Below are positions 1-64,000 of a stretch of DNA of 64,000 nucleotides, piece after piece (position 1 is the stretch's first letter; every line of letters starts with the position of its first letter). The notes beneath the pieces are model-generated. The model was not told where the DNA came from and ran no database searches. It saw only the letters and a list, made by a program, of their open reading frames with translations. The stretch comes from Gemmatimonadota bacterium. Lineage in GTDB: Bacteria > ARS69. Where the stretch lies: contig JASLLL010000012.1 in NCBI GenBank assembly GCA_030747075.1, positions 1 to 64,000 on the forward strand, written 5' to 3'. A program made the translations under genes and the position numbers.

Positions 1-1
1 C

Positions 2-226
2 TGCGACAACCACTACTACGTCTTTGTGCTCCTCCACGGAGTTGGCATGCGTCCAGACTTTCATATCGTTCCAAGTGACGTTGTGGCCGAGCATATTTCG
101 ACAAACCACAGGCAATGGCTAGCCCGCCCCAAAGCAGACGGCAGCCCTCGGAAGGACTCCTCGATGCGAAATTTCCGCGACTCCGATGGCAAATACAAAG
201 AAAGGTGGACCACTCTCAACCTGTGA
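2..226 (+). CDS. C-terminal fragment of a nuclease-like protein (5' end off window)
   Basis: An open frame enters from the left edge and ends at TGA 224-226. The visible 74 residues run through YVFVLLHGVG, PDFHIVPSDVVAEHI and NHRQWL to a tail FRDSDGKYKERWTTLNL. This arrangement (Y-V-F-V strand, IVPS motif, H-x-x-WL, then K-Y-x-x-R-W before the stop) recalls the C-terminus of a family of PD-(D/E)XK-type nuclease-like proteins often carrying misleading names in databases. That assignment is from memory of the family and the catalytic part is outside the window. GC is about 55% over the first 180 bases by hand count, well below the rest, and two of the window's roughly six ACGT sites lie here, so the fragment looks horizontally acquired. 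Confidence 0.55.
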   Translation, partial: CDNHYYVFVLLHGVGMRPDFHIVPSDVVAEHISTNHRQWLARPKADGSPRKDSSMRNFRDSDGKYKERWTTLNL

Positions 227-675
227 GACAGGCCGGACACGAGATCGCTGGGTGGCAGCGGAGCACGGTGCGTCTGCCGAGACCCATCTCCGCCAGAAAC
301 TCGGAAAGAGTAAGCGTCTTCAGGGGGCCGATAGACACGGGTTCTGTCTCGCGCATCGACCGGAGGCCCTTTGCGACCCCGCGACTTTCGTCGGTTGCGC
401 CGAATTGGCCCATCTCCATCTAGGGATCTGATATCGATTTCATGTAGTTCAGCGTGTCGGTTCCGGAGAAATTCAGCCATGCTTGATTGTTTCGGCAATT
501 CGATTTGCCAGGCTACATCCTTGCTCACCTCCAGGATATCTTTAGCCCTGTGATAGACGCGTCTTGCCCTAGCCTTCTTGTCGAGAAACTTCCGTCGCAG
601 GACCTCTCGACGGTCCCTTGCGGTCACCTTCCCCAACCTGGCAGCCAGTCTGTTTACCCTAACCCTAGATGCGCG
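227..675. other. Unassigned stretch between two gene fragments
   Basis: No gene is recognised in these 449 bases. The composition is intermediate (more A/T than the main window). The minus strand has an open, charged, helix-like segment around 430-640 (residues such as REVLRRKFLDKKARARRVY) and another short frame at 216-419, neither with a clear start or known motif. They could be decayed remnants of a gene split by frameshifts. Nothing here looks like a terminal inverted repeat or a transposase catalytic motif. Confidence 0.35.
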
Positions 676-1110
676 GAAGATGAGGCAGAGGCGCCACAGT
701 TCTGGCCCGTAGCCGCGGAGTCGCTCGTCAAGGCCACGCGCCGGACTCTTCACCGCATCATCAACGAGGACGCCGTCCCCCCGGGCGAAGTCGCCATTCT
801 CACGGTCCGCAAAGCCGAGGACAGCATTCTCGCCCGCGAAGACAAGCTCGGGAACTTCCGGCTTCACATCGGCAGGCCCGGCTCACGCAGGGCGCCCGGC
901 AAGATCTCGCTTTACTCCATCCACCGGTTCAAGGGGCTGGAGAGCGATGTCGTGTTGCTCATCGTGGAGGAACCCGGCCACAAACCCCGGCAGCCGCTGA
1001 ACGACCTGATCTACATCGGGGCTTCCCGCGCCCGCGGGCACCTGGTGCTGCTCGGCCGGGAAGCGACGCTCCACCGACTGCATGAGGGGGCGGCCGCCGG
1101 GGTGGAGTGA
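676..1110 (+). pseudogene. C-terminal remnant of a UvrD-family (superfamily 1) helicase
   Basis: The frame ends at TGA 1108-1110. It carries the last part of a UvrD-like helicase: a VPPGEVAILTVRK strand, then ISLYSIHRFKGLESDVVLLIV (motif V region) and LNDLIYIGASRARGHLVLLG (motif VI, with the arginine of the S/A-R-A pair). The Walker A and B motifs and the first several hundred residues are absent, and the frame upstream of about 676 does not resemble a helicase. I therefore call it a 5'-truncated gene, not an intact CDS. Homologous proteins often pair a NERD nuclease domain with this helicase. The nuclease-like tail at 2-226 suggests this edge is debris of an exchange or defence locus, which is inference. 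Confidence 0.7.
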
Positions 1111-1173
1111 CCGGCCACCCGGCCCCGGCCCGGGCGGGAGTCTGTCTGCAAGGTCGAAGCCGCCCCGACTCCC

Positions 1174-2643
1174 CTATTTCACCCGCACGATTCTCCCCGA
1201 GACACGACCGGTCGGCGCGTCCACGCGACACCAGTACACGCCCGCCGCCACGGACCTTCCCGACGCGTCCCGCCCGTCCCACGCGACCGATGGCGCCCCG
1301 GCCCCCGCCCGGAGCGTCCGCACGAGCCGCCCCGTCGTATCGAACAGGGAAACCGTCGCGGCCTCGCCCGGCAGGCTTGCGCGGAAGGAGATCGTCGTGG
1401 ACTCGCGGAACGGGTTGGGGGCGGCGCGAACCGTGGCACCCGCAACCACGCTCTCTCCCGCAGTCACCGCGCCGTCTCCCGCGACCCGTGCGATATACAG
1501 GTCGAACACCGGAAACAGCCCCGTCTGCCCCGTCACCCAGTATCCGCCGTCCGACGCCGCACCCAGCCCAAACGCGATGTCCCATGTGTTCCAACCCGGC
1601 GCGGAGTGAAACGCCAGCGTGCCCGTCGTGTCACCGCTCGCGTCCATCGCCACGAGATACGACTCCAGCCCGTCCGCTCCTGTCGTGGCCACGCCCGCCG
1701 CGAAGAACCCGCCCCCCGGTTCCGGGAGCACCGATGACGCCGCATCCGCCTGCGTCCCGCCCACGGTGCTCTCCCACAGCATCGCCCCCCATGCGTCGGT
1801 CCGGAAGACCCAGAACTGGTCGTCCCCCGCAACAGCGGACCTCGTCTGCCCCGCCACGACAAACCCGCCGCCGGACACTTCTCTCACGGAGAAGGTCAGA
1901 TCCCGGTCCGCGCCGCCGTAGGTCGCCTCCCATTCCGTCAGGCCGCCCGCATCCGTCTTGACGAGATACGCATCCACGCCGCCCGCCCCGTAGGAGGTGG
2001 TCGAACCGGTGAGAACGAACCCGCCGTCGGCCGTCGCGTGCCCCCACTGGCAGTCCTCGTCTCCCGCGCCTCCGTAGGTCGCCTCCCACAGCGTCGCGCC
2101 CGTTGAGTCCGTGCGCACGAGCAGGAAGTCGCTCCCGCCCGCACCGCTCGACTTCGTCTCCCCGGCGATCGCGAAACCGCCGTCGGGCAGCGTCTCAATC
2201 CACTGCCCGTCATCGTGCGCGGCGCCGCCCCAGGTCTTCTCCCACTCCACCGCGCCTCCCGCGTTCGCCCGCACGACATACACATCGCTCTCCCCCGCGC
2301 CGCTCGACTTCGTCTGCCCCGCCATCGCCACGCCGCCATCCGGCAGGACCACGAGCGCCCGGCAGTCCTCCCATCCGGGGCCGCCGTATGTCCGCGTCCA
2401 GAGCGTGTCGCCACCGGCGTCCGCGCGCACCAGGAGCGCGTCCGTGTCTCCGGCGTTCTGGGAGTACCCGCCGACGAAAACACCGCCGTCAGCCGCCTCC
2501 GCGATCGCGTGCCCTTCCTGCCATCCGGGAAGCGCGACGAGGTGTGTCCATGATGTGTCGGGGGGGGCTGCGAGAGCCGGCGGAGCGAGAAGCGCGGCGG
2601 CAGCCACCAGCGTGCCTGACGCGAGGAAACGGGTTCGCTGCAT
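1174..2643 (-). CDS. Secreted repeat (beta-propeller-like) protein with FlgD-type C-terminal domain
   Basis: This 489-residue protein starts at ATG 2643 with GGAGG seven bases upstream. A longer frame to 2892 lacks a comparable site and would bury the signal peptide. Residues 1-25 form a signal peptide ending in ALA. About seven repeats of roughly 50 residues follow, each with D-G-G-F/V, G-x-T-x-S and a W-x-x-T-x-G-G ending, the pattern of a delta-60/propeller-like surface protein. From about 405 to the end lies an APNPF motif, a GRLVRTL strand, AWDGRD and AAGVYWCRV, the FlgD-Ig-like module. The protein is probably exported and surface-held. Its ligand is unknown. Confidence 0.85.
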   Translation of the reverse strand: MQRTRFLASGTLVAAAALLAPPALAAPPDTSWTHLVALPGWQEGHAIAEAADGGVFVGGYSQNAGDTDALLVRADAGGDTLWTRTYGGPGWEDCRALVVLPDGGVAMAGQTKSSGAGESDVYVVRANAGGAVEWEKTWGGAAHDDGQWIETLPDGGFAIAGETKSSGAGGSDFLLVRTDSTGATLWEATYGGAGDEDCQWGHATADGGFVLTGSTTSYGAGGVDAYLVKTDAGGLTEWEATYGGADRDLTFSVREVSGGGFVVAGQTRSAVAGDDQFWVFRTDAWGAMLWESTVGGTQADAASSVLPEPGGGFFAAGVATTGADGLESYLVAMDASGDTTGTLAFHSAPGWNTWDIAFGLGAASDGGYWVTGQTGLFPVFDLYIARVAGDGAVTAGESVVAGATVRAAPNPFRESTTISFRASLPGEAATVSLFDTTGRLVRTLRAGAGAPSVAWDGRDASGRSVAAGVYWCRVDAPTGRVSGRIVRVK

Positions 2644-2843
2644 GAGAAGCCTCCGGGGGGAGAGGGAACGCGGCCAAGCGACCCCAGCATACCACCTCCC
2701 GCACAGCCGATTCCATCCTGCCGCCGAATCCCCCCTGCGGCACGCCCGGACCGCTTCCTCCCCCTCGCTTGCAAGCGGCACGCAGTGAGCGGTATCCTTG
2801 CCGTGGGTCCACGAGACCACAAGGCCGGCCCGGGAGGACATCG

Positions 2844-4589
2844 ATGATCCGCTTCCCCGCAAGGGCCGCCGTCTGTGCGTCCCTGTTTGCACTGGCTCCG
2901 CTCTCGCCCGCGTCGGCTTCCGCGCCGCCCGTCTTCAACCTGCAGCTTCCCAGCGACGCCACCGGAGGCGGCCACCTCGCCGTTCGCGTCACGCTTCCGC
3001 CTCCGTCGGTCGGGCCGCGCTACTCCGACGGAGCCCCGGTACTCGTACTGTCGCCGGGCGGCCATACCCCCGGGAGCCTCACCGGCGGAGACATCCTCGC
3101 CGGGAAGGGCTTCGCGGTACTCACCTTCCTCTATCCCGGCGGCTCCTCCGGCCCCTACTCCAGCGACGGCCTCTACGACTACCGGGGCGCGCTCTGCCGC
3201 ATGGCCCTCCGCGATGTCATCCTCTTCGCGGCCGGACTCAAGACGGACACGCTCTCCCGCACGATCCACGATGTCGCCCCCATACCCGTTCGCACCGGCA
3301 ACCTCGGGGTGCTCGGCTCCTCGAACGGTGGTCCCGCCACCATGGCCACCCTCGCGAACCACGGCTCGGAACTCCCCGCGCTGTCCTACTTTGTCGGGTG
3401 GGAGAATCCGACCGGCGGACAGACCGTATTGGGCGAGGTCGGCGTCAAGGACCGCGACTGCGACCCCTCCGTCGACGACGACGGCAACGGAGTCCCCGAC
3501 GACGACGGCGACAACCCCTACATCACCGCCTACTCGGACACTTCGATCACGATCGACTTCACGAACCTGGCCTTCGACCCCACCTACACGCGGACCGTCC
3601 TTGATCCCGGTGGCGTGCACGCGCCGTATCCGCACACCGGCGTGCTCTTCATCGACGGGAACGCGAACGGAACGCTGGACTTCGACCCGTCGGACCCCAC
3701 CTGCCTGGACCTCGACGGGAACGGCACGATCGACATCGGCGAGGACTACTTCTTCAATCCGCTCCCCGCGTACATCGGCGGGGCGCTCCAGTTGAATCAC
3801 TCCAATGAAGTGACGCGCGCGGCGGCAGCCTCCGGAGTCTACGGAGCCTCCTGGCCCTCCGTGGTCGCGGACACGGCTCAGGCGAGCGCCTACTGGGAGC
3901 TGCGCGACCCCACCACTCAGTACGATGAAGTCGCCGCAAACCAACCCGGACTCCGCTGCATGCTTGCGTTCGGGCAATCCGACCATGTGCAGGCGCATGC
4001 GGGCCATCCGCACATCCAGCAGGCGTACCACGGCCTCACGGCAAACGGTCTCTGGTGCCGCCTCAACCCGGACGAGGTCTACTACCGTGAGGTCGTCGCG
4101 GCTCCCGCTCTCCCGCCCACCGACACCGACGCCGGAATCGCGGTCGCCTGGCCCGACATGTGGGACTACTGCGAACCGTATGGGCTCTCCAGCAATGCGG
4201 GGGCGACCGCGGGCGTCATGGAGATGGCCGACCGCACCCGCTACGGCGTCTGGAGCACGAACCTCGACGCGCTGGTCACCAGCGCAACCGGTGTCGACGC
4301 CATTCCGCCCGCGACCGCCACCGCTCCCGCCGCGCGCCCGAACCCCTTCGGCACCGGAACCGCCATCTCCTGGACGATGCCCGACGCGGGGGGCGCATCG
4401 CTCTCGATCGTGGATGTGCGCGGGCGTGTCGTCCGCACGCTCACCACGGGCGCGATGTCAGCCGGTCCGCAGGAGACGCACTGGGACGGACTCGACAATG
4501 CTCACCGCCCCGTACCCGCCGGCGTCTACTTCGCGCGGATCGCCGCCCCCGGAATCCATCGCACGGTCAAGCTGACTCTCATCCGATAG
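2844..4589 (+). CDS. Secreted alpha/beta-hydrolase-like protein with calcium-binding-type loops and FlgD-type C-terminus
   Basis: The 581-residue product starts at ATG 2844 (GGGAGG upstream), which opens a signal peptide ending near ASASA. Residues about 60-200 look like an alpha/beta hydrolase: a VLVLSPGG strand, then GVLGSSNGG with the nucleophile-elbow serine near residue 160. Two Asp/Asn/Gly-rich stretches interrupt the fold (near 211, DDDGNGVPDDDGD, and near 271-300, DGNANGT and DLDGNGTIDIGED), resembling dockerin or EF-hand-type calcium loops. A histidine-rich segment around residue 390 could supply the catalytic His. Residues about 495-581 are the FlgD-Ig-like domain (ARPNPF, WDGL, GVYFARI). 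The substrate cannot be told. The stop overlaps the end of the convergent DUF998 gene by 11 nt. Confidence 0.8.
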   Translation: MIRFPARAAVCASLFALAPLSPASASAPPVFNLQLPSDATGGGHLAVRVTLPPPSVGPRYSDGAPVLVLSPGGHTPGSLTGGDILAGKGFAVLTFLYPGGSSGPYSSDGLYDYRGALCRMALRDVILFAAGLKTDTLSRTIHDVAPIPVRTGNLGVLGSSNGGPATMATLANHGSELPALSYFVGWENPTGGQTVLGEVGVKDRDCDPSVDDDGNGVPDDDGDNPYITAYSDTSITIDFTNLAFDPTYTRTVLDPGGVHAPYPHTGVLFIDGNANGTLDFDPSDPTCLDLDGNGTIDIGEDYFFNPLPAYIGGALQLNHSNEVTRAAAASGVYGASWPSVVADTAQASAYWELRDPTTQYDEVAANQPGLRCMLAFGQSDHVQAHAGHPHIQQAYHGLTANGLWCRLNPDEVYYREVVAAPALPPTDTDAGIAVAWPDMWDYCEPYGLSSNAGATAGVMEMADRTRYGVWSTNLDALVTSATGVDAIPPATATAPAARPNPFGTGTAISWTMPDAGGASLSIVDVRGRVVRTLTTGAMSAGPQETHWDGLDNAHRPVPAGVYFARIAAPGIHRTVKLTLIR

Positions 4590-5271
4590 GCGATGAAGCG
4601 TCGCCGCGGCGCAGCAGATGCGCCGCGGCGACCAGAACAAAAACTACGGCAAGCGCAATCACGCACCACTCCAGCAGGGCCAGCAATCGAACTGCGGGCC
4701 GGGCGGACAGCGCATACGCTTCGAAGTTCCGGTGGGCGGCCATGAGTTCGCCTTTGGGGGCAGCGGTGAATGCGACGCATCCCGCGAGAAGCGCACGGCT
4801 CGCCCGATACAGGCCGCGTGCCCGGCCTTCCCGGGCCGCCTGACGAAACACCGCCGTGTAGAGAATCGCCCCAATCATCAGGAGCCAGAAGTACACCGCC
4901 GCCAGAACCAGATGCGGACCGCCGCCGCCCATGGGGACCAGGCCGACCAGCACGCCCGCAAGGCCCGTGGCCACGCCGACTCCCCCCGCCACGAACCCCC
5001 ACCGCGTCCCTTCGAGTCGCGCCACTCTCCACAGAATCGGCGTGAACAGGAGCCCGGCAAGTGCCACGCCTCCATTGAACGCCCACGCGCGCGGCGACGA
5101 CTCCGCCCAGCCGAGTTCGGATACGAAGTGGTTTGCGAACGAGTACCCCGGTCCACCCGGCCGATCATAGGCCAAGACTGCGGCAGCCATGCCTCCCGCC
5201 ATGCACGCGACTCCCGCAATCCCCGCCACGGCGACACACCTCTCCCGCCGCGCACCGTGCAAATCCCGCAT
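4579..5271 (-). CDS. DUF998-family integral membrane protein
   Basis: This 230-residue protein starts at ATG 5271 behind a GGGGGGAGAG site. A frame to 5337 exists, but the extra residues are not membrane-like and have no ribosome site. It has about six hydrophobic segments, with the family signature SFANHFVSELGW in the first extracytoplasmic loop and TAAPKGELMAAHRNFE before the last helices. DUF998 proteins are small polytopic proteins of unknown function. It is convergent with the hydrolase gene (11-nt overlap) and divergent from mdh. Confidence 0.8.
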   Translation of the reverse strand: MRDLHGARRERCVAVAGIAGVACMAGGMAAAVLAYDRPGGPGYSFANHFVSELGWAESSPRAWAFNGGVALAGLLFTPILWRVARLEGTRWGFVAGGVGVATGLAGVLVGLVPMGGGGPHLVLAAVYFWLLMIGAILYTAVFRQAAREGRARGLYRASRALLAGCVAFTAAPKGELMAAHRNFEAYALSARPAVRLLALLEWCVIALAVVFVLVAAAHLLRRGDASSPIG

Positions 5272-5377
5272 CCTGCTCTCCCCCCGTTTGTCCGCGGCTG
5301 CGCAGGATATTGCACGAGTGCCTGCATCGTCACGCACTCTTCGCCGCCCGCACGAAGCCGCGCCCTCCCTGAATCCC

Positions 5378-5405
5378 TTGATCTTCCGGTGTTCACCCGT
5401 ACATT
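5378..5405 (+). promoter_or_regulatory. Candidate sigma-70-type promoter for mdh
   Basis: TTGATC at 5378-5383 and TACATT at 5400-5405 are separated by 16 bases in the 228-nt divergent intergenic region, about 90 bases upstream of the mdh start. The match is fair, not perfect. Confidence 0.4.
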
Positions 5406-5499
5406 GGGCCAGTATTGGGGCGCGTCCGTCCCGGTGGCTCTCCCGGCGCGGAGGGCTTCCTGCCCGGACTCAATCGTGGGTTGAACAAGGAGTGCTGAA

Positions 5500-6522
5500 G
5501 TGCTTGAGAAGATCGGTGTCATCGGCGCAGGAAACATCGGGGGGGTGCTCGTTCAGGAACTCGTCCGGCGGCAGCTGGCCCGGACGATCGCGGTCACCGA
5601 CCCGGCTCCCTTTGTGAATCCGGAGGATCCGCCCGAGAGGCAGGAGACCACGAAGAGCCAGTCCGTCGCGCGCGGCAAAGCGCTCGACATCCTGGAAGGA
5701 ACTCCGCTCCTCGGCAGCGATGTCTCCGTGGAGGCCGGACGCGACTACGATGTGCTCGCGGGCTGCGACATGGTGATCAACACAGCGGGCGTGCCGAGAA
5801 AAGCGCGTCCGGACGGGACCTTCCCGTCGAGAGATGAACTCCTGTCGATCAACCTGAAGGTGACCGGCCAGGTGGCGAAGGGGATCGCGGACCACTGCCC
5901 GGATGCCACCGTCATCTCCGTCGCCAATCCGCTGGACGCCATCGTCTACACGCTCTATCGGAAGCTCGGCATCCCGAAGAACCGCCTGATCGGCATGGCG
6001 GGGGTGCTCGACTCGGCGCGCTACCGCTGGTTCGTCGCGCAAGCCGCCGGTGTGAGCGTGGACAATGTGGAGGCTCTCGTTCTCGGCGGCCACGGCGACA
6101 CCATGGTTCCGGTGCGCAGCTGCTGTCGGATCGCCGGAATGCCCGTCGAGAAGTTCGTGTCCTCCGAAGACCTCGACGCCATCGAAGCCCGCACCCGAAA
6201 GGCGGGCGGAGAGGTCGTCGGTCTCCTGGGATTCGGCTCGGCGTTTGTGTCGCCCGCGCTGTCAGCGCTGGAGATGGCGGAGTCCATCCTCTTCGATCGC
6301 AAGAAGGTCACCCCGGTCTGCACCCTCCTCGAAGGGGAGTACGGCGTAGACGGTCTCTTTGTCGGCGTGCCTGCGGTGCTTGGTGCCAATGGCGTGGAGA
6401 AGATCATCGAGACCGAACTCACCGATGCCGAGGCCACCGCACTGGAGGCTTCCGTGTCCGCAGTGCGGACCACCTGCGAGGATGTCGACCGCATGCTGGA
6501 GCAGGCCACCCCGGCTGGCTGA
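5500..6522 (+). CDS. mdh: Malate dehydrogenase (NAD-dependent, LDH-like type)
   Basis: The enzyme interconverts malate and oxaloacetate in the cytoplasm (TCA cycle). It starts at GTG 5500 with AAGGAGTG at the right distance. Residues 8-15 are the Rossmann loop (GAGNIGG). GVPRKARPDG and SRDELL carry the mobile-loop arginines, NPLDAIVY is the conserved Asn region, GVLDSARYRWF has the Asp/Arg pair, and the catalytic His is near residue 198 in GGHGDTMVP. At 340 residues it is about 20-25 longer than usual. The extra residues (about 35-58, containing NPEDPPERQETTKSQS) follow the second beta strand, next to the acidic residue that should bind the NAD ribose. The gene stands alone with its own leader. 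Confidence 0.93.
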   Translation: MLEKIGVIGAGNIGGVLVQELVRRQLARTIAVTDPAPFVNPEDPPERQETTKSQSVARGKALDILEGTPLLGSDVSVEAGRDYDVLAGCDMVINTAGVPRKARPDGTFPSRDELLSINLKVTGQVAKGIADHCPDATVISVANPLDAIVYTLYRKLGIPKNRLIGMAGVLDSARYRWFVAQAAGVSVDNVEALVLGGHGDTMVPVRSCCRIAGMPVEKFVSSEDLDAIEARTRKAGGEVVGLLGFGSAFVSPALSALEMAESILFDRKKVTPVCTLLEGEYGVDGLFVGVPAVLGANGVEKIIETELTDAEATALEASVSAVRTTCEDVDRMLEQATPAG

Positions 6523-6533
6523 TCCGCGGATCA
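6520..6533. repeat. Perfect 14-bp palindrome at the mdh stop
   Basis: TGATCCGCGGATCA is its own reverse complement and contains the mdh stop codon. It could form a small hairpin or simply be chance. The stronger hairpin just downstream is listed separately. Confidence 0.4.
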
Positions 6534-6542
6534 CTTGCGACT

Positions 6543-6569
6543 GCCCCGATCCGTGAGTAGGGTCGGGGC
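6543..6569 (+). terminator. Stem-loop downstream of mdh
   Basis: GCCCCGATCC (6543-6552) pairs with GGGTCGGGGC (6560-6569) around a 7-nt loop, with one G-T wobble. No T-run follows, so it may terminate poorly or only stabilise the 3' end. Confidence 0.45.
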
Positions 6570-6629
6570 ACGCCGTTGGCAGAGCGCCTCCCCCACGGTT
6601 TCCACCATTCCCCGGGGAGGTCCCGCACC

Positions 6630-7094
6630 ATGCTCGCCATCTCGGAAGTACGACGCCTCTTGAGCGTTGACACCCCACTGGAACTCCCGCCCGCCCGCCA
6701 CCGCGCGTCCCGGCTCCTGCATGCCCTTCGCGCCGCGATCCGCCCGGCTGCGCAGCATCTGCACACACTCCGCGTGGGCGCCACGCGCTTCTGGGCCCTG
6801 GGAGAAGAGGCACCCCATGCGCTGGAGTTGTTTGAGCGACATGTGCTGGAACACGCCCTGGGCCTGCCCACCCGGCCTGTCCCCGAGTTCGGCGCGTCAC
6901 GCCGGCAACCCGGAGTTCATCGAGAAAAGTGCAAGGTTCACAGAGAAACACCGCTCCCTGTCAAGAAAGGAGACCTTGCCGTCCGCTACTTTTCTCATCC
7001 CGGTGCCAGCTTGCACAAGAAACCCCTGAAACCACCGCAACTACCTGCAGTTTCACCTGTTGCGGGCTCCTTGGTTCGCAAGAAAGCGTCATAA
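6630..7094 (+). CDS. Hypothetical protein, 154 residues
   Basis: The frame starts at ATG 6630 with GGGGAGG nine bases upstream and ends at TAA. The first roughly 85 codons have the strong GC third-position bias of neighbouring genes and encode an amphipathic, helix-rich segment (LHALRAAIRPAAQHLHTLR, ALELFERHVLEHALGL). The remaining third is more A/T-rich and basic without recognisable motifs. No family is recognised. The real product may be shorter, with the end shifted by a frame change, or the region may be decaying. Confidence 0.4.
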   Translation: MLAISEVRRLLSVDTPLELPPARHRASRLLHALRAAIRPAAQHLHTLRVGATRFWALGEEAPHALELFERHVLEHALGLPTRPVPEFGASRRQPGVHREKCKVHRETPLPVKKGDLAVRYFSHPGASLHKKPLKPPQLPAVSPVAGSLVRKKAS

Positions 7095-7401
7095 ACAATG
7101 CTCCCACCCTTCCAGCATTCGACGCTGAAATCATACCGCCTCCCTCGCAAACACCGTCAGCTCAGAACCTTAGCTTTTTACTGTCACCACCCCCTCTTCC
7201 CTGCTATAATATTCAACGAGTGGGAGAACTCTCGCCGGAGGTCTCCTTCTGTGGCGTGGAGTATCTGATCGGATCTCTGCGCAGTGCCCGGCCGAAGTGA
7301 ACTCGGCTTGGCGGATCAAGCCCGGCACCGCACGGCCCGATTCAGAGGAAGGGCCGGGGAAGCCGATCGCTTTTCGAGTGGGTGGCAATGTGGAGGCTGG
7401 T
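7095..7401. other. Non-coding leader region before the NHL-repeat gene
   Basis: These 307 bases contain no supported gene. The first half is unusually A/T-rich for the window and holds a consensus-like TATAAT (listed separately). The second half, about 7230-7401, has weak open frames but no ribosome site until GGAGG at 7392-7396, so it is probably untranslated leader. Confidence 0.45.
7182..7210 (+). promoter_or_regulatory. Candidate promoter with consensus -10 box
   Basis: TATAAT at 7205-7210 is a perfect -10 hexamer in an otherwise GC-rich genome. The best-placed -35 is TGTCAC at 7182-7187 (17-nt spacer), which is weak. It would give a leader of about 185 nt for the NHL-repeat gene. Confidence 0.4.
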
Positions 7402-8415
7402 GTGTTCAGAAAGCGAACACAAGGACTGATCGTGAAGGCGTTCGGGCTGCTCGTGTCGGCTCTTTGCGTGATCGCGATCGTGTCTCCTCCCGCGTCCGCC
7501 GTGAAGGCTCCTCCGGAGTATCTGTTGTCATGGGGAAGTCCCGGGAGCGGGGCTTCGCAGTTCTCCAGCCCGGCAGACCTTGCTGTCGGACCGGACGGTT
7601 GCGTGTATGTCGCCGACACCTACAACCACCGCGTCCAGAAGTTCTCCCCCGACGGGGCGTTCCTCGACTCATGGGGCGGCATGGGTTCCACCAACGGGCA
7701 CTTCATTCAGCCCGCCGGGATCACCGTCTCCGATGACAACACCATCTTTGTCGCCGACACATTCAACCACCGGATTCAGAAGTTCTCGTCCGCCGGGATC
7801 TATCTCCACTCCTGGGGTTCGTTCGGAGCGGGTCCGGGTGAGTTCAGCAACCCCACCGGGCTCGATACCGACGCCGTCGGCAATCTCTATGTCGCGGACA
7901 CCTACAACAACCGCATCCAGAAGTTCGCGCCTGACGGCACCTTCCTCGCCGAGTGGGGAAACATGGGCTTCGGCCCCGCCCAGTTCAACAGTCCGTTCGG
8001 GGTAGCCGTCAGCGTACTCGGCTATGTCTATGTCTCCGACACCTACAACTACCGCATCCAGAAGTTCCTCACCGATGGGACCTTCCTGGACCAGTGGGGA
8101 GGCATGGGCGGCAGCAACGGGTACTTCTCGGTCGCCAATCGCCTGACGACCGACGGGCGCGGACGCGTCTTCGTCGCCGATACCTACAACCATCGCGTTC
8201 AGGGCTTCACGGGCCACGGCAACTACTTCACCTCCTGGGGGTGGCTGGGAACCAATCCCGGCTGGTTCTACTTCCCCACCGCCGTTGCGATCGCGCCGGA
8301 CGACGAGCACTACTATGTTGCGGACACGCTGAACAACCGTATCCAGAAGTTCGGCCCGGCGGTCATCGGTCTGGCCGATGCTTCCTGGGGCAAGGTGAAG
8401 AGCCTCTACCGCTAG
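7402..8415 (+). CDS. Secreted NHL-repeat beta-propeller protein
   Basis: The product has 337 residues from GTG 7402 (GGAGG at 7392-7396, 5-nt spacing). A second in-frame GTG at 7432 with AAGGA upstream would give a more typical 23-residue signal peptide, so the exact start is uncertain. After the signal peptide (ending near ASA) six NHL repeats are visible by their hallmark V-A-D-T-x-N-x-R-I-Q-K-F, spaced about 47 residues, each preceded by W-G-x-x-G and F-x-x-P. They should close one six-bladed propeller. There is no FlgD-type tail, unlike many neighbours. Such proteins usually bind ligands or other proteins outside the cell. The partner is unknown. Confidence 0.85.
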   Translation: MFRKRTQGLIVKAFGLLVSALCVIAIVSPPASAVKAPPEYLLSWGSPGSGASQFSSPADLAVGPDGCVYVADTYNHRVQKFSPDGAFLDSWGGMGSTNGHFIQPAGITVSDDNTIFVADTFNHRIQKFSSAGIYLHSWGSFGAGPGEFSNPTGLDTDAVGNLYVADTYNNRIQKFAPDGTFLAEWGNMGFGPAQFNSPFGVAVSVLGYVYVSDTYNYRIQKFLTDGTFLDQWGGMGGSNGYFSVANRLTTDGRGRVFVADTYNHRVQGFTGHGNYFTSWGWLGTNPGWFYFPTAVAIAPDDEHYYVADTLNNRIQKFGPAVIGLADASWGKVKSLYR

Positions 8416-8418
8416 GCC

Positions 8419-8440
8419 ACGCCGCTCACGGCGTTTCTTC
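8419..8440 (+). terminator. Intrinsic terminator of the NHL-repeat gene
   Basis: ACGCCG (8419-8424), loop CTCA, CGGCGT (8429-8434), followed by TTCTTC. It sits four bases past the TAG of the NHL gene, a good rho-independent layout. Confidence 0.6.
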
Positions 8441-8606
8441 CGCCACACCCGGCCAGACTGCCTGCTCACCCTTCTCCCGCCCCGTCCGGTCAAGCACTCC
8501 GCTCCCTCTGCCGATACCCCGCTGGGAGGCTGTTTCTCCCGCCATCACTTCCGCATGGGGTCCGGGACTCCCGGACTCATCGCACGCTTCCGTCTTGAGG
8601 GGATCG

Positions 8607-9523
<917 letters not shown>

Positions 9524-9527
<4 letters not shown>

Positions 9528-10534
9528 ACTTCGCGAAGCGTGGCGCCCCCTGCCACGAACCTCGCCTGCCCGCGTTCGCGTCCACAGCCACGCTTCTCCT
9601 CACGCTGCTCACATCCACATCCTGCTCCCCCGGCGGGGAATCGGAAAGCACCCCACCGTTTCTGGAGACGCCCAGCGCCGCCCTGTCCGAAGGCCGGATC
9701 GAGGATGCGTTCCGTCTTCTAGTCAAGGTGTGCGCGGACCACCCGGACTCCCCGCAGGCCCACCGGCTTCTCGCGCAGACCTGCCTTCGCGCCGGACGCA
9801 CCCGTCGAGGCGTCCGTGCGATCACCCGCGCACTGGAACTGAACGACGCGGACCCAGAGTCGCACCGGATCTCCGCGCGCCTCGACGATTCCCGCTTCCA
9901 TCCCGTGGATGCCATCGCCTCCGCGCGAAGGGCGCTGCACCTCGATCCCGTTCACCTGGAGGGCCACCTGCTGCTCGGCCGCCTTCTTCTGGGCGCCGCT
10001 GACAACGAAGGCGCGGTCGTCGCATTCCGAAGAGCGCACGAGCTCGCCCCGGAGAGTTCCCCGGCCCTTCGCGGCCTTGCCCGGTCGCTGGTGCTCGCGG
10101 GCCATCAGGACGAAGGCGACCCGCTGGTGGAGGAATACCTCCGCAAGCATCCCCGGGACGGGGAACTCGTCCACCTGCGCGGACTCTCACGAATGCGCGG
10201 GGGGGATTTCGACGGCGCGGAGGAGGACTTCCGCGCAACCATCCGGATGCAGCCGCACATCCCTTCCGCGCACTACAACCTGGCGCGGATCCTTCGCCAG
10301 AGTGAGCGGCCGGAAGAGGCGGAGCGAGTCCTCGCCACCTTTCATGTGGTGAACAAGCGCGACCGCGAAATCCGCATTCTCCAGAGGGTGCTCCTGGGCC
10401 GGCCGGACGACATCTCCGTGGCAAGGAAACTCGCGAGACTCCTGGAGAAGGCGAAACGCACCGAAGAAGCCGCGCGCGCCGCCGCACGGGTTCGGGAGCT
10501 GCGCAGAGAGGCTGAGGAGCAGAGCCGGGGCTAG
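9524..10534 (+). CDS. TPR-repeat lipoprotein coupled to the histidine kinase
   Basis: This 336-residue product begins at GTG 9524 inside the kinase stop, with AAGGAG upstream. Residues 1-35 form a signal with a weak lipobox ending in TSTSC. Tetratricopeptide-like repeats fill about 45-320, with 34-residue periodicity and motifs such as AHRLLAQTCLRAG, LEGHLLLGRLLLG and AHYNLARILRQS. The four-base overlap implies coupled translation with the kinase, so it could be its envelope partner. That is inference. Its TAG overlaps the stop of the convergent cytochrome gene. Confidence 0.8.
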
Positions 10535-11835
10535 CCCGTCACCGCCACGGTATACGATGCGCTCCACATATCGAAGATCTCGATCGGAAGCAACTCGGGA
10601 AGATCAATGGCGCGCAGAATGGGCGGGGCGATCGGTCGGAACCGAAGCATGATCTCCACCGTCAGCGGTCCGGAAGCCGCCGCGGGGACCGTCACCGGAT
10701 AGTGCGCGGTGCGCGTGCTCATGTACGGAAGGAGCAGCGAATCGTCGATGGAGGTGGCCACAAACGAAAGAAGCGTGCGTTCCCCGTCTGCGTCGTAGAG
10801 CTTCGAGTGGAACAGCGTGAGATCCGGATCCTCCGCCACCGTGACCAGGTCTCCGTTGGCCAGAAGGTACCCTGACCGATACACCGACGCACCGGCACTG
10901 TCCGTCACGGCAATCGAGACCCACATCTCCCTCGAAAACGAAACGCCCGACGGGATGGAGTGCCCGGTCTGGTCGTTGGTCACGCGAACCACCACATCCA
11001 GCGCCTCGCCCGGGGCCGCTTCTGCCGGGATCCCTTCCACACTCACGGAGACCGCATTCTCCAGCAGATCCTGAATGTCCGCCTTCTGCGCCTCCAGATC
11101 GATCCCCTGAAACGGGGCGTAGGCGTAGTCCACGCCGACCACCGTATGCCGGTGGATTCCCTCGCGGACGGGCGAATCCGTAGCGGCACGACCCGTGTAG
11201 GTCTTCATGTGGCAGGTCTGGCATTCCACCCCCATGCCGGAGAGGTTGGTCTGCTGCCATTCGCGGAATGTGTTCTCCAGCCCGACCCCATCCGGTAGGT
11301 CCACCTGATGGCAAGGTGCGCAGATCGCGGAAGACCCGAAGAACGATCGGTGAAGAGACGGGTGGTCCTCGTTCGGGACGGGATCCGTCATCCGCCCGTA
11401 CTTCGCGCCCGTGGGGTCCAGATCCGCAAGGAAGGAAATGTCCGCGACAGGCGGCACTTCCGAGATGGAATGGCAGACATCGCAGGACAACCCGTGCTCC
11501 GCCAGATCCTGCGGGTCCACGCCGGGGTCCTCCATCTCTTCCGCGCGAGCCTGCGAAGGACCATGACACTGAATGCACTCTTCTCCGACGCCTCCCGCGC
11601 CCATTTCTTCCGCGATCTCCCGCAGGCGAAGCATGATGGGATCCGTCGCGCCGTATGCGTGCATGGAACGCTGCCACTCCTGAAGATGCTGCGGATGGCA
11701 GGAGCCACAGTCTTCCGGGCTGTCAAAAAGGCCCGAGGCATCTCCCGAGCCCGGACCCGTCCCGCTTCCGGAGCATGCGACGATCAGAGTGACCATGCCG
11801 AGGAGTGTGAACGCGCAAACCAGCCTGACGGGCAT
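10531..11835 (-). CDS. Pentaheme c-type cytochrome lipoprotein
   Basis: The 434-residue protein has a lipobox-type signal (LIVAC) and five CxxCH heme sites in the first half: CGSCH, CIQCH, CDVCH, CAPCH and CQTCH. Spacing and extra histidines resemble the cytochrome c554/NrfA-like multiheme fold. The second half (about 245-434) has no heme motif and is beta-rich (VVVRVTNDQTGHSIPSG, IAVTDSAGASVYRSG), like the Ig-type domain that often follows hemes in outer-surface electron carriers. ATG 11835 is preceded by GAGAGG. It is convergent with the TPR lipoprotein gene. A role in periplasmic or extracellular electron transfer is likely. The donor and acceptor are unknown. Confidence 0.88.
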   Translation of the reverse strand: MPVRLVCAFTLLGMVTLIVACSGSGTGPGSGDASGLFDSPEDCGSCHPQHLQEWQRSMHAYGATDPIMLRLREIAEEMGAGGVGEECIQCHGPSQARAEEMEDPGVDPQDLAEHGLSCDVCHSISEVPPVADISFLADLDPTGAKYGRMTDPVPNEDHPSLHRSFFGSSAICAPCHQVDLPDGVGLENTFREWQQTNLSGMGVECQTCHMKTYTGRAATDSPVREGIHRHTVVGVDYAYAPFQGIDLEAQKADIQDLLENAVSVSVEGIPAEAAPGEALDVVVRVTNDQTGHSIPSGVSFSREMWVSIAVTDSAGASVYRSGYLLANGDLVTVAEDPDLTLFHSKLYDADGERTLLSFVATSIDDSLLLPYMSTRTAHYPVTVPAAASGPLTVEIMLRFRPIAPPILRAIDLPELLPIEIFDMWSASYTVAVTG

Positions 11836-11920
11836 CGGGACCTCTCATCATGACGCGCACGGGTGGGCAACCGGTATCGGCATCATCATACCGTGATCGC
11901 CCCGCACCGGGAAGAGGCCT

Positions 11921-12583
11921 TCAGGATCCGGTTGAACTCGGCGGCTGGCGGCGCATCTCGTCGAGGTCCGGCTTCAGGTGCTCCTGATAGCAGTCGGGGC
12001 AGACGCCGTGGCTGAACTCGGCGTGCGAATGCCGTTCCACATAACTCTCGACTTCCGTCCAGTAGTTCCGGTCATCGCGGATCTTCTTGCAGTAGGAGCA
12101 AATGGGGAGCAGTCCTCGAAGCGCCTTCACCTGCCCGAGCGCGGCCTCCAGCTCGAACACGCGTTCGGCAAGCTTCGCCTGAAGACTGACCATTCGCGCT
12201 CCGACGCTCAGTCGGGCTTTGAGTTCGTCCTTGTCGAAGGGCTTCGAGACATAGTCGTCAACTCCCGCACGCAGCCCTTCAAGCGTGTCCTCCCGGCTTC
12301 CCTTGGCCGTCAGCATAATGAGGTACCGTGCGGAGTGTTCGCCCGAATCCTCCTCGGCCTCGCGAAGGCGTCGCACAATCTCCAGACCTTCCATCCCCGG
12401 CATCATCCAGTCGAGCACCACCAGGCGGGGCGCATCGGGTCGTTCGAGCAACTCCCACGCCTCGATCCCGTCGCGCGCGGACACCACCTCGTATCCCCAA
12501 CGCCCGAGGAAGGTCTCCAGGACCCTCAGTGAGGTGGGATCGTCTTCGGCAATCAGGATTCTCAAGGTCTTCCCCGGATGCAC
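11921..12583 (-). CDS. Response regulator: REC domain plus Cys-rich output segment
   Basis: This 220-residue protein has a full receiver domain (acidic pocket AEDD at 12-15, phospho-acceptor Asp58 in LVVLDWMMPGMEG, Thr in MLTAKG, Lys in SKPF), a short coiled coil (LQAKLAERVFELEAALGQVKAL), and a C-terminal segment LLPICSYCKKIRDD, NYW, HSHAEFSHGVCPDC. The CxxC plus CPxC layout recurs at the ends of many bacterial regulators and looks metal-binding, though its role is not established. There is no DNA-binding domain. It could be the partner of the orphan kinase at 8607, but the genes are not adjacent. Confidence 0.88.
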   Translation of the reverse strand: MHPGKTLRILIAEDDPTSLRVLETFLGRWGYEVVSARDGIEAWELLERPDAPRLVVLDWMMPGMEGLEIVRRLREAEEDSGEHSARYLIMLTAKGSREDTLEGLRAGVDDYVSKPFDKDELKARLSVGARMVSLQAKLAERVFELEAALGQVKALRGLLPICSYCKKIRDDRNYWTEVESYVERHSHAEFSHGVCPDCYQEHLKPDLDEMRRQPPSSTGS

Positions 12584-12684
12584 GGCAAGGGATGGTCAGT
12601 GCGAAGAGTCTCGTTCTCTCCTCTGAATCGGCCCGGGGGAGGACACCCTTGACGGGGGATCCGTGCGTGGAAAAGCGAGCTTGC

Positions 12685-13698
12685 CTATCGTCGCCGGAAG
12701 AGAGTGAAGACGCGGCGGATCTTGGAAATCCTGACCGGCTTGAGTCCGCGAAAGAGCATATTGAACAGCCGGACGGGTATGAGTGACAGGATTCGCGCCG
12801 TCTCCGGAAGGGACGGTGGAAGCATGCCGGAACGCGAGGAACGCGCGAAGCCGAGCTCTTCCATGACGCCGCCGAAGACCCGCTCACCGATCCAGACCTC
12901 CGTCTTCGTGAGTTCTGTCCGCCACCGGTCCCGGGAGTCCGTGAAGATCCCGGCGGCCGTTCCGGACGCCGCCTCGTCTCCGAACGAAGTGTTGGCGGAG
13001 TCCACGACCACCATCGCGGGGTCATACTCGACGCCGATGTGATCGCAAAGGAGACGCGTGTGCGCCTCCGGATCCGCCACCAGGTCTTCGTAGCGAAGTT
13101 CATGAACCGCCGCGCCCCACGGTTCCCCGCGCGCTTCCAGAAGTGCGGTCATGTAGCTTCGCCAGAGGAGAGAGTTGGTGATCGGGTTGTATCGCTCCCG
13201 GTAGGTGGACACTTCCCGGCGGTGGTAGTTCTTGTACGAGGCAAGAAAGGCGCGGGGGTCCCGGATGAGCGCCACGATGCGCGCGTCCGGAAACCACCGG
13301 AGGATGGTGGAAAGGTAGAGGATGTCCTGCGGGCTGGAGTCTCCCCAGAAGTCCGCGTGCTTCAGGTCCGCACCCGTTCGAAGCAGCACTTCCAGAAGCG
13401 CCCGGTAATCACCGCCGGCCGCTCGCACCCGGTCCCGGTATACATCCGGCCCGAGGACATCGGCCAGCAGAGGATCGCTGCCGTACTCCGCCACGATCCA
13501 GCGAATCCGTTCGATCGCGCGGTCCAGCGATGCGTCCTCCGAGAGATCCCCGAGCCGAGCGCGATCGTCGAGAATCCGCTCGAAGAAGTGGACTTCGTCC
13601 AGCAGGTGAATCCGCGGATGACGGTTGAGAATCTCTTTTGCGAGGGTGGTGCCCGTTCGCGGCGAACCCACGACAAAGACCGGTCGTCCCAAGGCCAA
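12685..13698 (-). CDS. Sulfotransferase-family protein
   Basis: The 337-residue product starts at TTG 13698 with GAGGAAGGA eight bases upstream. The N-terminal GSPRTGTTLAKEIL is the PAPS 5'-phosphosulfate loop and IRDPRAFLASYKNYHRR is the 3'-phosphate-binding segment. HFFERI, HADFWGDSSP and LRYEDLVADPE are typical of the Sulfotransfer_3 group. It would transfer sulfate from PAPS to a glycan or small molecule. The C-terminus is basic and may contact membrane. It lies upstream of the response regulator gene in the same direction with about 100 nt between, so co-transcription is possible. Confidence 0.85.
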   Translation of the reverse strand: MALGRPVFVVGSPRTGTTLAKEILNRHPRIHLLDEVHFFERILDDRARLGDLSEDASLDRAIERIRWIVAEYGSDPLLADVLGPDVYRDRVRAAGGDYRALLEVLLRTGADLKHADFWGDSSPQDILYLSTILRWFPDARIVALIRDPRAFLASYKNYHRREVSTYRERYNPITNSLLWRSYMTALLEARGEPWGAAVHELRYEDLVADPEAHTRLLCDHIGVEYDPAMVVVDSANTSFGDEAASGTAAGIFTDSRDRWRTELTKTEVWIGERVFGGVMEELGFARSSRSGMLPPSLPETARILSLIPVRLFNMLFRGLKPVRISKIRRVFTLFRRR

Positions 13699-13818
13699 AG
13701 CAGCCGTCCTTCCTCGGGGAGGGGCGAGGGAAGCTCCACTCTAGCACAACTGGGGAATACCGACAGCGAGCGCAGGCGTGGGCGGCCGGAAGCAATCGGC
13801 CGACCGTCCCCTCCCCCG

Positions 13819-16800
13819 TCACCGCAGGAGCGTCACCTTCCGCGTGCCGGAATGCCCGGAGAGCGTGTATCGCACGAAGTAAACGCCAGCCCCCACCGCC
13901 ACGGAGGCATCGTCGGTGCCGTCCCAGTTCAGCGTGTGCCCGCCGGACAACGCGGGACCGGACGCCAGTCGACGAACGAGGCGACCGCTGACATCGAAGA
14001 TGTCAATCCGCAGGTCGCCCGACCCCTCGGGAACATCATACCGGACTGCGGTCTGCGTGCGGAAGGGATTGGGAGAGACGCGGTGCGACGCCGCGATGGC
14101 CGGGAGCGAACCCGGGCCGACATCGGTCGACGGGCTTCCCATGCGCACTCCATGCGTCCACTCCACCACGAGATCCGAACACGCGGGATTCACTCCGAAA
14201 GTCGCGACGGAATGGGAGGAACGCCAGCGAAGATCCGTGCCCGTGTGGACGACCGGATTCCACGCGCCGTCCGGGAGGATCGCCTGCCAGTTCGCGCCTC
14301 CGTCCGCGGTGATCTCCCAGGTGACCGTCTCGGCCTGCGTCGTCACAAGACGCACGCCGGTGATCGGTTGCGCCCCCCCGGTGCCGAGTCCCACGATCAC
14401 GAGCCCCGCCCAGTGGTCCGCCACGAATGCGTAGTTCCCCCGCGTCGCCATGGAGATGGCATACGACGGGAGGCCCAACGCGGGACCGAGAACCGGCGCG
14501 GCCGGGTGAGTGATGTCCACCATCTGGAAGCTGGCCCCGTCGGATACGAGCGCGTACGCCCCCGCAACCGAAACACCCACGGCGTCTCCCGGAGTCTCCA
14601 GAGAAGCCGCCACTTCCGGCGCGGTCGGGTCGGTGACATCCACCACCGTAAGACCCGCCCACCCGTCCGCCAGGAATGCGTGATTCCCGTAGACGGCGAC
14701 CTCCGTCATCCATCCCGGAGACCGGACGCTTCCGGCAAGCACGGGTGCGGACGGATCCGTCAGATCGAAGACACGCAGGCCATAACCCTTGTCTCCCGCG
14801 AAGAGGTACTGCCCGGAGATCTCCAGGTCCACGGCAAAGTCGGGTTTTGCGAGTGTGGCAACGAGAGACGGCGACGCGGGGTTCGACACATTCACCACCG
14901 CAAGGCCGCGATGGCCGTCCGCCACGAATGCGTAGTCACCGTGGAGCGCCACATCAAACGCATCCCCCGGCGTGTCCACGCTGCCGAGAAGCGTCGGCGC
15001 CGTCGGGTCCGAGACATCGTACCCGTGGAGACCCCGGAATCCGTCGGCCACCCACGCCACATCCGCAACGACCGAGACCGCGCGCGCGTAGTCGGGCGTT
15101 CCCGCGCTTCCGGCCAGTTCCGGATTCTCCGGGTCGGAGACATCCACGACGACCAGCCCCTGCGTATAGTCCGCGACAAATGCGTAGTCCCCCGCCACGG
15201 CCACACCGTGCGCGTAGTCCGGCGTATCGTACTGCCCGACAATCGCGGGATTGGCTTCCAGGCGCACCGGCATGGGGTTTGAGAGTGCAAGCGACTGCCC
15301 CGTGTTGCGAAGCGAGTCGAAGGCGGGGTCCATCGTGGCGATCCGCGCCACCTGCAGGCCCGAGTTGCCGTCGGCAACGCAGAGCAGCGTCCCGGATACC
15401 GAAAGCTGGTTCGCCTTGTCCGGCGTGTCCATGCCTCCGACGATCACCGGGTGGTCTCCGTCCGTGATGTCCATCGTGACCACCCCGCCGAACTTGTCCG
15501 CGACGAACAGTCGGTTCCCCCACACGCGCACGCAGTGCGCATAGTCCGCCGTATCCACCGTCGAGCCCACGACCGGATGGTCCGGGTTCGTCACATCGAC
15601 CACGGTGACGCCCTCGTACCCACAGGCCACGAATGCGCGGTCCCCGGAGATCGCCACGGCTCGCGCATACCCGGGAACCGTGGTCGATCCGACGGCGACG
15701 GGGTTCAGCGGGTCGGAAATGTCCACGACACCCAGTCCATCCAGATTCCCCGCGAGGAACGCCCGGTTCCCCGCGACCGCGATGTCCCATGTGTAGCGCG
15801 TCGGAGAGAGGATCGTCGCGGCTTCGGTCGGATTCGTCGGGTCGGAAATGTCCACAACGGTCAAAAACCCGGTGACTGAATCGCAGATGTAGACATAGTC
15901 CCCCTCGACGGCCATCTCCTCCAGTTCGGTGGCCGTCGTCTGGAGCGACCCGAGAAGTACGGGGTGGGTCGGGTCGGACACATCCACCGTGTAGAAGTCG
16001 TCATGCCGCGAGTTCAGGAGTGCCAGGTCCCCGTCCACCAGAACGCTGTGGTGATCTTCCGGAAGCGGAAGCCCTCCGGCGAGCACCGGATTCCCGGGGT
16101 CGGAGACATCCACGACGGAGAGCCCGTCTTCAAAGTCGGCGACGAAAGCGTAATCCCCGTCGAGGAAGACATCCCGTGCGTAGCCGGGAGTATCCAGCGA
16201 GGCCAGAAGCGTCGGATCGGGGACGGGTTCGCTGATCCGGACCGCCACCAGATGCGAAGCTCCCGCTCCGGACGCCGCCACGAATGCGTGGAAGCCGCTG
16301 AGGGCGACCGCCTGCGCCGAAGCCACGGCGACCACGCCGGCTTCCGGAAGCGGTGCGAAGGGATCGGAGACATCCACCTGGAGAATCCCCGCCTCCCCGG
16401 CGGCGACCCACGCCCGATCCCCGTCGATCGCCAGATCCAGGGCGGAACCCGGGAGTGAGGCAGCGCCCGCCGCGACCGGGTGCGCCGGATCGAAAATATC
16501 CACGCCGCAAAGACCCTGATCCGCATCCGCAATCCACGCCGTTTCTCCCCGAAGGGCGACCGCTCGCGCTTCGCCCGGCGTGTTGAACAGCGCAAGCGGC
16601 ACGGGAGCCGCCGGATCGGTGACATCGAGAACGGAAAGCCCCGCCGCGCCACAGGCGACAAACGCACGATCCCCGGCGACCACAACATCCAGCGCGGGGG
16701 CGGTGCCGGACTCCGTCGCGAGAAGCGTGGGTGAAGCAAGGTCGGAAATGTCCACAACATGCACGCCGCCCGACCCCGCCGCGAGGAAGAGCCGGTTTCC

Positions 16801-17298
16801 GCGCACGGCGATTCCCTGTGCGTCGCCCACAAGAGGCAGTTGCGCCAGGAGTCCGGGAGCCAGGGGATTCGTCCCGTCAAAGACGGCCAGCCCCGCCGCG
16901 CCGCACGCGACAAAGATGGCATTCCCCTTCACGGAAACCGCCAGTGCTTCTCCGGGGGTCGCGATCCCGACACGCGCGGAACCCGGCGCCGTCGGATCCT
17001 CAATGTCGAACACGGCCAGCCCGGCCAAGCCACACGCCACAAAAGCGCGATCTCCCGACACGGCCACATCCATCGCATCCCCGGAAGTACCCGCCGAACC
17101 GATGACGCAAGGAACCGTCCCCGCGCCGGGGTACAGCTTGAGTTCCGCCTCCACCGTATCCCACCAGGCGGTCGTGGCCGCTTCGTCCCGATGGATGACG
17201 GTGGAGAAGTCCTCGTGGAAGGACTCGGCAAGCACACCGGAGACCGGGCAGAGCATCGCCGCAGCCGCCACCGCTGTCACCTTCGCCCGTCGCACCAC
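13819..17298 (-). CDS. Giant secreted LVIVD-repeat propeller protein with FlgD-type C-terminus
   Basis: The product has 1159 residues from GTG 17298 (GAGG upstream, opening VVRRAKVTAVAAAAML and a signal peptide ending VLA). Twenty-one repeats of about 43 residues can be counted by the strand G-D-x-A-F-V-A-x...G-L-x-V-V-D-V followed by S-D-P-x-x-P. This is the LVIVD pattern, enough for three seven-bladed propellers. After about residue 985 come a fibronectin-like stretch, then SPNPF, GRLVRRL, NWDGTD, GVYFVRY and RKVTLLR (FlgD-Ig-like domain). Surface adhesion or scaffolding is plausible but not shown. Because of the repeats, the opposite strand shows long meaningless frames. Confidence 0.88.
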   Translation of the reverse strand: MVRRAKVTAVAAAAMLCPVSGVLAESFHEDFSTVIHRDEAATTAWWDTVEAELKLYPGAGTVPCVIGSAGTSGDAMDVAVSGDRAFVACGLAGLAVFDIEDPTAPGSARVGIATPGEALAVSVKGNAIFVACGAAGLAVFDGTNPLAPGLLAQLPLVGDAQGIAVRGNRLFLAAGSGGVHVVDISDLASPTLLATESGTAPALDVVVAGDRAFVACGAAGLSVLDVTDPAAPVPLALFNTPGEARAVALRGETAWIADADQGLCGVDIFDPAHPVAAGAASLPGSALDLAIDGDRAWVAAGEAGILQVDVSDPFAPLPEAGVVAVASAQAVALSGFHAFVAASGAGASHLVAVRISEPVPDPTLLASLDTPGYARDVFLDGDYAFVADFEDGLSVVDVSDPGNPVLAGGLPLPEDHHSVLVDGDLALLNSRHDDFYTVDVSDPTHPVLLGSLQTTATELEEMAVEGDYVYICDSVTGFLTVVDISDPTNPTEAATILSPTRYTWDIAVAGNRAFLAGNLDGLGVVDISDPLNPVAVGSTTVPGYARAVAISGDRAFVACGYEGVTVVDVTNPDHPVVGSTVDTADYAHCVRVWGNRLFVADKFGGVVTMDITDGDHPVIVGGMDTPDKANQLSVSGTLLCVADGNSGLQVARIATMDPAFDSLRNTGQSLALSNPMPVRLEANPAIVGQYDTPDYAHGVAVAGDYAFVADYTQGLVVVDVSDPENPELAGSAGTPDYARAVSVVADVAWVADGFRGLHGYDVSDPTAPTLLGSVDTPGDAFDVALHGDYAFVADGHRGLAVVNVSNPASPSLVATLAKPDFAVDLEISGQYLFAGDKGYGLRVFDLTDPSAPVLAGSVRSPGWMTEVAVYGNHAFLADGWAGLTVVDVTDPTAPEVAASLETPGDAVGVSVAGAYALVSDGASFQMVDITHPAAPVLGPALGLPSYAISMATRGNYAFVADHWAGLVIVGLGTGGAQPITGVRLVTTQAETVTWEITADGGANWQAILPDGAWNPVVHTGTDLRWRSSHSVATFGVNPACSDLVVEWTHGVRMGSPSTDVGPGSLPAIAASHRVSPNPFRTQTAVRYDVPEGSGDLRIDIFDVSGRLVRRLASGPALSGGHTLNWDGTDDASVAVGAGVYFVRYTLSGHSGTRKVTLLR

Positions 17299-17561
17299 AA
17301 CATCACCTCGCCGTTGGGGCTGAAATCCTTCCCTATTCCTCTCCGATCCTCGCGAGTATATCACAGATAGCTCGATCGCTGCGTCTCTCTGTTGAATCCT
17401 CTTGCATCATGCCTGATTTTCGCGTCCGCCAGCGCAGATCCACCCCTCTCCGCTAATGGCCCCCGCTTCGCCCTGGATCGTGCCCGGGCCGGGCGGATCG
17501 GGTCTGGCGCTCCTCCGCTCGCTGCCGCACAGTACGATCCACCCTCATCCGGAGGTCCGCC

Positions 17562-18359
17562 ATGAACACCACGAGGCACCGCTCACCCGGCGCGCCGGGG
17601 GCGTTCGCCCTTGTCGCCGGGATGGTTCTCATCGGCATCGTGGCCGCGGCCGCCCCTTCCGTGGATGCATCCGAGGCCTTCGACCACGCTCCCTTCGACG
17701 AGCTCCTTTCGGAGTATGTCGCTGCGGATGGCGTGGACTACGAAGCCTGGTCCGCCTCATCGACGGATCTCGCGGCGCTCGACTCCTACATTGCGTCGGT
17801 GGCTGCGAAAGACCCCGCAACGCTCTCCGGAGATGCGGCTCTCGCGGCGTGGATCAATCTCTACAACGCGTTGACGCTCCAGCTCATTCTCACGCACTAC
17901 CCGCTGGACGGAATACGCGATCTCCGCAAGCCGTGGGATCGGAAACTCGTGACGGTCGCGGGGCAGGAACGAACGCTCAACGACATCGAGCACGGGATCA
18001 TCCGCAAGACCTTCAGCGAGCCACGCATCCACTTCGCCGTGAACTGTGCGTCGAAGGGATGTCCGCCGCTCCGGCCCGGTGCGTACACAGCGGACGCGCT
18101 CGACGCACAGCTGGAGGAGCAGACGATCGCATTCCTCCGAACCGCCCCGGACAACTTCATGGACGAGAAGGGGGATCTCCACCTCTCGAAGATCCTCGAC
18201 TGGTACGCCGGGGACTTTGAGAAGGCGGCCGGGTCCGTGGCTTCCTTCGTCGGGCGATATCGGGAAGATGTTTCCCGCGCGCTGGATTCCGGAAAGGTGC
18301 GCGTTCGCCATGAATCCTACGACTGGTCGTTGAACCGGGTGCCGCTCCCGCTGGAGTGA
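17562..18359 (+). CDS. Secreted DUF547-family protein
   Basis: This 265-residue protein starts at ATG 17562 with CCGGAGG upstream and has a signal peptide (VLIGIVAAAAPSVDAS). The DUF547 core is clear: DAALAAWINLYNALTLQLIL, DIEHGIIRKTF, and IHFAVNCASKGCPPL with its paired cysteines. The fold is related to papain/transglutaminase-like proteins, but the biochemical activity of DUF547 is not established. It stands about 90 nt upstream of two glycosyltransferase genes on the same strand. Confidence 0.88.
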   Translation: MNTTRHRSPGAPGAFALVAGMVLIGIVAAAAPSVDASEAFDHAPFDELLSEYVAADGVDYEAWSASSTDLAALDSYIASVAAKDPATLSGDAALAAWINLYNALTLQLILTHYPLDGIRDLRKPWDRKLVTVAGQERTLNDIEHGIIRKTFSEPRIHFAVNCASKGCPPLRPGAYTADALDAQLEEQTIAFLRTAPDNFMDEKGDLHLSKILDWYAGDFEKAAGSVASFVGRYREDVSRALDSGKVRVRHESYDWSLNRVPLPLE

Positions 18360-18452
18360 CAGGGCGCCCGGGAGTCGCGACCGTTGACGATTCCCCGGGC
18401 CGCGTTTATCGTCGCGCGGATTCGCTAATGAGGGCCTTCGGCCGGGACGCCC

Positions 18453-19589
18453 ATGGACATCCTCTTCATCGTCAACTCCTTCTCAACTGGCGGGTTTCAG
18501 CAGCTCACGCTGGACCTTGTGCGCCAACTCACGCCGCGCGGGTTTCGCTTCCGGATGGTGTGCCTGAAGAGAAGGGGAAGCCTCGCCGACGAACTCGAAG
18601 CCGCCGGGTGCCCGGTGGACGCGGGGTTCCTGCGCCACAAGTTTGATGTGTTCGCTCTGTGGCGAATCCTCCGTGCGTTGCGCGGCGACCGGAGCCGACT
18701 GATCTTCAGCGAGCCCGGCCGGAACGCACTGCTGGTGGATCGCGTTCTGGCGGCCCTCTCCCCGGGTCGGGCGCATGTCTCCGCCATTCACGCGACCGGC
18801 AGATGGGGTCACGACCATATGTTCAGCCCCGATGTGCGCTGGATCCTCCGCCGGCTGAACGGAGTGATCGCCTGCGCGGGCGTGCAGAAGGAGTATCTCG
18901 TCCGCGAAGAAGGCATCTGCCCGGACAATCTCCATGTGATTTTCAATGGCGTGGACCACAGGAAGTTCCGCCCGCTGGACCGCGCCGGTCTTCCGCCGAT
19001 TGCGGACGGCCCCGCTCCCGGTGAGAAGGCCGTGGGGATTGTCGCGTCGCTCACCCCCGAAAAGGCGCACGATGTCTTCGTCCGAGCGGCAAGACTCACA
19101 CTGAACGCGGTTCCCGAAGCGCGCTTTTACATCCTGGGGGATGGTCCCGAAAGAGAACGCATCGCGACGCTGATCCGGGAGGAATCGCTCACCGACTCTG
19201 TCAAACTGCTGGGCCGCCGCCGGGATCTTCCCACATTCCTGCCTCGACTGGATCTCCTGGCGCTGTCCTCGCACCCGTTTCGGGAAACGCTTCCCATCTC
19301 CACGACCGAAGGAATGGCGTGCGGCATTCCGACGGTGAATACGGAGGTCGGAAGCGTGCGCGATCTTGTGGTCGACGGGGAGACCGGCTGGATCGTCCCC
19401 CCGGGAGATCCGGAAGCGCTCGCCGCCGCCTTCGTGCGCGTACTCGAAGATCCCGCACAAGCGGCGCGCATGGGCGCGGCGGGAAGGCAACGCGTCGAGG
19501 ATCACTTCACGCTCGACCGAACCGTGAACGACTATGCCGATTACTTCCGGCGCATCGTCGGCGGGAACCAGGAAGAGGACCGTTCATGA
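18453..19589 (+). CDS. GT4-type glycosyltransferase
   Basis: The 378-residue protein has the two-domain GT-B layout. The N-terminal half has FSTGGFQQLTLDLV, where family 4 enzymes bind acceptor. The C-terminal half has ASLTPEKAHDVFV, LGDGPERERI and VKLLGRRRDLPTFL, then the nucleotide-sugar site SSHPFRETLPISTTEGMACG with TVNTEVGSVRDLV. It should transfer a hexose-type sugar for surface polysaccharide or glycan synthesis in the cytoplasm. The stop is overlapped by the ATG of the next glycosyltransferase gene (ATGA), so the two are co-translated. Confidence 0.9.
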   Translation: MDILFIVNSFSTGGFQQLTLDLVRQLTPRGFRFRMVCLKRRGSLADELEAAGCPVDAGFLRHKFDVFALWRILRALRGDRSRLIFSEPGRNALLVDRVLAALSPGRAHVSAIHATGRWGHDHMFSPDVRWILRRLNGVIACAGVQKEYLVREEGICPDNLHVIFNGVDHRKFRPLDRAGLPPIADGPAPGEKAVGIVASLTPEKAHDVFVRAARLTLNAVPEARFYILGDGPERERIATLIREESLTDSVKLLGRRRDLPTFLPRLDLLALSSHPFRETLPISTTEGMACGIPTVNTEVGSVRDLVVDGETGWIVPPGDPEALAAAFVRVLEDPAQAARMGAAGRQRVEDHFTLDRTVNDYADYFRRIVGGNQEEDRS

Positions 19590-20665
19590 AACTGCTCGTC
19601 GTCTCCAACACCTTCCCGTCCCCGCGCAAACCATACGGCGGCACCTTTGTGAAGGAGCAGGTCGCGGCACTCCGGGCTCTCGGAACCGATGTGGATGTGA
19701 TCGGAGACACCGGAGAGGGGAAAAGCCCGCGGGATATCCTCTGCAAGTACCTCCGGCTCTTTGCGAAGACGGTTCGCGCCGTCTTCCGAACTCGATACGA
19801 TGCCATTCACGCGCACTACATCTTCCCGACCGGCACCATCGCGCTGCTGGCGGCCACCCTCCGGCGAACGCCGGTCATCGTCACTTCGCATCGCGGAGAC
19901 ATCTACCACATGCCGCAGCGCGCCCGCGTGCTTCGCTTCCTCACCGGCTGGACTCTCCGGCGTGCCGCGGCCATCGTGGCGGTCAGCGAAGAACTCAAGG
20001 CCGACATCATCAGCGGCTACGACATCCCCCCCGAGAAGGTCCGCGCGATTCACATGGGAGTGAACACGGACAAGTTCACTCCCGGAAAGAAGGCGGCGGC
20101 AAGGGAGAAGGTGGGGCTGTCGACCGATGGGCCGCAGGCGTTGATGGTTGCGCTGAAGTTCGAGCGGAAGGGCGGGCTGGTGCTTCTGGACGCGCTCTCC
20201 AGGATTCGCGACACCCTCCCCCCCGGACTCCTGGTCCATGTGGTGGGGACTCCGCCGGAAGCTCGCTGGACGGAAGCGGCGGCGGAACACGGCGTCGCGG
20301 ATCTTCTCCGGTTCCACGGATCCATGTCGCACGATGCGGTCGCGTCCTGGATCATGGGATGCGATCTCTTCCTGCTCCCGTCGTACAGCGAGGGACTGCC
20401 GATCTCGCTGTTGGAGGCCATGGCCTCCGGCCGCGCGGTGATCGCTACGCCTGTCGGGGGCGTGCCGGAAGTCGTCCACCACGGCGAAAACGGGCTCCTG
20501 GTGGAACCCGGCGACGCCGCGCAACTGGCGGACGCACTTTCCCGAATGCTCGCGGATGCCAACCTTCGCGACAGCATGGGCGCAGCCGCCCGGACCACCG
20601 TGGAGGCCCACTCCACCAGAGAAAGTGCCGCGGCGGTACTCCGAATCCTGGACGGTATTCTCTAG
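19586..20665 (+). CDS. Second GT4-type glycosyltransferase
   Basis: The 359-residue product begins at ATG 19586, overlapping the previous stop by 4 nt. It has an N-terminal acceptor loop PYGGTFVKEQV, HAHYIFPTG and SHRGDIYHMP, a linker VSEELKADI, and a C-terminal sugar-nucleotide site (LLPSYSEGLPISLLEAMASGRAVIATPVGGVPEV, read in two parts). It is typical of WcaA/RfaG-like family 4 enzymes. With its coupled neighbour it probably adds successive sugars to one glycan. The donor sugars cannot be read from sequence. Confidence 0.9.
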   Translation: MKLLVVSNTFPSPRKPYGGTFVKEQVAALRALGTDVDVIGDTGEGKSPRDILCKYLRLFAKTVRAVFRTRYDAIHAHYIFPTGTIALLAATLRRTPVIVTSHRGDIYHMPQRARVLRFLTGWTLRRAAAIVAVSEELKADIISGYDIPPEKVRAIHMGVNTDKFTPGKKAAAREKVGLSTDGPQALMVALKFERKGGLVLLDALSRIRDTLPPGLLVHVVGTPPEARWTEAAAEHGVADLLRFHGSMSHDAVASWIMGCDLFLLPSYSEGLPISLLEAMASGRAVIATPVGGVPEVVHHGENGLLVEPGDAAQLADALSRMLADANLRDSMGAAARTTVEAHSTRESAAAVLRILDGIL

Positions 20666-20675
20666 ATTCGCCTTG

Positions 20676-20703
20676 CGCGGACGGGCACTCTAGCCGTCCC
20701 GCG
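20676..20703. terminator. Bidirectional stem-loop between convergent ends
   Basis: CGCGGACGG (20676-20684) pairs with CCGTCC-C-GCG (20694-20703) with one bulge, between the glycosyltransferase stop and the stop of the minus-strand HTH fragment. It lacks a long T-run. Confidence 0.45.
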
Positions 20704-20915
20704 GCTCCTTGCTCTCCTTCAGCCGACGCCAGAGGGTCGTGCGACTGATCCCGAGCGCCTGCGCCACCCGTTCCCGATTGCCGCCGTAGCGCTCCATCAT
20801 CCGAAGAAGGTCGGCGGAGTCGTGGCGGCGGCCGGTCTCCCTTCCGCTTCCCGGGGCAGAGGCCGGCTCCGCCGCCGGATCCCGGATCGCTCCGGGGAGA
20901 TCCCCGTCGTGGACG
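20690..20915 (-). pseudogene. C-terminal remnant of an NtrC-type regulator (Fis-like HTH)
   Basis: Reading leftward, the frame gives DLPGAIRDP, a linker, then DLLRMMERYGGNRERVAQALGISRTTLWRRLKE before TAG. This is the Fis-type helix-turn-helix at the end of sigma-54-dependent activators, and DLPGAI resembles the last helix of the AAA+ domain. The ATPase and receiver domains should lie to the right, but there the DNA is instead the end of an unrelated plus-strand gene. The gene is therefore cut at about 20915 and has no plausible start. Confidence 0.65.
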
Positions 20916-21223
20916 CCGGGTGGAGCGCGACAAGTGCGTCCACCCTCGCGCTCTCCGCCTTCCCCAACCCGGCCGGGTCGGGTACTGTGTTCGACTATTC
21001 GATCCCGGCGGCGTCCGGAGAGGGCCACGCCGAGATCACCGTCCACGATGTGGCGGGAAGAGTGGTTCGCGTCCTGTCCGGCGCACCCGGCGGTTCCGGA
21101 CGGCATGCCGTTCCGTGGGACGGTCTGGACGCAAGCGGCCACTCCGTTCCCGCCGGAGTGTACCTCTGCCGGGTCCGGCACGCCGCCGGGTCCGCCACCG
21201 GAAAGGTGACGATCCTCCGATGA
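20900..21223 (+). pseudogene. C-terminal remnant of a FlgD-domain secreted protein
   Basis: The frame contains a complete FlgD-Ig-like module (AFPNPAG, VFDYSIP, VHDVAGRVVRVL, VPWDGLDASG, PAGVYLCRV, GKVTILR) ending at TGA 21221-21223. No signal peptide or body precedes it. Upstream of about 20900 the sequence belongs to the minus-strand HTH remnant. The open frame extends left to 20822 with a possible ATG, but those residues are the antisense of the HTH gene. The next gene starts inside its stop codon (ATGA), so the original operon junction is preserved. Confidence 0.65.
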
Positions 21224-22086
21224 TCCCCCTTCGCATACTGCTCGCTTCGGCGGTCCTCTTCGCGGGGACCGCCTTCGCGGCGGACGCACCCTCCGCCACC
21301 GGCGCGACGACCTACGGTTCTCTTCGCGAAGTCGTACGCGAAGGCCGCCTCGACGCCCGCGTGCGCCTGGACGAGATCACCCCCGGACCGCACACCTATG
21401 CCCTCGGCGCACTGGCGGACCTGGAGGGAGAGGTCACCATCGTGGATGACGAGATCTGGCTCTCGCGGACCGATGAGGACGGCACGGTCGTCACAGAGCG
21501 AATGCGAACCAGCGAGGCGGGTGCGGCCGCGCTCGTCGCGGCAAGAGTGGACGGATGGACGCGTCACTCGGTCGGGCAGGATGTGCCGTTTGAGGAACTG
21601 GACGCTTGGATTCTGAGGAGTGCTCTTGTCGCGGGCGTGGACACTTCGTCCGCGTTCCCGTTCATGGTGGGCGGGTTCGTGCGTGACCTCGACTGGCATG
21701 TCATCGTCGGAGATCGGCTGCCGCCCGGCGCGTCGTCCCACGAGGAGCACATGGCCACCGCCGTGCGCGACTCACTCGATGTGACCCACGCTACGCTCCT
21801 CGGCTTCCACTCCACCCGCCATCACGGCGTCTTCACGCACCACACTACCAACACACACCTGCATGTCGTCATGAAGAAGCCGAACGCGTCCGGCCATGTG
21901 GATGGAGTCACGGTCCCGGCAGGCGCATGGCTCCTTCTGCCGGAGCGCGCACCGGAAGTCCCGGAGGAAGACCCGACGGAGGCAGGCGAAGCGACCGACC
22001 CGACAGACGCAGGCGAAGCGACGGAAGCCGACGATGCCACCAACACGGAGGTCGGCGAGCAAGAAGCCGACCCGGAGGCGAACTAG
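21220..22086 (+). CDS. Secreted acetolactate-decarboxylase-like protein
   Basis: The 288-residue protein starts at ATG 21220, overlapping the upstream stop. Residues 1-20 are a signal peptide ([14 protein letters not shown]). The body resembles the BudA/AlsD family: [30 protein letters not shown], and late in the chain [10 protein letters not shown] (near 212) with SGHVDGV (near 223). This gives the H-x-H...G-H pattern of the family's zinc ligands. Several extra histidines precede it (RHHGVFTHH). A 40-residue tail is acidic and repetitive ([15 protein letters not shown]). Classical enzymes are cytoplasmic and make acetoin. The signal peptide points to another extracytoplasmic substrate, or to a changed role. 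Confidence 0.75.
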
Positions 22087-23597
22087 CGGAGGATCGTGAC
22101 CTTCTCCATGGCCGATCCGGAGATCGTCCGCACACGGATAAAGTAAACTCCGCCCGCAACCTGTGTGCCTTGCGCGTCCTGACCGTCCCATGCAACGCGA
22201 TGAGTCCCCGTCCGCTCGAAGACCTCTTCGGTGAGGTTCCGTACAACGCGTCCGTGGATGTCATACACATCCACGCGAACGAGCCCGATCGAGTCCTCGC
22301 CGAGCGTGAACTGAACGCCTGCGCTGAGACCCACCGCCGGGTTCGGGTGAACGCTCAGAGAGAGCGGCGTGACCGCAGAGCCATCGGGCAGCGGGCCGAT
22401 GCCTGTTCCGGCACCGCACAGGCTGCCATCTCCTTGATAAGTCCCGCTGTCCGCGGCGCAGATGGCCGCCGTCAGGACTTCGCAAGTGAGGTCGAGCAGG
22501 ATGCAGGCTCCTTCGGCCATGTCACAGGCATCCCCGAATCCGTCTCCATCGCTGTCGATCTGGCTCGGATTGTAGATGTCAGGACAGTTGTCGCACGGAT
22601 CACCGGCGCCGTCGTCGTCACGGTCCTCCTGCCACGGGTTGGGCCGCTCGGGACAGTTGTCTTCGGCGTCCGGCTTCCCGTCGAGATCCCAGTCCCCGGG
22701 TAGATCGACCAGTGGCACGACCAGCACTTCCCCGGAGCGCGGATCCGAGAACGCCACGACCGCCGCCGGCAGGAAGCGTTTCCCCACGGGTGCGTAGGCG
22801 ATCCGGATGCCCATTTCCACCTCCGCGCCAAACTCCGCTTCCCAGACCCTGTTCGCGATGGCGTCCACCACACTTGCCCGTGGGAGAAGACTGAGCCCGG
22901 CGGGCACCTCAAAGCGCGGCCAGACAACGAGAAGCCGCGCAGGTGTCGCCAGGTTGGAAACCGCCACTCGCACATGGGATTCAAACACCGGGAATCCGTT
23001 TGCGGTCCGCACCACGGTCACCAGCTGTTCCCGGTCGTGGCTCGGCTCCTCGCCGCCCGGACCCACGGGAGTCCCGATCACCGTCGCGACGGAGACACCC
23101 GCGCGCTCCGCTGCGGGAATACCGAGCGCATCGCAGACTCCAAGTACCACCTGCTGCGCAACCCCCTGATCCACTGCGGAATGCGGCGAGGTGTCGAAGT
23201 CGAAGCGGCGGGTCTTGTTGGCCCATCGAACGCGCCCGATGCCGCGGTCGATCTTGACGAACTTGGTGTCTCCGGCGTCGTGCGCCTCGGTGAGCAGCCC
23301 TTCCGTCACGATGTCCCCGGGCGCGGGAAGATCATTCACCGCCAGCGCTACCTGCTGGACATCGACGCTTGCGAGCCAGTCGGGGCCGGGCTGGACGTCG
23401 AGCATCCCGGAACTGTAGGCGGGAAGCGTGGACTCGATCTGGTTCTTGTAATCCTGAAGGGTGAGGTTGCGCGGAAGATCCTGCTCGGGCGGGGCCTCGT
23501 CCGCCATCACCCCGGGAGCCGCCGCAACAAGAAGAGCCCCGGCCAACAGTACGCGACAAGCCCGCGCCATCACGAATCTCACGCCACTTCTCCGCAT
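22083..23597 (-). CDS. Secreted thrombospondin-type-3-repeat protein with FlgD-type C-terminus
   Basis: The product has 504 residues from ATG 23597 (GGGAG seven bases upstream). Signal peptide ends near VMA. Residues about 40-310 form an unrecognised globular region with a [19 protein letters not shown]-like beta segment. Residues about 320-375 contain thrombospondin type-3 calcium repeats ([38 protein letters not shown]). The tail has [30 protein letters not shown] (FlgD-Ig-like). It lies 20 nt downstream of the caspase-like gene on the same strand, suggesting one transcript. It could be that protein's substrate, carrier or inhibitor, which is inference. It holds one of the window's few ACGT sites (23395). 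Confidence 0.85.
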
Positions 23598-23617
23598 GAT
23601 AGAACTCCCGGTTGTCA

Positions 23618-24490
23618 TCAAGGGTGCGCTTTCGGGTCACAACCGGAGATGGAGATATAGCAGAAGTAAGTAGATCCCGGATCGGAGTAGACATAGTCGT
23701 ACTCCTCGTTGCTGACACGGGACGACGCGTTGCTGGAGCTGTTCCCGGCGACCAGCGAAACCGGGCAGTGATCGTAACCCCAGGTCCAGAACCCGCCGCT
23801 GTACTGATTGTCGGCCCAGGACTCCGCGATCGAGATGTCGAAGGCGTCGTCGGAAAACCCGCTGTAGCGACCGTTGAAGAGCGTGCTGATCCACATGAGC
23901 CCGTAGAACCCGTTCACCTGATGCAGTTCGTTGTAGGCATTCATCCAGTTTGAATACCCTTCATTGAGGTCGCACATGCTGTGGCAGGACGACAGGTGCA
24001 GGAATTCCAGATCGTGGTCGCCCAGCTCCATGTGCGCCTGCCATGCGCCGCAGTTCCCGCTTCCCGATTCGTCCACGCGCACGCTTCCCCGCCATTCGCC
24101 CGGAGCGCCACCGTTGTGCGAGCCGTGCAGGGCGACCATCAGCGCATCGACATCGTCCACATTGTCGTTGGAATCATCGTCACCCCAACTGACGATGTCG
24201 TCGTCGGTGAACTGGCTGTCGACAATGGTGCCGTTCTTGTAGAAACCGTCCCGGGACCATGCCTTGGAACTGTGTCCACCCGGTGTCGATCCAGAATCGG
24301 TGAAGTCGTCGTACCAGGCGTCCGCCATGTTGTCCCATGAGGAACGAGTGCTGCCCGAGCAGCTGGAGTTCCACTTCGTCACAACGAGAACAAGCGCTTC
24401 CTTTTCGGAAGAGGAGGGAGCGCCCGCCGCAAGGGCGAGGACCGGCAGAAGTGTCGGGAGAGCGATCGCGAAAACGAGGGAGCGAGTCAT
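23618..24490 (-). CDS. Secreted DUF6345-type protein with caspase-like (clan CD) His/Cys motifs
   Basis: This 290-residue protein starts at ATG 24490 with GGAG upstream and has a signal peptide ending LALAAG. The core has [11 protein letters not shown] (His near 121) and [14 protein letters not shown] (Cys near 168). A small hydrophobic strand before H-G and another before S-x-C is the arrangement of clan CD peptidases (caspase, gingipain). I recall a family, DUF6345, with the same layout, and the activity of that family is not established. The region between is aspartate-rich ([20 protein letters not shown]), possibly calcium-binding. It is the first gene of a pair with the thrombospondin-3/FlgD protein. 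Confidence 0.7.
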
Positions 24491-24588
24491 GCCTCTTCTC
24501 CGGAGGGAGACAGGGAAACGGAAAGCGACCGCATCAGGATATCACTGTTGGCTAGACACATCCACCAGAAACGACCGGTCGGAAGTCA

Positions 24589-26220
24589 TCAAGCCTCACT
24601 TCGTGCGTCCGCCATCCGGTCCGCGACGCGCGTCGCGTTCGCCATCAGGGTGAAGGTGAGGTTCTTTGACGGAAGAAACGGAAATACGGAACCGTCGACC
24701 GCATAGAGGTTCTCCCAGTCGTGGCTGCGCCCTTCCGGGGAGGTGGTGAGCGGCGCGGGCGAAAGCGACATCGGCAGCGTCCCGGCGTAATGGACGCTGG
24801 CGCCCATGGGGCGCGTGTGGGCCATTCCCGGCACCGCGAAGCACCCCAACTCCCGCAGCGCACCACGCACGCGCCGCACCGCCCGGCGGATTCGCCCGGG
24901 CTCCCCGCGTGGCGGTTCGTAACGAATGACAAGCCGCGCGTCCTCGCCCGGCGCCCCGTCCTCCAGCGACAGGTGGCAATCGTCCCGCCGGTGGTCGGAG
25001 AGATTGACATTCACAAGGCCCAGCGCGGCGTGCAGGTTCCCGAACACGCGAAGCGCCGACGCCATGTCGAGCGGAAGGTTCTGAACAATGGGGTGGATCA
25101 TCGTCGCCTTGAGAGTCGTCACAATCCCGTGGATGGAATCGGCCGCGGAGTCCCCGTCGATGCCGAGCAGCACCTGATGGTACTGATAAGTAGCCGGATC
25201 GACCGGCCGACCGGCCATTGCCGGATTCACAAACGGCACGAGAATCTGGCGGTTGTCCATGAGTCCGGGCAGACGCACGCTCCGGCCCGTGTCCCGGCGA
25301 ATCGACTCCATGACGATACGGCCCGTCGAGAGAGTGCCCGCCGCCAGAACCAGAACTTCGACCGGAGTCTCCTCCTCCGCGCCGCCACCGGCTGGCCTCG
25401 ACACAACCCCCAGGACGCGACGGCCTCCGTCGGTCCGGAAGCGAGAGACATAGCGACCGCTCCGGTAACGGAAGCCCGGATGACGCAGGCACTCCTCCAG
25501 CGTGTGGCCGGGTGTGTAGAGCGCTCCCACCGGACACCCCGGCAGGCACCGACCCAGATAGCCGCACGCGCCACGACCGTCGCGGTCCTCCAGGAGAACC
25601 GCCACGCGCGACCGCCCCACGCGGCAGCGGTGCTTGCTCCGGAGAGGCTCGCGGCGATCCCGCGCACGATCCAGCAGCACCCGGGAGTGCTCGTCCAGGT
25701 CGCCCGGAGTGCCCAGGTTCGCATGGACGGGCATCCAGGGAGCGAGATCGTCCTCGACTCCCGTCACGCCGATGCGGGCCGCAATCTCCCCGTACCGGGA
25801 GAGCAGATCATCGGACGAAAGCGGAAACTCCTCCAGATCGGCCGCGCCAAATGGAAACGCCCCGGCAGTCCACGCCTGAGCCAGCCCACCGCGCGCGAAG
25901 GAGATCAGCGGCTCAAACCCCGCGGCCCTGAACTCGAAGGACTCCTCGCGTTCGAACACATACTCCTTCCCGGGAGGGAATCCGTAGTACTCCTTCTCGC
26001 CGCCCGGCAGCGTCAATCCTTCGAAGTGCTCACCGAGAAGATGCCTGACCGGATCGGTCAGGTTCCGCTTCAGGGCCGGGAAGGTGTCGTCCGGGTTGGG
26101 GGGCGCGGGTCCGTCCCGCCCGACATCGAACATCTCCACTTCCCACCCGCGATCCAGGAGCGTTCGGGCAAAGTGCACGCCGCTCGCGCCGGAACCGACG
26201 ACGGTCGCGCGCTTCGTCAT
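24589..26220 (-). CDS. GMC-type FAD-dependent oxidoreductase
   Basis: The 543-residue enzyme has an N-terminal FAD-binding motif (ATVVGSGASGVHFARTLL), a middle ARGGLAQAWTAG segment, and the C-terminal GMC signature DGSVFPFLPSKNLTFTLMANATRVAD with ASVHYAGTLPMS supplying the catalytic-side histidine. An unusual Cys pair region GYLGRCLPGCPVGALYTP occurs in the middle and also appears in some cholesterol-oxidase-like GMC proteins. The alcohol substrate is unknown. Its ATG overlaps the stop of the 155-residue upstream gene by 4 nt, so it is the last gene of a coupled set with that protein and an SDR enzyme. Confidence 0.85.
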   Translation of the reverse strand: MTKRATVVGSGASGVHFARTLLDRGWEVEMFDVGRDGPAPPNPDDTFPALKRNLTDPVRHLLGEHFEGLTLPGGEKEYYGFPPGKEYVFEREESFEFRAAGFEPLISFARGGLAQAWTAGAFPFGAADLEEFPLSSDDLLSRYGEIAARIGVTGVEDDLAPWMPVHANLGTPGDLDEHSRVLLDRARDRREPLRSKHRCRVGRSRVAVLLEDRDGRGACGYLGRCLPGCPVGALYTPGHTLEECLRHPGFRYRSGRYVSRFRTDGGRRVLGVVSRPAGGGAEEETPVEVLVLAAGTLSTGRIVMESIRRDTGRSVRLPGLMDNRQILVPFVNPAMAGRPVDPATYQYHQVLLGIDGDSAADSIHGIVTTLKATMIHPIVQNLPLDMASALRVFGNLHAALGLVNVNLSDHRRDDCHLSLEDGAPGEDARLVIRYEPPRGEPGRIRRAVRRVRGALRELGCFAVPGMAHTRPMGASVHYAGTLPMSLSPAPLTTSPEGRSHDWENLYAVDGSVFPFLPSKNLTFTLMANATRVADRMADARSEA

Positions 26221-26684
26221 GCGCGCCCTCCACTCCTGCGTCGCAGCGCCAGGTGCGCCGGGCCGAATACCGGGATGGAGAACGCCGCAAGCACCGCGAA
26301 AGCCGCCGCGCGAAATGCCGCATCCAGAAACGTGCGCGTGCGACCCGGCGCGGTGACGCGGTCCACGGCGGCGTCCGTCGGGGCGACACTCTCCAGGAGC
26401 GCGACAAGAAGCGACAGTTTCCGGCGAAGCAACCCGCCGCGACGGAAGAGCGCACAGTAGGAGTCGGCGAAGCGCGTCAGTCCGTGACCGCCCTGCGCCA
26501 CTTCGACCACAAGACGATCGAAGGAGTCCGCCCCGCCGGGAGGCTCCACCACCCCTGCCGCGTGCGCCTGCACATACTTCTCCAGAATGAACATGGCGGG
26601 GCCCTCGCCGAGGATGTACCGACCCAGCGTCCGGCCTTCGTCCTCCAGAATCCTCCGGGGCGAACGAACCTCATCCATCGGCAT
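26217..26684 (-). CDS. Hypothetical protein between SDR and GMC oxidoreductase genes
   Basis: This 155-residue frame starts at ATG 26684 (or ATG 26678), inside the end of the SDR gene, and its TGA overlaps the GMC ATG. Translation of all three is therefore coupled. The first 110 residues are mixed (YILGEGPAMFILEKYVQAHAAG, LTRFADSYCALFRRG). The last 40 have a hydrophobic stretch AAFAVLAAFSIPVFGPAHLAL that could anchor in the membrane. No family is recognised, but its position suggests it is an accessory or membrane-docking subunit of the GMC enzyme, which is inference. It carries one of the rare ACGT sites (26330). Confidence 0.75.
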   Translation of the reverse strand: MPMDEVRSPRRILEDEGRTLGRYILGEGPAMFILEKYVQAHAAGVVEPPGGADSFDRLVVEVAQGGHGLTRFADSYCALFRRGGLLRRKLSLLVALLESVAPTDAAVDRVTAPGRTRTFLDAAFRAAAFAVLAAFSIPVFGPAHLALRRRSGGRA

Positions 26685-27582
26685 CCATCTCCTGAATCAT
26701 GGCATCCAGACTCCTCCAGGCACGCCCTTCGCGAGGGCCGGGAAAGTCCGCCCGAGCGGAGCCATCGCACAGGAACGCATAGATCTGCGCGGCCGTCACG
26801 GGAAGCACCGGCCCCGTGACCGATTCGATCGCGCCGAGAACCGCGACCGCCGCGCGGCCGGGAACGCGCAGCAAGCGGGGAGAACGCCCGCACACCGCTT
26901 TCCCGATCCGCGCAAGAAGCTCCGGCCACGGCACCGCCTCCGGGCCGCCCGCGTCCAGAACTTCTCCGTCGAATCGGTCCCCTTCGACGATCCCGGCCAG
27001 CACTTCGGCGACATCGTGCACATGCACCGGCTGCACGCGGGAGTCTCCAAAGAGCGGAACCACCGGAGCGCGAACAGCGCGCGCCAGCGAACGGCCGATG
27101 GTGGACCCGGCACCCAGCACCACCGTAGGCCGCACGATCGTGTGAGCAAGGCCGCTGGCCGCGACGATTCGCTCCGCTTCCGCCTTGGAGAGCGCGTAAG
27201 GGTAATGCCGAACACCCGGATAGGCGGCGGCGATCGTGCTGACATGGAGGAAGCGTTTCCCTCCCGCGCGCACGCACGCATCTACCAGCGCACGCGTGCC
27301 GTCCGCATTGGCGCGAAAGTGCTCTGCGGAGGACGCCTTTCCGGTGAGCGCCGCACAGTGCACGACCACCTCGGCCTCTTCCAGTGCGGCGGCATACCGC
27401 TCCGGGTTCAGGAGATCCCCGGACACACGACGCACGCCGTCCCCATCCGGAAGAGGCCCCGCCCCGCGACACAGGCACGACACGCGACGCCCCCCGCCCG
27501 CAACGCGAGCGAGGAACGCGCGTCCGACAAATCCCGTACCGCCCGTCACAAACAGCGGGGCGCGTGCGCCGTCTTCCCTCAT
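26671..27582 (-). CDS. NAD(P)-dependent epimerase/dehydratase-type SDR
   Basis: The 303-residue protein is an extended short-chain dehydrogenase. The Rossmann motif is GGTGFVGRAFLARV at the N-terminus, then DLLNPE, VVVHCAALTG and the catalytic S...YxxxK as STIAAAYPGVRHYPYALSK. Downstream VRPTVVLGAG and VHVHDVAEVL are typical of NmrA/epimerase-like members. It starts at ATG 27582 with GGTGAG at 6-nt spacing, 23 nt after ahcY. Its end overlaps the start of the 155-residue gene. The substrate is unknown. Coupling with a GMC oxidoreductase suggests successive redox steps on one compound. Confidence 0.85.
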   Translation of the reverse strand: MREDGARAPLFVTGGTGFVGRAFLARVAGGGRRVSCLCRGAGPLPDGDGVRRVSGDLLNPERYAAALEEAEVVVHCAALTGKASSAEHFRANADGTRALVDACVRAGGKRFLHVSTIAAAYPGVRHYPYALSKAEAERIVAASGLAHTIVRPTVVLGAGSTIGRSLARAVRAPVVPLFGDSRVQPVHVHDVAEVLAGIVEGDRFDGEVLDAGGPEAVPWPELLARIGKAVCGRSPRLLRVPGRAAVAVLGAIESVTGPVLPVTAAQIYAFLCDGSARADFPGPREGRAWRSLDAMIQEMDADG

Positions 27583-27605
27583 GCCGGGCTCACCATTCCC
27601 TCCGG

Positions 27606-28910
27606 TCAGTACCGATAAAACTCCGGCTTGTACGGCCCTTCCACCGGAATCCCGAGGTAGTCGGCCTGCTCGGGCGTGAGTTGCGTGAGCTTCACGCCGA
27701 GCTTGCCCAGATGAAGCCTGGCGACTTCCTCGTCGAGGTGCTTCGGCAGCATGAACACGCCCACTTCATAGTCCGAGCGCTTCGCCCACAACTCTATCTG
27801 TGCCAGCACCTGATTCGTGAACGAGTTCGACATCACGAACGACGGATGCCCGGTCGCACAGCCCAGATTCACCAGCCGTCCCTCCGCGAGCAGCAGAATG
27901 TGGTTCCCGGACGGGAGCTTCCATCGGTCGACCTGCGGCTTCACCTCTTCGCGTTCGGCGTTCTTCTGAAGCCAGGACGCTTCGATTTCCGAATCGAAGT
28001 GCCCGATGTTGCAGACGATCGAGTCGTTCTTCATCCGACTCATGTGCTCACCCGTCACGACATCGCAGCACCCGGTCGCCGTGACGAAGATGTCGCCCAC
28101 GGTACAGGCCTCGTCCATGGTCGTGACTTCGTAGCCCTCCATGGCCGCCTGCAACGCGATGATCGGGTCCACTTCCGTGACGAGCACGCGCGCACCGAGG
28201 CTCCGCATGGCGTGCGCGCATCCCTTCCCGACATCTCCGTAACCCGCGACCACCACGACCTTCCCCGCGATCATGATGTCCGTCGCACGCTTGATCCCGT
28301 CCGCAAGAGATTCGCGGCATCCGTAGAGGTTGTCGAACTTGGACTTCGTGACGGAGTCGTTCACATTGATCGCCGGGGCGGACAGCTCTCCCGACTCGTG
28401 CATCTGGTAGAGCCGCCGAACGCCCGTCGTCGTTTCCTCGGTAATCCCGCGGATTCCCTGGAAGTAGTCCGGGTACTTGTCATGGACGAGCTTGGTGAGG
28501 TCCCCCCCGTCGTCGAGAATCATGTTGAGCGGCTGCCCGTCCGGGAAAACCAGCGTCTGTTCGATGCACCAGTCGTACTCCTCTTCCGTCTCGCCCTTCC
28601 ATGCGTAGACGGGCACGCCGGTGACGGCGATGGCCGCCGCGGCATGGTCCTGCGTGGAGAAGATGTTGCAGCTCGACCACTGTACTTCGGCGCCGAGTTC
28701 GCGGAGCGTTTCGATGAGCACCGCCGTCTGGATCGTCATGTGAAGACACCCGGCGATCCGTGCACCGGCCAGCGGCTTCTCCTTGCCGAACTTCCCGCGA
28801 AGCGCCATCAGCCCGGGCATTTCCTGCTCGGCCAGCGTCATCTCCCGCCGGCCCCAGTCGGCCAGCGTGATGTCGAGAACCTTGTATCCGGGTTTCGTCG
28901 TCGTGTTCAA
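27606..28910 (-). CDS. ahcY: Adenosylhomocysteinase
   Basis: The enzyme splits S-adenosylhomocysteine into adenosine and homocysteine in the cytoplasm, completing the methyl cycle. At 434 residues it is the usual bacterial length. Visible signatures are [41 protein letters not shown], the NAD loop [43 protein letters not shown] and the C-terminal KPEFYRY. It starts at TTG 28910 with AAGGAG at 7-nt spacing. No in-frame ATG fits. It lies 65 nt downstream of the ArsR-methyltransferase regulator gene, the partner expected for a SahR-type system. Confidence 0.96.
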
Positions 28911-28975
28911 GAAAGATCTCCTTCCGTGGAATGGTCCTCCGCGAAGCCCGTCCGGGCAAGCGCGAAGGGTTGAGG

Positions 28976-29911
28976 TCAGGGTTTCATCGCTTCCATCAAG
29001 ACAACATCCGGACCCGCGAGACTCCGCGAATCCGTCGATACAAGCCGGTGCGTCACCCGCGTGAAGCCCGCTTCCCGCAGCCAGGACACAAGCTGCGGCG
29101 GCGAGAATCCGGGCCAGCGGGCGCCGAGGGTTTCGCGGAGGTCCTCGTCGCCGTGTTCGGCAAGGTCCGCGATCACCAGCCGCCCCTCGGCGGCCAGGCC
29201 ACGCCGGATCTCCGGCAACACGCCTCTCACATCGGCGATGTGTTGCAGGACAAGGTTGGCGACCATGACATCGGCCTCGCCGTCGGACAGCGGCAGGTGC
29301 TCCAGCGCACCCAGCCGAAGGTCCACCTCGGGGAGTTCCCGCGCGTCGATCCGCCGCCGGGCGATCCCCAGCATCTCCGCCGACTCGTCCACCCCAATGA
29401 GGCGAGCCGACACCCGCGCGAGATCCCGAAGCGCAAGCCCGGTGCCCGTCCCCAGGTCCACGAGCGTCTCCGCGCGCCCCACGACTTCCACCAGGGCGTC
29501 CATGTGAGCCGTGGGGTCAAACGCGGCGGCGCGCCGCTCCTCGTACTCCGGGGCGATCTCGCGGAAGAACGCCGAGGTCTCCCGGCGACGCTCCGCGAGA
29601 GCACGCTCCACCGCGGGGAGGTCGGGCGAGTCCGCCCCGGCGAACTCCTCGCGCAGGCACCCGAGCAGCCGGGACGCGTGCGAATCCTCCCCGGCGGGTG
29701 CGGAGGAGTAGAACGCCCATGTCCCGGCCCTCCGAACCGTGACCAGCCCGGCATCCTTCAGTATGCGAAGGTGCCGGGAAACCGACGACTGACCGAGACC
29801 CAGGATTCCGGTAAGCTCCGCCACATGAAAGGGGCCGTCCGTCAGGATCCGGAGAATGCGAATCCGGTTTCGATCGGCGACCGCCTTGGAGGCGCGCAGG
29901 ATTTCTTCCAC
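28976..29911 (-). CDS. ArsR-type regulator fused to SAM-dependent methyltransferase domain (SahR-like)
   Basis: The 311-residue product starts at GTG 29911 (CCGGAGG, 6-nt spacing). A frame to 29971 exists but would overlap the operator. Residues about 5-85 form a winged helix ([38 protein letters not shown]). From about 140 on is a class I methyltransferase with [15 protein letters not shown] and LIGVDES for SAM or SAH binding. SahR regulators of this architecture respond to S-adenosylhomocysteine and control ahcY and methionine genes in Proteobacteria. Adjacency to ahcY and an AT-rich palindrome at its promoter support the same role here. The identification is by architecture and context. 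Confidence 0.85.
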
Positions 29912-29944
29912 GAAACGCCTCCGGGGCGGGAGCGGGAGCGGGAG

Positions 29945-29958
29945 ATATATCGCTATAT
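29945..29958 (-). promoter_or_regulatory. AT-rich palindromic operator upstream of the SahR-like gene
   Basis: ATATATCGCTATAT is a 14-bp near-perfect dyad (ATATA-n-CG-n-TATAT) 33 bases upstream of the GTG start. It is a striking A/T island in GC-rich DNA and also supplies -10-like hexamers on the minus strand, so a bound repressor would block its own promoter. No second copy was seen before ahcY. Confidence 0.55.
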
Positions 29959-30072
29959 GTCGATGAATCACTTTAGCACGCGTTTCACCCTCCGCGCAAC
30001 CCCCTCCCGGTGTTGCGTTGATTGGGGTTGGAGACGCGTCCGCCCGACTCCAGGGCGTGCAGGCGCCACTTC

Positions 30073-31944
30073 ATGACTCGCAATCACTTCCTGACCGCGC
30101 TCGGCGTCGTCCTTGGCCTGCAGATGCTCCGGGGGCTCTTCCCGCTGCTCGTTTTTGGGCTGGGAGACCGCTTCGGCTGGCCCGCGCCGGTGCTCGGACT
30201 CATCGGGCTGGGGACGCTGGGAATGGCCTTCCCGCTCTGGCCGGCCATGCGCCGGGGGAGTGCGTGTGTGGCTCCGGCAGCGCTGTCTCTGGTGGCGCTC
30301 CGGCTCCTCTTCCAGATCCGGGCGGTGGATCCCGTCGCTTCAGCGGGGATTGCCGCAGCCGGGGTTGCCGCCTTTCTCGCGCTTCTCGCCGCGCTTCGCC
30401 GTGCCATCCCCGCGCGGGATGTGGCGCTGGGGGTCCTGGCGGGGATCGGCCTCGACGCCGCCCTGCACGCCGCCGCGGGAACGCGCCCCCTTCATGCGTC
30501 GGGCGGGTGGGCGGCCGCCGCGGCGGTCTCCGTGGCACTGGCCACCGGAGTCACGGCGCTGTGCCCCCGGCGAAAGAGACCCGCGCAGTCTCCCGCCTCG
30601 TCCTTCGCCGAGCGCACCACAGGTCTGGCGGATCTGGGATGGGGACCGCTCTTTTTCCTCTCATTGGAGTGGCTTTCGAATGTCGCGCGGCTCTCGGCAA
30701 GAACGGGGCTCTCCACCCCCGCCGCGGGCACCGTTGTGGTACTCGGCGCGGCACTGGCCATCGTGGTGGCGGGAGCGGTATGTCGGGTTCGCCGGGGGTC
30801 ACTCGCCACCACGCTTGCCGCCGGGCTTCTCCTTGCCGCGCTCGCATGGGCGGCGGAGTCCGGCTCCCTGCCCGCCATCCCGCTCCTTCTCGCGGGGCAG
30901 ATCGCCGCGGCGTTCCTTGCGCTTCGTCTCGGCGCGTCCCGCCCGGGGATCGCCTCCGGCGTGGCCTTCGGAACCGGGTTTGCGCTCCTCGCCGCCCTGG
31001 TCTTCGCGGCCTACGGCGGCTACCAGCTCCCCCTCCCCTTCGGACGCGCCGCCGTCCATGCATTCGCCGCGGCGGCTCTGGCCACCGCTGCCGTTCGCCG
31101 GCCCGCCCGCCCGGATCCCGCCCGCCTCTTCCGGCGCGCGCCCGTGGTCGCGATGGTCCTCGCGGCCGCGGCGCTTCTCCCGGCAGCCCGGAGCCTGCGC
31201 CGTCCCGCCCCGCCGCCGCCTCTTCCGGCAGATGCCGCTCCGGGCGAACTTCGCATCATCACGCTGAATCTACACAACGGCTTCGACGAGCACGGGCGGT
31301 TCGCGCTGGACCGGATGGTCGCCTACCTGCGCGACGCCTCCCCCGATGTGATCGCTCTTCAGGAAGTGAGCCGAGGGTGGCTGACAAACGGCTCCGCGGA
31401 CCTCTTCGAACTGATCTTCGGCGAACTCGGGTTTCATGGAGTCCATGGCCCGTCGGAAGGGGCGGACTGGGGGAACGCCATCTTCTCGCGACTCCCCATC
31501 ATGGAGTCGACCACGCATCCGCTTCCCCCGGCTGACCTCCTGGTGAAGCGAGGCTGGACGACTGCCCGCTTCGATGCGGGGGGACGCATCGGCGGGTTCC
31601 TCCTGCACGCGACTCACTTCCACCATCCGGACAGCCCCGCCGACGAGGCCGTCCGCGTGCGGGCAGCGCGCCACCTGGCCGGGCAACTCTCGCAGGAGAC
31701 CGGGATTCTGCTCGGCGACTTCAACGCGGAACCGGCGTGGGACTCCATGCGGATCCTGCGCGAAGCGGGCTGGACGCACGCATTGGATACCTCCGAAGGT
31801 GAGTCCGGGGCTACCTGGCCCGCAAGTGACCCGCACCAGCGCATCGACGCCATCCTGTTGCGTGGAGAGCTGAAGTGCGTGGAAGCGCGTGTCGGGCCGG
31901 CCGTCGGCTCCGACCACCGGCCTGTAGAGGCCCGTATTCGCTGA
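30073..31944 (+). CDS. Polytopic membrane protein with C-terminal endonuclease/exonuclease/phosphatase domain
   Basis: The product has 623 residues from ATG 30073. Residues 1 to about 375 are almost entirely hydrophobic, with about ten or eleven membrane segments (FLTALGVVLGLQML, GIAAAGVAAFLALLAAL, VVAMVLAAAALLPAA). From about 392 the EEP fold begins: LRIITLNLHNGF (Asn), VIALQEVSRGW (metal-binding Glu), LLHATHFHHP (His), LLGDFNAEP (Asp/Asn) and the closing SDHRPVEARI. It should be a metal-dependent phosphoesterase held on the outer face of the membrane. The lipid, sugar-phosphate or nucleic-acid substrate is not evident. The gene is divergent from the SahR-like operon. Confidence 0.85.
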   Translation: MTRNHFLTALGVVLGLQMLRGLFPLLVFGLGDRFGWPAPVLGLIGLGTLGMAFPLWPAMRRGSACVAPAALSLVALRLLFQIRAVDPVASAGIAAAGVAAFLALLAALRRAIPARDVALGVLAGIGLDAALHAAAGTRPLHASGGWAAAAAVSVALATGVTALCPRRKRPAQSPASSFAERTTGLADLGWGPLFFLSLEWLSNVARLSARTGLSTPAAGTVVVLGAALAIVVAGAVCRVRRGSLATTLAAGLLLAALAWAAESGSLPAIPLLLAGQIAAAFLALRLGASRPGIASGVAFGTGFALLAALVFAAYGGYQLPLPFGRAAVHAFAAAALATAAVRRPARPDPARLFRRAPVVAMVLAAAALLPAARSLRRPAPPPPLPADAAPGELRIITLNLHNGFDEHGRFALDRMVAYLRDASPDVIALQEVSRGWLTNGSADLFELIFGELGFHGVHGPSEGADWGNAIFSRLPIMESTTHPLPPADLLVKRGWTTARFDAGGRIGGFLLHATHFHHPDSPADEAVRVRAARHLAGQLSQETGILLGDFNAEPAWDSMRILREAGWTHALDTSEGESGATWPASDPHQRIDAILLRGELKCVEARVGPAVGSDHRPVEARIR

Positions 31945-31977
31945 TTTCCGGGGAAATCGACGCTCCCCCCCCCGACC

Positions 31978-32006
31978 TTGACCGTTCGCGCACCCTGCCC
32001 TACGAT
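31978..32006 (+). promoter_or_regulatory. Sigma-70-type promoter for the cold-shock gene
   Basis: TTGACC (31978-31983), a 17-nt spacer and TACGAT (32001-32006) form the best promoter match seen in the window. Transcription would start near 32013 and leave a leader of about 190 nt before the ATG, typical of cold-shock mRNAs. Confidence 0.6.
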
Positions 32007-32185
32007 GACCCCGATGGACGGACTCAGCCCCCCATTCGCGGGTTTCCCGCTGCGCTCTCTCCCCGGAAGATCTTCGGGCCGGCCTCCCCGGTCCGTTTTC
32101 CGGAGAGTCCCGGTCCGTCCGGATTTCGTTCACAGACGCCGTGGAGAGAACCGTTCTCCGGGGCGTTTCTTCGTGGGCCAGAGTC

Positions 32186-32195
32186 AGGAGGTGAT
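32186..32195 (+). promoter_or_regulatory. Full-length Shine-Dalgarno site of the cold-shock gene
   Basis: AGGAGGTGAT matches the full 10-base anti-Shine-Dalgarno complement and sits 6 nt before the ATG at 32202. It fixes the start and predicts very strong translation. Confidence 0.85.
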
Positions 32196-32201
32196 CGTTT
32201 G

Positions 32202-32402
32202 ATGCACGAAGGCACCGTGAAGTGGTTCAACGACTCCATGGGATTCGGCTTTATCTCAAGAGAATCGGGGCGTGATGTCTATGTTCACTTCACCGCCATC
32301 AGAGCCGATGGATTCCGCACGCTGAACGAAGGGGACCAGGTTCACTTTGAGGTGAAAGCGAAGGGCCGGGGACTCCACGCGGAGAATGTGATCAAGGTCT
32401 AG
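32202..32402 (+). CDS. Cold-shock domain protein (CspA family)
   Basis: This 66-residue protein is a complete cold-shock domain. MHEGTVKWFNDSMGFGFIS contains RNP1 (GFGFI), and VYVHF is RNP2. The rest (FRTLNEGDQVHFEVK, GLHAENVIKV) follows the family closely. It binds single-stranded RNA and DNA and acts as an RNA chaperone. The start is set by a perfect Shine-Dalgarno site, and a strong promoter with a long leader lies upstream. It is convergent with the quinolinate synthase gene, 9 nt between stops. Confidence 0.95.
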   Translation: MHEGTVKWFNDSMGFGFISRESGRDVYVHFTAIRADGFRTLNEGDQVHFEVKAKGRGLHAENVIKV

Positions 32403-32411
32403 CCCGGCAGG

Positions 32412-33767
32412 TCACCCCCGGGCGGCGGCGTTCACCACGGAGATCATCCGCTCCAGAGCGGCGCGCGCGTCGCGAACGATGCGCGTCCGTTCTTCCTCCG
32501 GCAGGCGGTCTCTTGTGCCCGTCACTTCGTCGACGGAATCTCCGGGCAGTACACGGTTGATGTCCGGCGGGCATCCGCGACGGAGCAGATCCAGAATGCC
32601 GACAAGATGCGGCGGGTCGTTGCGTGACATCGTCGCGCATCCGCACTCCATCGCCCCCGGGCGCCCGGGAATGTCCGCCATGTGGACCACTTCCACTCCA
32701 CGCAGCGCGGCCTGCTCCCGCGCGTTTCTGACGAAGTGCCCCTCGGTCGCGACCGCGAGGCACGAACCGGCGGGCGCGTTCAGAATCTCCCGCCAGAGGT
32801 ACTTGGTGGAGCCCGCGCCATCCGCCGCGTCCACGACGGCCCGCGGGCACTCGGGGTGTACGAGCACCCGATGCCCCCGGACGCGCCAGTACTCCACCTG
32901 CTCGGTGGTAAAGACCGTGTGCACGCCGCAATGACTCCCCCACAAGATCATGCGCGCGCCATCCAGCCGCTTCCGGTCCGCGGGGGTCAGTTCATCAACC
33001 CGGGGGAAGCGCCCTTCTCCGGCAGGTTCCCACACGAAGAGATCCTCCCGAGAAATCCCGGCCCATCCCGCCGCGACCTCTCCCAGATGCCGATCCGGGA
33101 CGAACAGGATTCGCTTCCCTTCGCCCAGCGCCCACAAAACCACATCCCGCGCGTTGGAGCTGGTGCAGACAGAACCGCCCGTCTCTCCGGCCAGCGCCTT
33201 CACGCGCCCGGAAGTGTTCATGTACGCGACCACGAGAAGATCGTCGCCGAAGCGTTCGCGCAGGTCGGTATAGACCGGTTCGACCATGTGCTCCTTCGCC
33301 AGCATCTCCATGGTGCAGCCTGAGCGCGGGTTGGTGATCCATACCTGCTGATCGGGACCGGCGAGAATCGCGATCGACTCCGCCATGAAGTGAACGGCGG
33401 ACTCGACGAAGATCCGCGTCTCCGGAGATCGCCGGGTCTGGAGCGCCAGTTCATACGAATCCGCAATGTGCCCCCCGTATCGCTCCACGAGTTTCACGAT
33501 CTCCCCGCCCATGTAGTAGTGCGCAAGAAGCACCATCTCCGGACCGAAGTGTTCCAGCGCGGGACGGATGTACCCGTCCATCCAGGGGAGAACGCTCTCC
33601 GGCGTTCGATCCGGAAGCGCCAGGTACTCTTCCGCGTACGGGCGGAACTCATCCTGATACCGATCCAGCGGGAAGTCCTGCTGACAGATCGGCATATCGG
33701 GGATGATACGGATGCCGCTGGGGTTCGAAGGCGTTTCCGCCGGGGAAGTGTCGTTCATGAAACCCAT
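32412..33767 (-). CDS. nadA: Quinolinate synthase
   Basis: NadA condenses iminoaspartate with dihydroxyacetone phosphate to quinolinate for NAD synthesis, using a [4Fe-4S] cluster. Family signatures are VLLAHYYMGGEIVKL near the start, VVAYMNTSGRVKAL, CTSSNA, FVPDRHLG, HPECP with GSTKYL, and CATMSRND near the end, providing cluster cysteines. At 451 residues it belongs to the longer NadA type with N- and C-terminal extensions. The start is ATG 33767, with an alternative ATG nine bases inside. No nadB or nadC is in the window. A sulfatase-like gene lies 84 nt upstream on the same strand. Confidence 0.93.
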   Translation of the reverse strand: MGFMNDTSPAETPSNPSGIRIIPDMPICQQDFPLDRYQDEFRPYAEEYLALPDRTPESVLPWMDGYIRPALEHFGPEMVLLAHYYMGGEIVKLVERYGGHIADSYELALQTRRSPETRIFVESAVHFMAESIAILAGPDQQVWITNPRSGCTMEMLAKEHMVEPVYTDLRERFGDDLLVVAYMNTSGRVKALAGETGGSVCTSSNARDVVLWALGEGKRILFVPDRHLGEVAAGWAGISREDLFVWEPAGEGRFPRVDELTPADRKRLDGARMILWGSHCGVHTVFTTEQVEYWRVRGHRVLVHPECPRAVVDAADGAGSTKYLWREILNAPAGSCLAVATEGHFVRNAREQAALRGVEVVHMADIPGRPGAMECGCATMSRNDPPHLVGILDLLRRGCPPDINRVLPGDSVDEVTGTRDRLPEEERTRIVRDARAALERMISVVNAAARG

Positions 33768-33851
33768 CCGACCTTCGGGTGAAGCAACGCCGCGCCCTTC
33801 GCCGCGTCCGCGCAGGCAAGCGTACTCCGCGTCGCTCTCGACCGGAAGAGG

Positions 33852-35228
33852 CTACTGCACATATCCGATCGCCTCCAGCGACCGGCGGATCTCCTCCGGC
33901 ACATGGCGCGTCTCATGGGTTCGCGCGCGCTCCTCCCAGTCGTGATCGGCACACCAGACGCGAAGCCGCGCTTCCAGTTCGTCTTCCATCTCCGGGAGTT
34001 CGCCGGCGTGATTCACCAGTTCCTCCGGATCCTCCTCGATCAGAAACAGCTCCCGCTCCCCGAAACGGATCCACGCAGGCGGCTCCGTCCGGCCCACCCG
34101 ATACGCGAACCCCGACGGATTTGACACAAACCGATGCGACTCCGTTCGCACCGAAAGCACCCGGTTCTCCAGTTCCGAAAAGGCCGCGGCCTTCCCGCGT
34201 GCACCGGGGGAACCCTCGGCAAGCCCGCGAAGGCTCACCCCCTCCCATGCGTCCGGCGCGGAGATGCCCAGGTAGTCCAGCACGGTCGGGGCGATATCGA
34301 GCGCCTCCACAATCCCGGGCGCGATCCTCCCCGCGGGCACCTTCCCCGGCCAGCGCAGCATGAGCGGAATGCGCAGGGAGGAGTCATAGATCGACGCGGA
34401 ATGGTTGATGTAGAAGTTCCGCTGATAGAGGTCCTCTCCGTGATCGGAAGCCAGAACGACGAGCGTGTTGTCGTCGAGTCCGGTCTCCTGAAGCGTCTCC
34501 AGCAGCCGTCCGATCAGTCGATCCACGGCCACGATCTCGGCATCGTACCGCGCAATCAGGTGATGCAGGTCGGTCTCCGGCAGTTCGCGGCGCTCGGCGG
34601 TGATGCGATCCATTTGCTCGATGCTGCCGTCAATGGGACCGTCATAGCCACGATCGAAGAGCGGGGTCAGAGGAACCGGCGGCTGGAAGGGCCGGTGCGG
34701 GCCGAAGAGGTGGATCCAGAGGAAGAAGTTGCCTCCCTGCCGGGCGCGAAGCCACCCCGCCGCCTGCGTGGCCAGCGATGCATCCTGATCGCGCATGTCG
34801 AACGACACGGAGAAACCGGGCCACTCCGCCTTCCCGCTGTTCGACAGGAACGATGCACAGTCGTACCCGCGCTTCGCCAGAACCTCGGCGATTGTCTGAG
34901 CGCCGTCCTCCAGCGCCTGTCCGTTCCGGCGAACGCCGTGCGTCACGGGATGAAGCGAAGTCAGAACCGTCGCAAGGGTGGGCCATGTCTGCGCGCGAGG
35001 GGCGAAGGTGTCACGAAAGGTGACGCCCGATGCAGCCAGCGCGTCCATGGCGGGAGAAGTCGGCCTTGCGGAACCGTAGCACCCCAGATGCGAGGCGCGC
35101 AGCGTGTCCACCGTGATCAGCACGACACCGGGACTCGGCTTCCGCGAACAGGCACCGCCGACAAGCAGAAGCAGCGCGACCGCGAGGACCCCGGGCGTTC
35201 GGCCAGTCCGTCGCGGTCGCAAGCTCAT
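33852..35228 (-). CDS. Sulfatase-fold lipoprotein lacking the formylglycine residue
   Basis: The 458-residue product has a lipobox signal (LLLLVGGAC) and the alkaline-phosphatase/sulfatase fold: VVLITVDTLRASHLGCYG (metal Asp), WIHLFGPHRPF and VVLASDHGEDLY (Asp-His pair). In true sulfatases the nucleophile is a Cys or Ser in C/S-x-P-x-R. Here the site reads AQTWPTLATVLTSL, with Thr in the key place and no following Arg. A Thr nucleophile is known in related phosphoglycerol transferases such as LtaS, so this is more likely a phosphotransferase or phosphoesterase than a sulfatase. It is anchored outside the cytoplasm. The substrate is unknown. Confidence 0.82.
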   Translation of the reverse strand: MSLRPRRTGRTPGVLAVALLLLVGGACSRKPSPGVVLITVDTLRASHLGCYGSARPTSPAMDALAASGVTFRDTFAPRAQTWPTLATVLTSLHPVTHGVRRNGQALEDGAQTIAEVLAKRGYDCASFLSNSGKAEWPGFSVSFDMRDQDASLATQAAGWLRARQGGNFFLWIHLFGPHRPFQPPVPLTPLFDRGYDGPIDGSIEQMDRITAERRELPETDLHHLIARYDAEIVAVDRLIGRLLETLQETGLDDNTLVVLASDHGEDLYQRNFYINHSASIYDSSLRIPLMLRWPGKVPAGRIAPGIVEALDIAPTVLDYLGISAPDAWEGVSLRGLAEGSPGARGKAAAFSELENRVLSVRTESHRFVSNPSGFAYRVGRTEPPAWIRFGERELFLIEEDPEELVNHAGELPEMEDELEARLRVWCADHDWEERARTHETRHVPEEIRRSLEAIGYVQ

Positions 35229-35238
35229 GCCTCCCGGG

Positions 35239-37794
35239 TTACCGGGTGACCGTCACCTTCCGGGACATCTGCACACCGCCGGATCGAAGGACCGCGAAAT
35301 ACACACCGTTCGGCACATCGTCGGCCATCCAGACAGCATGGCGGATGATCCCGTCCCCGCGCGGATGCTCCGCCAGTCGGTTCACGAGTCGCCCGGCGAC
35401 ATCGTAAATGTCGAGCACGACCCCGTCATCCCTCTTCGACGCGTAGCGGAACAAAGCCTCATGCGTCACGGGATTCGGCCTCGGCGCGTCCAGCATGAGC
35501 CCGGCGGGGGCACCCGGAAGCGCCACGCCCGCACCCGTGGAAAGAGGCGCGGCAATGTCCACTTCCCATGCGCCCCGGCCGAATGTCCCGGCCACGAGCT
35601 TGCGGTCCGACTCCTGGATCTCCAAGTCCATCACGACCGTATTGGGAAGCCCCTCGTCAAACGGAATCCAAGCCGATCCTCCGTCCGTACTCGCCCAGAC
35701 TCCCGTGTCGGTGCCGATGAACCAGCGGTCGGTCTGCTGGGGATCCACGAGGATGACATTCACGGGCTGCGGCGGAAGATCTCCGGTGATGTCGATCCAC
35801 GAAGCGCCCAGGTCGGTTGTCATGGCCATGTGCGCCACATCCGCATAAGAGGAGAATGTGACGAACGCCGTATTCACATCGGTCGGGTGTGCGTGAATGC
35901 GAAGGCCCGACCCCGTGTCGAAGCCATAGTCGGCGGCTGAGTTCCAGCTCAACCCGTCGTTCGTGCTGTAGATGACGCCGGTGCCCGCCACCGTCCAGAC
36001 GACATTCCCGTCCACGCGGCTGATATCGATCCAGACCGGGCTGAAGTCTCCGACGGCATCCCACCAGCTCCCACCGTTCGTGGTCCGGTAGGTCCGCGCC
36101 ACGGTCGCGGTGTAGAGGTGGTTGCCCGCGTTCTGGTCCTGCGCCACCGGGGTCACCCAGCGTCCCTCTTCGTCGATCCCGTTGTTGATCGGCGTCCAGT
36201 CGTCCCCGCCGTCGAAGCTCTTGTAGTGAACGCCGTTCTGGATCTCCGCGTAGATGGTCGAGTTCGCCGGATTGATGTTGCAGACCATCCCGTCCGCGAA
36301 GAGACCGTTCTGCCAGACGGTGGACCCGAACCAGCGATCCGTTCCGTTGTCCTGCGTCCCGCCCCCCATGAAGGCGGCGTCGAACTGGGAGACACAGATG
36401 TCGTAGAACTGATAAGTCACGAGCCCCGTGTTGCGGTCTATCCAGTTCTGGCCGTCATTGACGGACTCCCAGACACCGCCGTCGGATCCGACAAAGAGGT
36501 TCGCGTCGGTCCCGGGCCGATAAACCGCCGCATGATGGTCCACATGTACGGCCCCGCCGCCCACCGTTCCCCAGCTCACGCCGGAGTTCTGCGACCGGTA
36601 CAGGCTCACGCCGCCGACAAAGACGCGGGTCTCATCGTTCGGGTCCACGACGATCGTGTTGTTGTACCAGCCCTGCTGCGAGTAGAAGTTCGGGCTGTCC
36701 GCCTGAAGAGACCACGACCCGCCGCCATCCGTGCTGAGGTAGATCCCCACGAGCGTCGGGTCCGAGTAAGTCCGTCCCGCATACCCCGCGTAGATCCACT
36801 CCGGGTTGGCGGGGGTGACCGCGATCTTCGTCTTCCCGAGAAGCCACGCCGAGGGCTGTCCCGTTCCCGCCTTCGCCCAGGTGAGTCCGTCATCGGTCGA
36901 GATCTTCACGCCGTTCCCGACATCATCGTCGCCCTTGACGGCATACACCGTCGACGGATCCCCCGGCTTCCACTTCACATCAAACCAGTGACCGCCCGTT
37001 TTTACATCCGTCCAGGTCTCACCGTCGTCGGTGGAACGCCACAACCCGTCCGTCGCACCCGCGAGAATCGTCCCGGTGACGGCGTTCGCTTCCATGATGT
37101 GGAACCCGTGGCCGTCGGACACGGGATAGGACAGTGCCGTCGTGCCCCAGGTGGCTCCGGCATCGGTCGACTTGAGAATCCCCACGCCCCCGATCCGGTA
37201 GGCGTTCAGCGTTCCCTCACCCGTTCCAATCAGGACCGTGTTCGAATCCCACGGAAGAACACAGACCGCATTCACGGCCAGCGTCGGCAGATGGTCGGTG
37301 ATGGGCGTCCAGGAAACCGCGCCGTCCATGCTCTTCCACAGACCCCCGCCCGCGGCACCCGCGTACACAACATCCGTGTCGTTCGGGTCGAACTCGATGT
37401 CCAGCATCCTCCCGGAGAAGTTGGTCGGCCCGCGATTGAACCACCCGGCACGCGGCGTCCCGGTCTCCAGAGACTCCCGCGCCCTACGCTCCGCTCCGGC
37501 ACGCCAGCGTGCTCCGGCAGGAATGGTCCCGTCCGGCCCCACCCGTCCTTCGCGGAACCACTTCAGCCGGTTGTACGGCTTCCAGCCGGTCCCGGACTGT
37601 CCCGCCAGTTCAGGATTCCGCGCGAAGAAGGCGTCCATCCGCGCAATCGAGGAGGTCAGGTCCCCGGCGGCTTCATCAACGACTGCGGCCTCTCCGGGAT
37701 TCGGAGCGGCTTCCACGCCGGAGGAAGAGGACGCCACCGTCATGGCGGCGACGAAGACGGCGATGAGCGAGACTCGGAATGCGGATGCTCTCAT
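35239..37794 (-). CDS. Secreted BNR/sortilin-type propeller protein with FlgD-type C-terminus (paralogue 1)
   Basis: The product has 851 residues from ATG 37794 (GAGG, 9-nt spacing). A signal peptide precedes a conserved N-terminal segment with GTGWKPYNRLKWF. The body contains many BNR/Asp-box-like strands (KSTDAGATW, RSTDDGETW, STDGGGSW, STNDGLSW) arranged like the two-propeller GH74/VPS10 proteins. GGTQDNGTDRW and VHVDHHA are shared with the paralogue at 40248. The tail is FlgD-like (APRPNPV, VAGRLVNRL, NGVYFAVL). No catalytic acid pair of GH74 could be assigned with confidence. It ends 10 nt upstream of the sulfatase-like start region on the same strand and lies downstream of the GH9 gene. 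Confidence 0.85.
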   Translation of the reverse strand: MRASAFRVSLIAVFVAAMTVASSSSGVEAAPNPGEAAVVDEAAGDLTSSIARMDAFFARNPELAGQSGTGWKPYNRLKWFREGRVGPDGTIPAGARWRAGAERRARESLETGTPRAGWFNRGPTNFSGRMLDIEFDPNDTDVVYAGAAGGGLWKSMDGAVSWTPITDHLPTLAVNAVCVLPWDSNTVLIGTGEGTLNAYRIGGVGILKSTDAGATWGTTALSYPVSDGHGFHIMEANAVTGTILAGATDGLWRSTDDGETWTDVKTGGHWFDVKWKPGDPSTVYAVKGDDDVGNGVKISTDDGLTWAKAGTGQPSAWLLGKTKIAVTPANPEWIYAGYAGRTYSDPTLVGIYLSTDGGGSWSLQADSPNFYSQQGWYNNTIVVDPNDETRVFVGGVSLYRSQNSGVSWGTVGGGAVHVDHHAAVYRPGTDANLFVGSDGGVWESVNDGQNWIDRNTGLVTYQFYDICVSQFDAAFMGGGTQDNGTDRWFGSTVWQNGLFADGMVCNINPANSTIYAEIQNGVHYKSFDGGDDWTPINNGIDEEGRWVTPVAQDQNAGNHLYTATVARTYRTTNGGSWWDAVGDFSPVWIDISRVDGNVVWTVAGTGVIYSTNDGLSWNSAADYGFDTGSGLRIHAHPTDVNTAFVTFSSYADVAHMAMTTDLGASWIDITGDLPPQPVNVILVDPQQTDRWFIGTDTGVWASTDGGSAWIPFDEGLPNTVVMDLEIQESDRKLVAGTFGRGAWEVDIAAPLSTGAGVALPGAPAGLMLDAPRPNPVTHEALFRYASKRDDGVVLDIYDVAGRLVNRLAEHPRGDGIIRHAVWMADDVPNGVYFAVLRSGGVQMSRKVTVTR

Positions 37795-38008
37795 GAGTGC
37801 GGACCTCGTGCGGGTTGCGGGTACGGGGGGGTGCGCCCACCGGATCACGAGGCCGGCAGCACGCAGGGTCTGATTCTACCATGGATAGAGTGGCCATCCT
37901 ACCGGTGCGTGAACTGGAGAAAACGCGGCCGGGCCGGGGAGCGCGACAGGGTGCATACCGCCCGTTCGGCCCCTGCGGCCGTGCCTCGCCGGAACGGGGG
38001 TTCCTTTC

Positions 38009-40144
38009 CTACGGTCCCGTCAGGACGACGCGCGCGCCACTCACCTGCCCGTCCGACGACAGCCTAAGGTAGTACACGCCCGGAGGCGGCCCGCCGGACG
38101 CAATCGACGGCACGCTCCAGACGGCGTTGTGCGGGCCCGGATCCTGAACGCTGTGAACCAGTGTCTTCACCTCGCGCCCGTGAACATCATGCACGCTCAG
38201 CCGCGTGGGTGACGGCGACGGGAGAAGGTACTGAACGGTGATCGCCCCTCGACCCGGGTTCGGAAATGCCCGCGTCACGCGAACCGGTTCCTCCCGCCAC
38301 CTGCGATCCACCTCTTCCTCTTCGGACGGGGGAAGGAGCCCGGGTGCCTGATTGCCCGAACTCAGGAATCCGACCAGCGCAATCAACGCCGTCTGCAGGT
38401 TCACCGCCGGTTCGTTCAGCGTGTAGTTCCCGCGGTTCGCGTACGCCGGATCGGCGATGTCCTGATAGCATCGACCCGGGTACGAGGAGATATGCCAGTT
38501 GTCGGCCTGATTCGGCCCGCCGACCAGTTGCCCGGGAACGGGAGCGCAGTCTTCATCGTCTACCGCCACATACCCTGCCGCGAAGTTCCACGCACCATGG
38601 GCGTGCAGCACCGGGCGCGTCCCGACGCCCGTCATGTAGCACTTGCCCATCGGGTTTCGCCCCAGAATGTAGTGAAGCTGGTCGGACGCGGCCTCCCGGT
38701 GGCTTTCGTTCCCCGTGTATCGCCAGGCCTGAATCTGCGCCCATGCATAGCGAAGCACCACGCCTGTGAATCCCCAGTAGTAGTCGCCGTATCCGGGAGA
38801 GGCCTTCGCGACGCAGCCGTAACCGTCCTGAAGCGACCGGTTCGTCCAGACCTCTGCATTGAACCGCGTCGTCTGTTCGATACCGCCCCACGATCCGCCG
38901 ACCACATCCGGGTCCGCGCCGGGAGCATCGTGGTAACTGAACGCACCGAGGTTGGCGACAGCCGCCCACGAATCCGGGTAGATGACGCGATCGACGCCCC
39001 CGGAGGTCCACCACTCGTCCACCGCTTCTCGTGCGGCACTCCACCGCGTAAGCCGGAAGATCTCCGCCGCGGCCCAGAACCGGCGCTCCGTCTCGCTGCC
39101 GAGAATGTACTCCGCCCCCTCGTGCCCGAAGCGATTCGCAAACCCTCCGACAGGAACGCGATCCTCATGCGTGAGAAGCCATCCCCATGCGGAGGCCGCG
39201 CTCGTACTGCACGCTGCGGCGAAGTCGCGATCCTGAACCCGATAGACGCGCGCCGCCAGCGCCATGGCCGCGCAGTGGATGGCCGTGGCGTCGCTGGAGA
39301 TGGCGGTGTGGTAACGATGCTCTTCGTCGAGGTGCGGAACCGCTTCTCCCGTGTACCCCGCCACGGATTCGCGGTGCCGAACCGACCCGTCGATTCCCTG
39401 CATCCGAAGCATCCATTCCAGCGACCACCGCGCCTCATCGAGAATGTCGGGAATGCCGTTGCCGCTTTCGGGAATGCCGCAGTCGTCGTGCCGGTACAGC
39501 GACGGATACTGCTCATACGCCTGAAGCAGGATCCCCACCGCGTATCCGTTGTTCGTGGAGTACTTGCCGTAGTTCCCCGCATCGTGCCAGCCGCCGCGCG
39601 TGTCGACAAATCCGGCCGGGTTCGAGCTCGTCGTGCTCCAGTGATACGATGCGGCCGAAGGACCCGCGGCGTGGCACTCGTCATGCTGCCATTGCCCGCC
39701 GTAGATCGGGCCGATGGCCGTACCGCACCGCTGGTAGTAGAGGCCCTGAACGGCAATCCGAAACAGCCGGTCGTAAATGTCATCGGAGATCAGGAAGGGA
39801 GGAGAGTCCCCGACACGCGGAACGCGAAGGTAGTACCAGCCCCCCTCCGTCAGCGCGGAGAAGTCCGCCTCCCAGACATCCTGTCCACTCGCGGGGTCCG
39901 CGGCCCTTCGAAGCTGAAGCGGGCCGGAGAAGACCACCTCATGGCTCGCATGCCGCCGCACTTCGAACCCATCGCCGGAGACCGGAACGGCGGCCCACTT
40001 GCGCCCTTCGGTCAGGAAGCCGAACTGGTTCAGGTGCACAGGCCCCTGGCCCGCGTGCGTGCATCGGGGAGTGGCCGCAGGGATCACCGCGCAGAACACG
40101 GCAAGAAGCGCCACAAACGAGGGGTTTCGTCCGGATCGTCTCAT
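38009..40144 (-). CDS. Secreted glycoside hydrolase family 9 (endoglucanase-type) with FlgD-type C-terminus
   Basis: This 711-residue enzyme has a signal peptide, a CelD-type N-terminal Ig domain (HLNQFGFLTEGRKWAAV, WYYLRVP), and the GH9 catalytic barrel: GGWHDAGNYGKYSTNN (nucleophile-activating Asp near 187), YILGRNPMGKCYMTGVG, GGPN with YPGRCYQD, and NYTLNEPAVNLQTAL with the acid Glu near 578. The last 85 residues are the FlgD-Ig-like module (AFPNPGRG, VHGREVKTL, PGVYYLRL). It should hydrolyse beta-1,4-glucan or a related polysaccharide outside the cell. Two paralogous BNR-propeller proteins flank it on the same strand, suggesting one polysaccharide-use locus. Confidence 0.9.
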   Translation of the reverse strand: MRRSGRNPSFVALLAVFCAVIPAATPRCTHAGQGPVHLNQFGFLTEGRKWAAVPVSGDGFEVRRHASHEVVFSGPLQLRRAADPASGQDVWEADFSALTEGGWYYLRVPRVGDSPPFLISDDIYDRLFRIAVQGLYYQRCGTAIGPIYGGQWQHDECHAAGPSAASYHWSTTSSNPAGFVDTRGGWHDAGNYGKYSTNNGYAVGILLQAYEQYPSLYRHDDCGIPESGNGIPDILDEARWSLEWMLRMQGIDGSVRHRESVAGYTGEAVPHLDEEHRYHTAISSDATAIHCAAMALAARVYRVQDRDFAAACSTSAASAWGWLLTHEDRVPVGGFANRFGHEGAEYILGSETERRFWAAAEIFRLTRWSAAREAVDEWWTSGGVDRVIYPDSWAAVANLGAFSYHDAPGADPDVVGGSWGGIEQTTRFNAEVWTNRSLQDGYGCVAKASPGYGDYYWGFTGVVLRYAWAQIQAWRYTGNESHREAASDQLHYILGRNPMGKCYMTGVGTRPVLHAHGAWNFAAGYVAVDDEDCAPVPGQLVGGPNQADNWHISSYPGRCYQDIADPAYANRGNYTLNEPAVNLQTALIALVGFLSSGNQAPGLLPPSEEEEVDRRWREEPVRVTRAFPNPGRGAITVQYLLPSPSPTRLSVHDVHGREVKTLVHSVQDPGPHNAVWSVPSIASGGPPPGVYYLRLSSDGQVSGARVVLTGP

Positions 40145-40182
40145 GCCCTGGGCATCGGCAGAAAACGCCGTCTGGTGAAGAC

Positions 40183-40216
40183 CGGGGTCCGGGGAGCCGT
40201 CTTGCCCCGAACCCCG
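40183..40216 (-). terminator. Stem-loop downstream of BNR paralogue 2
   Basis: CGGGGTCCGGGG (40183-40194) pairs with CCCCGAACCCCG (40205-40216) with one mismatch and a 10-nt loop, just past the 40248 gene's stop in its reading direction. It is strong but lacks a T-run. Confidence 0.45.
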
Positions 40217-40247
40217 TCATCCCACCCGCTGAGGACGCGCAGTCCGC

Positions 40248-42785
40248 CTACCGCGCCAGAACGATCTTCCGCGTGGTCTGCTTCGCTCCGGCCTTCAAGA
40301 CCGCGAAATAGACGCCGGACGGCGCGTCATCCGTCAGCCAGGAGGCGGTACGGACGATTCCGTCCCCGGAAGCGTGTTCTGCAATGCGAGCCTGCCGTCG
40401 TCCCGCCACATCCACAATCTCCAGCGTGACGCTCCCGTCGTGCCATGCCGCATACCGAAGCCGCGCCTCGGAAGTCGCGGGGTTCGGCCGGGGCGAATCC
40501 AGCAGAAGCCCCCCGACACCCTGCGGCGAGGTGACGGACACATCGGTGACACTGGGCGAAGTGATGTCCACTTCCCACATTCCGCGCCCGTGCGTGCCCG
40601 CAACCAGTTTCCGCGCGGCGTCTTCGATCTCCAGATCGACGATCTTGGCGGACACAAGCCCCGAGTGGCAGGGAATCCAGTTCACTCCGGCATTGCTCGT
40701 TTCCCAGACGCCCAAGTCGGTTCCGATGAACCAGATGTCCGGGTTCTGCGGGTCTACGGCAATGGCGTTCGCGGGCACATCCGGGAAGTCGCCGGTGACA
40801 TTCTGCCAGCTCACTCCCATGTCCGTCGTGCGCGCCACATGCGCCATCCCTCCCCCGTAGCCCGAGAACGCGACAAAGGCCCCGTTCGCGTCTGTCGGGT
40901 GCGACAGGATCTTCGTGGCGCCTCCCGTGGAGAACCCCCAATCGGAGGTCTGCGTCCAGGTGCCGCCATCATCGGTGGTGACCCAGGGTGCCCCTCCTCC
41001 GACCGTCCACACGACATTCCCGTCCACCGGACTGATCGAGATCCAGACCGCGGTCTGGTCGCCCACCTTGGTCCACGGGTTTCCTCCCGCCGTGGTACGG
41101 AAGATCCCGTCGGCGCTCGAAGTGTACAGATGGTTGGCGGTGTTCTGATCCATGTCGACCGGCGTCACCCACGGCCCGTCTCCCGAGATGCCGTTGTTGA
41201 TCGTCGACCAGCTGCTGCCGCCGTTTTGCGTCTTCCGGTGATCTCCGAAGTAGAGTTCGCCGTAGATCACATTGGGAGCCGTCGGCTTGATGTTGCACAC
41301 CATTCCGTCTCCGCCGAGGCCGTTGCTCCAGTTCACCGTGCCGTTCCAGATGTCCGTTCCGTTGTCCTGCGTCCCTCCGGCCGCACGCGAAGGATCCGAC
41401 TGGGAGACGCAGATGTCGTAGAACTGATAGGTCACAAGACCGGTGTTTCGATCGCTCCACGACGCGCCGTCGGTGGTGGACTCCCACACGCCCCCATCCG
41501 AGCCGACAAAGACATTGTTGTCGCTCCCGGGCCGGTAGGCGATCGCATGATGGTCCACATGAACCTGGTTCCCGATCTGGGAGAACGAAGTCCCGCCGTT
41601 CACGGATCGGTAGAGGGCCACCCCTCCGACGATGATGTGTTCCGCATCATTCGGATCCGCCTGAATGGTGTTGTTGTACCACCCCTGCGTTCCGTAGATG
41701 TTGGGACTGCTCGCGCGGAGCTGCCAGGTGGCGCCGTCATCCGTGCTCCGGTAGATCCCGAGAAGCCCGTTCGATGTCTTGTCCGCAAACCCCGCATAGA
41801 TGGTGCCGGGAGCATCCGGCGTCACGGAGAGCCGGGTCTTCCCGACCAGCCAGGAACTGGGCTGCCCCGTGCCTGCCTTCGCCCAGGTGAGGCCTTCGTC
41901 GGTGGAGACCTTGACATTGTTCCCGGACCCGCCCGACCCCTTGACCGTGTACACGCGATCGGAGTCTCCGGGCTTCCACTTCACATCGTAGTAGTCGTCT
42001 CCGTCCTTCACGAGATCCCAGTTGTCCCCGTCATCGGTGGATCTCCAGAGGCCGTTCGTCGCCCCGGCGAGAATGGCGGTGCCGCCGTTCGGGTTCGCCT
42101 CGATGATGTGAAACCCGCGGCCTCCAACGACCGCCTGCGTCAGCGAAGTCGCCGCCCAGGTGTAACCCCCGTCGGTGGACTTCAGCAGGCCGACGCCGTC
42201 GATCCGGTCTATGTTCCAGGTGGGTTCGCCCGTCCCGATCAGCACCACGCTTGAGTCCCACGGGAGAACCGCCACCGCGCCGACCGCCGACGACGGGAGT
42301 TCATCTCCGACGGAAGTCCAGGTGGCTCCCCCGTTCGCGCTTCTCCAGATCCCGCCCCCGGCGGCCGCTGCGAAGAGGGTGTTGGAGTTGTTCGGGTCGA
42401 ACTCCAGGTCCAGTATCCGCCCGGACAGATTCTCAGGCCCCCGGCAGAACCAGCTGGCTCTCGTGGACACAGCCCCGGACTCGAGCAGGTCCATCGTGTA
42501 TTCCCATGCACGGAGGCGCGCGCCCAGTGGAACCTCCTGACCGTTGATCATGCGCTGCTCGTAGAACCACTTGAAGCGGTTGTACGGTTTCCAGCCACTC
42601 CCCCGGGTGTCCTTCAGGTCGGGGTGGGCTTCATAAAACGCCGCTTTCCCGGAAAGCCAGGCGGTCATCTCCGCAGGAGACCCGCTCGGGGCCGATTCGC
42701 TCGAAACGGCGATGGCGAAGAGAAGAACAGAAGCCGCGAACAGCACCGGAAGAACGGTGCGCACATCGAAAACTCTGCTACGCAT
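40248..42785 (-). CDS. Secreted BNR/sortilin-type propeller protein with FlgD-type C-terminus (paralogue 2)
   Basis: The 845-residue protein starts at ATG 42785 (AGGGG, 7-nt spacing) and has a signal peptide (VLPVLFAASVLLFAIAVSS). It is a close paralogue of the 35239 protein over its full length. The shared blocks GSGWKPYNRFKWF, FDPN, KAGTGQPSSWLVGKT, GWYNNTI, HVDHHAIAYRPG, GSDGGVWES, NTGLVTYQFYDICVSQ and GGTQDNGTD keep the same order. Asp-box strands repeat throughout, and the tail is FlgD-like (SPRPNPA, GVYFAVLKAG). The pair looks like an old duplication around the GH9 gene. Binding or exo-acting carbohydrate hydrolysis are both possible. Confidence 0.85.
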   Translation of the reverse strand: MRSRVFDVRTVLPVLFAASVLLFAIAVSSESAPSGSPAEMTAWLSGKAAFYEAHPDLKDTRGSGWKPYNRFKWFYEQRMINGQEVPLGARLRAWEYTMDLLESGAVSTRASWFCRGPENLSGRILDLEFDPNNSNTLFAAAAGGGIWRSANGGATWTSVGDELPSSAVGAVAVLPWDSSVVLIGTGEPTWNIDRIDGVGLLKSTDGGYTWAATSLTQAVVGGRGFHIIEANPNGGTAILAGATNGLWRSTDDGDNWDLVKDGDDYYDVKWKPGDSDRVYTVKGSGGSGNNVKVSTDEGLTWAKAGTGQPSSWLVGKTRLSVTPDAPGTIYAGFADKTSNGLLGIYRSTDDGATWQLRASSPNIYGTQGWYNNTIQADPNDAEHIIVGGVALYRSVNGGTSFSQIGNQVHVDHHAIAYRPGSDNNVFVGSDGGVWESTTDGASWSDRNTGLVTYQFYDICVSQSDPSRAAGGTQDNGTDIWNGTVNWSNGLGGDGMVCNIKPTAPNVIYGELYFGDHRKTQNGGSSWSTINNGISGDGPWVTPVDMDQNTANHLYTSSADGIFRTTAGGNPWTKVGDQTAVWISISPVDGNVVWTVGGGAPWVTTDDGGTWTQTSDWGFSTGGATKILSHPTDANGAFVAFSGYGGGMAHVARTTDMGVSWQNVTGDFPDVPANAIAVDPQNPDIWFIGTDLGVWETSNAGVNWIPCHSGLVSAKIVDLEIEDAARKLVAGTHGRGMWEVDITSPSVTDVSVTSPQGVGGLLLDSPRPNPATSEARLRYAAWHDGSVTLEIVDVAGRRQARIAEHASGDGIVRTASWLTDDAPSGVYFAVLKAGAKQTTRKIVLAR

Positions 42786-42829
42786 GTCAGACCCCTTTCG
42801 GGGGGAAAGGCGGTTTCGGAAAGGGGGAA

Positions 42830-42845
42830 GTGGAGCAGGCTCCAC
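42830..42845 (-). terminator. Candidate terminator of the pepF-greA operon
   Basis: GTGGAG-CAGG-CTCCAC forms a 6-bp stem with a 4-nt loop. On the minus strand it is followed by TTCCCCCTTTCC, a partly T-rich tract, 44 nt past the GreA-type gene's stop. Confidence 0.5.
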
Positions 42846-42888
42846 TCTACCACGAGTGGAACCCCTCATCCACTAAGCCGACAGGGGC

Positions 42889-44970
42889 CTATGACAGCTG
42901 GGAAGCCACCCGGATCGATTCCACCCGGTACGACTTCTCCTCCAGGTCGACCCCTTCTCCGGTCGCCGTGCCCAGAAGGCCCAGCGCCAGATCCGAAAGG
43001 TGCGAGAAGACGCGCGCGTCGGGGTCGGAGTCCCACGGGCCGAGGATGGTCACCTCGATGGAATCTCCGCCGTCTGTCGGTGCCAGCGTCGCGGTCGTAC
43101 CCACTGCGATGCTCCCGACATCCACGGACGATCGGTCGATCACCCGCACACGGCGAAGATCCCGATCCAACTGAGCGGCGCGCGTGTTGAGAAGTTCGTG
43201 CTTCTGCCGGGCGGCATGGTATTCGAAGTTCTCGCGAAGATCCCCCTCTTCCCGCGCAATCCGAATGGCCTCCGCGTTCTGCGGAATCTGCACCTTCACC
43301 AGGTCGTCCAGTTCCGCACGCTTCGCTTCCACCGCCTCCATCGTTGCATGGAAGGAGTCCTCCGACTTCCGCTTCCGAATGTCCGGATACGCACGGAAGA
43401 TCTTCCGCCTGAGCGTCGTCTTCCGGTGATCCTCCAGCCCGCCCGCGGAATCCAGTGTCGACAGCAGGCGGTCCGCCTCCGCACGCCCGCCCATGTCGAA
43501 GACGGCGAACGCCAGCCCGTCTTCCTCAAAGTGTTCCCGAAGCGGCGTTCGCAGCGTCTTGAACTCGGGCAGTTCCAGCGCATCGAGAATCCGCGAGATC
43601 AGTCCCAGCGTCGCCCTGCTCTTCAGCTCATCGCGAGCCAGGACCTGTCGCGTTACCCATACGAACCCGTGCGGCCTCCGGCGCGGCACCGCCAGCGCGT
43701 CCGCGACGAGCCGGTCCGCACTGCCCTCCGGACCCTCCGTGAGAAGTTCGTCATAGAGCGCACTCATGAGGCGATAGTCCGTCTCCGCAAAGAAGAGCGT
43801 GCGATGAAGCGTGGGCCAGTCGTCGGGACAGATCTTGCGAATCCGGCGATGGAATGCCTCTCGATGTCTCCGGTCCGGCAGGGACGACAGGATCTCCGGT
43901 CCGTCTTCCCGTGCGAGGATCGACTCCAGAGGAAAGACCGCCTCGTGGTCCGACGCAAGCTCCTCAAGAAGACAGTCCATCTCCAGAGACTCGCGGGAGA
44001 GTTCGTCCGAACACCGGCTCAGATCTTCGCGCAGCCCCGCAATCAGGACATCCTTCACCCGGCCGCCGCGCCTCGCATGCTTCCTGGCCAGTTCCACACG
44101 AACGGCAAGCGGCGCCCCCTCAAACTCCACGAGGATCGCGTCTTCCGCCGCATCGGGCGAATGGCTCCACGCGAAGGCGTTCTTCCGGCCCCGCGCGGGC
44201 AACAGTTGCGGGTGCTTTCGCGCGCGTGCCCACCACGAAGTCCACTTCGCGCCTTCCACCACTCCCGTCAGGCATTCGCGAATCTCCCCGGCCGACAGCG
44301 GACGATGGAAGACAGCGAATACTTCGCGGAGGATTTCGCCGGGGTCCGCCTTGGCCAGTTCACGAATGCGGTCCGGATCCGACAGCCGTTCCATCATGAA
44401 GTGGTTCTCGGGAATGTGCGTGATGAGACGCTTGGCTTCGTCCGCGCGCGCCACGAGGCTTCCGCCCTTCTCGAAGCGGACCGTGACCTTCTGGAGACCG
44501 AGGTTGGTGGCGACCACCTTCCCGAGTCCCTTCCCGAACAGGAAGAACCCCGCGTCCCTTTCGAAGCGAAGCCAGTCCCGTAGATTCGTGAAGACGCGCA
44601 CGGGATCCGTCGCCTCCTCCAGCGCGAACAGCTCCAGCACCTCCTCCAGATCCTCCCGGTCGGCGTGCCGGGCGCGCAGGATCTCGATCGTCTTCGTGCG
44701 GAGTCCCTGATCCTGCGGCGACAGCCTGACCCCCTCGGCAAGGGCATCCAGCGCATCCTTCCACAGCTGCTTCTCCGCCAGCGCGTCCGCCCGGAGCGCG
44801 ATCAGTTCCGCCATCTTCGCCCGGGTCTTCGCCGCGCACATTCCCCGCGCGACCTCCACGAACCACTCGGTGTCCTCCGGATTCGACTCCAGCCGGGAAA
44901 ACCACTCGTTCTCGATCTCGTCGATTCGCTTCCTCTTGATCAGCCGAAGAAGCTCGGTGTCCAGTTCCAC
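42889..44970 (-). CDS. Very large GreA-type transcript-cleavage factor with helical N-terminal extension
   Basis: The protein has 693 residues from GTG 44970, chosen because GGGAGG lies just before it. An ATG 18 bases upstream (44988) would place that site inside the gene. Residues about 555-693 are a complete GreA: coiled coil with IAREEGDLRENFEYHAARQK (the acidic tip acts at the RNA polymerase active site), then the FKBP-like domain with VEVTILGPWDSD and SDLALGLLGTATGE. The first 540 residues are helical, TPR-like and unrecognised. A similar giant GreA is known from chlamydiae. Normal GreA has about 158 residues. The gene lies 24 nt downstream of pepF and is probably co-transcribed. Confidence 0.85.
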   Translation of the reverse strand: MELDTELLRLIKRKRIDEIENEWFSRLESNPEDTEWFVEVARGMCAAKTRAKMAELIALRADALAEKQLWKDALDALAEGVRLSPQDQGLRTKTIEILRARHADREDLEEVLELFALEEATDPVRVFTNLRDWLRFERDAGFFLFGKGLGKVVATNLGLQKVTVRFEKGGSLVARADEAKRLITHIPENHFMMERLSDPDRIRELAKADPGEILREVFAVFHRPLSAGEIRECLTGVVEGAKWTSWWARARKHPQLLPARGRKNAFAWSHSPDAAEDAILVEFEGAPLAVRVELARKHARRGGRVKDVLIAGLREDLSRCSDELSRESLEMDCLLEELASDHEAVFPLESILAREDGPEILSSLPDRRHREAFHRRIRKICPDDWPTLHRTLFFAETDYRLMSALYDELLTEGPEGSADRLVADALAVPRRRPHGFVWVTRQVLARDELKSRATLGLISRILDALELPEFKTLRTPLREHFEEDGLAFAVFDMGGRAEADRLLSTLDSAGGLEDHRKTTLRRKIFRAYPDIRKRKSEDSFHATMEAVEAKRAELDDLVKVQIPQNAEAIRIAREEGDLRENFEYHAARQKHELLNTRAAQLDRDLRRVRVIDRSSVDVGSIAVGTTATLAPTDGGDSIEVTILGPWDSDPDARVFSHLSDLALGLLGTATGEGVDLEEKSYRVESIRVASQLS

Positions 44971-44994
44971 GGTTCCTCCCGGTAACATCGAAGC

Positions 44995-46872
44995 CTAGTT
45001 TCTGCCCGGCACGCCGTGCCGTTCCACATGCTCGTCCAGTCGGTCGAGAAGCGTTTCAAAGAGGTCCAGCGTATCCGTAACCGCTTCCGGCCCTGCCAGG
45101 TCCACCCCTGCGCGGCGCAGGGTCTCGATGGGATAGTCCGAATCTCCGGCCGCAAGAAAGTCCAGGTACGCCTGTCGCTCGGAAGGCCCTCCGGAGAGAA
45201 TCCTTCGCGACAGGGCCACGGCCGCCGAGAAGCCCGTGGCGTACTGGTAGACATAGTACCCGGTGTAGAAGTGCGGAATCCGCGACCAGGCGGCCGCCGC
45301 ACGCTCCCCAAAGGCAAGTTCAGGACCCATCATGTCGCGGTAAGCATTCCCGAACGCGCCACCGAGCGTCTCATGAGTCAGCGGGCGCCCCTCTTCCGCC
45401 ATGCAGTGAACCTCGTGTTCGAAGCGCGCGTAGATCACCTGATGGAAGACCGTCCCGCGCAACTGATCCAGATACTGGTTGAGAAGAGCAAAACGCCGGT
45501 CCGGTTCTTCCGTGGTTGCAAGGAGGTGCTCCATCAGGAGAACTTCGTTGGTGGTGGACGCGACCTCCGCAAGAAAGATGGGCGTGTGCGAATACGCATA
45601 CGGCTGCGACTCGGATGTGTAGTGATGATGCACGGCATGCCCCATCTCGTGCGCCAGCGTAAAGAGGTGGTCCAGCGTGCCCTGATAGTTCATGAGGACG
45701 AATGGGTGGGTGGCCCATGCGCCCCACGAATAGGCACCGGACCGCTTCCCGCGCGTCGGGAGTACATCCACCCAGCCGCCCCCGGAGATGCCGTGGGCCA
45801 TGGTCGCCCCGTACTCCTCTCCGAGCGGAGCCAACCCTTCGCGGAGAATGCTCCCCGCATCCTCCCAGCGAACTTCCCACGACGGCGCATCTCCCAGCGG
45901 CACAAACATGTCGTGTGGATGAAGCTCGTCGACGCCCAGCAGCCGCTTCCGCTGCGCGACATATCGATGCATGGCACCCGCGCGGCCGGCCACAGAGTCG
46001 AGAAGCGTGTGAAAAACACCTTCCGGGATGTTCGACGAATGCAGCGCCGCCGCGAGACACGACGAATACCCCCGGGCGCGCGAGTAGAAGACATCGCGCT
46101 TGACCGCCCCCCCGAGAAGGGCGGCCAGGGTGTTCCTGTGCGCCTCGTACCCACGCATCAGGCTGTTCCACGCACCCTCACGAAGAACGCGGTCCGGGTT
46201 TTCCATGAGGACGGGGTACCGCGCGGGAGTGACCTCGTGCTCCTCTCCCTCGGAGTCCGGGACGGCGTCGAACCGGAGATCGGCGTCGTTCAGCATCCCG
46301 AATGCGGAGTTCGGCACGCGCGAGAGTTCGCCGGCGGACGCCAGCAACTCTTCTTCGCGGGAGGAGAGCATGTGCTCCCGAAGCCGCACGAGGTTCTCCA
46401 GGTAGTGACGCCATGGGGAAAGTTCCTCCGCGCCGAGATAGGTCTGCAGCTGTTCATCCGGCAGCGCGAGAATCTCCGGTTCCACGAAGGCACCCGCCTC
46501 CGCCACGCGAACCGCCAGACGCGCCACCCGGTCGGCCATCCCCTGCGGCCCCGTGGCGCGGGTGTCCTCATCGCGAAGGAGGTGCGCCCAGACATACGCC
46601 GTGTCGATCGCCGACTCCAGCTCCGCCTTCCGGGAGAGGACTTCGCAAAGCGGCCCCGGACCATCGCCGAGCGTTCCCCGACATTCGCTCAGTCGTTCGG
46701 CCTCGTCAGGCAGGCGGTCCATCTCCGCCCCCCAGGCCGCCTCGTCCGCGAATATGTCCGACAGGCGCCACCGGAGCGACTCGTTCACGCCGCTTCGGTC
46801 GGGCGTCACGGCCGGCGCGGAGGGCGACGACGACGCGGAGAAAACGGATGCGATTGTTCGGGCTGGCTCCAC
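44995..46872 (-). CDS. pepF: Oligoendopeptidase F (M3 metallopeptidase)
   Basis: The product has 625 residues from GTG 46872 (AAGGAG, 9-nt spacing). A longer frame to 46965 has no ribosome site. The zinc site TLAHEMGHAVHHHY lies near residue 406 and the third ligand is in FLAEVASTTNE. RGYSSCLAAAL, GGAFGNAYRDMMGPEL and YQYATGFSAAVALS are typical of PepF. It is a cytoplasmic enzyme cleaving short peptides. No signal peptide is seen. It precedes the giant GreA-type gene, possibly a shared stress or growth-related transcript, and is divergent from the LpoB-like gene. Confidence 0.92.
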   Translation of the reverse strand: MEPARTIASVFSASSSPSAPAVTPDRSGVNESLRWRLSDIFADEAAWGAEMDRLPDEAERLSECRGTLGDGPGPLCEVLSRKAELESAIDTAYVWAHLLRDEDTRATGPQGMADRVARLAVRVAEAGAFVEPEILALPDEQLQTYLGAEELSPWRHYLENLVRLREHMLSSREEELLASAGELSRVPNSAFGMLNDADLRFDAVPDSEGEEHEVTPARYPVLMENPDRVLREGAWNSLMRGYEAHRNTLAALLGGAVKRDVFYSRARGYSSCLAAALHSSNIPEGVFHTLLDSVAGRAGAMHRYVAQRKRLLGVDELHPHDMFVPLGDAPSWEVRWEDAGSILREGLAPLGEEYGATMAHGISGGGWVDVLPTRGKRSGAYSWGAWATHPFVLMNYQGTLDHLFTLAHEMGHAVHHHYTSESQPYAYSHTPIFLAEVASTTNEVLLMEHLLATTEEPDRRFALLNQYLDQLRGTVFHQVIYARFEHEVHCMAEEGRPLTHETLGGAFGNAYRDMMGPELAFGERAAAAWSRIPHFYTGYYVYQYATGFSAAVALSRRILSGGPSERQAYLDFLAAGDSDYPIETLRRAGVDLAGPEAVTDTLDLFETLLDRLDEHVERHGVPGRN

Positions 46873-47050
46873 GAGGAGGTGCTCCTTCCGGAAATGCCGG
46901 GATGACGAAATCGGCCGCCCATTCTCCTCCAGATCGATGCCGGGTGGCAAGCCCCGCGACGACACCTGTCCGAAAAGCCCAGATAGGTGTATCGTCCGCC
47001 CCGGATCCCCCCGGCTGTCATGATCTGACCTCGCTACTCAGGAGGCCCCG

Positions 47051-47662
47051 ATGAAACCGATGAACCCTCTTCTCACGGCTGCCGTGGCAGTCGCCCTCTG
47101 CATGATTCTCCCGGGTTGCGGCGGCAAGACCGTCACTCGCCTCGATCAGGACACGGTGACGGACCTCTCCGGCCGGTGGAACGACACGGACTCCCGGATC
47201 GTGGCGGAGGAGATGATTCGCGACTGCCTCTCCCGGCCGTGGATTCGCCAGCATGTCCTGACCGAGGGCAGGATCCCCGTGATTGTCGTTGGGGCGGTGC
47301 GCAACAAGACGATGGAGCACATCCCCGTGGACACCTTCATCAAGAGTATCGAGCGGGAGTTCATCAACTCAGGAGATGTGAAGGTGGTGGCGGACGCCGG
47401 AGAGCGTGCGGACATCCGTACGGAACGCGAAGAGATGCGGGGGAATGTCACGGCAGAGACCCTCAAGCGATTCGGCCGCGAGACCGGCGCCGACTTCGTG
47501 CTGACCGGCGCCATCCAGCAGATCGTCGACGAAGAAGGCCGCCGGAAGGTCTCCTTCTATCAGACGGACCTTGAGTTGATCCATGTGGAATCCAACGAGA
47601 AGAAGTGGATCGGGACGAAGCGGATCAAGAAGGACATCGACCGGGCCCGTTTCTCGGGATAG
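47051..47662 (+). CDS. LpoB-like lipoprotein (penicillin-binding-protein activator family)
   Basis: This 203-residue protein starts at ATG 47051 with GGAGG five bases upstream and has a lipobox signal (MILPGCGGK). The family pattern is clear: WNDTDSRIVAEEMI near the start, then PVIVVGAVRNKTMEHIPVDTFI, REFINSGDVKVV, ETGADFVLTGAIQQIVD and FYQTDLELIHVESNEKKWIG. In E. coli LpoB reaches from the outer membrane to activate PBP1b. Whether this homologue does so is inference. It is followed four bases later by a COG3014-like lipoprotein gene, a pairing seen in other bacteria. Confidence 0.88.
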   Translation: MKPMNPLLTAAVAVALCMILPGCGGKTVTRLDQDTVTDLSGRWNDTDSRIVAEEMIRDCLSRPWIRQHVLTEGRIPVIVVGAVRNKTMEHIPVDTFIKSIEREFINSGDVKVVADAGERADIRTEREEMRGNVTAETLKRFGRETGADFVLTGAIQQIVDEEGRRKVSFYQTDLELIHVESNEKKWIGTKRIKKDIDRARFSG

Positions 47663-47666
47663 CCCT

Positions 47667-49073
47667 GTGAACTTCCCGGGCTGGTTCCGAAGGCGAACTC
47701 CCGCGTGGGGACTGCTCCTTGCCGTCCTGGCCGGATGCGCCACCTACACGATGAAGGCGATCGGCGTTCGAGACCCGCTGTTGCGCGGCGATCTCCCCGC
47801 CGCACACTCCTTCCTCACGAAAGAGAAGCCGGGCGGCGACGGGCTTCCGTATCTGTTTGAACTCGGACTCGTCCTGCGAACGCTTGGGCGATTCGACGAA
47901 TCCAACGCCGTCTTCCAGCGCGCCGAAGATCGCATCGACGACCTGCTCACAAAGTCCCTCTCGCGGGAAGTCCTGTCGCTGGCCACCAGCGACGAGACGC
48001 TCCACTACGCGGGAGAGATCTGGGAGCAGGTCCTCCTCCACCACTACCGGGCGATGAACTATGTGGACCTCCTCCGATTCGACGACGCGATTGTCGAATG
48101 CCGGAAGGCCAGTCATCGGCTGGCGGTGTATGCGGACGCGCAGTCGAATCCGCACACCTACCGCGACGATGCGTTCATGCAGTACGAAACCGCCATTTTG
48201 TACGAGGCGGCCGGGGAACTGAACGACGCATGGGTCTCCCTGCGACTTGCGGAGGAGGCGTACGAACGGTACCTGGCATCCTACGGAATCGCGGCGCCCT
48301 CCTGGTTGGCGCGGGATCTCATGCGGGTTGCGGCCGCACTGGGATACGACCGGGAACTGGAGAAGCTCCGGTCGCGATACCCGGGGACGGAACTGGTCGA
48401 AGTGGAGGAACTCCTCCGGGCCGGGGAGATTGTCCTCTTCTGGGAAGAGGGGTTCCTCCCGGCGAAAATCCAGGAGGAAGTCCACCTGCCGGTCTACAAG
48501 AACGACGGGGATGAGGAAGACCGCGAGAAGTTCGCTCGCATTCTCGCTCATCGACGCGGACAGACGAAGATCCCGCACGGAAAGAAACTGGACTACTTCC
48601 TTCGCGTGGCGCTCCCGGCCTATCTCCCGCAGGCTCCGAATCACGCATCCAGCCGCGCGGTTCTCTCTGCCGCCGGGCGGTTCGCGACGACTGAAGTCGC
48701 CGAGGATCTGGACGCGATTGCCCGCGCGGGTCTGACCGACCGAATGCCGACCATCCTCTTCCGGGCGGTGCTGCGCGCCATTGGCAAGTACGGGATCACG
48801 CGCGCAGTGGAAGAGGAGCGAGGGGAGATTGCCGGGCTCTTCGCCAACCTCCTGACCGCTGCCACGGAAAAGGCCGACACGCGCAGTTGGATCACGCTTC
48901 CACGCACCATTCAGATGGCACGGCTTGTCGTCGAACCCGGAACGCATGACATCCTTCTGGAGTGCCGCGGGCCGCACGGACAGGTCACCGAGTCCGTCCA
49001 GTTTGAAGGCGTGGAGGTCGGCGCGGGAGAGATCCGCGTCCTTTCTCATCGCACCTTCTTCGGGGCCCGATAG
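47667..49073 (+). CDS. COG3014-like TPR lipoprotein, partner of the LpoB-like gene
   Basis: The product has 468 residues from GTG 47667, four bases after the upstream stop. The signal ends in a lipobox LAVLAGC. TPR-like helices fill about 40-230 (LPYLFELGLVLRTLGRFDESNAVF, LLRFDDAIVECRKASHRL, AFMQYETAILYEAAGELNDAWVSL). A later domain (about 250-440) includes EIVLFWEEGFLPAKIQEEVHLPV and RAVLRAIGKYGITRA, features of the COG3014 family, whose role is not established. The tight spacing to LpoB suggests both act in envelope assembly. Confidence 0.82.
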   Translation: MNFPGWFRRRTPAWGLLLAVLAGCATYTMKAIGVRDPLLRGDLPAAHSFLTKEKPGGDGLPYLFELGLVLRTLGRFDESNAVFQRAEDRIDDLLTKSLSREVLSLATSDETLHYAGEIWEQVLLHHYRAMNYVDLLRFDDAIVECRKASHRLAVYADAQSNPHTYRDDAFMQYETAILYEAAGELNDAWVSLRLAEEAYERYLASYGIAAPSWLARDLMRVAAALGYDRELEKLRSRYPGTELVEVEELLRAGEIVLFWEEGFLPAKIQEEVHLPVYKNDGDEEDREKFARILAHRRGQTKIPHGKKLDYFLRVALPAYLPQAPNHASSRAVLSAAGRFATTEVAEDLDAIARAGLTDRMPTILFRAVLRAIGKYGITRAVEEERGEIAGLFANLLTAATEKADTRSWITLPRTIQMARLVVEPGTHDILLECRGPHGQVTESVQFEGVEVGAGEIRVLSHRTFFGAR

Positions 49074-49157
49074 AGCCCACCGGCACGCACGGTCTCCTCC
49101 CCCTTGCACCCGTGCCGATGTGTTCCTAGTGTGGAGCGTCCCCCGGGGGGGAGCACC

Positions 49158-49496
49158 ATGCCGCACCACTTATTTCCCCGGCCCCAGATGGCCGTTCCCG
49201 TCGTTCTCTTTCTGGGTGCTTTCCATACCGCCCAGCAGAGCCTCCTTGCGACGGGCGCAGCCCTTCTGCCCATCTCGTTCTCCATCGGGTTTCAGACGCA
49301 TCGGGGGGCGTGGCCCCGGGCGGTTCTTCTCGCACTGGTGGTCCCCGTGTTCGACCTCGCTCTGCGCGGGTGCCTGGCGGTCGACACGACTCCGCTCTCG
49401 CTTCTGCTCACTGCGCCCGCGCTGCTTGGATTCTACTGTGGCGCCGCCTCAAGGCGCGGATTCGCCTACCTCGGGCGAGGGACACGCCGGGGCTGA
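49158..49496 (+). CDS. Small integral membrane protein, 112 residues
   Basis: It starts at ATG 49158 behind GGGGGGAG. A frame to 49104 has no ribosome site. Three to four hydrophobic segments are visible (AVPVVLFLGAFHTAQQSLLA, AVLLALVVPVFDLAL, TPLSLLLTAPALLGFYCG) and the C-terminus is basic. No family is recognised. It may belong to the same transcript as the LpoB-like pair, 84 nt upstream. Confidence 0.6.
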   Translation: MPHHLFPRPQMAVPVVLFLGAFHTAQQSLLATGAALLPISFSIGFQTHRGAWPRAVLLALVVPVFDLALRGCLAVDTTPLSLLLTAPALLGFYCGAASRRGFAYLGRGTRRG

Positions 49497-49568
49497 AGTC
49501 CGGCCGGGGACATGGTAGAATGACGCCTCCCCTCCCCCCCGCTCACCTCTTCTGCGGAGAGCCGCACC

Positions 49569-52160
49569 ATGCGTCGAACCACGATCGGCCCCGTCCTAGT
49601 CGCGGGTACCGCGCTCTCGCTCTTTCTTGGCGTTCGCTCCGCACCGCTCGCTCCTCCGAAGGCGCCCAACGAGCACTTCCACCTCGAACGCGCCTGGCCG
49701 CACGCGGACATCCCGCCCGGCGCTCATGCCCGCGCACTGGAGCAGGCGCGCGCCATGCCGGTGGCGGTCCCCGGGGATGCGAACCGGGGAACCCCCGTCG
49801 TATGGGCGGAGACGGGTCCGGACAATGTGGGCGGGCGAGTCACGGCGGTCGTCGTCGACACGACGGGGGCGGCGGGGCGTGCGTGGATCGGAGCCGCCGA
49901 CGGGGGCATCCTTCGCACGACAGATACCGGCACGACCTGGGAACCGCTACTGGACGACTTCGGCGGATTGTCGATCGGGGCGCTCGCACAAGATCCGACC
50001 GCGCCCGGCACGCTCCTTGCGGGAACCGGCGAGGCCAACGCAAGCGGCGACTCCTACGACGGGATCGGGATGCTCCGCACCACCGACGGTGGAGACTCGT
50101 GGGCCGTCACCGGGCTTGCGGACTCAAAGCGCATCGCGCGGATTGCCTACGACCAGACCGACGCCGCACGAATCCATGTGGCCGTTTCCGGTGCTCTCTA
50201 TTCCAAAGGCGGTGATCGCGGAATGTACCGGTCGACCGACGGCGGCGCATCGTGGCACCAGACGCTCTTCGTCAGCGATTCCACCTCCGCCATCGATGTC
50301 GCCATCGACCCCACGGATGGCAACATACTCTACGCCGCGTTCTGGGAACGGATGCGCGCACCGGACGCGCGCAATGTCGCCGGCCCCACGAGCGGCATTC
50401 ACAAGTCCACCGACGGCGGAGATTCGTGGACGCTTCTTGCGGGAGGGCTCCCGTCACCCGGCCCGAGCGTGGGGCGGATCGGACTCTCGATCGCACCCTC
50501 GAACCCGAGCACGGTGTACGCGATCTATGCGGACACCCCCGGCTACTTCGCGGGAGTCTACAAAACGACCGATGCGGGAGGGTCGTGGGTTCGCATCGAC
50601 GACGGGGTCTCCCTCAACAACCTGTATTCGAGCTTCGGCTGGTACTTCGGCAATGTCCGCGTCCTGCCCGCCAACGAGAACCGCGTGTACGCCCTGGGGG
50701 TCGGACTCTACCGCTCGACCGACGGGGGTATCACCTGGAGCGAGATCACCGGCTCCCAGCATGTGGACATGCACGACCTGGTGTTCGCCGACTTCGACGG
50801 GAACGGACAGGTCGATCTCGTCTCCGGAAACGATGGCGGCATCTATGTCGGGCCGCGGTCCGGGAGTTTCTGGACGAAGAAGTACGACCTCCCCATCTCC
50901 CAGTTCTACGCGGTGACGCTGGATCCGTCGCTGCCTCATCGTGTGTACGGGGGCACTCAGGACAACGGAACGCAGCGCACGCTGACCGGCAACACGGACG
51001 ACTGGGATCACATCCTCGGAGGGGACGGCTTCACCTGCGTTGTGAATCCGACGAACTCCGCGGAGATCTTCGCCGAGTATCAGTGGGGATACCTTTACCG
51101 CTCGACAGACACCGGCGCCAGCTTCTCCTGGGCGGGCAACGGGATCGACTACAACGACCGCATGAACTGGCACACGCCCTTCGTGATGGACCCGTCCAAC
51201 CCCAACTCGCTCTACTATGGATCGCATCGCGTCTACCGCACGCTGGACAGCGGGAACAACTGGACGCCAGTCTCCCCGGACCTGACCGGCGGTCCGGGGA
51301 GCGGCAATCTGACCTTCGGCACGCTGACGACACTGGATGTCCTCGGAATCGTCGGTGGGCCGAGTACTGTCTACACCGGATCCGACGACGGGAATGTCCA
51401 TGTGACGACCGACAGCGGGAACAGCTGGACGAACATCAGCGCGGGACTTCCCGTGCGATATGTCACCGCGGTCGCCATGGATCCCGCCAGTCCCGCCATC
51501 GCGTATGTCACGCATTCGGGTTACCGCGAAGATGTGTTCCTTCCGCATGTTCATCGCACGGCGGATTACGGCGCCACCTGGACCGACATCACCGGCAACC
51601 TCCCCGAAGCGCCCGTGAACGACATCCTCCCGGACCCCGACTTCCCGACGCGGCTTTTCGTGGCCACGGATGTCGGCGTGTACTGGACGCCGGACCTCGG
51701 CGGCGTCTGGCTCAAGGTCGGGACGGGGCTGCCGCTTTCGGTGGTGACGGATATCGACCTGCACCCCGCGTCCCGTACGCTTCTGGCCGGAACGCACGGG
51801 CGGTCGGCCTTTCGTGCGGACATCTCCACCCTGGCCGACGGGACCGTGACCACTGAGGAACTCACGCCTGCCGCCAATGCGGTGATCCGACTCTCGCCGC
51901 CGAGTCCGAACCCGTCTCGGGGCGCGGTTTCGTTCTCGTTCTCCGTACCCGACGCGAACGCGTGGGCCCGTCTTTCGCTGGTCGATGTGGCCGGGCGGCT
52001 CGTTCGCGTTCTGCACGACGGTCCGGTGCCGGGGGGCAGCGTGAACGCCCAATGGGACGGGACGACGGAGACGGGAACTCCGGTGTCTCCGGGAGTCTAC
52101 TTCGCGCAGCTCATGTCCGCCGGGGAACTGAGAACCCGCAAGGCCGTTCGCATTCGATAA
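49569..52160 (+). CDS. Secreted BNR/VPS10-type propeller protein with FlgD-type C-terminus
   Basis: The 863-residue protein starts at ATG 49569 and has a signal peptide (VLVAGTALSLFLGVRSA). Asp-box strands recur across the body (RTTDTGTTW, RTTDGGDSW, KSTDGGDSW, RSTDGGITW, RTLDSGNNW, TTDSGNSW), and GGTQDNGTQ, DGNGQVDLVSGNDGGIYVG and GWYFGNVRVLP give the two-propeller layout. The tail is FlgD-like (SPNPSRG, VAGRLVRVL, QWDGTT, GVYFAQL). It is related to the two proteins flanking GH9 but more distant. A subtilisin gene follows 15 nt later, so both are probably co-transcribed and secreted together. Confidence 0.86.
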   Translation: MRRTTIGPVLVAGTALSLFLGVRSAPLAPPKAPNEHFHLERAWPHADIPPGAHARALEQARAMPVAVPGDANRGTPVVWAETGPDNVGGRVTAVVVDTTGAAGRAWIGAADGGILRTTDTGTTWEPLLDDFGGLSIGALAQDPTAPGTLLAGTGEANASGDSYDGIGMLRTTDGGDSWAVTGLADSKRIARIAYDQTDAARIHVAVSGALYSKGGDRGMYRSTDGGASWHQTLFVSDSTSAIDVAIDPTDGNILYAAFWERMRAPDARNVAGPTSGIHKSTDGGDSWTLLAGGLPSPGPSVGRIGLSIAPSNPSTVYAIYADTPGYFAGVYKTTDAGGSWVRIDDGVSLNNLYSSFGWYFGNVRVLPANENRVYALGVGLYRSTDGGITWSEITGSQHVDMHDLVFADFDGNGQVDLVSGNDGGIYVGPRSGSFWTKKYDLPISQFYAVTLDPSLPHRVYGGTQDNGTQRTLTGNTDDWDHILGGDGFTCVVNPTNSAEIFAEYQWGYLYRSTDTGASFSWAGNGIDYNDRMNWHTPFVMDPSNPNSLYYGSHRVYRTLDSGNNWTPVSPDLTGGPGSGNLTFGTLTTLDVLGIVGGPSTVYTGSDDGNVHVTTDSGNSWTNISAGLPVRYVTAVAMDPASPAIAYVTHSGYREDVFLPHVHRTADYGATWTDITGNLPEAPVNDILPDPDFPTRLFVATDVGVYWTPDLGGVWLKVGTGLPLSVVTDIDLHPASRTLLAGTHGRSAFRADISTLADGTVTTEELTPAANAVIRLSPPSPNPSRGAVSFSFSVPDANAWARLSLVDVAGRLVRVLHDGPVPGGSVNAQWDGTTETGTPVSPGVYFAQLMSAGELRTRKAVRIR

Positions 52161-52175
52161 CGCTGGAGGAGCACT

Positions 52176-54254
52176 ATGTCGGGTCATGGTCGCAATGTCA
52201 CCGCCGCCGTCGCCGGGTTGCTCTTCTCGCTCTCGATGATGCCCGTGGGTTCGGCCCGGGCCGAACCGGTGACGCGGGTTGCGGAACTCCTCGCGCTTGC
52301 CGAGCGCACGCGGGCCGAATGGGAAGCGCGCCAGACGCCCCTCTACCACCAACTCCTCGCGGGAGACAGCCCGGCGCAGGCGGCGCTCAATGCGGACCCC
52401 GATGTGGAACTGATGTTTGTGCTCCATGGAAGACCTGTCTTTCATGAAGCCCACAACCTCGACGCCGCCCGAACCCTCTCCACCGTGGACGTATGGCCGG
52501 GCGGCTCGGCAGGGCTGGCCCTCACCGGTTCCACGACCCCTTTCGGGGGACTCGGTATCTGGGACGGCGGAGGCGTCCGGACCACACACGATGAACTCAC
52601 CGGCCGGGTCACGCAGATCGACTCGCCATCCGGCCTCTCTTCGCACGCGACCCATGTCGCCGGGACGCTGATCGGCACCGGGCTCGATCCCGACGCACAG
52701 GGAATGTCCTGGGAAGGCGTCCTGTCCGCACACGACTGGTCCTACGACGAGCCGGAGATGGCGACGGCCGCCGCGGCGGGCATGAATGTCTCGAATCACT
52801 CGTACGGATACGCCACCGGTTGGAGGTCCAGCGGCGGAAACTGGTACTGGTACGGGGATCCGGCGATCGATCCTGTGGAGGACTGGTCGTTCGGGTTCTA
52901 TTCGTCTTCCTCCGTTCTTTGGGATGAGATCGCCTTCGATGCGCCTTACTACCTCATCTGCAAGTCCGCCGGGAATGACCGGAACGACGACGGACCGGGG
53001 GCAGGCGGCACGCACTATGTCTGGAGCGGAGGGAGCTGGGTCACCAGCAACGACACGCGGGATCCCGACGGCGGCGCGGACGGCTATGACTGCCTCCCGA
53101 CGAAGGGCACCGCCAAGAACATCCTCACCGTGGGGGCGGTTGACGACATTCCGGGCGGGTACACCGTGCCGCCCGATGTCTCGATGACTTCGTTCTCCGG
53201 GTGGGGTCCGACCGACGACGGGCGCATCAAGCCGGACCTTGTGGCCAACGGGAACAGCCTCTACTCCTGTCTCTCCTCGGGCGACAGCGCTTACGGCACG
53301 AAGACCGGCACCTCGATGAGTTCTCCCAATGCGGCGGGTTCCGCCAACCTGCTCGTGCGGCATTATGCGGATACGCATGCAGCACTCCTCCCCACAGCGG
53401 CGGCGATCAAGGCGCTCCTGATCCACTCGGCCGACGAAGCGGGAGCCGATCCCGGTCCCGACTACGCCCACGGATGGGGGCTCATGAATACGCGCAGCGC
53501 CGCGGACCTGATCACCGAAGATGCCTCGTCCGGCGGCGAGAGCAGAATCGTCCACGCGTCGCTTGCCGACGGCGCGGAAGACCTCTACTCGTTCACGCTC
53601 GCGGCGGCTGCCGACTTCCGCGCCACGATCGTCTGGACGGATCCTCCCGGGACACCCGTGGCCAACGCGCTGGACCCGCCGGACGCAATGCTCGTGAACG
53701 ACCTGGACCTGGCGTTGGAGACGACTTCCGGAGCGCTGCTGGCCAGCCCGTGGATTCTGGATCCCGCGGACCCCGCCGCGCCAGCCTCCACCGGGGACAA
53801 CACCGTCGACAATGTGGAACAGGTCTTTGCGCCCGGACTTTCCGCCGGAGACTACGCACTGCGCGTTTCCCACAAGAGTTCGCTCGATGGCGGACTCCAG
53901 GACTACGCCCTCGTCTCATCCGCCCCGCTGGTCGCGGGCGGCGCGCAGACCGGCGCGGCAGAGCGTGTCGCGGCGGACGGAGTCGCGGCGGCCACCCCGA
54001 ATCCCTTCGCGCGGGAGACCGTGATTCGCTTCACGCGCAAGGCCGGAGTCGAAGCGCGCATCACGTTGTACGACATCGCCGGGCGCGAGGTGCGAACGCT
54101 TCGCGCGGATGCGGGAGAGGCGGGCGCGCACGCCATCCGCTGGGACGGCCGGAACGCGCGGGGACGAACCCTTCCCGCAGGCCTCTACTTCGCGAAGATC
54201 CGCGCCGGCCACCGGAACACCACGGTGAAACTGACGCTCCTCGGCCGGGACTAG
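52176..54254 (+). CDS. Secreted subtilisin-family serine protease (S8) with FlgD-type C-terminus
   Basis: This 692-residue protein has a signal peptide (GLLFSLSMMPVGSARA) and an S8 triad: Asp in GLGIWDGGGVRTTHDEL (near 128), His in SSHATHVAGTLIG (near 156) and Ser in GTSMSSPNAAGSANLL (near 378). The oxyanion Asn is in ICKSAGNDRND. A P-domain-like beta region (DFRATIVWTDPPG, YALRVSHKSS) follows the catalytic core. The end is FlgD-like (TPNPFARE, IAGREVRTL, RWDGRN, GLYFAKI). It should cleave proteins outside the cell. The gene carries two of the window's rare ACGT sites (52489 and 54063). Confidence 0.92.
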   Translation: MSGHGRNVTAAVAGLLFSLSMMPVGSARAEPVTRVAELLALAERTRAEWEARQTPLYHQLLAGDSPAQAALNADPDVELMFVLHGRPVFHEAHNLDAARTLSTVDVWPGGSAGLALTGSTTPFGGLGIWDGGGVRTTHDELTGRVTQIDSPSGLSSHATHVAGTLIGTGLDPDAQGMSWEGVLSAHDWSYDEPEMATAAAAGMNVSNHSYGYATGWRSSGGNWYWYGDPAIDPVEDWSFGFYSSSSVLWDEIAFDAPYYLICKSAGNDRNDDGPGAGGTHYVWSGGSWVTSNDTRDPDGGADGYDCLPTKGTAKNILTVGAVDDIPGGYTVPPDVSMTSFSGWGPTDDGRIKPDLVANGNSLYSCLSSGDSAYGTKTGTSMSSPNAAGSANLLVRHYADTHAALLPTAAAIKALLIHSADEAGADPGPDYAHGWGLMNTRSAADLITEDASSGGESRIVHASLADGAEDLYSFTLAAAADFRATIVWTDPPGTPVANALDPPDAMLVNDLDLALETTSGALLASPWILDPADPAAPASTGDNTVDNVEQVFAPGLSAGDYALRVSHKSSLDGGLQDYALVSSAPLVAGGAQTGAAERVAADGVAAATPNPFARETVIRFTRKAGVEARITLYDIAGREVRTLRADAGEAGAHAIRWDGRNARGRTLPAGLYFAKIRAGHRNTTVKLTLLGRD

Positions 54255-54255
54255 G

Positions 54256-56106
54256 CTACAGCCCTTCCGCCGGAACCGGCATCCGAACCCGGGCCATGGC
54301 CTCCGCACGATCGCGCAGACGCCTCGCGGAATCCTGTTCGCCGCGACTTGCCTCCCATTTTGCCGCCGCCACCAGGGCATCGCGATATGCCGCATGGACC
54401 TTCGCTCCGGCAAGATCCCACCGGTCGTAGATCCAGCGTCGCTCTTCGCGAATGGGCACCTCACGGAGTGGCGGCGGGTCGTCCATGTCGCGGAAGAGCC
54501 GATACACCAACCCTTGCGGCATCCAGTAGCGATCGGCCGCCACCCCCTCCTCCACCGGGGCCATCACGAATGCGTCCCCCCCGGTGTCCTCCCCCGCCCG
54601 GACCAGCGCATTCAGGAATGCCAGAAAGGACGCTTGAATCGTCGCGGGGTCGTACGGGCGGTCCCGCTCGAAGAGGTCCAGTTGCTCTCGAAAGGCCGCC
54701 TCCTCGACGGCCGCGCACTCCATGACTTCCGGCATCTCGCGGCGAAGGTAGTCCAGATACCACGAACGCCGCACGAGGTTGACATCGACCACGCGCAAGT
54801 CGGGCCGAAACCCCTCCAGATGGTGAAGCGCCAGCCACGGCGAATAGAACTGCCACTCCTGTGTCAGGAGGATCCCGTCCGGGCCTGCCGCCCCGGCGAC
54901 ATCCTCCACGAAGGCGCGCGCCCGGCCATCCGCATGGCGATCAGCCGCCCTCACCGTCATCCCGGCGACCGCAAGCGGCACCACCACGGCCAGCGCAATC
55001 CCGAAACGCCGGGAGCGCACATCCTTCCGCGCCATCAGTTCCAGAAGACCCGCCGCGAACGCAAGGCCGATCGCCCAGGTCGCCGTGGCGTAGTACGCCT
55101 CCTTGTCCTCCGCGATCTCGTAGCAGAACGCGAAGACCAGCCCCAGCCCCGCAAGCAGAGCCAGTGCGATCGCTTCGGGAGGGCGCGTCTTCGCAATCCG
55201 TCGCCAGCCGCGGACCGCCAGCACGATCCCCGGCGGCGTCCATGCGACAAGCGCCAGCCACGACAGCCGCTTCGCTTCCAGCAGCAACCCCTCCGGGCGG
55301 AAGGTGAGCAGGTTGACGCGGTACTGCTTCCCTGTCACATGCCAGAAGAGGCGCTCCAGGTCTTTCACGCCACCCCAGTTCATCCACGGATCGGTGCGAC
55401 CGATGACGAGGATCGACCCGTAGCAGAAAAGTCCGACCGCCGTGGCCGCAACCGCCGCGACACCGACATTCCGCCAGCGGTTCATGTCGCGACCGCGCCG
55501 GGAAGCCACCAGCCAGATCATGGCGGGAAGGGCCAGTCCGGCCGTGATGTGGTGGCAGGACGCCGCGAGTCCCCAGAGTACGCCCGCCGTCAGAAGACGC
55601 CCGTCGGACGGCGCCTCACGCCAGTGGGAAGTGGCGAGCAGCGCCCCGACAAGAAGCGCCGAGGTCACCGTATAGACCTCCGCGAACCCGGCGAACCCCC
55701 AGATCGGGAAGGCGAACGCCGCCAGCATGGCCCCGGAGAGCGGCGCGAACTCCGACGCGGCGGGCCCGGGCATGCGGCCATCCCGGGCGGTGAGCCAGTG
55801 CCGTGCGAGACGGTATACGAGATGAACCGTCACCGTGCCTGCCAGAGCCGACAGGAAGTTGACATGGACGATCTCGCTGCCCGGAATCCGGGACGCGATC
55901 CACCCGAGCATGACCCAGACCGGAAAGCCGGGCGCGTGCGCCACACCCGGGCCGGAAGCCGCCAGCACCAGTTCGCCCGAGTCCACCAGCGCGACATCGC
56001 GCGCAGCCGTCATCCCGTAGATCGCGCCGGGCAGAATCCACGACAGATGCAGCGCGATTCGCCGCCACGACCGCGCACTGTCGGCCGCGCTCACTGCTTC
56101 GCCCAT
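54256..56106 (-). CDS. DUF2723-family (GT-C-like) integral membrane protein
   Basis: The 616-residue protein has about ten membrane segments in its first 400 residues and a soluble C-terminal part. The DUF2723 signature VDSGELVLAASGPGVAHAPGFPVWVML lies in the first loop, with the acidic residue expected of GT-C lipid-linked glycosyltransferases. FAGFAEVYTVTS and GLAASCHHITAGLALP follow. The C-terminal half includes QEWQFYSPWLALHHLEGFRPDLRVVDV, common in this family. It probably transfers a sugar from a lipid carrier on the outer face of the membrane. The acceptor is unknown. It is convergent with the subtilisin gene and divergent from the synthetase gene. Confidence 0.86.
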   Translation of the reverse strand: MGEAVSAADSARSWRRIALHLSWILPGAIYGMTAARDVALVDSGELVLAASGPGVAHAPGFPVWVMLGWIASRIPGSEIVHVNFLSALAGTVTVHLVYRLARHWLTARDGRMPGPAASEFAPLSGAMLAAFAFPIWGFAGFAEVYTVTSALLVGALLATSHWREAPSDGRLLTAGVLWGLAASCHHITAGLALPAMIWLVASRRGRDMNRWRNVGVAAVAATAVGLFCYGSILVIGRTDPWMNWGGVKDLERLFWHVTGKQYRVNLLTFRPEGLLLEAKRLSWLALVAWTPPGIVLAVRGWRRIAKTRPPEAIALALLAGLGLVFAFCYEIAEDKEAYYATATWAIGLAFAAGLLELMARKDVRSRRFGIALAVVVPLAVAGMTVRAADRHADGRARAFVEDVAGAAGPDGILLTQEWQFYSPWLALHHLEGFRPDLRVVDVNLVRRSWYLDYLRREMPEVMECAAVEEAAFREQLDLFERDRPYDPATIQASFLAFLNALVRAGEDTGGDAFVMAPVEEGVAADRYWMPQGLVYRLFRDMDDPPPLREVPIREERRWIYDRWDLAGAKVHAAYRDALVAAAKWEASRGEQDSARRLRDRAEAMARVRMPVPAEGL

Positions 56107-56166
56107 GCCGCCTCCCTTGTTCTACGGCCGTCACCGAGTATCGTGGCGTGTGAAAGGAGGAGCGTC

Positions 56167-58410
56167 TTGTCTCTCCCGGCTCCCACCGCCGCCGAACTTC
56201 TGCGCACCGCCCGCGACAGCGGGGTCGCCACTCTCCCGGAGCACGAGGGAATGGCGCTCCTTTCCTCGCTCGGGATTCCCGTGCCGACGCACTTCATCGT
56301 CCCCTCTCCCGCCGACATCCGCCAGACGCTTCTGAACGATCTTCCGGGAGATCGAGTGGTGCTGAAGATAATCTCCCCCGAAATCCTCCACAAGACCGAG
56401 GTGGGCGGGGTGGCCATCGTCCGGAAGCGGCTTCGCGATGTCCGCAAGGCGGCCACGGAAATGGTGGAGCGCGTCGCGGGAAGGCCCCTCAGCGGGCTCC
56501 TTCTCGTTCGGCATGTCGCCCACGAGCGCATGCTCGGCCGGGAACTCCTGGTGAACCTGCGCTGGACAGAGGATTTCGGCCCGGTGGTCACGCTCGCGGC
56601 AGGGGGGATTCACGCCAACTTCTATTCGCGGCATCTTCGTCCGGGTCGGGAAGTCGCCATCGTTTCGCCCGGGATCAGCTCGGACGAAGCCATCGAGCGC
56701 GCCATCCACTCGACCGCCGTGGGGGCGCTCCTCACCGAAGGCCAGCGCGGCGGCGAGGCTTTCCTCTCGCTCCCGAGAATGCGCGATCTCCTGCGGAAGT
56801 TCATGGGCCTTGCCGAGGACTACATGCCGGACCTTCTGGGCGAGTTGGAAATCAACCCGCTGGTCGTGACCGCGGGCGGGTTTCAGGCGCTGGATGTGCT
56901 CGTCAGACCGGCGAAGTCCGCCCCCCGCCCGACCACGGCGCCGCGGCCGCTTCACAAGCTCGCCCATCTCTTCGCGCCGAAGAGCGTGGCGGTGGTCGGC
57001 GTGTCGCAGCGCATGAACCCCGGGCGCATCATCCTGCGCAATCTCCTGCGCGATGGCTTCGACCCTGACGGCATCACGATCGTCAAGCCGGGCGCGGACC
57101 ATATCGACGGGTGCCGATGCGTGCCGAATCTGGAATCGCTGCCGGAACGCGTGGACCTCGTGGTGCTGGCCATTGCCGCGGCGCAGGTTCCGGACGCCAT
57201 GTCCGCCATCCTCAGCGGGGAACGCGCGGAGAGCGTCATCGTCATTCCGGGGGGGCTGGAGGAAACGCAGAGCGGCGCGGAAGCCGCTCGTACGCTTCGT
57301 GCGGAACTCGCGGCGTCCCGCAAGACCGACTGGGGCGGGCCGGTCGTCAACGGCGGCAACTGCATCGGCATCCGCTCCGCGCCCGGCCGCTACGACACCA
57401 TCTTCCTGCCGCCGCACAAACTCCCCGCGCCGGACATTCCCCCCGCACCGGTCGCCGTGGTTTCGCAAAGCGGCGCGTTCGCGGTGGCTCGGGCCAGCCG
57501 TCTTCCTTCGGTCCGGCCCCGCTATACGGTTTCGGTCGGAAACCAGACGGACCTCACCATCGGAGATCATGTGGCCTACCTCGCGGAGGATCCACAGGTG
57601 GAACTCTTCGCGGTGTATGTGGAAGGGTTCGCGCCGATGGACGGGCGGAAGTTCCTGCGGGCCGCGGCGGAGATCACGGCCTCGGGCCGGACAGTCCTTC
57701 TCTACCGTGCGGGAAGGACGGCGGCCGGCGCGCTGGCATCGGCCAGCCATACCGCGTCCATCGCGGGAGACGCGGTCGTCACACGGGAACTTGCGGACGG
57801 AGCGGGCATCGTGTCGGCGGAGACGCTGGCGGACTTCGAGATGTTGCTGGAGCTCTTCACGCTGTTCCACGGAAAGACCCCTGGCGGGCGGCGCATCGCG
57901 GCGCTGACCAACGCGGGGTTCGAGTGCGTCGCCATCGGGGACAATCTCCATACGCTGGAGATGGCCGAACTCAGCAAAGACACCTGCGCACAGCTCGCCG
58001 CACTCCTCGACGCCACGGGAGTTTCAGGGCTCGTGGACATCCACAACCCGCTGGACCTGACCCCCATGACGGGTGATGAAGCCTACGCGGAAGCCACGCG
58101 CATTCTGATGGCGGATCCACAGGTGGACGCTGGCGTCATCAGTTGCGTACCGCTGACGCCCGCGCTCAACACGCTGGCCGCCGGAGAAGGCCACAACGAA
58201 GATGTGGCTCGCGCGGATTCAGCCGCATCCCGGCTGGTGGAACTGGCGAGAGCGTCGGAGAAGCCGTGGGTTGCGGTGGTGGACTCCGGCGAACTGTTTG
58301 ACCCCATGGCGCGGGTTCTTCGCGCGGGCGGCATCCCCGTCTTCCGCGAAGCGGACCGCGCAACGCGCCTGCTCAGCATCTGGTGCGAGGCCCGACTGGC
58401 GGGCGCGTAG
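56167..58410 (+). CDS. NDP-forming acyl-CoA synthetase with ATP-grasp domain first
   Basis: The product has 747 residues from TTG 56167 (AAAGGAGGAG, 7-nt spacing). Residues about 1-235 are an ATP-grasp domain (LHKTEVGGVAIVRK, GRELLVNLRWTEDFGPVVTLAAGG, GELEINPLVV). The rest is CoA-binding and ligase domains (SVAVVGVSQRMNPGRIILRNLL, VVSQSGAFAVARASRLP, VGNQTDLTIGDHVAYLAEDP, the phospho-His site SHTASIAGD near 527, DIHNPLDLTP). It would convert an acyl-CoA plus ADP and phosphate to the free acid and ATP, or the reverse. Domain order with ATP-grasp at the N-terminus differs from the commoner alpha-then-beta fusion. Confidence 0.9.
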   Translation: MSLPAPTAAELLRTARDSGVATLPEHEGMALLSSLGIPVPTHFIVPSPADIRQTLLNDLPGDRVVLKIISPEILHKTEVGGVAIVRKRLRDVRKAATEMVERVAGRPLSGLLLVRHVAHERMLGRELLVNLRWTEDFGPVVTLAAGGIHANFYSRHLRPGREVAIVSPGISSDEAIERAIHSTAVGALLTEGQRGGEAFLSLPRMRDLLRKFMGLAEDYMPDLLGELEINPLVVTAGGFQALDVLVRPAKSAPRPTTAPRPLHKLAHLFAPKSVAVVGVSQRMNPGRIILRNLLRDGFDPDGITIVKPGADHIDGCRCVPNLESLPERVDLVVLAIAAAQVPDAMSAILSGERAESVIVIPGGLEETQSGAEAARTLRAELAASRKTDWGGPVVNGGNCIGIRSAPGRYDTIFLPPHKLPAPDIPPAPVAVVSQSGAFAVARASRLPSVRPRYTVSVGNQTDLTIGDHVAYLAEDPQVELFAVYVEGFAPMDGRKFLRAAAEITASGRTVLLYRAGRTAAGALASASHTASIAGDAVVTRELADGAGIVSAETLADFEMLLELFTLFHGKTPGGRRIAALTNAGFECVAIGDNLHTLEMAELSKDTCAQLAALLDATGVSGLVDIHNPLDLTPMTGDEAYAEATRILMADPQVDAGVISCVPLTPALNTLAAGEGHNEDVARADSAASRLVELARASEKPWVAVVDSGELFDPMARVLRAGGIPVFREADRATRLLSIWCEARLAGA

Positions 58411-58413
58411 CAA

Positions 58414-58442
58414 CGCGCCGCCAGCGCACGAAGAGAGCCACC
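58414..58442. repeat. Left 29-bp direct repeat bounding the vapBC cassette
   Basis: This copy matches 59183-59211 at 28 of 29 positions (C instead of T at 58422). It begins four bases after the synthetase stop and ends eight bases before the toxin stop. The core reads AGCGCACGAAGAGAGCCACC. The same bases in the right copy encode the last residues of the RNA methyltransferase. Here the stop triplet is changed and no gene uses it. Confidence 0.85.
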
Positions 58443-58449
58443 TGCCGCC

Positions 58450-58863
58450 TCAGACCTGTCTGGTCCGCAGCTTGGCTTTCCTGGCCGCCTTCAACTGCCG
58501 TGAGTCTGACGAGACGAACAGCTCCGTGTCCCACTGGAGAGCGCAGGCCACATGGAGAGCGTCCATTGCCCGAACTGGATTCGTCTCCAGAATCCGGATC
58601 GCATCCGCCACAACGGCAGGAAGCAGGTTCACAATCGTGGCGTCGGCCACTTCCAGCGACAACCGGGCCTTTGCGTCCCGGTACTGGCTGCGCGACAGAG
58701 AGCCTTCGCGCAGACGGCGATTCAGCGCGGAGACAATCTCCGGAGGACTGATGACCGACAGCGCCAGCGCGGAGGCCTTTCCGCACAACCGCTCCACCTT
58801 GTCGCTCCCCTTCTCATCCACATAACGCTTTGCGAAGGCCGAGGAGTCAAAGAAGATCTTCAT
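58450..58863 (-). CDS. vapC: VapC-type PIN-domain toxin
   Basis: This 137-residue protein starts at ATG 58863. PIN nuclease acids are in place: MKIFFDSSAFAKRYVDE (first Asp and a Glu), SPPEIVSALNRR (Glu), NPVRAMDALHVACAL (Asp) and LFVSSDSRQLKAA (Asp). VapC toxins cleave tRNA or rRNA with Mg2+ when freed from antitoxin. The start overlaps the antitoxin gene by 17 nt, so synthesis is coupled. The cassette is bounded by 29-bp direct repeats. Confidence 0.88.
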   Translation of the reverse strand: MKIFFDSSAFAKRYVDEKGSDKVERLCGKASALALSVISPPEIVSALNRRLREGSLSRSQYRDAKARLSLEVADATIVNLLPAVVADAIRILETNPVRAMDALHVACALQWDTELFVSSDSRQLKAARKAKLRTRQV

Positions 58864-59083
58864 CGGTACGCTCTCCCAGAATCGCTGCCGACAGCGCCCC
58901 TCCCCTGACCGCGAGGCGCAGGGCAGCCTGCTTCCAGGCCGGCAGGGAGTCGGAAGAGCGAACGGGAGACACCTCGGCGATGGGCTTGCCGTGCCGGATG
59001 ACAAGGAACACCTCTCCGCGCTCTACATCGGAGAAGAGACCCGACGCGTTCTTTCGAAACTCCGTGAATGTCACGGTTTTCAT
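58847..59083 (-). CDS. Phd/YefM-type antitoxin (VapB partner)
   Basis: The 78-residue protein starts at ATG 59083 with AAGGAGG upstream. The N-terminal half MKTVTFTEFRKNASGLFSDVERGE and VFLVIRHGKPIAEVSPV is the Phd/YefM DNA-binding fold. The C-terminal half (WKQAALRLAVRGGALSAAILGERTDEDLL) should wrap the PIN toxin. It is the first gene of the operon, and three TGTACA palindromes just upstream look like its autoregulatory operator. Confidence 0.88.
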   Translation of the reverse strand: MKTVTFTEFRKNASGLFSDVERGEVFLVIRHGKPIAEVSPVRSSDSLPAWKQAALRLAVRGGALSAAILGERTDEDLL

Positions 59084-59096
59084 ATGCCCCTCCTTG

Positions 59097-59124
59097 TGTA
59101 CAGGAGTGTACATCCTTCTGTACA
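59097..59124 (-). promoter_or_regulatory. Triple TGTACA operator of the vapBC operon
   Basis: TGTACA occurs at 59097-59102, 59107-59112 and 59119-59124, spaced 10 and 12 bases, about one helical turn. The set begins 14 bases upstream of the antitoxin ATG. Each hexamer is palindromic, and the outer two form a larger imperfect dyad around the middle one. This fits cooperative binding of antitoxin dimers or toxin-antitoxin complexes. Confidence 0.6.
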
Positions 59125-59182
59125 TATCGGCAAGGGGTCTTCCGGCTCTCTCTTTCGCCAGGCGGCCGAGTGCAATGAACGG

Positions 59183-59211
59183 CGCGCCGCTAGCGCACGA
59201 AGAGAGCCACC
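59183..59211. repeat. Right 29-bp direct repeat, within the 3' end of the RNA methyltransferase gene
   Basis: This is the second copy of the repeat at 58414-58442. It includes the methyltransferase stop (TAG at 59192-59190 on the minus strand) and its last six codons (VALFVR). Having a functional gene end as one copy marks it as the original site, and the left copy as the duplicate. Confidence 0.85.
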
Positions 59212-60464
59212 GTCTCCACATGTGCGGTCACCGGGAAGAGATCGATCGCGCGCAGGCTCTCCAGCCGCCAGCCCGCGTCGATCAGCGCTTTGGTGTCGCG
59301 GGCGCCGGTCGCGGGGTCGCAGGACACGGAGACGATCCGGCGCGGGGCACGCTTTATCAGCGCGGCGCGGGTCTCGCGATCCAGTCCGGCTCTCGGGGGG
59401 TCGATCACAATGGTCTCGCTCGGGGAGGACGGCTCCGAAGTGAGCGTCCGCGCCGCCGTCTCCGACCGCGTCTCCGCACGCACGCCCGCACGACGCAGGT
59501 TCCCCCGGAGGAACCGGAGCGCACGCCGGTCCGTGTCCGTCGCCACCACGCGATCAAATCCCTGCCCGCACAGCACCGAAAGCAGCCCGACCCCCGCGTA
59601 CAGATCCATGAGGACTCCATCGCGATCCTCTCCGAGAGCGCGCGCCACCTCCCGGGCCAGTTGCTCCGCTCCCTGGAGACTTCCCTGAAAGAACGAGGTG
59701 GCGTCGGCACGAAACTCCCGCCCCCCCACGCGGAACCGAAGTTCGCGGTCACCACCCAGCGGGCGCCGATCGGCGAGAACGCCACGCACGGCGGGCGAGC
59801 GCTCCATGCCCTTCGTCAACCGCTCCAGACGGCGGCGGGCCTTGTCGGACGCGCCCTGCGGGGACTCGAAGAGCACCACCCCCCCGTCCCGCGAGTCCAT
59901 GCGGAGCGAAACACGGTGCCACGGTGGCGCAAGCCGGGCCCACGCGAAGAGGTCTTCGCCAGCGGGCATCTCCAGCAGCGGGCACGCGTCCAGCGGGACG
60001 ACTTCGTGCGTGCCGCGCCGGAAGAGTCCGGGGTGCCCCATCGGGTCATAGGTGAGTCGGATCCGGTTGCGCGTCCCCGTCTCCTGCGCGAGCGGGTCCG
60101 GCCCTTCGAGCAGTTCCCCGACATCCATCTGTGCGATACGCCGGTATGCGTCGCCGATGATCGATCGCTTCATCTCCGCCTGAAGAGACGGTTCCGCGTG
60201 CTGGAAGTCGCAGCCTCCGCAAGCGGACGCGTGCGGGCAGGGGGCTTCGCGCCGCCCGGCGTGGGGTTCGACGATCTCCACCGCGACGGCCTCGGCGAGC
60301 GACTTCCCCTCCCGCGTGACACGGGCGCGAACGCGTTCGCCCGGAAGAGCCCCGCTGACCAGCACGACCCTCCCGCTGACGCGCGCAAGGCACGCACCAC
60401 CAGGCACGGCGTGGCCGACGGTGAGGTCCGTGAGATCCGGGCTGGTCGCGGGAGTCGATTCCAT
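59190..60464 (-). CDS. RumA/TrmA-type 23S rRNA (uracil-5-)-methyltransferase
   Basis: The product has 424 residues from ATG 60464. No good ribosome site is visible, so the start is uncertain. Residues about 10-65 are a TRAM RNA-binding domain. A cysteine cluster CPHASACGGCDF with a later DACPL matches the [4Fe-4S] site of RumA/RlmD. The SAM domain has LMDLYAGVGLLSVLCG and VVATDTDRRAL, and the catalytic Cys is in VSVSCDPATGARD. It should methylate uridine C5 in 23S rRNA. RlmC, RlmD and RlmCD cannot be told apart by eye. Its 3' end is duplicated on the far side of the vapBC cassette. Confidence 0.87.
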   Translation of the reverse strand: MESTPATSPDLTDLTVGHAVPGGACLARVSGRVVLVSGALPGERVRARVTREGKSLAEAVAVEIVEPHAGRREAPCPHASACGGCDFQHAEPSLQAEMKRSIIGDAYRRIAQMDVGELLEGPDPLAQETGTRNRIRLTYDPMGHPGLFRRGTHEVVPLDACPLLEMPAGEDLFAWARLAPPWHRVSLRMDSRDGGVVLFESPQGASDKARRRLERLTKGMERSPAVRGVLADRRPLGGDRELRFRVGGREFRADATSFFQGSLQGAEQLAREVARALGEDRDGVLMDLYAGVGLLSVLCGQGFDRVVATDTDRRALRFLRGNLRRAGVRAETRSETAARTLTSEPSSPSETIVIDPPRAGLDRETRAALIKRAPRRIVSVSCDPATGARDTKALIDAGWRLESLRAIDLFPVTAHVETVALFVR

Positions 60465-60578
60465 AAGGTGGGTCAGGATACCCGAACGGTGCGCCGCGTG
60501 GGTGAAAACCTGTGGTCTCCGATTCGGAAAATGTGCCACGATCCCCGGACCGGCACCCCGGCCAACTGGAGGTATTCC

Positions 60579-61562
60579 GTGAACTCCCCCCCGACCGGCA
60601 CTTCCAACCTCATGGGCTACCGGCGCGTCGGCGCGTCGGGTCTGCGCGTAAGCGAGATTGCGCTCGGCAGCTGGCTCACCTATGGCGCTTCCGTGGCCGA
60701 CTCCACCGCGCAGGCGTGCATTCGGGAAGCCATCGAATCGGGTGTGATCTTTCTCGACACGGCGGATGTCTACAACCACGGCGCCGCCGAGGAACTTCTG
60801 GGGAGGATGCTCGCGGACTACCAGCGCAGCGACCTGGTGCTGGCGACGAAGGCGTTCTTCCCGATGTCGGAGAATCCCAACGACCGCGGACTCTCTCGAA
60901 AGCACCTCTTCGAATCGGTCCATGCCAGCCTTCGCAGGCTTCGCACCGACTACATCGACCTCTACCAGTGTCACCGCTTCGACCCGGATACGCCCGTCTC
61001 GGAGACGGTGCGCGCCATGGACGACCTGGTTACCTCAGGGAAAATCCTCTACTGGGGGGTGTCGCTCTGGTCCGCTGCGCAGATCGCCGAAGCCGTGGAG
61101 ATTGCACGACACACCGGCGCCGCGCCGCCCGTCTCCAACCAGCCGCCCTATAATATGCTGCAGCGATCCATCGAGGAGGATGTTCTCCCGCTCTGCCGCA
61201 GAGAGGGGGTCGGGCAGGTGGTGTACTGCCCGCTCTCGCAGGGCCTCCTGACGGGGAAGTATGCGGGCGGGAAACTTCCCGAAGGGTCGCGCGCGGCCGA
61301 CGAGAAGGCCGGGCAGTTCCTTCGCCCGAGGATGACTCCCGCAAACCATGAGCAGGTGGATCGCCTCGCGAAGCTCGCGGCGGAGGCCGGGCTGTCGCTG
61401 GTGCAGTTGGCGCTGGCGTGGGTTCTGAGGGACGACTGCGTCGCGGCCGCGATCATCGGCGCGACGACACCGGAGCAGGTGCGCGAAAATGTGGCCGCCT
61501 CCGGAATCCGGCTCGACGAGGACTTCCTCTACCGCGTGGAAATGGTGCTCTCCGCAAGCTGA
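60579..61562 (+). CDS. Aldo/keto reductase (potassium-channel beta-subunit-like)
   Basis: The 327-residue enzyme starts at GTG 60579 with GGAGG at 6-nt spacing. The tetrad is visible: Asp in FLDTADVYNHG (near 58) with Tyr five residues later, Lys in VLATKAFF (near 91) and His in LYQCHRFD (near 131). GSWLTYG near the start and NQPPYNMLQR, CPLSQGLLTGKY and the NADPH-binding AIIGATTPEQVREN near the end place it with the Kv-beta-like AKRs. It would reduce aldehydes or ketones with NADPH. It is divergent from the RNA methyltransferase gene. Confidence 0.92.
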   Translation: MNSPPTGTSNLMGYRRVGASGLRVSEIALGSWLTYGASVADSTAQACIREAIESGVIFLDTADVYNHGAAEELLGRMLADYQRSDLVLATKAFFPMSENPNDRGLSRKHLFESVHASLRRLRTDYIDLYQCHRFDPDTPVSETVRAMDDLVTSGKILYWGVSLWSAAQIAEAVEIARHTGAAPPVSNQPPYNMLQRSIEEDVLPLCRREGVGQVVYCPLSQGLLTGKYAGGKLPEGSRAADEKAGQFLRPRMTPANHEQVDRLAKLAAEAGLSLVQLALAWVLRDDCVAAAIIGATTPEQVRENVAASGIRLDEDFLYRVEMVLSAS

Positions 61563-61759
61563 CCGCCACCCGCGCCTCTCCCCCACGCCACGATGTCCGC
61601 GGAACCGACACCGGCACGCGCCTTGCTCTGCACCCGGCTCCCGCCTCCCGCAAGGGCGGAGAACGCCGTGCACGCCACGCTCCGGGCTCCGCTCCCAACC
61701 GGAGGTGACGCACCCGGCGCAACCCGTGTTGCCACTTCTTCCCGGTCGAGGAGTCGCCC

Positions 61760-62110
61760 ATGATGTTCCCGCAGGACCGCCGACCTCCCCCTCCACGCCC
61801 CCCGCGTCCCGGCCACTTGTTCCGGCCCGGGCCGGGTCCCGACGGGCCGACCACACTGGACCGCCTCTGCCGAGTCCGGCGTCGGGCTCTTCGGGACCTG
61901 GGCGTTCGCCCTCCGAAACGCCCCCCGGGAGGGGACCCGCGCGCGCTCATTCTCCATGCCGCCACGCTCGACCGCTGGATCGCCCGCAATCTGGACCTTG
62001 CAGGCGGGCGACGCATCCCTCCCTGGGAGGACACCGGAGAACCATGGATCGAGGAAGAAGCCGCGGAGAACGAGGAGGAAGGAGAAGAAGATTGCCCGTG
62101 GGAATGGTGA
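61760..62110 (+). CDS. Small protein with Pro-rich N-terminus and acidic tail
   Basis: This 116-residue frame begins ATGATG at 61760 behind GAGGAG and its TGA overlaps the start of the next gene by 7 nt. The first 30 residues are proline- and arginine-rich, the middle is helical (LDRLCRVRRRALRDLGV, ALILHAATLDRWIARNL), and the last 25 are strongly acidic (EEEAAENEEEGEED). No family is recognised. Coupling to the glycosylase-like gene and the middle segment's neighbouring-gene-like codon use support a real gene. Confidence 0.6.
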   Translation: MMFPQDRRPPPPRPPRPGHLFRPGPGPDGPTTLDRLCRVRRRALRDLGVRPPKRPPGGDPRALILHAATLDRWIARNLDLAGGRRIPPWEDTGEPWIEEEAAENEEEGEEDCPWEW

Positions 62111-63069
62111 AGCGCGGCCGGGTCCTGGCCCGGCTGGAGTCGGACATCGCATTCTGTGAGCGGTGCTACGGCCCGGAAAAGACACTTCCCGTCCGCTTCG
62201 AGCGACCCGCCGAACAGCCGGAACTTCTCATCCTGGGGGAACGCCCGCCCAGGCGGCTTCTGGAAAGGGACGGCCGCCTCGGAACGGGAGGCCCGGACCC
62301 GGGAACGCGCTTCCTCCGAAACCTCCTGGAAGATGCGCGGATCCCCCGGACGCGAATCCTGATGGCGTCCGCCATGCTGTGCCGACCGGCTTCCCGGGAA
62401 CTGGAGGCCGTGGTTCCGCCTGCCGCTTGTGTTCGTGCCTGCGCGTCCCATGTCCGTCGGTTGGTGGAGGCAGCCCGCCCGCCGCTCATCGTCGTCCTCG
62501 GGCACCGGGCGGTGCGGTCGGTCAAGGCGTGCTTCCCGAAGGAGGAGTCGCTCCGCAAGCTCCGCTTCCCGGCCATGGTGGGTCAGGCGGTTCCCTTAGG
62601 GTCGGCGGCGGTCGTCCCGCTCTACCAGACGACCACCCGCGCCCGCGTCACCCGCCCGGCAGAAGCGCAGAAGCGGGACTGGAAGTCGATCGGCACGCTC
62701 TATCACGCGCTTGCGGGAAGGCGCAGCGGCCTTGAAAAGGCGTGGACTTCCCACGCCCGCAGACGCACCTTCGTCCGGAACTCAACCCGGGAGGAAGGGA
62801 ATGAAACTCAAGCCGCTGCCGGTCATCGTGCTGGGGCTGGGTCCAATCGGACGCGCCGTCGCGAAAGAGATCGCGGGACAACCGGACATGGAACTCATGG
62901 GAGCCGTGGACCCGGCTCCGAAGTTCGCGGGGAAGAGCGTCGGCGAACTGATCCGGGACAAGAGCCGGGCGCGTCTTCGCGTTCACAAGAACCTGCCCGC
63001 ACAGATCAAGGCGCTCGGTCGCCGCCGCCCGACGCTGGCGGTTCACATGGCCACATCCCGCTTTCCTGA
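62104..63069 (+). CDS. Divergent uracil-DNA-glycosylase-superfamily protein
   Basis: The frame starts at ATG 62104, overlapping the upstream stop. Residues 15-200 follow the family 4/5 UDG order: an N-terminal CERCY, LLILGERPPRR where active enzymes have GEAPG, TRFLRNLLEDARI, RILMASAMLCRPA with E-x-x-x-V before a Cys, and PPLIVVLGHRAVRSV. The altered GEAPG segment leaves activity doubtful. The domain ends near 62716, but the frame stays open to 63069 and would overlap the next gene by 269 nt. That last third is Arg/Gly-rich and looks like read-through. The true end may be lost by a frameshift near 62700, which would give a stop at 62733-62735. Confidence 0.65.
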   Translation: MVKRGRVLARLESDIAFCERCYGPEKTLPVRFERPAEQPELLILGERPPRRLLERDGRLGTGGPDPGTRFLRNLLEDARIPRTRILMASAMLCRPASRELEAVVPPAACVRACASHVRRLVEAARPPLIVVLGHRAVRSVKACFPKEESLRKLRFPAMVGQAVPLGSAAVVPLYQTTTRARVTRPAEAQKRDWKSIGTLYHALAGRRSGLEKAWTSHARRRTFVRNSTREEGNETQAAAGHRAGAGSNRTRRRERDRGTTGHGTHGSRGPGSEVRGEERRRTDPGQEPGASSRSQEPARTDQGARSPPPDAGGSHGHIPLS

Positions 63070-63796
63070 AGCGTATCCGCAGGTCCTGGAACTGGTGAAG
63101 CAGGGCGTCAGCGTGGTCTCCACCTGCGAAGAAATGGTGGCCGCACCGGATCGATGGCCGAAGGAGGCGCATGCGCTCGATCGTGCGTGCCGAAAGGCGG
63201 GGGTCTCTGTCCTCTCCGCGGGGGTCAACCCCGGCTTCGTGATGGACTTCCTCCCCGAAGTCCTGTCATCGGTCTGCGTGAGATTGGATTCGGTCCGGAT
63301 CACGCGCCATGTGGACACCGCAAAGCGCCGACGCGCCCTCCAGTTGAAGACCGGGGCCGGCATCACGGTGGAGGAGTTCCGCGCGCGAAAGCGGGCGGGC
63401 ACGATCGGCCATGTGGGTTGCCTGGATTCGCTGCTCTTTGTGCTGCGCCACTTGCGCCTTCCTCCGCAGACCATGAAGGCGGACGCGGAACTCCTGCGCC
63501 CGATCATCGCCGGGAAGGCCGTGGGAACCGGGCGCAACCGCATCCCGAAGGGACGCGTGGTCGGCGTTCACCAGACCGTGCGCGGCAGAGACTCCGCCAC
63601 GGGGAAGATCGTGGCGACGCTGGACCTCAAGATGGCGTACGGGTTGGAAGATCCGCACGACGCCATCTTCCTGAAGGGAGATCCACCGGTTGATCTGCGG
63701 ATCGACGGCGGAATCCAGGGAGACCGCGCTACCGTGGGAACGGTGCTGTCGACCATCCGGGACGCCGCCTATGCTCCCCCGGGGTTTGGGGGGTAG
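62801..63796 (+). CDS. NAD(P)-dependent amino-acid-type dehydrogenase (DapB-like N-terminus)
   Basis: The product has 331 residues from ATG 62801 (GGGAGGAAG upstream). The Rossmann motif is VIVLGLGPIGRAVAKEI with MELMGAVDPAPKFAGKSVGEL, as in dihydrodipicolinate reductase. The middle VVSTCEEM and SAGVNPGFVMDFLP and the C-terminal half resemble 2,4-diaminopentanoate-dehydrogenase-like proteins, not DapB itself. The substrate is uncertain. It follows the glycosylase-like gene on the same strand and is convergent with the gene at the window edge. Confidence 0.82.
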   Translation: MKLKPLPVIVLGLGPIGRAVAKEIAGQPDMELMGAVDPAPKFAGKSVGELIRDKSRARLRVHKNLPAQIKALGRRRPTLAVHMATSRFPEAYPQVLELVKQGVSVVSTCEEMVAAPDRWPKEAHALDRACRKAGVSVLSAGVNPGFVMDFLPEVLSSVCVRLDSVRITRHVDTAKRRRALQLKTGAGITVEEFRARKRAGTIGHVGCLDSLLFVLRHLRLPPQTMKADAELLRPIIAGKAVGTGRNRIPKGRVVGVHQTVRGRDSATGKIVATLDLKMAYGLEDPHDAIFLKGDPPVDLRIDGGIQGDRATVGTVLSTIRDAAYAPPGFGG

Positions 63797-63813
63797 CGCA
63801 CGGATCCGAGGCT

Positions 63814-63835
63814 GGGGAGGCGGCGCCGCCTCCCC
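63814..63835. terminator. Perfect 22-bp palindrome between convergent genes
   Basis: An 11-bp arm starting GGGGAGGCGGC meets its exact complement with no loop, 17 nt after the dehydrogenase stop. A second imperfect dyad (GCCC..CCCGATCGGG..GGGC) follows at about 63840-63859. They probably form a bidirectional terminator, although no T-run is present. Confidence 0.5.
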
Positions 63836-63898
63836 GCCGGGCCCACCCGATCGGGCGGGCGAAGCCGCAATGGAGCCCGGCGGGAAGCGTGGTTCCGG

Positions 63899-64000
63899 CT
63901 AGTCGACCCGGAAGCGGAATCCCTGGCGCGTCGGGCCGCTCACTTCCGCGCCCTCCTGCGCCTCCAGCGAGAGGTTCCAGTCTCCGGGAGGGAAACGGCC
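63899..64000 (-). CDS. C-terminal end of an unidentified protein (5' end off window)
   Basis: The minus strand is open from the right edge to TAG at 63901-63899, giving 33 residues with a beta-like pattern (GDWNLSLEAQEGAEV, GFRFRVD). This fits the end of an Ig-like or carbohydrate-binding beta sandwich, but nothing firmer can be said from so little. Confidence 0.5.
   Translation of the reverse strand, partial: GRFPPGDWNLSLEAQEGAEVSGPTRQGFRFRVD

What the first reader, a model, noticed from the sequence alone, without database searches (positions are those of the whole stretch)
1..64000. Near-absence of ACGT with systematic NAT-GTN codon pairs
Scanning the plus strand by eye (ACGT is palindromic, so this covers both strands) I found only about six copies: 18, 78, 23395, 26330, 52489 and 54063. 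At about 65% GC roughly 200 are expected. In coding DNA, Asp-Val, Tyr-Val, His-Val and Asn-Val are nearly always GAT/TAT/CAT/AAT followed by GTN, although the C-ending codons dominate elsewhere. ATGT and ACAT, the products of deaminating a methylated C in ACGT, are common. Either an ACGT-specific cytosine methyltransferase has eroded the site or restriction selects against it. Two of the six copies are in the lower-GC first 81 bases, so the motif may also flag recent imports.
Basis: partly seen in the sequence, partly recalled or inferred. Interest (0 to 1): 0.82.

Follow-up and report, generated by a model that had tools for sequence, protein, structure and literature searches.

The report
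Bacterial genome purged of word ACGT
This uncultured bacterium has lost almost every copy of the four-letter DNA word ACGT through selection, probably because a restriction enzyme cuts there; the effect is known elsewhere, but here it is unusually strong and the expected protecting enzyme was not found.

Summary
It is genome-wide: 40 against about 1,300 in a 464 kb sample (Kr 0.044). Four other genera of the family are not depleted (O/E 0.97-1.39), so it arose in this lineage. Coding (31 vs 1,739) and intergenic DNA (6 vs 135) are both depleted. Apart from scattered copies, ACGT is kept in rRNA genes, two parS-like sites and segments that look like imports. Decay by deamination of methylated C is not supported: where relatives have Thr ACG before T and Thr is kept (41 sites), this genome has ACC 30, ACT 6, ACA 5, ACG 0; a decay model predicts at least half ACA. 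The pattern fits selection against the site (S about 5), i.e. restriction-site avoidance; AATT, CTCGAG and GCCGGC are low too. The puzzle: five DNA-methyltransferase families gave no match in this "100% complete" assembly, so the enzyme is recently lost, unbinned, unrecognised, or the agent is something else. H. pylori is a published precedent for strong ACGT avoidance, and a MAG of another phylum (Ca. Tariuqbacter arcticus) shows the same purge. Known kind, extreme case.

The parts
18..21 (.). ACGT copy 1, in a low-GC gene fragment at the contig start
78..81 (.). ACGT copy 2, same fragment
23395..23398 (.). ACGT copy 3, inside called gene 22086-23507 (-)
26330..26333 (.). ACGT copy 4, inside called gene 26220-26684 (-)
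52489..52492 (.). ACGT copy 5, inside called gene 52176-54251 (+)
54063..54066 (.). ACGT copy 6, inside called gene 52176-54251 (+)
2..226 (+). 3' end of a gene cut by the contig start (74 aa plus stop), GC 0.52-0.63 per 100 bases; 51% identical over 61 aa to a translated stretch of Synechocystis plasmid pSYSA; no Pfam, PADLOC or NCBIfam match; probable import
227..64000 (.). rest of the window, with 4 ACGT: the word (and AATT) is purged from genes and spacers on both strands

Best explanation
ACGT is removed from this genome by natural selection against the site in DNA. Most likely an ACGT-specific Type II restriction activity is, or was until very recently, resident in the lineage: now and then a site escapes protective methylation and is cut, so each ACGT carries a small cost (S = 2Ns about 5), and nearly all copies not tied to a function have been replaced by ordinary synonymous alternatives. 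Shown: genome-wide, confined to this genome among the five held of its family, in coding and intergenic DNA, and better explained by selection than by C-to-T decay. Inferred: that the agent is a restriction enzyme. Not found: its genes; lost a moment ago, on an unbinned plasmid or island, or of a family not tested.
For: Window 6 vs 196; 464 kb sample 40 vs ~1,300, Kr 0.044 against a published cut-off of 0.78 (PMC4687349). Whole-genome GACGTG 44 vs 1,589 for the reversed word; the four other genomes of the family have about twice as many GACGTG as control and ACGT O/E 0.97-1.39. Coding 31 vs 1,739, intergenic 6 vs 135. Ortholog test: ACG|T with Thr kept, own ACC 30, ACT 6, ACA 5, ACG 0 of 41; NAC|GT with residue kept, NAT 81 of 81. 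Selection model beats decay model by 313 to 690 log units on the six baselines tried. Other palindromes are low here and less so or not in relatives: AATT 0.16, CTCGAG 0.32, GCCGGC 0.38. Function-held copies persist: 8 in 16S (8.1 expected), 4 in 23S, all four at positions that are ACGT in E. coli too, and two parS-like sites next to parA-parB. Published precedent: H. pylori ACGT O/E 0.11 and 0.05 with HpyCH4IV (PMC3849833, passages).
Against: No match in the own genome (61 contigs, completeness 100) for PF00145, PF01555, PF02384, PF02086 or PF07669. G001, not depleted, has all five; G002-G004, not depleted either and less complete or more contaminated, lack them too except two weak PF02384 matches, so lacking these families is common in this family and does not go with the purge. 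The published ACGT methyltransferase M.Hpy99XI is m5C (PMC3936762), a kind that PF00145 should find. Only 38 ACGT in 692 kb outside the ACGT-bearing stretches is about 2% of expectation, so an old loss cannot be the whole story. CTAG is low in relatives too and AAGCTT as low in G001, so not every low palindrome is specific to this lineage. The selection model is not a perfect fit: ACT before T is commoner than predicted from five of six baselines.
Confidence: 0.7

Rival explanations
1. An ACGT-specific m5C methyltransferase without adequate repair makes ACGT decay to ATGT/ACAT by deamination.
For: NAC|GTN is replaced by NAT|GTN, as decay would also give; ATGT and ACAT are numerous.
Against: NAT is the only synonymous alternative there, so that is forced. 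At Thr|T the decay model predicts ACA 0.51-0.66, observed 0.14. At 41 aligned sites with Thr kept, ACA is 5 and ACC 30; Met, the other decay product, occurs once among 68 positions. ATGT/ACAT no higher than in relatives. No PF00145 gene.
Confidence: 0.04
2. A selective agent other than restriction: a DNA-binding protein whose core is ACGT, another sequence-specific nuclease, or an RNA-level cleavage of ACGU.
For: No match for five methyltransferase families. parS-like sites with a CACGTG core are present, so at least one protein of this cell probably binds an ACGT-containing site.
Against: Intergenic DNA is depleted almost as strongly (0.045 with the two parS-like sites included), which an RNA agent would not predict well, though spacers can be transcribed. 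Other palindromes are avoided as well. ParB needs a 16-base site (recalled). Whether the undepleted relatives have parS was not checked.
Confidence: 0.18
3. The restriction acts outside this cell: DNA of this lineage is exchanged through or with cells that cut ACGT, so that its own genome needs no restriction-modification genes.
For: No match for five methyltransferase families in the assembly although several palindromes are avoided. Avoidance in prokaryotic viruses and plasmids is the subject of PMC6286503 and PMC10359461 (titles and beginnings of abstracts).
Against: A whole 2.67 Mb chromosome would have to pass often enough for selection on each site; nothing seen supports this.
Confidence: 0.06

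Closest known systems
Avoidance of Type II restriction sites in prokaryotic genomes (Rusinov et al. 2015, PMC4687349; abstract, passages and sections 9, 12, 19 seen)
   Same: Short palindrome, Kr far below 0.78, several palindromes at once; the paper also reports avoidance without the R-M genes as traces of lost systems.
   Different: Kr 0.044; only 38 sites in 692 kb outside the ACGT-bearing stretches; no methyltransferase of five families matched in the assembly, whereas the paper finds underrepresentation in only 0.7% of orthodox site-genome pairs in genomes without R-M systems.
ACGT avoidance in Helicobacter pylori with HpyCH4IV / Hpy99XI (PMC3849833, PMC3936762; passages seen)
   Same: Same word; O/E on base composition 0.11 and 0.05 there, about 0.03 here (40 vs 1,481, my arithmetic).
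   Different: H. pylori J99 has the m5C methyltransferase M.Hpy99XI; here none is found.
Ca. Tariuqbacter arcticus bin.685 (L092 = G022)
   Same: ACGT 3 vs 65 in 84 kb, Kr 0.059, NAC|GT 1 vs NAT|GT 180, no PF00145 match.
   Different: GC 0.405 in the sample, another phylum (Electryoneota in NCBI taxonomy), and a different set of other avoided words (GGCC, CATG, GATC, CGCG).

Membership tests
Restriction-site (palindrome) avoidance | Kr of the site at or below 0.78 | tested here: met
   0.043 window, 0.044 on 464 kb; G001 0.93, G004 0.99
Restriction-site (palindrome) avoidance | Selection against the site rather than directed mutation | tested here: met
Restriction-site (palindrome) avoidance | DNA-level: coding and intergenic both depleted | tested here: met
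   31 vs 1,739 and 6 vs 135
Restriction-site (palindrome) avoidance | Other palindromes of Type II kind avoided in the same genome | tested here: met
   AATT, CTCGAG, GCCGGC
Genome with a resident ACGT-specific Type II R-M system (HpyCH4IV/Hpy99XI kind) | Encodes a DNA methyltransferase of a known family | tested here: not met
   no match for PF00145, PF01555, PF02384, PF02086, PF07669 in the assembly G000; PF05063 uninformative because no control genome rang; plasmids and unbinned DNA not seen
Genome with a resident ACGT-specific Type II R-M system (HpyCH4IV/Hpy99XI kind) | ACGT is methylated / cut in this cell | not testable with these tools
   no long reads or enzyme data
m5C deamination decay | Excess of ACA|T and ATG|T where ACG|T was | tested here: not met
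   ACA 5, Met 1, ACC 30 among 68 aligned positions

The most novel reading that the evidence does not exclude
A bacterial genome almost completely purged of a tetranucleotide although it carries no restriction-modification system: the purge is imposed by an agent of a kind not yet described (a nuclease protected by something other than the known methyltransferase families, or restriction met during DNA exchange), and the same agent acted in a second phylum (Ca. Tariuqbacter).
Probability: 0.12. Interest if true: 0.75.

Novelty: new member of a known kind. Interest (0 to 1): 0.45.

Why it matters
It is a very clean case of restriction-site avoidance: one word about 98% purged in one genome, while the four other genera held of its family are untouched, so the pull of selection on each site can be measured against relatives. 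The missing word also works as a tracer: stretches that still contain ACGT stand out as constrained or newly arrived. And it poses a testable question: what protects or cuts ACGT in a genome where five known DNA-methyltransferase families gave no match.

Tried and rejected
Deamination by an m5C methyltransferase: tested by codon context, by orthologs and by a rate model; rejected as main driver. A first, smaller sample suggested that the non-ACG split before T equals that of G001 (19:79:19); with a larger sample G001 is 34:300:36 against own 169:813:211, so the match is not exact: ACT and ACA are both commoner here, ACA by no more than in the other three contexts (ratio of shares to G001 1.5 before T, 1.6, 2.3 and 1.8 before A, C, G; my arithmetic).

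A chance or composition effect: rejected by Markov, Kr and synonymous shuffles. General CpG or NCGN depletion: rejected. A family-wide habit: rejected for the four other genomes held.

Searching a cause: five methyltransferase families negative in the own genome, one (PF05063) uninformative, and PF01555 at E up to 10 gave only an 11.8-bit, 21-residue piece. Cas1 gave no match in any of the five genomes and the repeat scan of the own sample showed no CRISPR-like array that I could recognise (one GC-rich coding-type repeat in L012), so phages of this host could not be sought through spacers. The genes at L019 2-862 and 951-2060 and the fragment at window 2-223 matched no Pfam, PADLOC or NCBIfam family; L019 2-862 also found nothing in plasmids or viral contigs. 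My first gene list used longest ORFs and was wrong in many places; it was replaced by the codon-model calls. On rereading I found that one search had printed only 14 of 15 classes at ACG|T; one search prints all (the missing one is Trp, ACG is 0). Paper searches: searches returned nothing; some searches gave listings; I make no claim about what is in print beyond those searches. Against the filed draft, confidence in the best explanation was lowered from 0.72 to 0.70 and the non-restriction rival raised from 0.16 to 0.18, because three undepleted relatives also lack most of the methyltransferase families.

Full report
WHAT WAS CHECKED. The window has six ACGT at exactly the stated places; 196 are expected from the trinucleotides. 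Shuffling synonymous codons inside the 46 genes called in the window gives 176.6 +/- 8.8 and never fewer than 155 in 200 shuffles, against 4 observed. The other fifteen NCGN words lie at 0.78-1.41 of expectation, so this is not a CpG effect.

THE WHOLE GENOME. The window is G000:C12:1-64000 of a 2.67 Mb assembly in 61 contigs (completeness 100, contamination 0.96). Over the whole assembly GACGTG occurs 44 times on both strands against 1,589 for the reversed word, and CACGTG 16 times against 365. In 464 kb (window plus 20 stretches) there are 40 ACGT against about 1,300, O/E 0.031; Kr is 0.044. Of these 40, 13 lie in one rRNA operon end and 9 at the start of contig C10. One search added 20 stretches, chosen partly because they held known ACGT words or were small contigs, so they are not a random sample; two of them read N throughout and were left out, giving 709.5 kb. 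There, 38 copies remain in 692 kb outside six ACGT-bearing stretches: coding 31 vs 1,739 expected, intergenic 6 vs 135 (one site falls on a boundary).

RELATIVES. The holdings have four other genomes of this phylum, all of the same family and other genera. All four have about twice as many GACGTG as control, and ACGT O/E is 0.97, 1.39, 1.12 and 1.03 (the G002 and G003 samples are only 27 and 22 kb); larger samples of G001 and G004 give 1.01 and 1.11. The purge therefore most likely arose in the lineage of this genome. By the protein of window 5500-6519 (malate dehydrogenase by my reading) the best match among 33 is JALGZR01 (MAG M3-44_Bin_119, 78% identical), which appears to be G004, since size and all four counts agree. 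In the 33 genomes reached through those loci (two of them evidently G004 and G002 again), one, Ca. Tariuqbacter arcticus, is as low (27 vs 928), the next is 212 vs 1,741.

SELECTION OR DECAY. If a methylated C were simply deaminated, ACGT would become ATGT or ACAT. Three tests speak against it. First, ATGT/ACAT are at 1.26 of expectation here and 1.17-1.27 in the undepleted relatives. Second, Thr before a T-starting codon: ACA 169, ACC 813, ACG 11, ACT 211 outside the ACGT-bearing stretches. A model in which only ACG-to-ACA is sped up until ACG falls to the observed 0.9% predicts ACA at 0.51-0.66; a model that only penalises ACG predicts 0.06-0.22; observed 0.14. The selection model is better by 313 to 690 log units over six baselines; it is not a perfect fit, ACT being commoner than predicted from five of the six. 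Third, in 69 best-hit ortholog pairs (mean identity 57%), relatives' ACG before T with our next codon also starting with T: 68 positions, Thr kept at 41, of which ACC 30, ACT 6, ACA 5, ACG 0; Met once. In the other contexts ACG is kept in 51 of 137 (before C), 32 of 83 (before A) and 47 of 168 (before G). NAC|GT with the residue kept becomes NAT in 81 of 81, against 31 of 82, 27 of 139 and 17 of 126 before GC, GA, GG. The strength, from NAC|GT 19 vs NAT|GT 1,620 with 6,424 vs 2,202 as control, is S = 5.5; from Thr 4.5-5.0. That is weak selection on each site, far from lethality. A caveat: once selection has emptied the site, deamination would leave little trace, so m5C methylation itself is not excluded.

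WHERE ACGT SURVIVES. 16S rRNA keeps 8 (8.1 expected; E. coli 5) and 23S keeps 4 (7.2 expected; E. coli 10), all four at positions also ACGT in E. coli. Two copies are the cores of two TTTCACGTGAAAC sites just upstream of parA-parB, with rsmG, mnmG, mnmE and yidC beside them (gene names by my reading of the translations; the likeness to parS is recalled). Four further stretches, each at or near a contig end (L019 1-3557, L055 886-3839, L060 674-3922, L074 11251-12657), have many ACGT: the nine genes called there hold 43 against 60 by codon shuffle. In L019 most copies lie before 1700; its large gene 2347-4356 holds one. One protein in L055 has a Peptidase_C25 domain. They look acquired or highly variable; no donor was identified. 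The window's first 226 bases are the end of a lower-GC gene with two ACGT, 51% identical over 61 residues to a stretch of plasmid pSYSA. About 36 further copies are scattered singly.

THE AGENT. Other palindromes are also low here: AATT 0.16 (relatives 0.52-0.91), CTCGAG 0.32 (0.56-1.12), GCCGGC 0.38 (0.73-1.16); CTAG is low in relatives too and AAGCTT as low in G001. A set of avoided palindromes is the mark of Type II restriction. Rusinov et al. found avoidance in 47.9% of orthodox Type II site-genome pairs, in 3.9% of controls and in 0.7% of orthodox site-genome pairs in genomes without R-M systems, and regard avoidance without genes as, in many cases, traces of lost systems (PMC4687349, sections 12 and 19). 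H. pylori shows ACGT O/E 0.11 and 0.05 with HpyCH4IV (PMC3849833, table passage; multilocus and whole-genome columns as I read them) and J99 methylates ACGT as m5C by M.Hpy99XI (PMC3936762, passages). Here, however, five DNA-methyltransferase families give no match in the own genome, while control genomes ring (10, 11, 13, 4 and 11 of 14) and G001 has all five. G002, G003 and G004, which are not depleted, also lack them apart from weak PF02384 matches in G003 and G004, so their absence is not peculiar to the purged genome. Since only about 2% of the expected sites are present, the agent is either still acting or was lost very recently (inference). The likeliest readings are that the R-M genes sit on an unbinned plasmid or island or were just lost; less likely, that the protecting enzyme belongs to a family I did not test, or that the agent is not a restriction enzyme.

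A PARALLEL. In 84 kb of Ca. Tariuqbacter arcticus ACGT is 3 against 65, Kr 0.059, NAC|GT 1 vs NAT|GT 180 with control 321 vs 414, and GGCC, CATG, GATC and CGCG are low as well; it too has no PF00145 match. Other methyltransferase families were not searched there, and the completeness of that assembly was not told. The paper that describes the genus has no mention of restriction in its main text (PMC10439189, word search). Near-total loss of ACGT is therefore not unique to this genome.

VERDICT. A true and very strong observation, of a known kind (restriction-site avoidance), with one unexplained feature: no methyltransferase of the five families tested.

Noticed in passing
L071 6354-6405 (G000 contig C11): Two parS-like sites upstream of parA-parB in an oriC-type neighbourhood (rsmG, mnmG, mnmE, yidC by my reading); they keep CACGTG although it is rare in the genome.
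   Followed up: yes
L092 and L151-L166 (Ca. Tariuqbacter arcticus MAG): ACGT almost absent, and GGCC, CATG, GATC, CGCG, CTAG strongly avoided; no C5 methyltransferase match.
   Followed up: partly
L055 2308-4338, L060 505-3642, L074 11888-12634: ACGT-rich stretches near contig ends, carrying C25-peptidase-like secreted proteins (Pfam match tested only for the L055 one) and, in L060 and L074, look-alike small secreted proteins; the L074 stretch begins about 1.2 kb past a tmRNA gene.
   Followed up: partly
L055 582 and 4754, L074 10127: A repeated stretch, recognisable by similar spurious translations, lies near these ACGT-rich segments; its extent was not measured.
   Followed up: no
L019 2-862: Truncated gene at the start of contig C10, ACGT-bearing, with an 'AIEVKY' motif reminiscent of nuclease folds (recalled); no family match.
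   Followed up: partly
G000, 709.5 kb sample: AATT is also avoided at codon level: AAT before T is 13 of 504 Asn codons, against 1,197 of 3,783 before other bases.
   Followed up: partly
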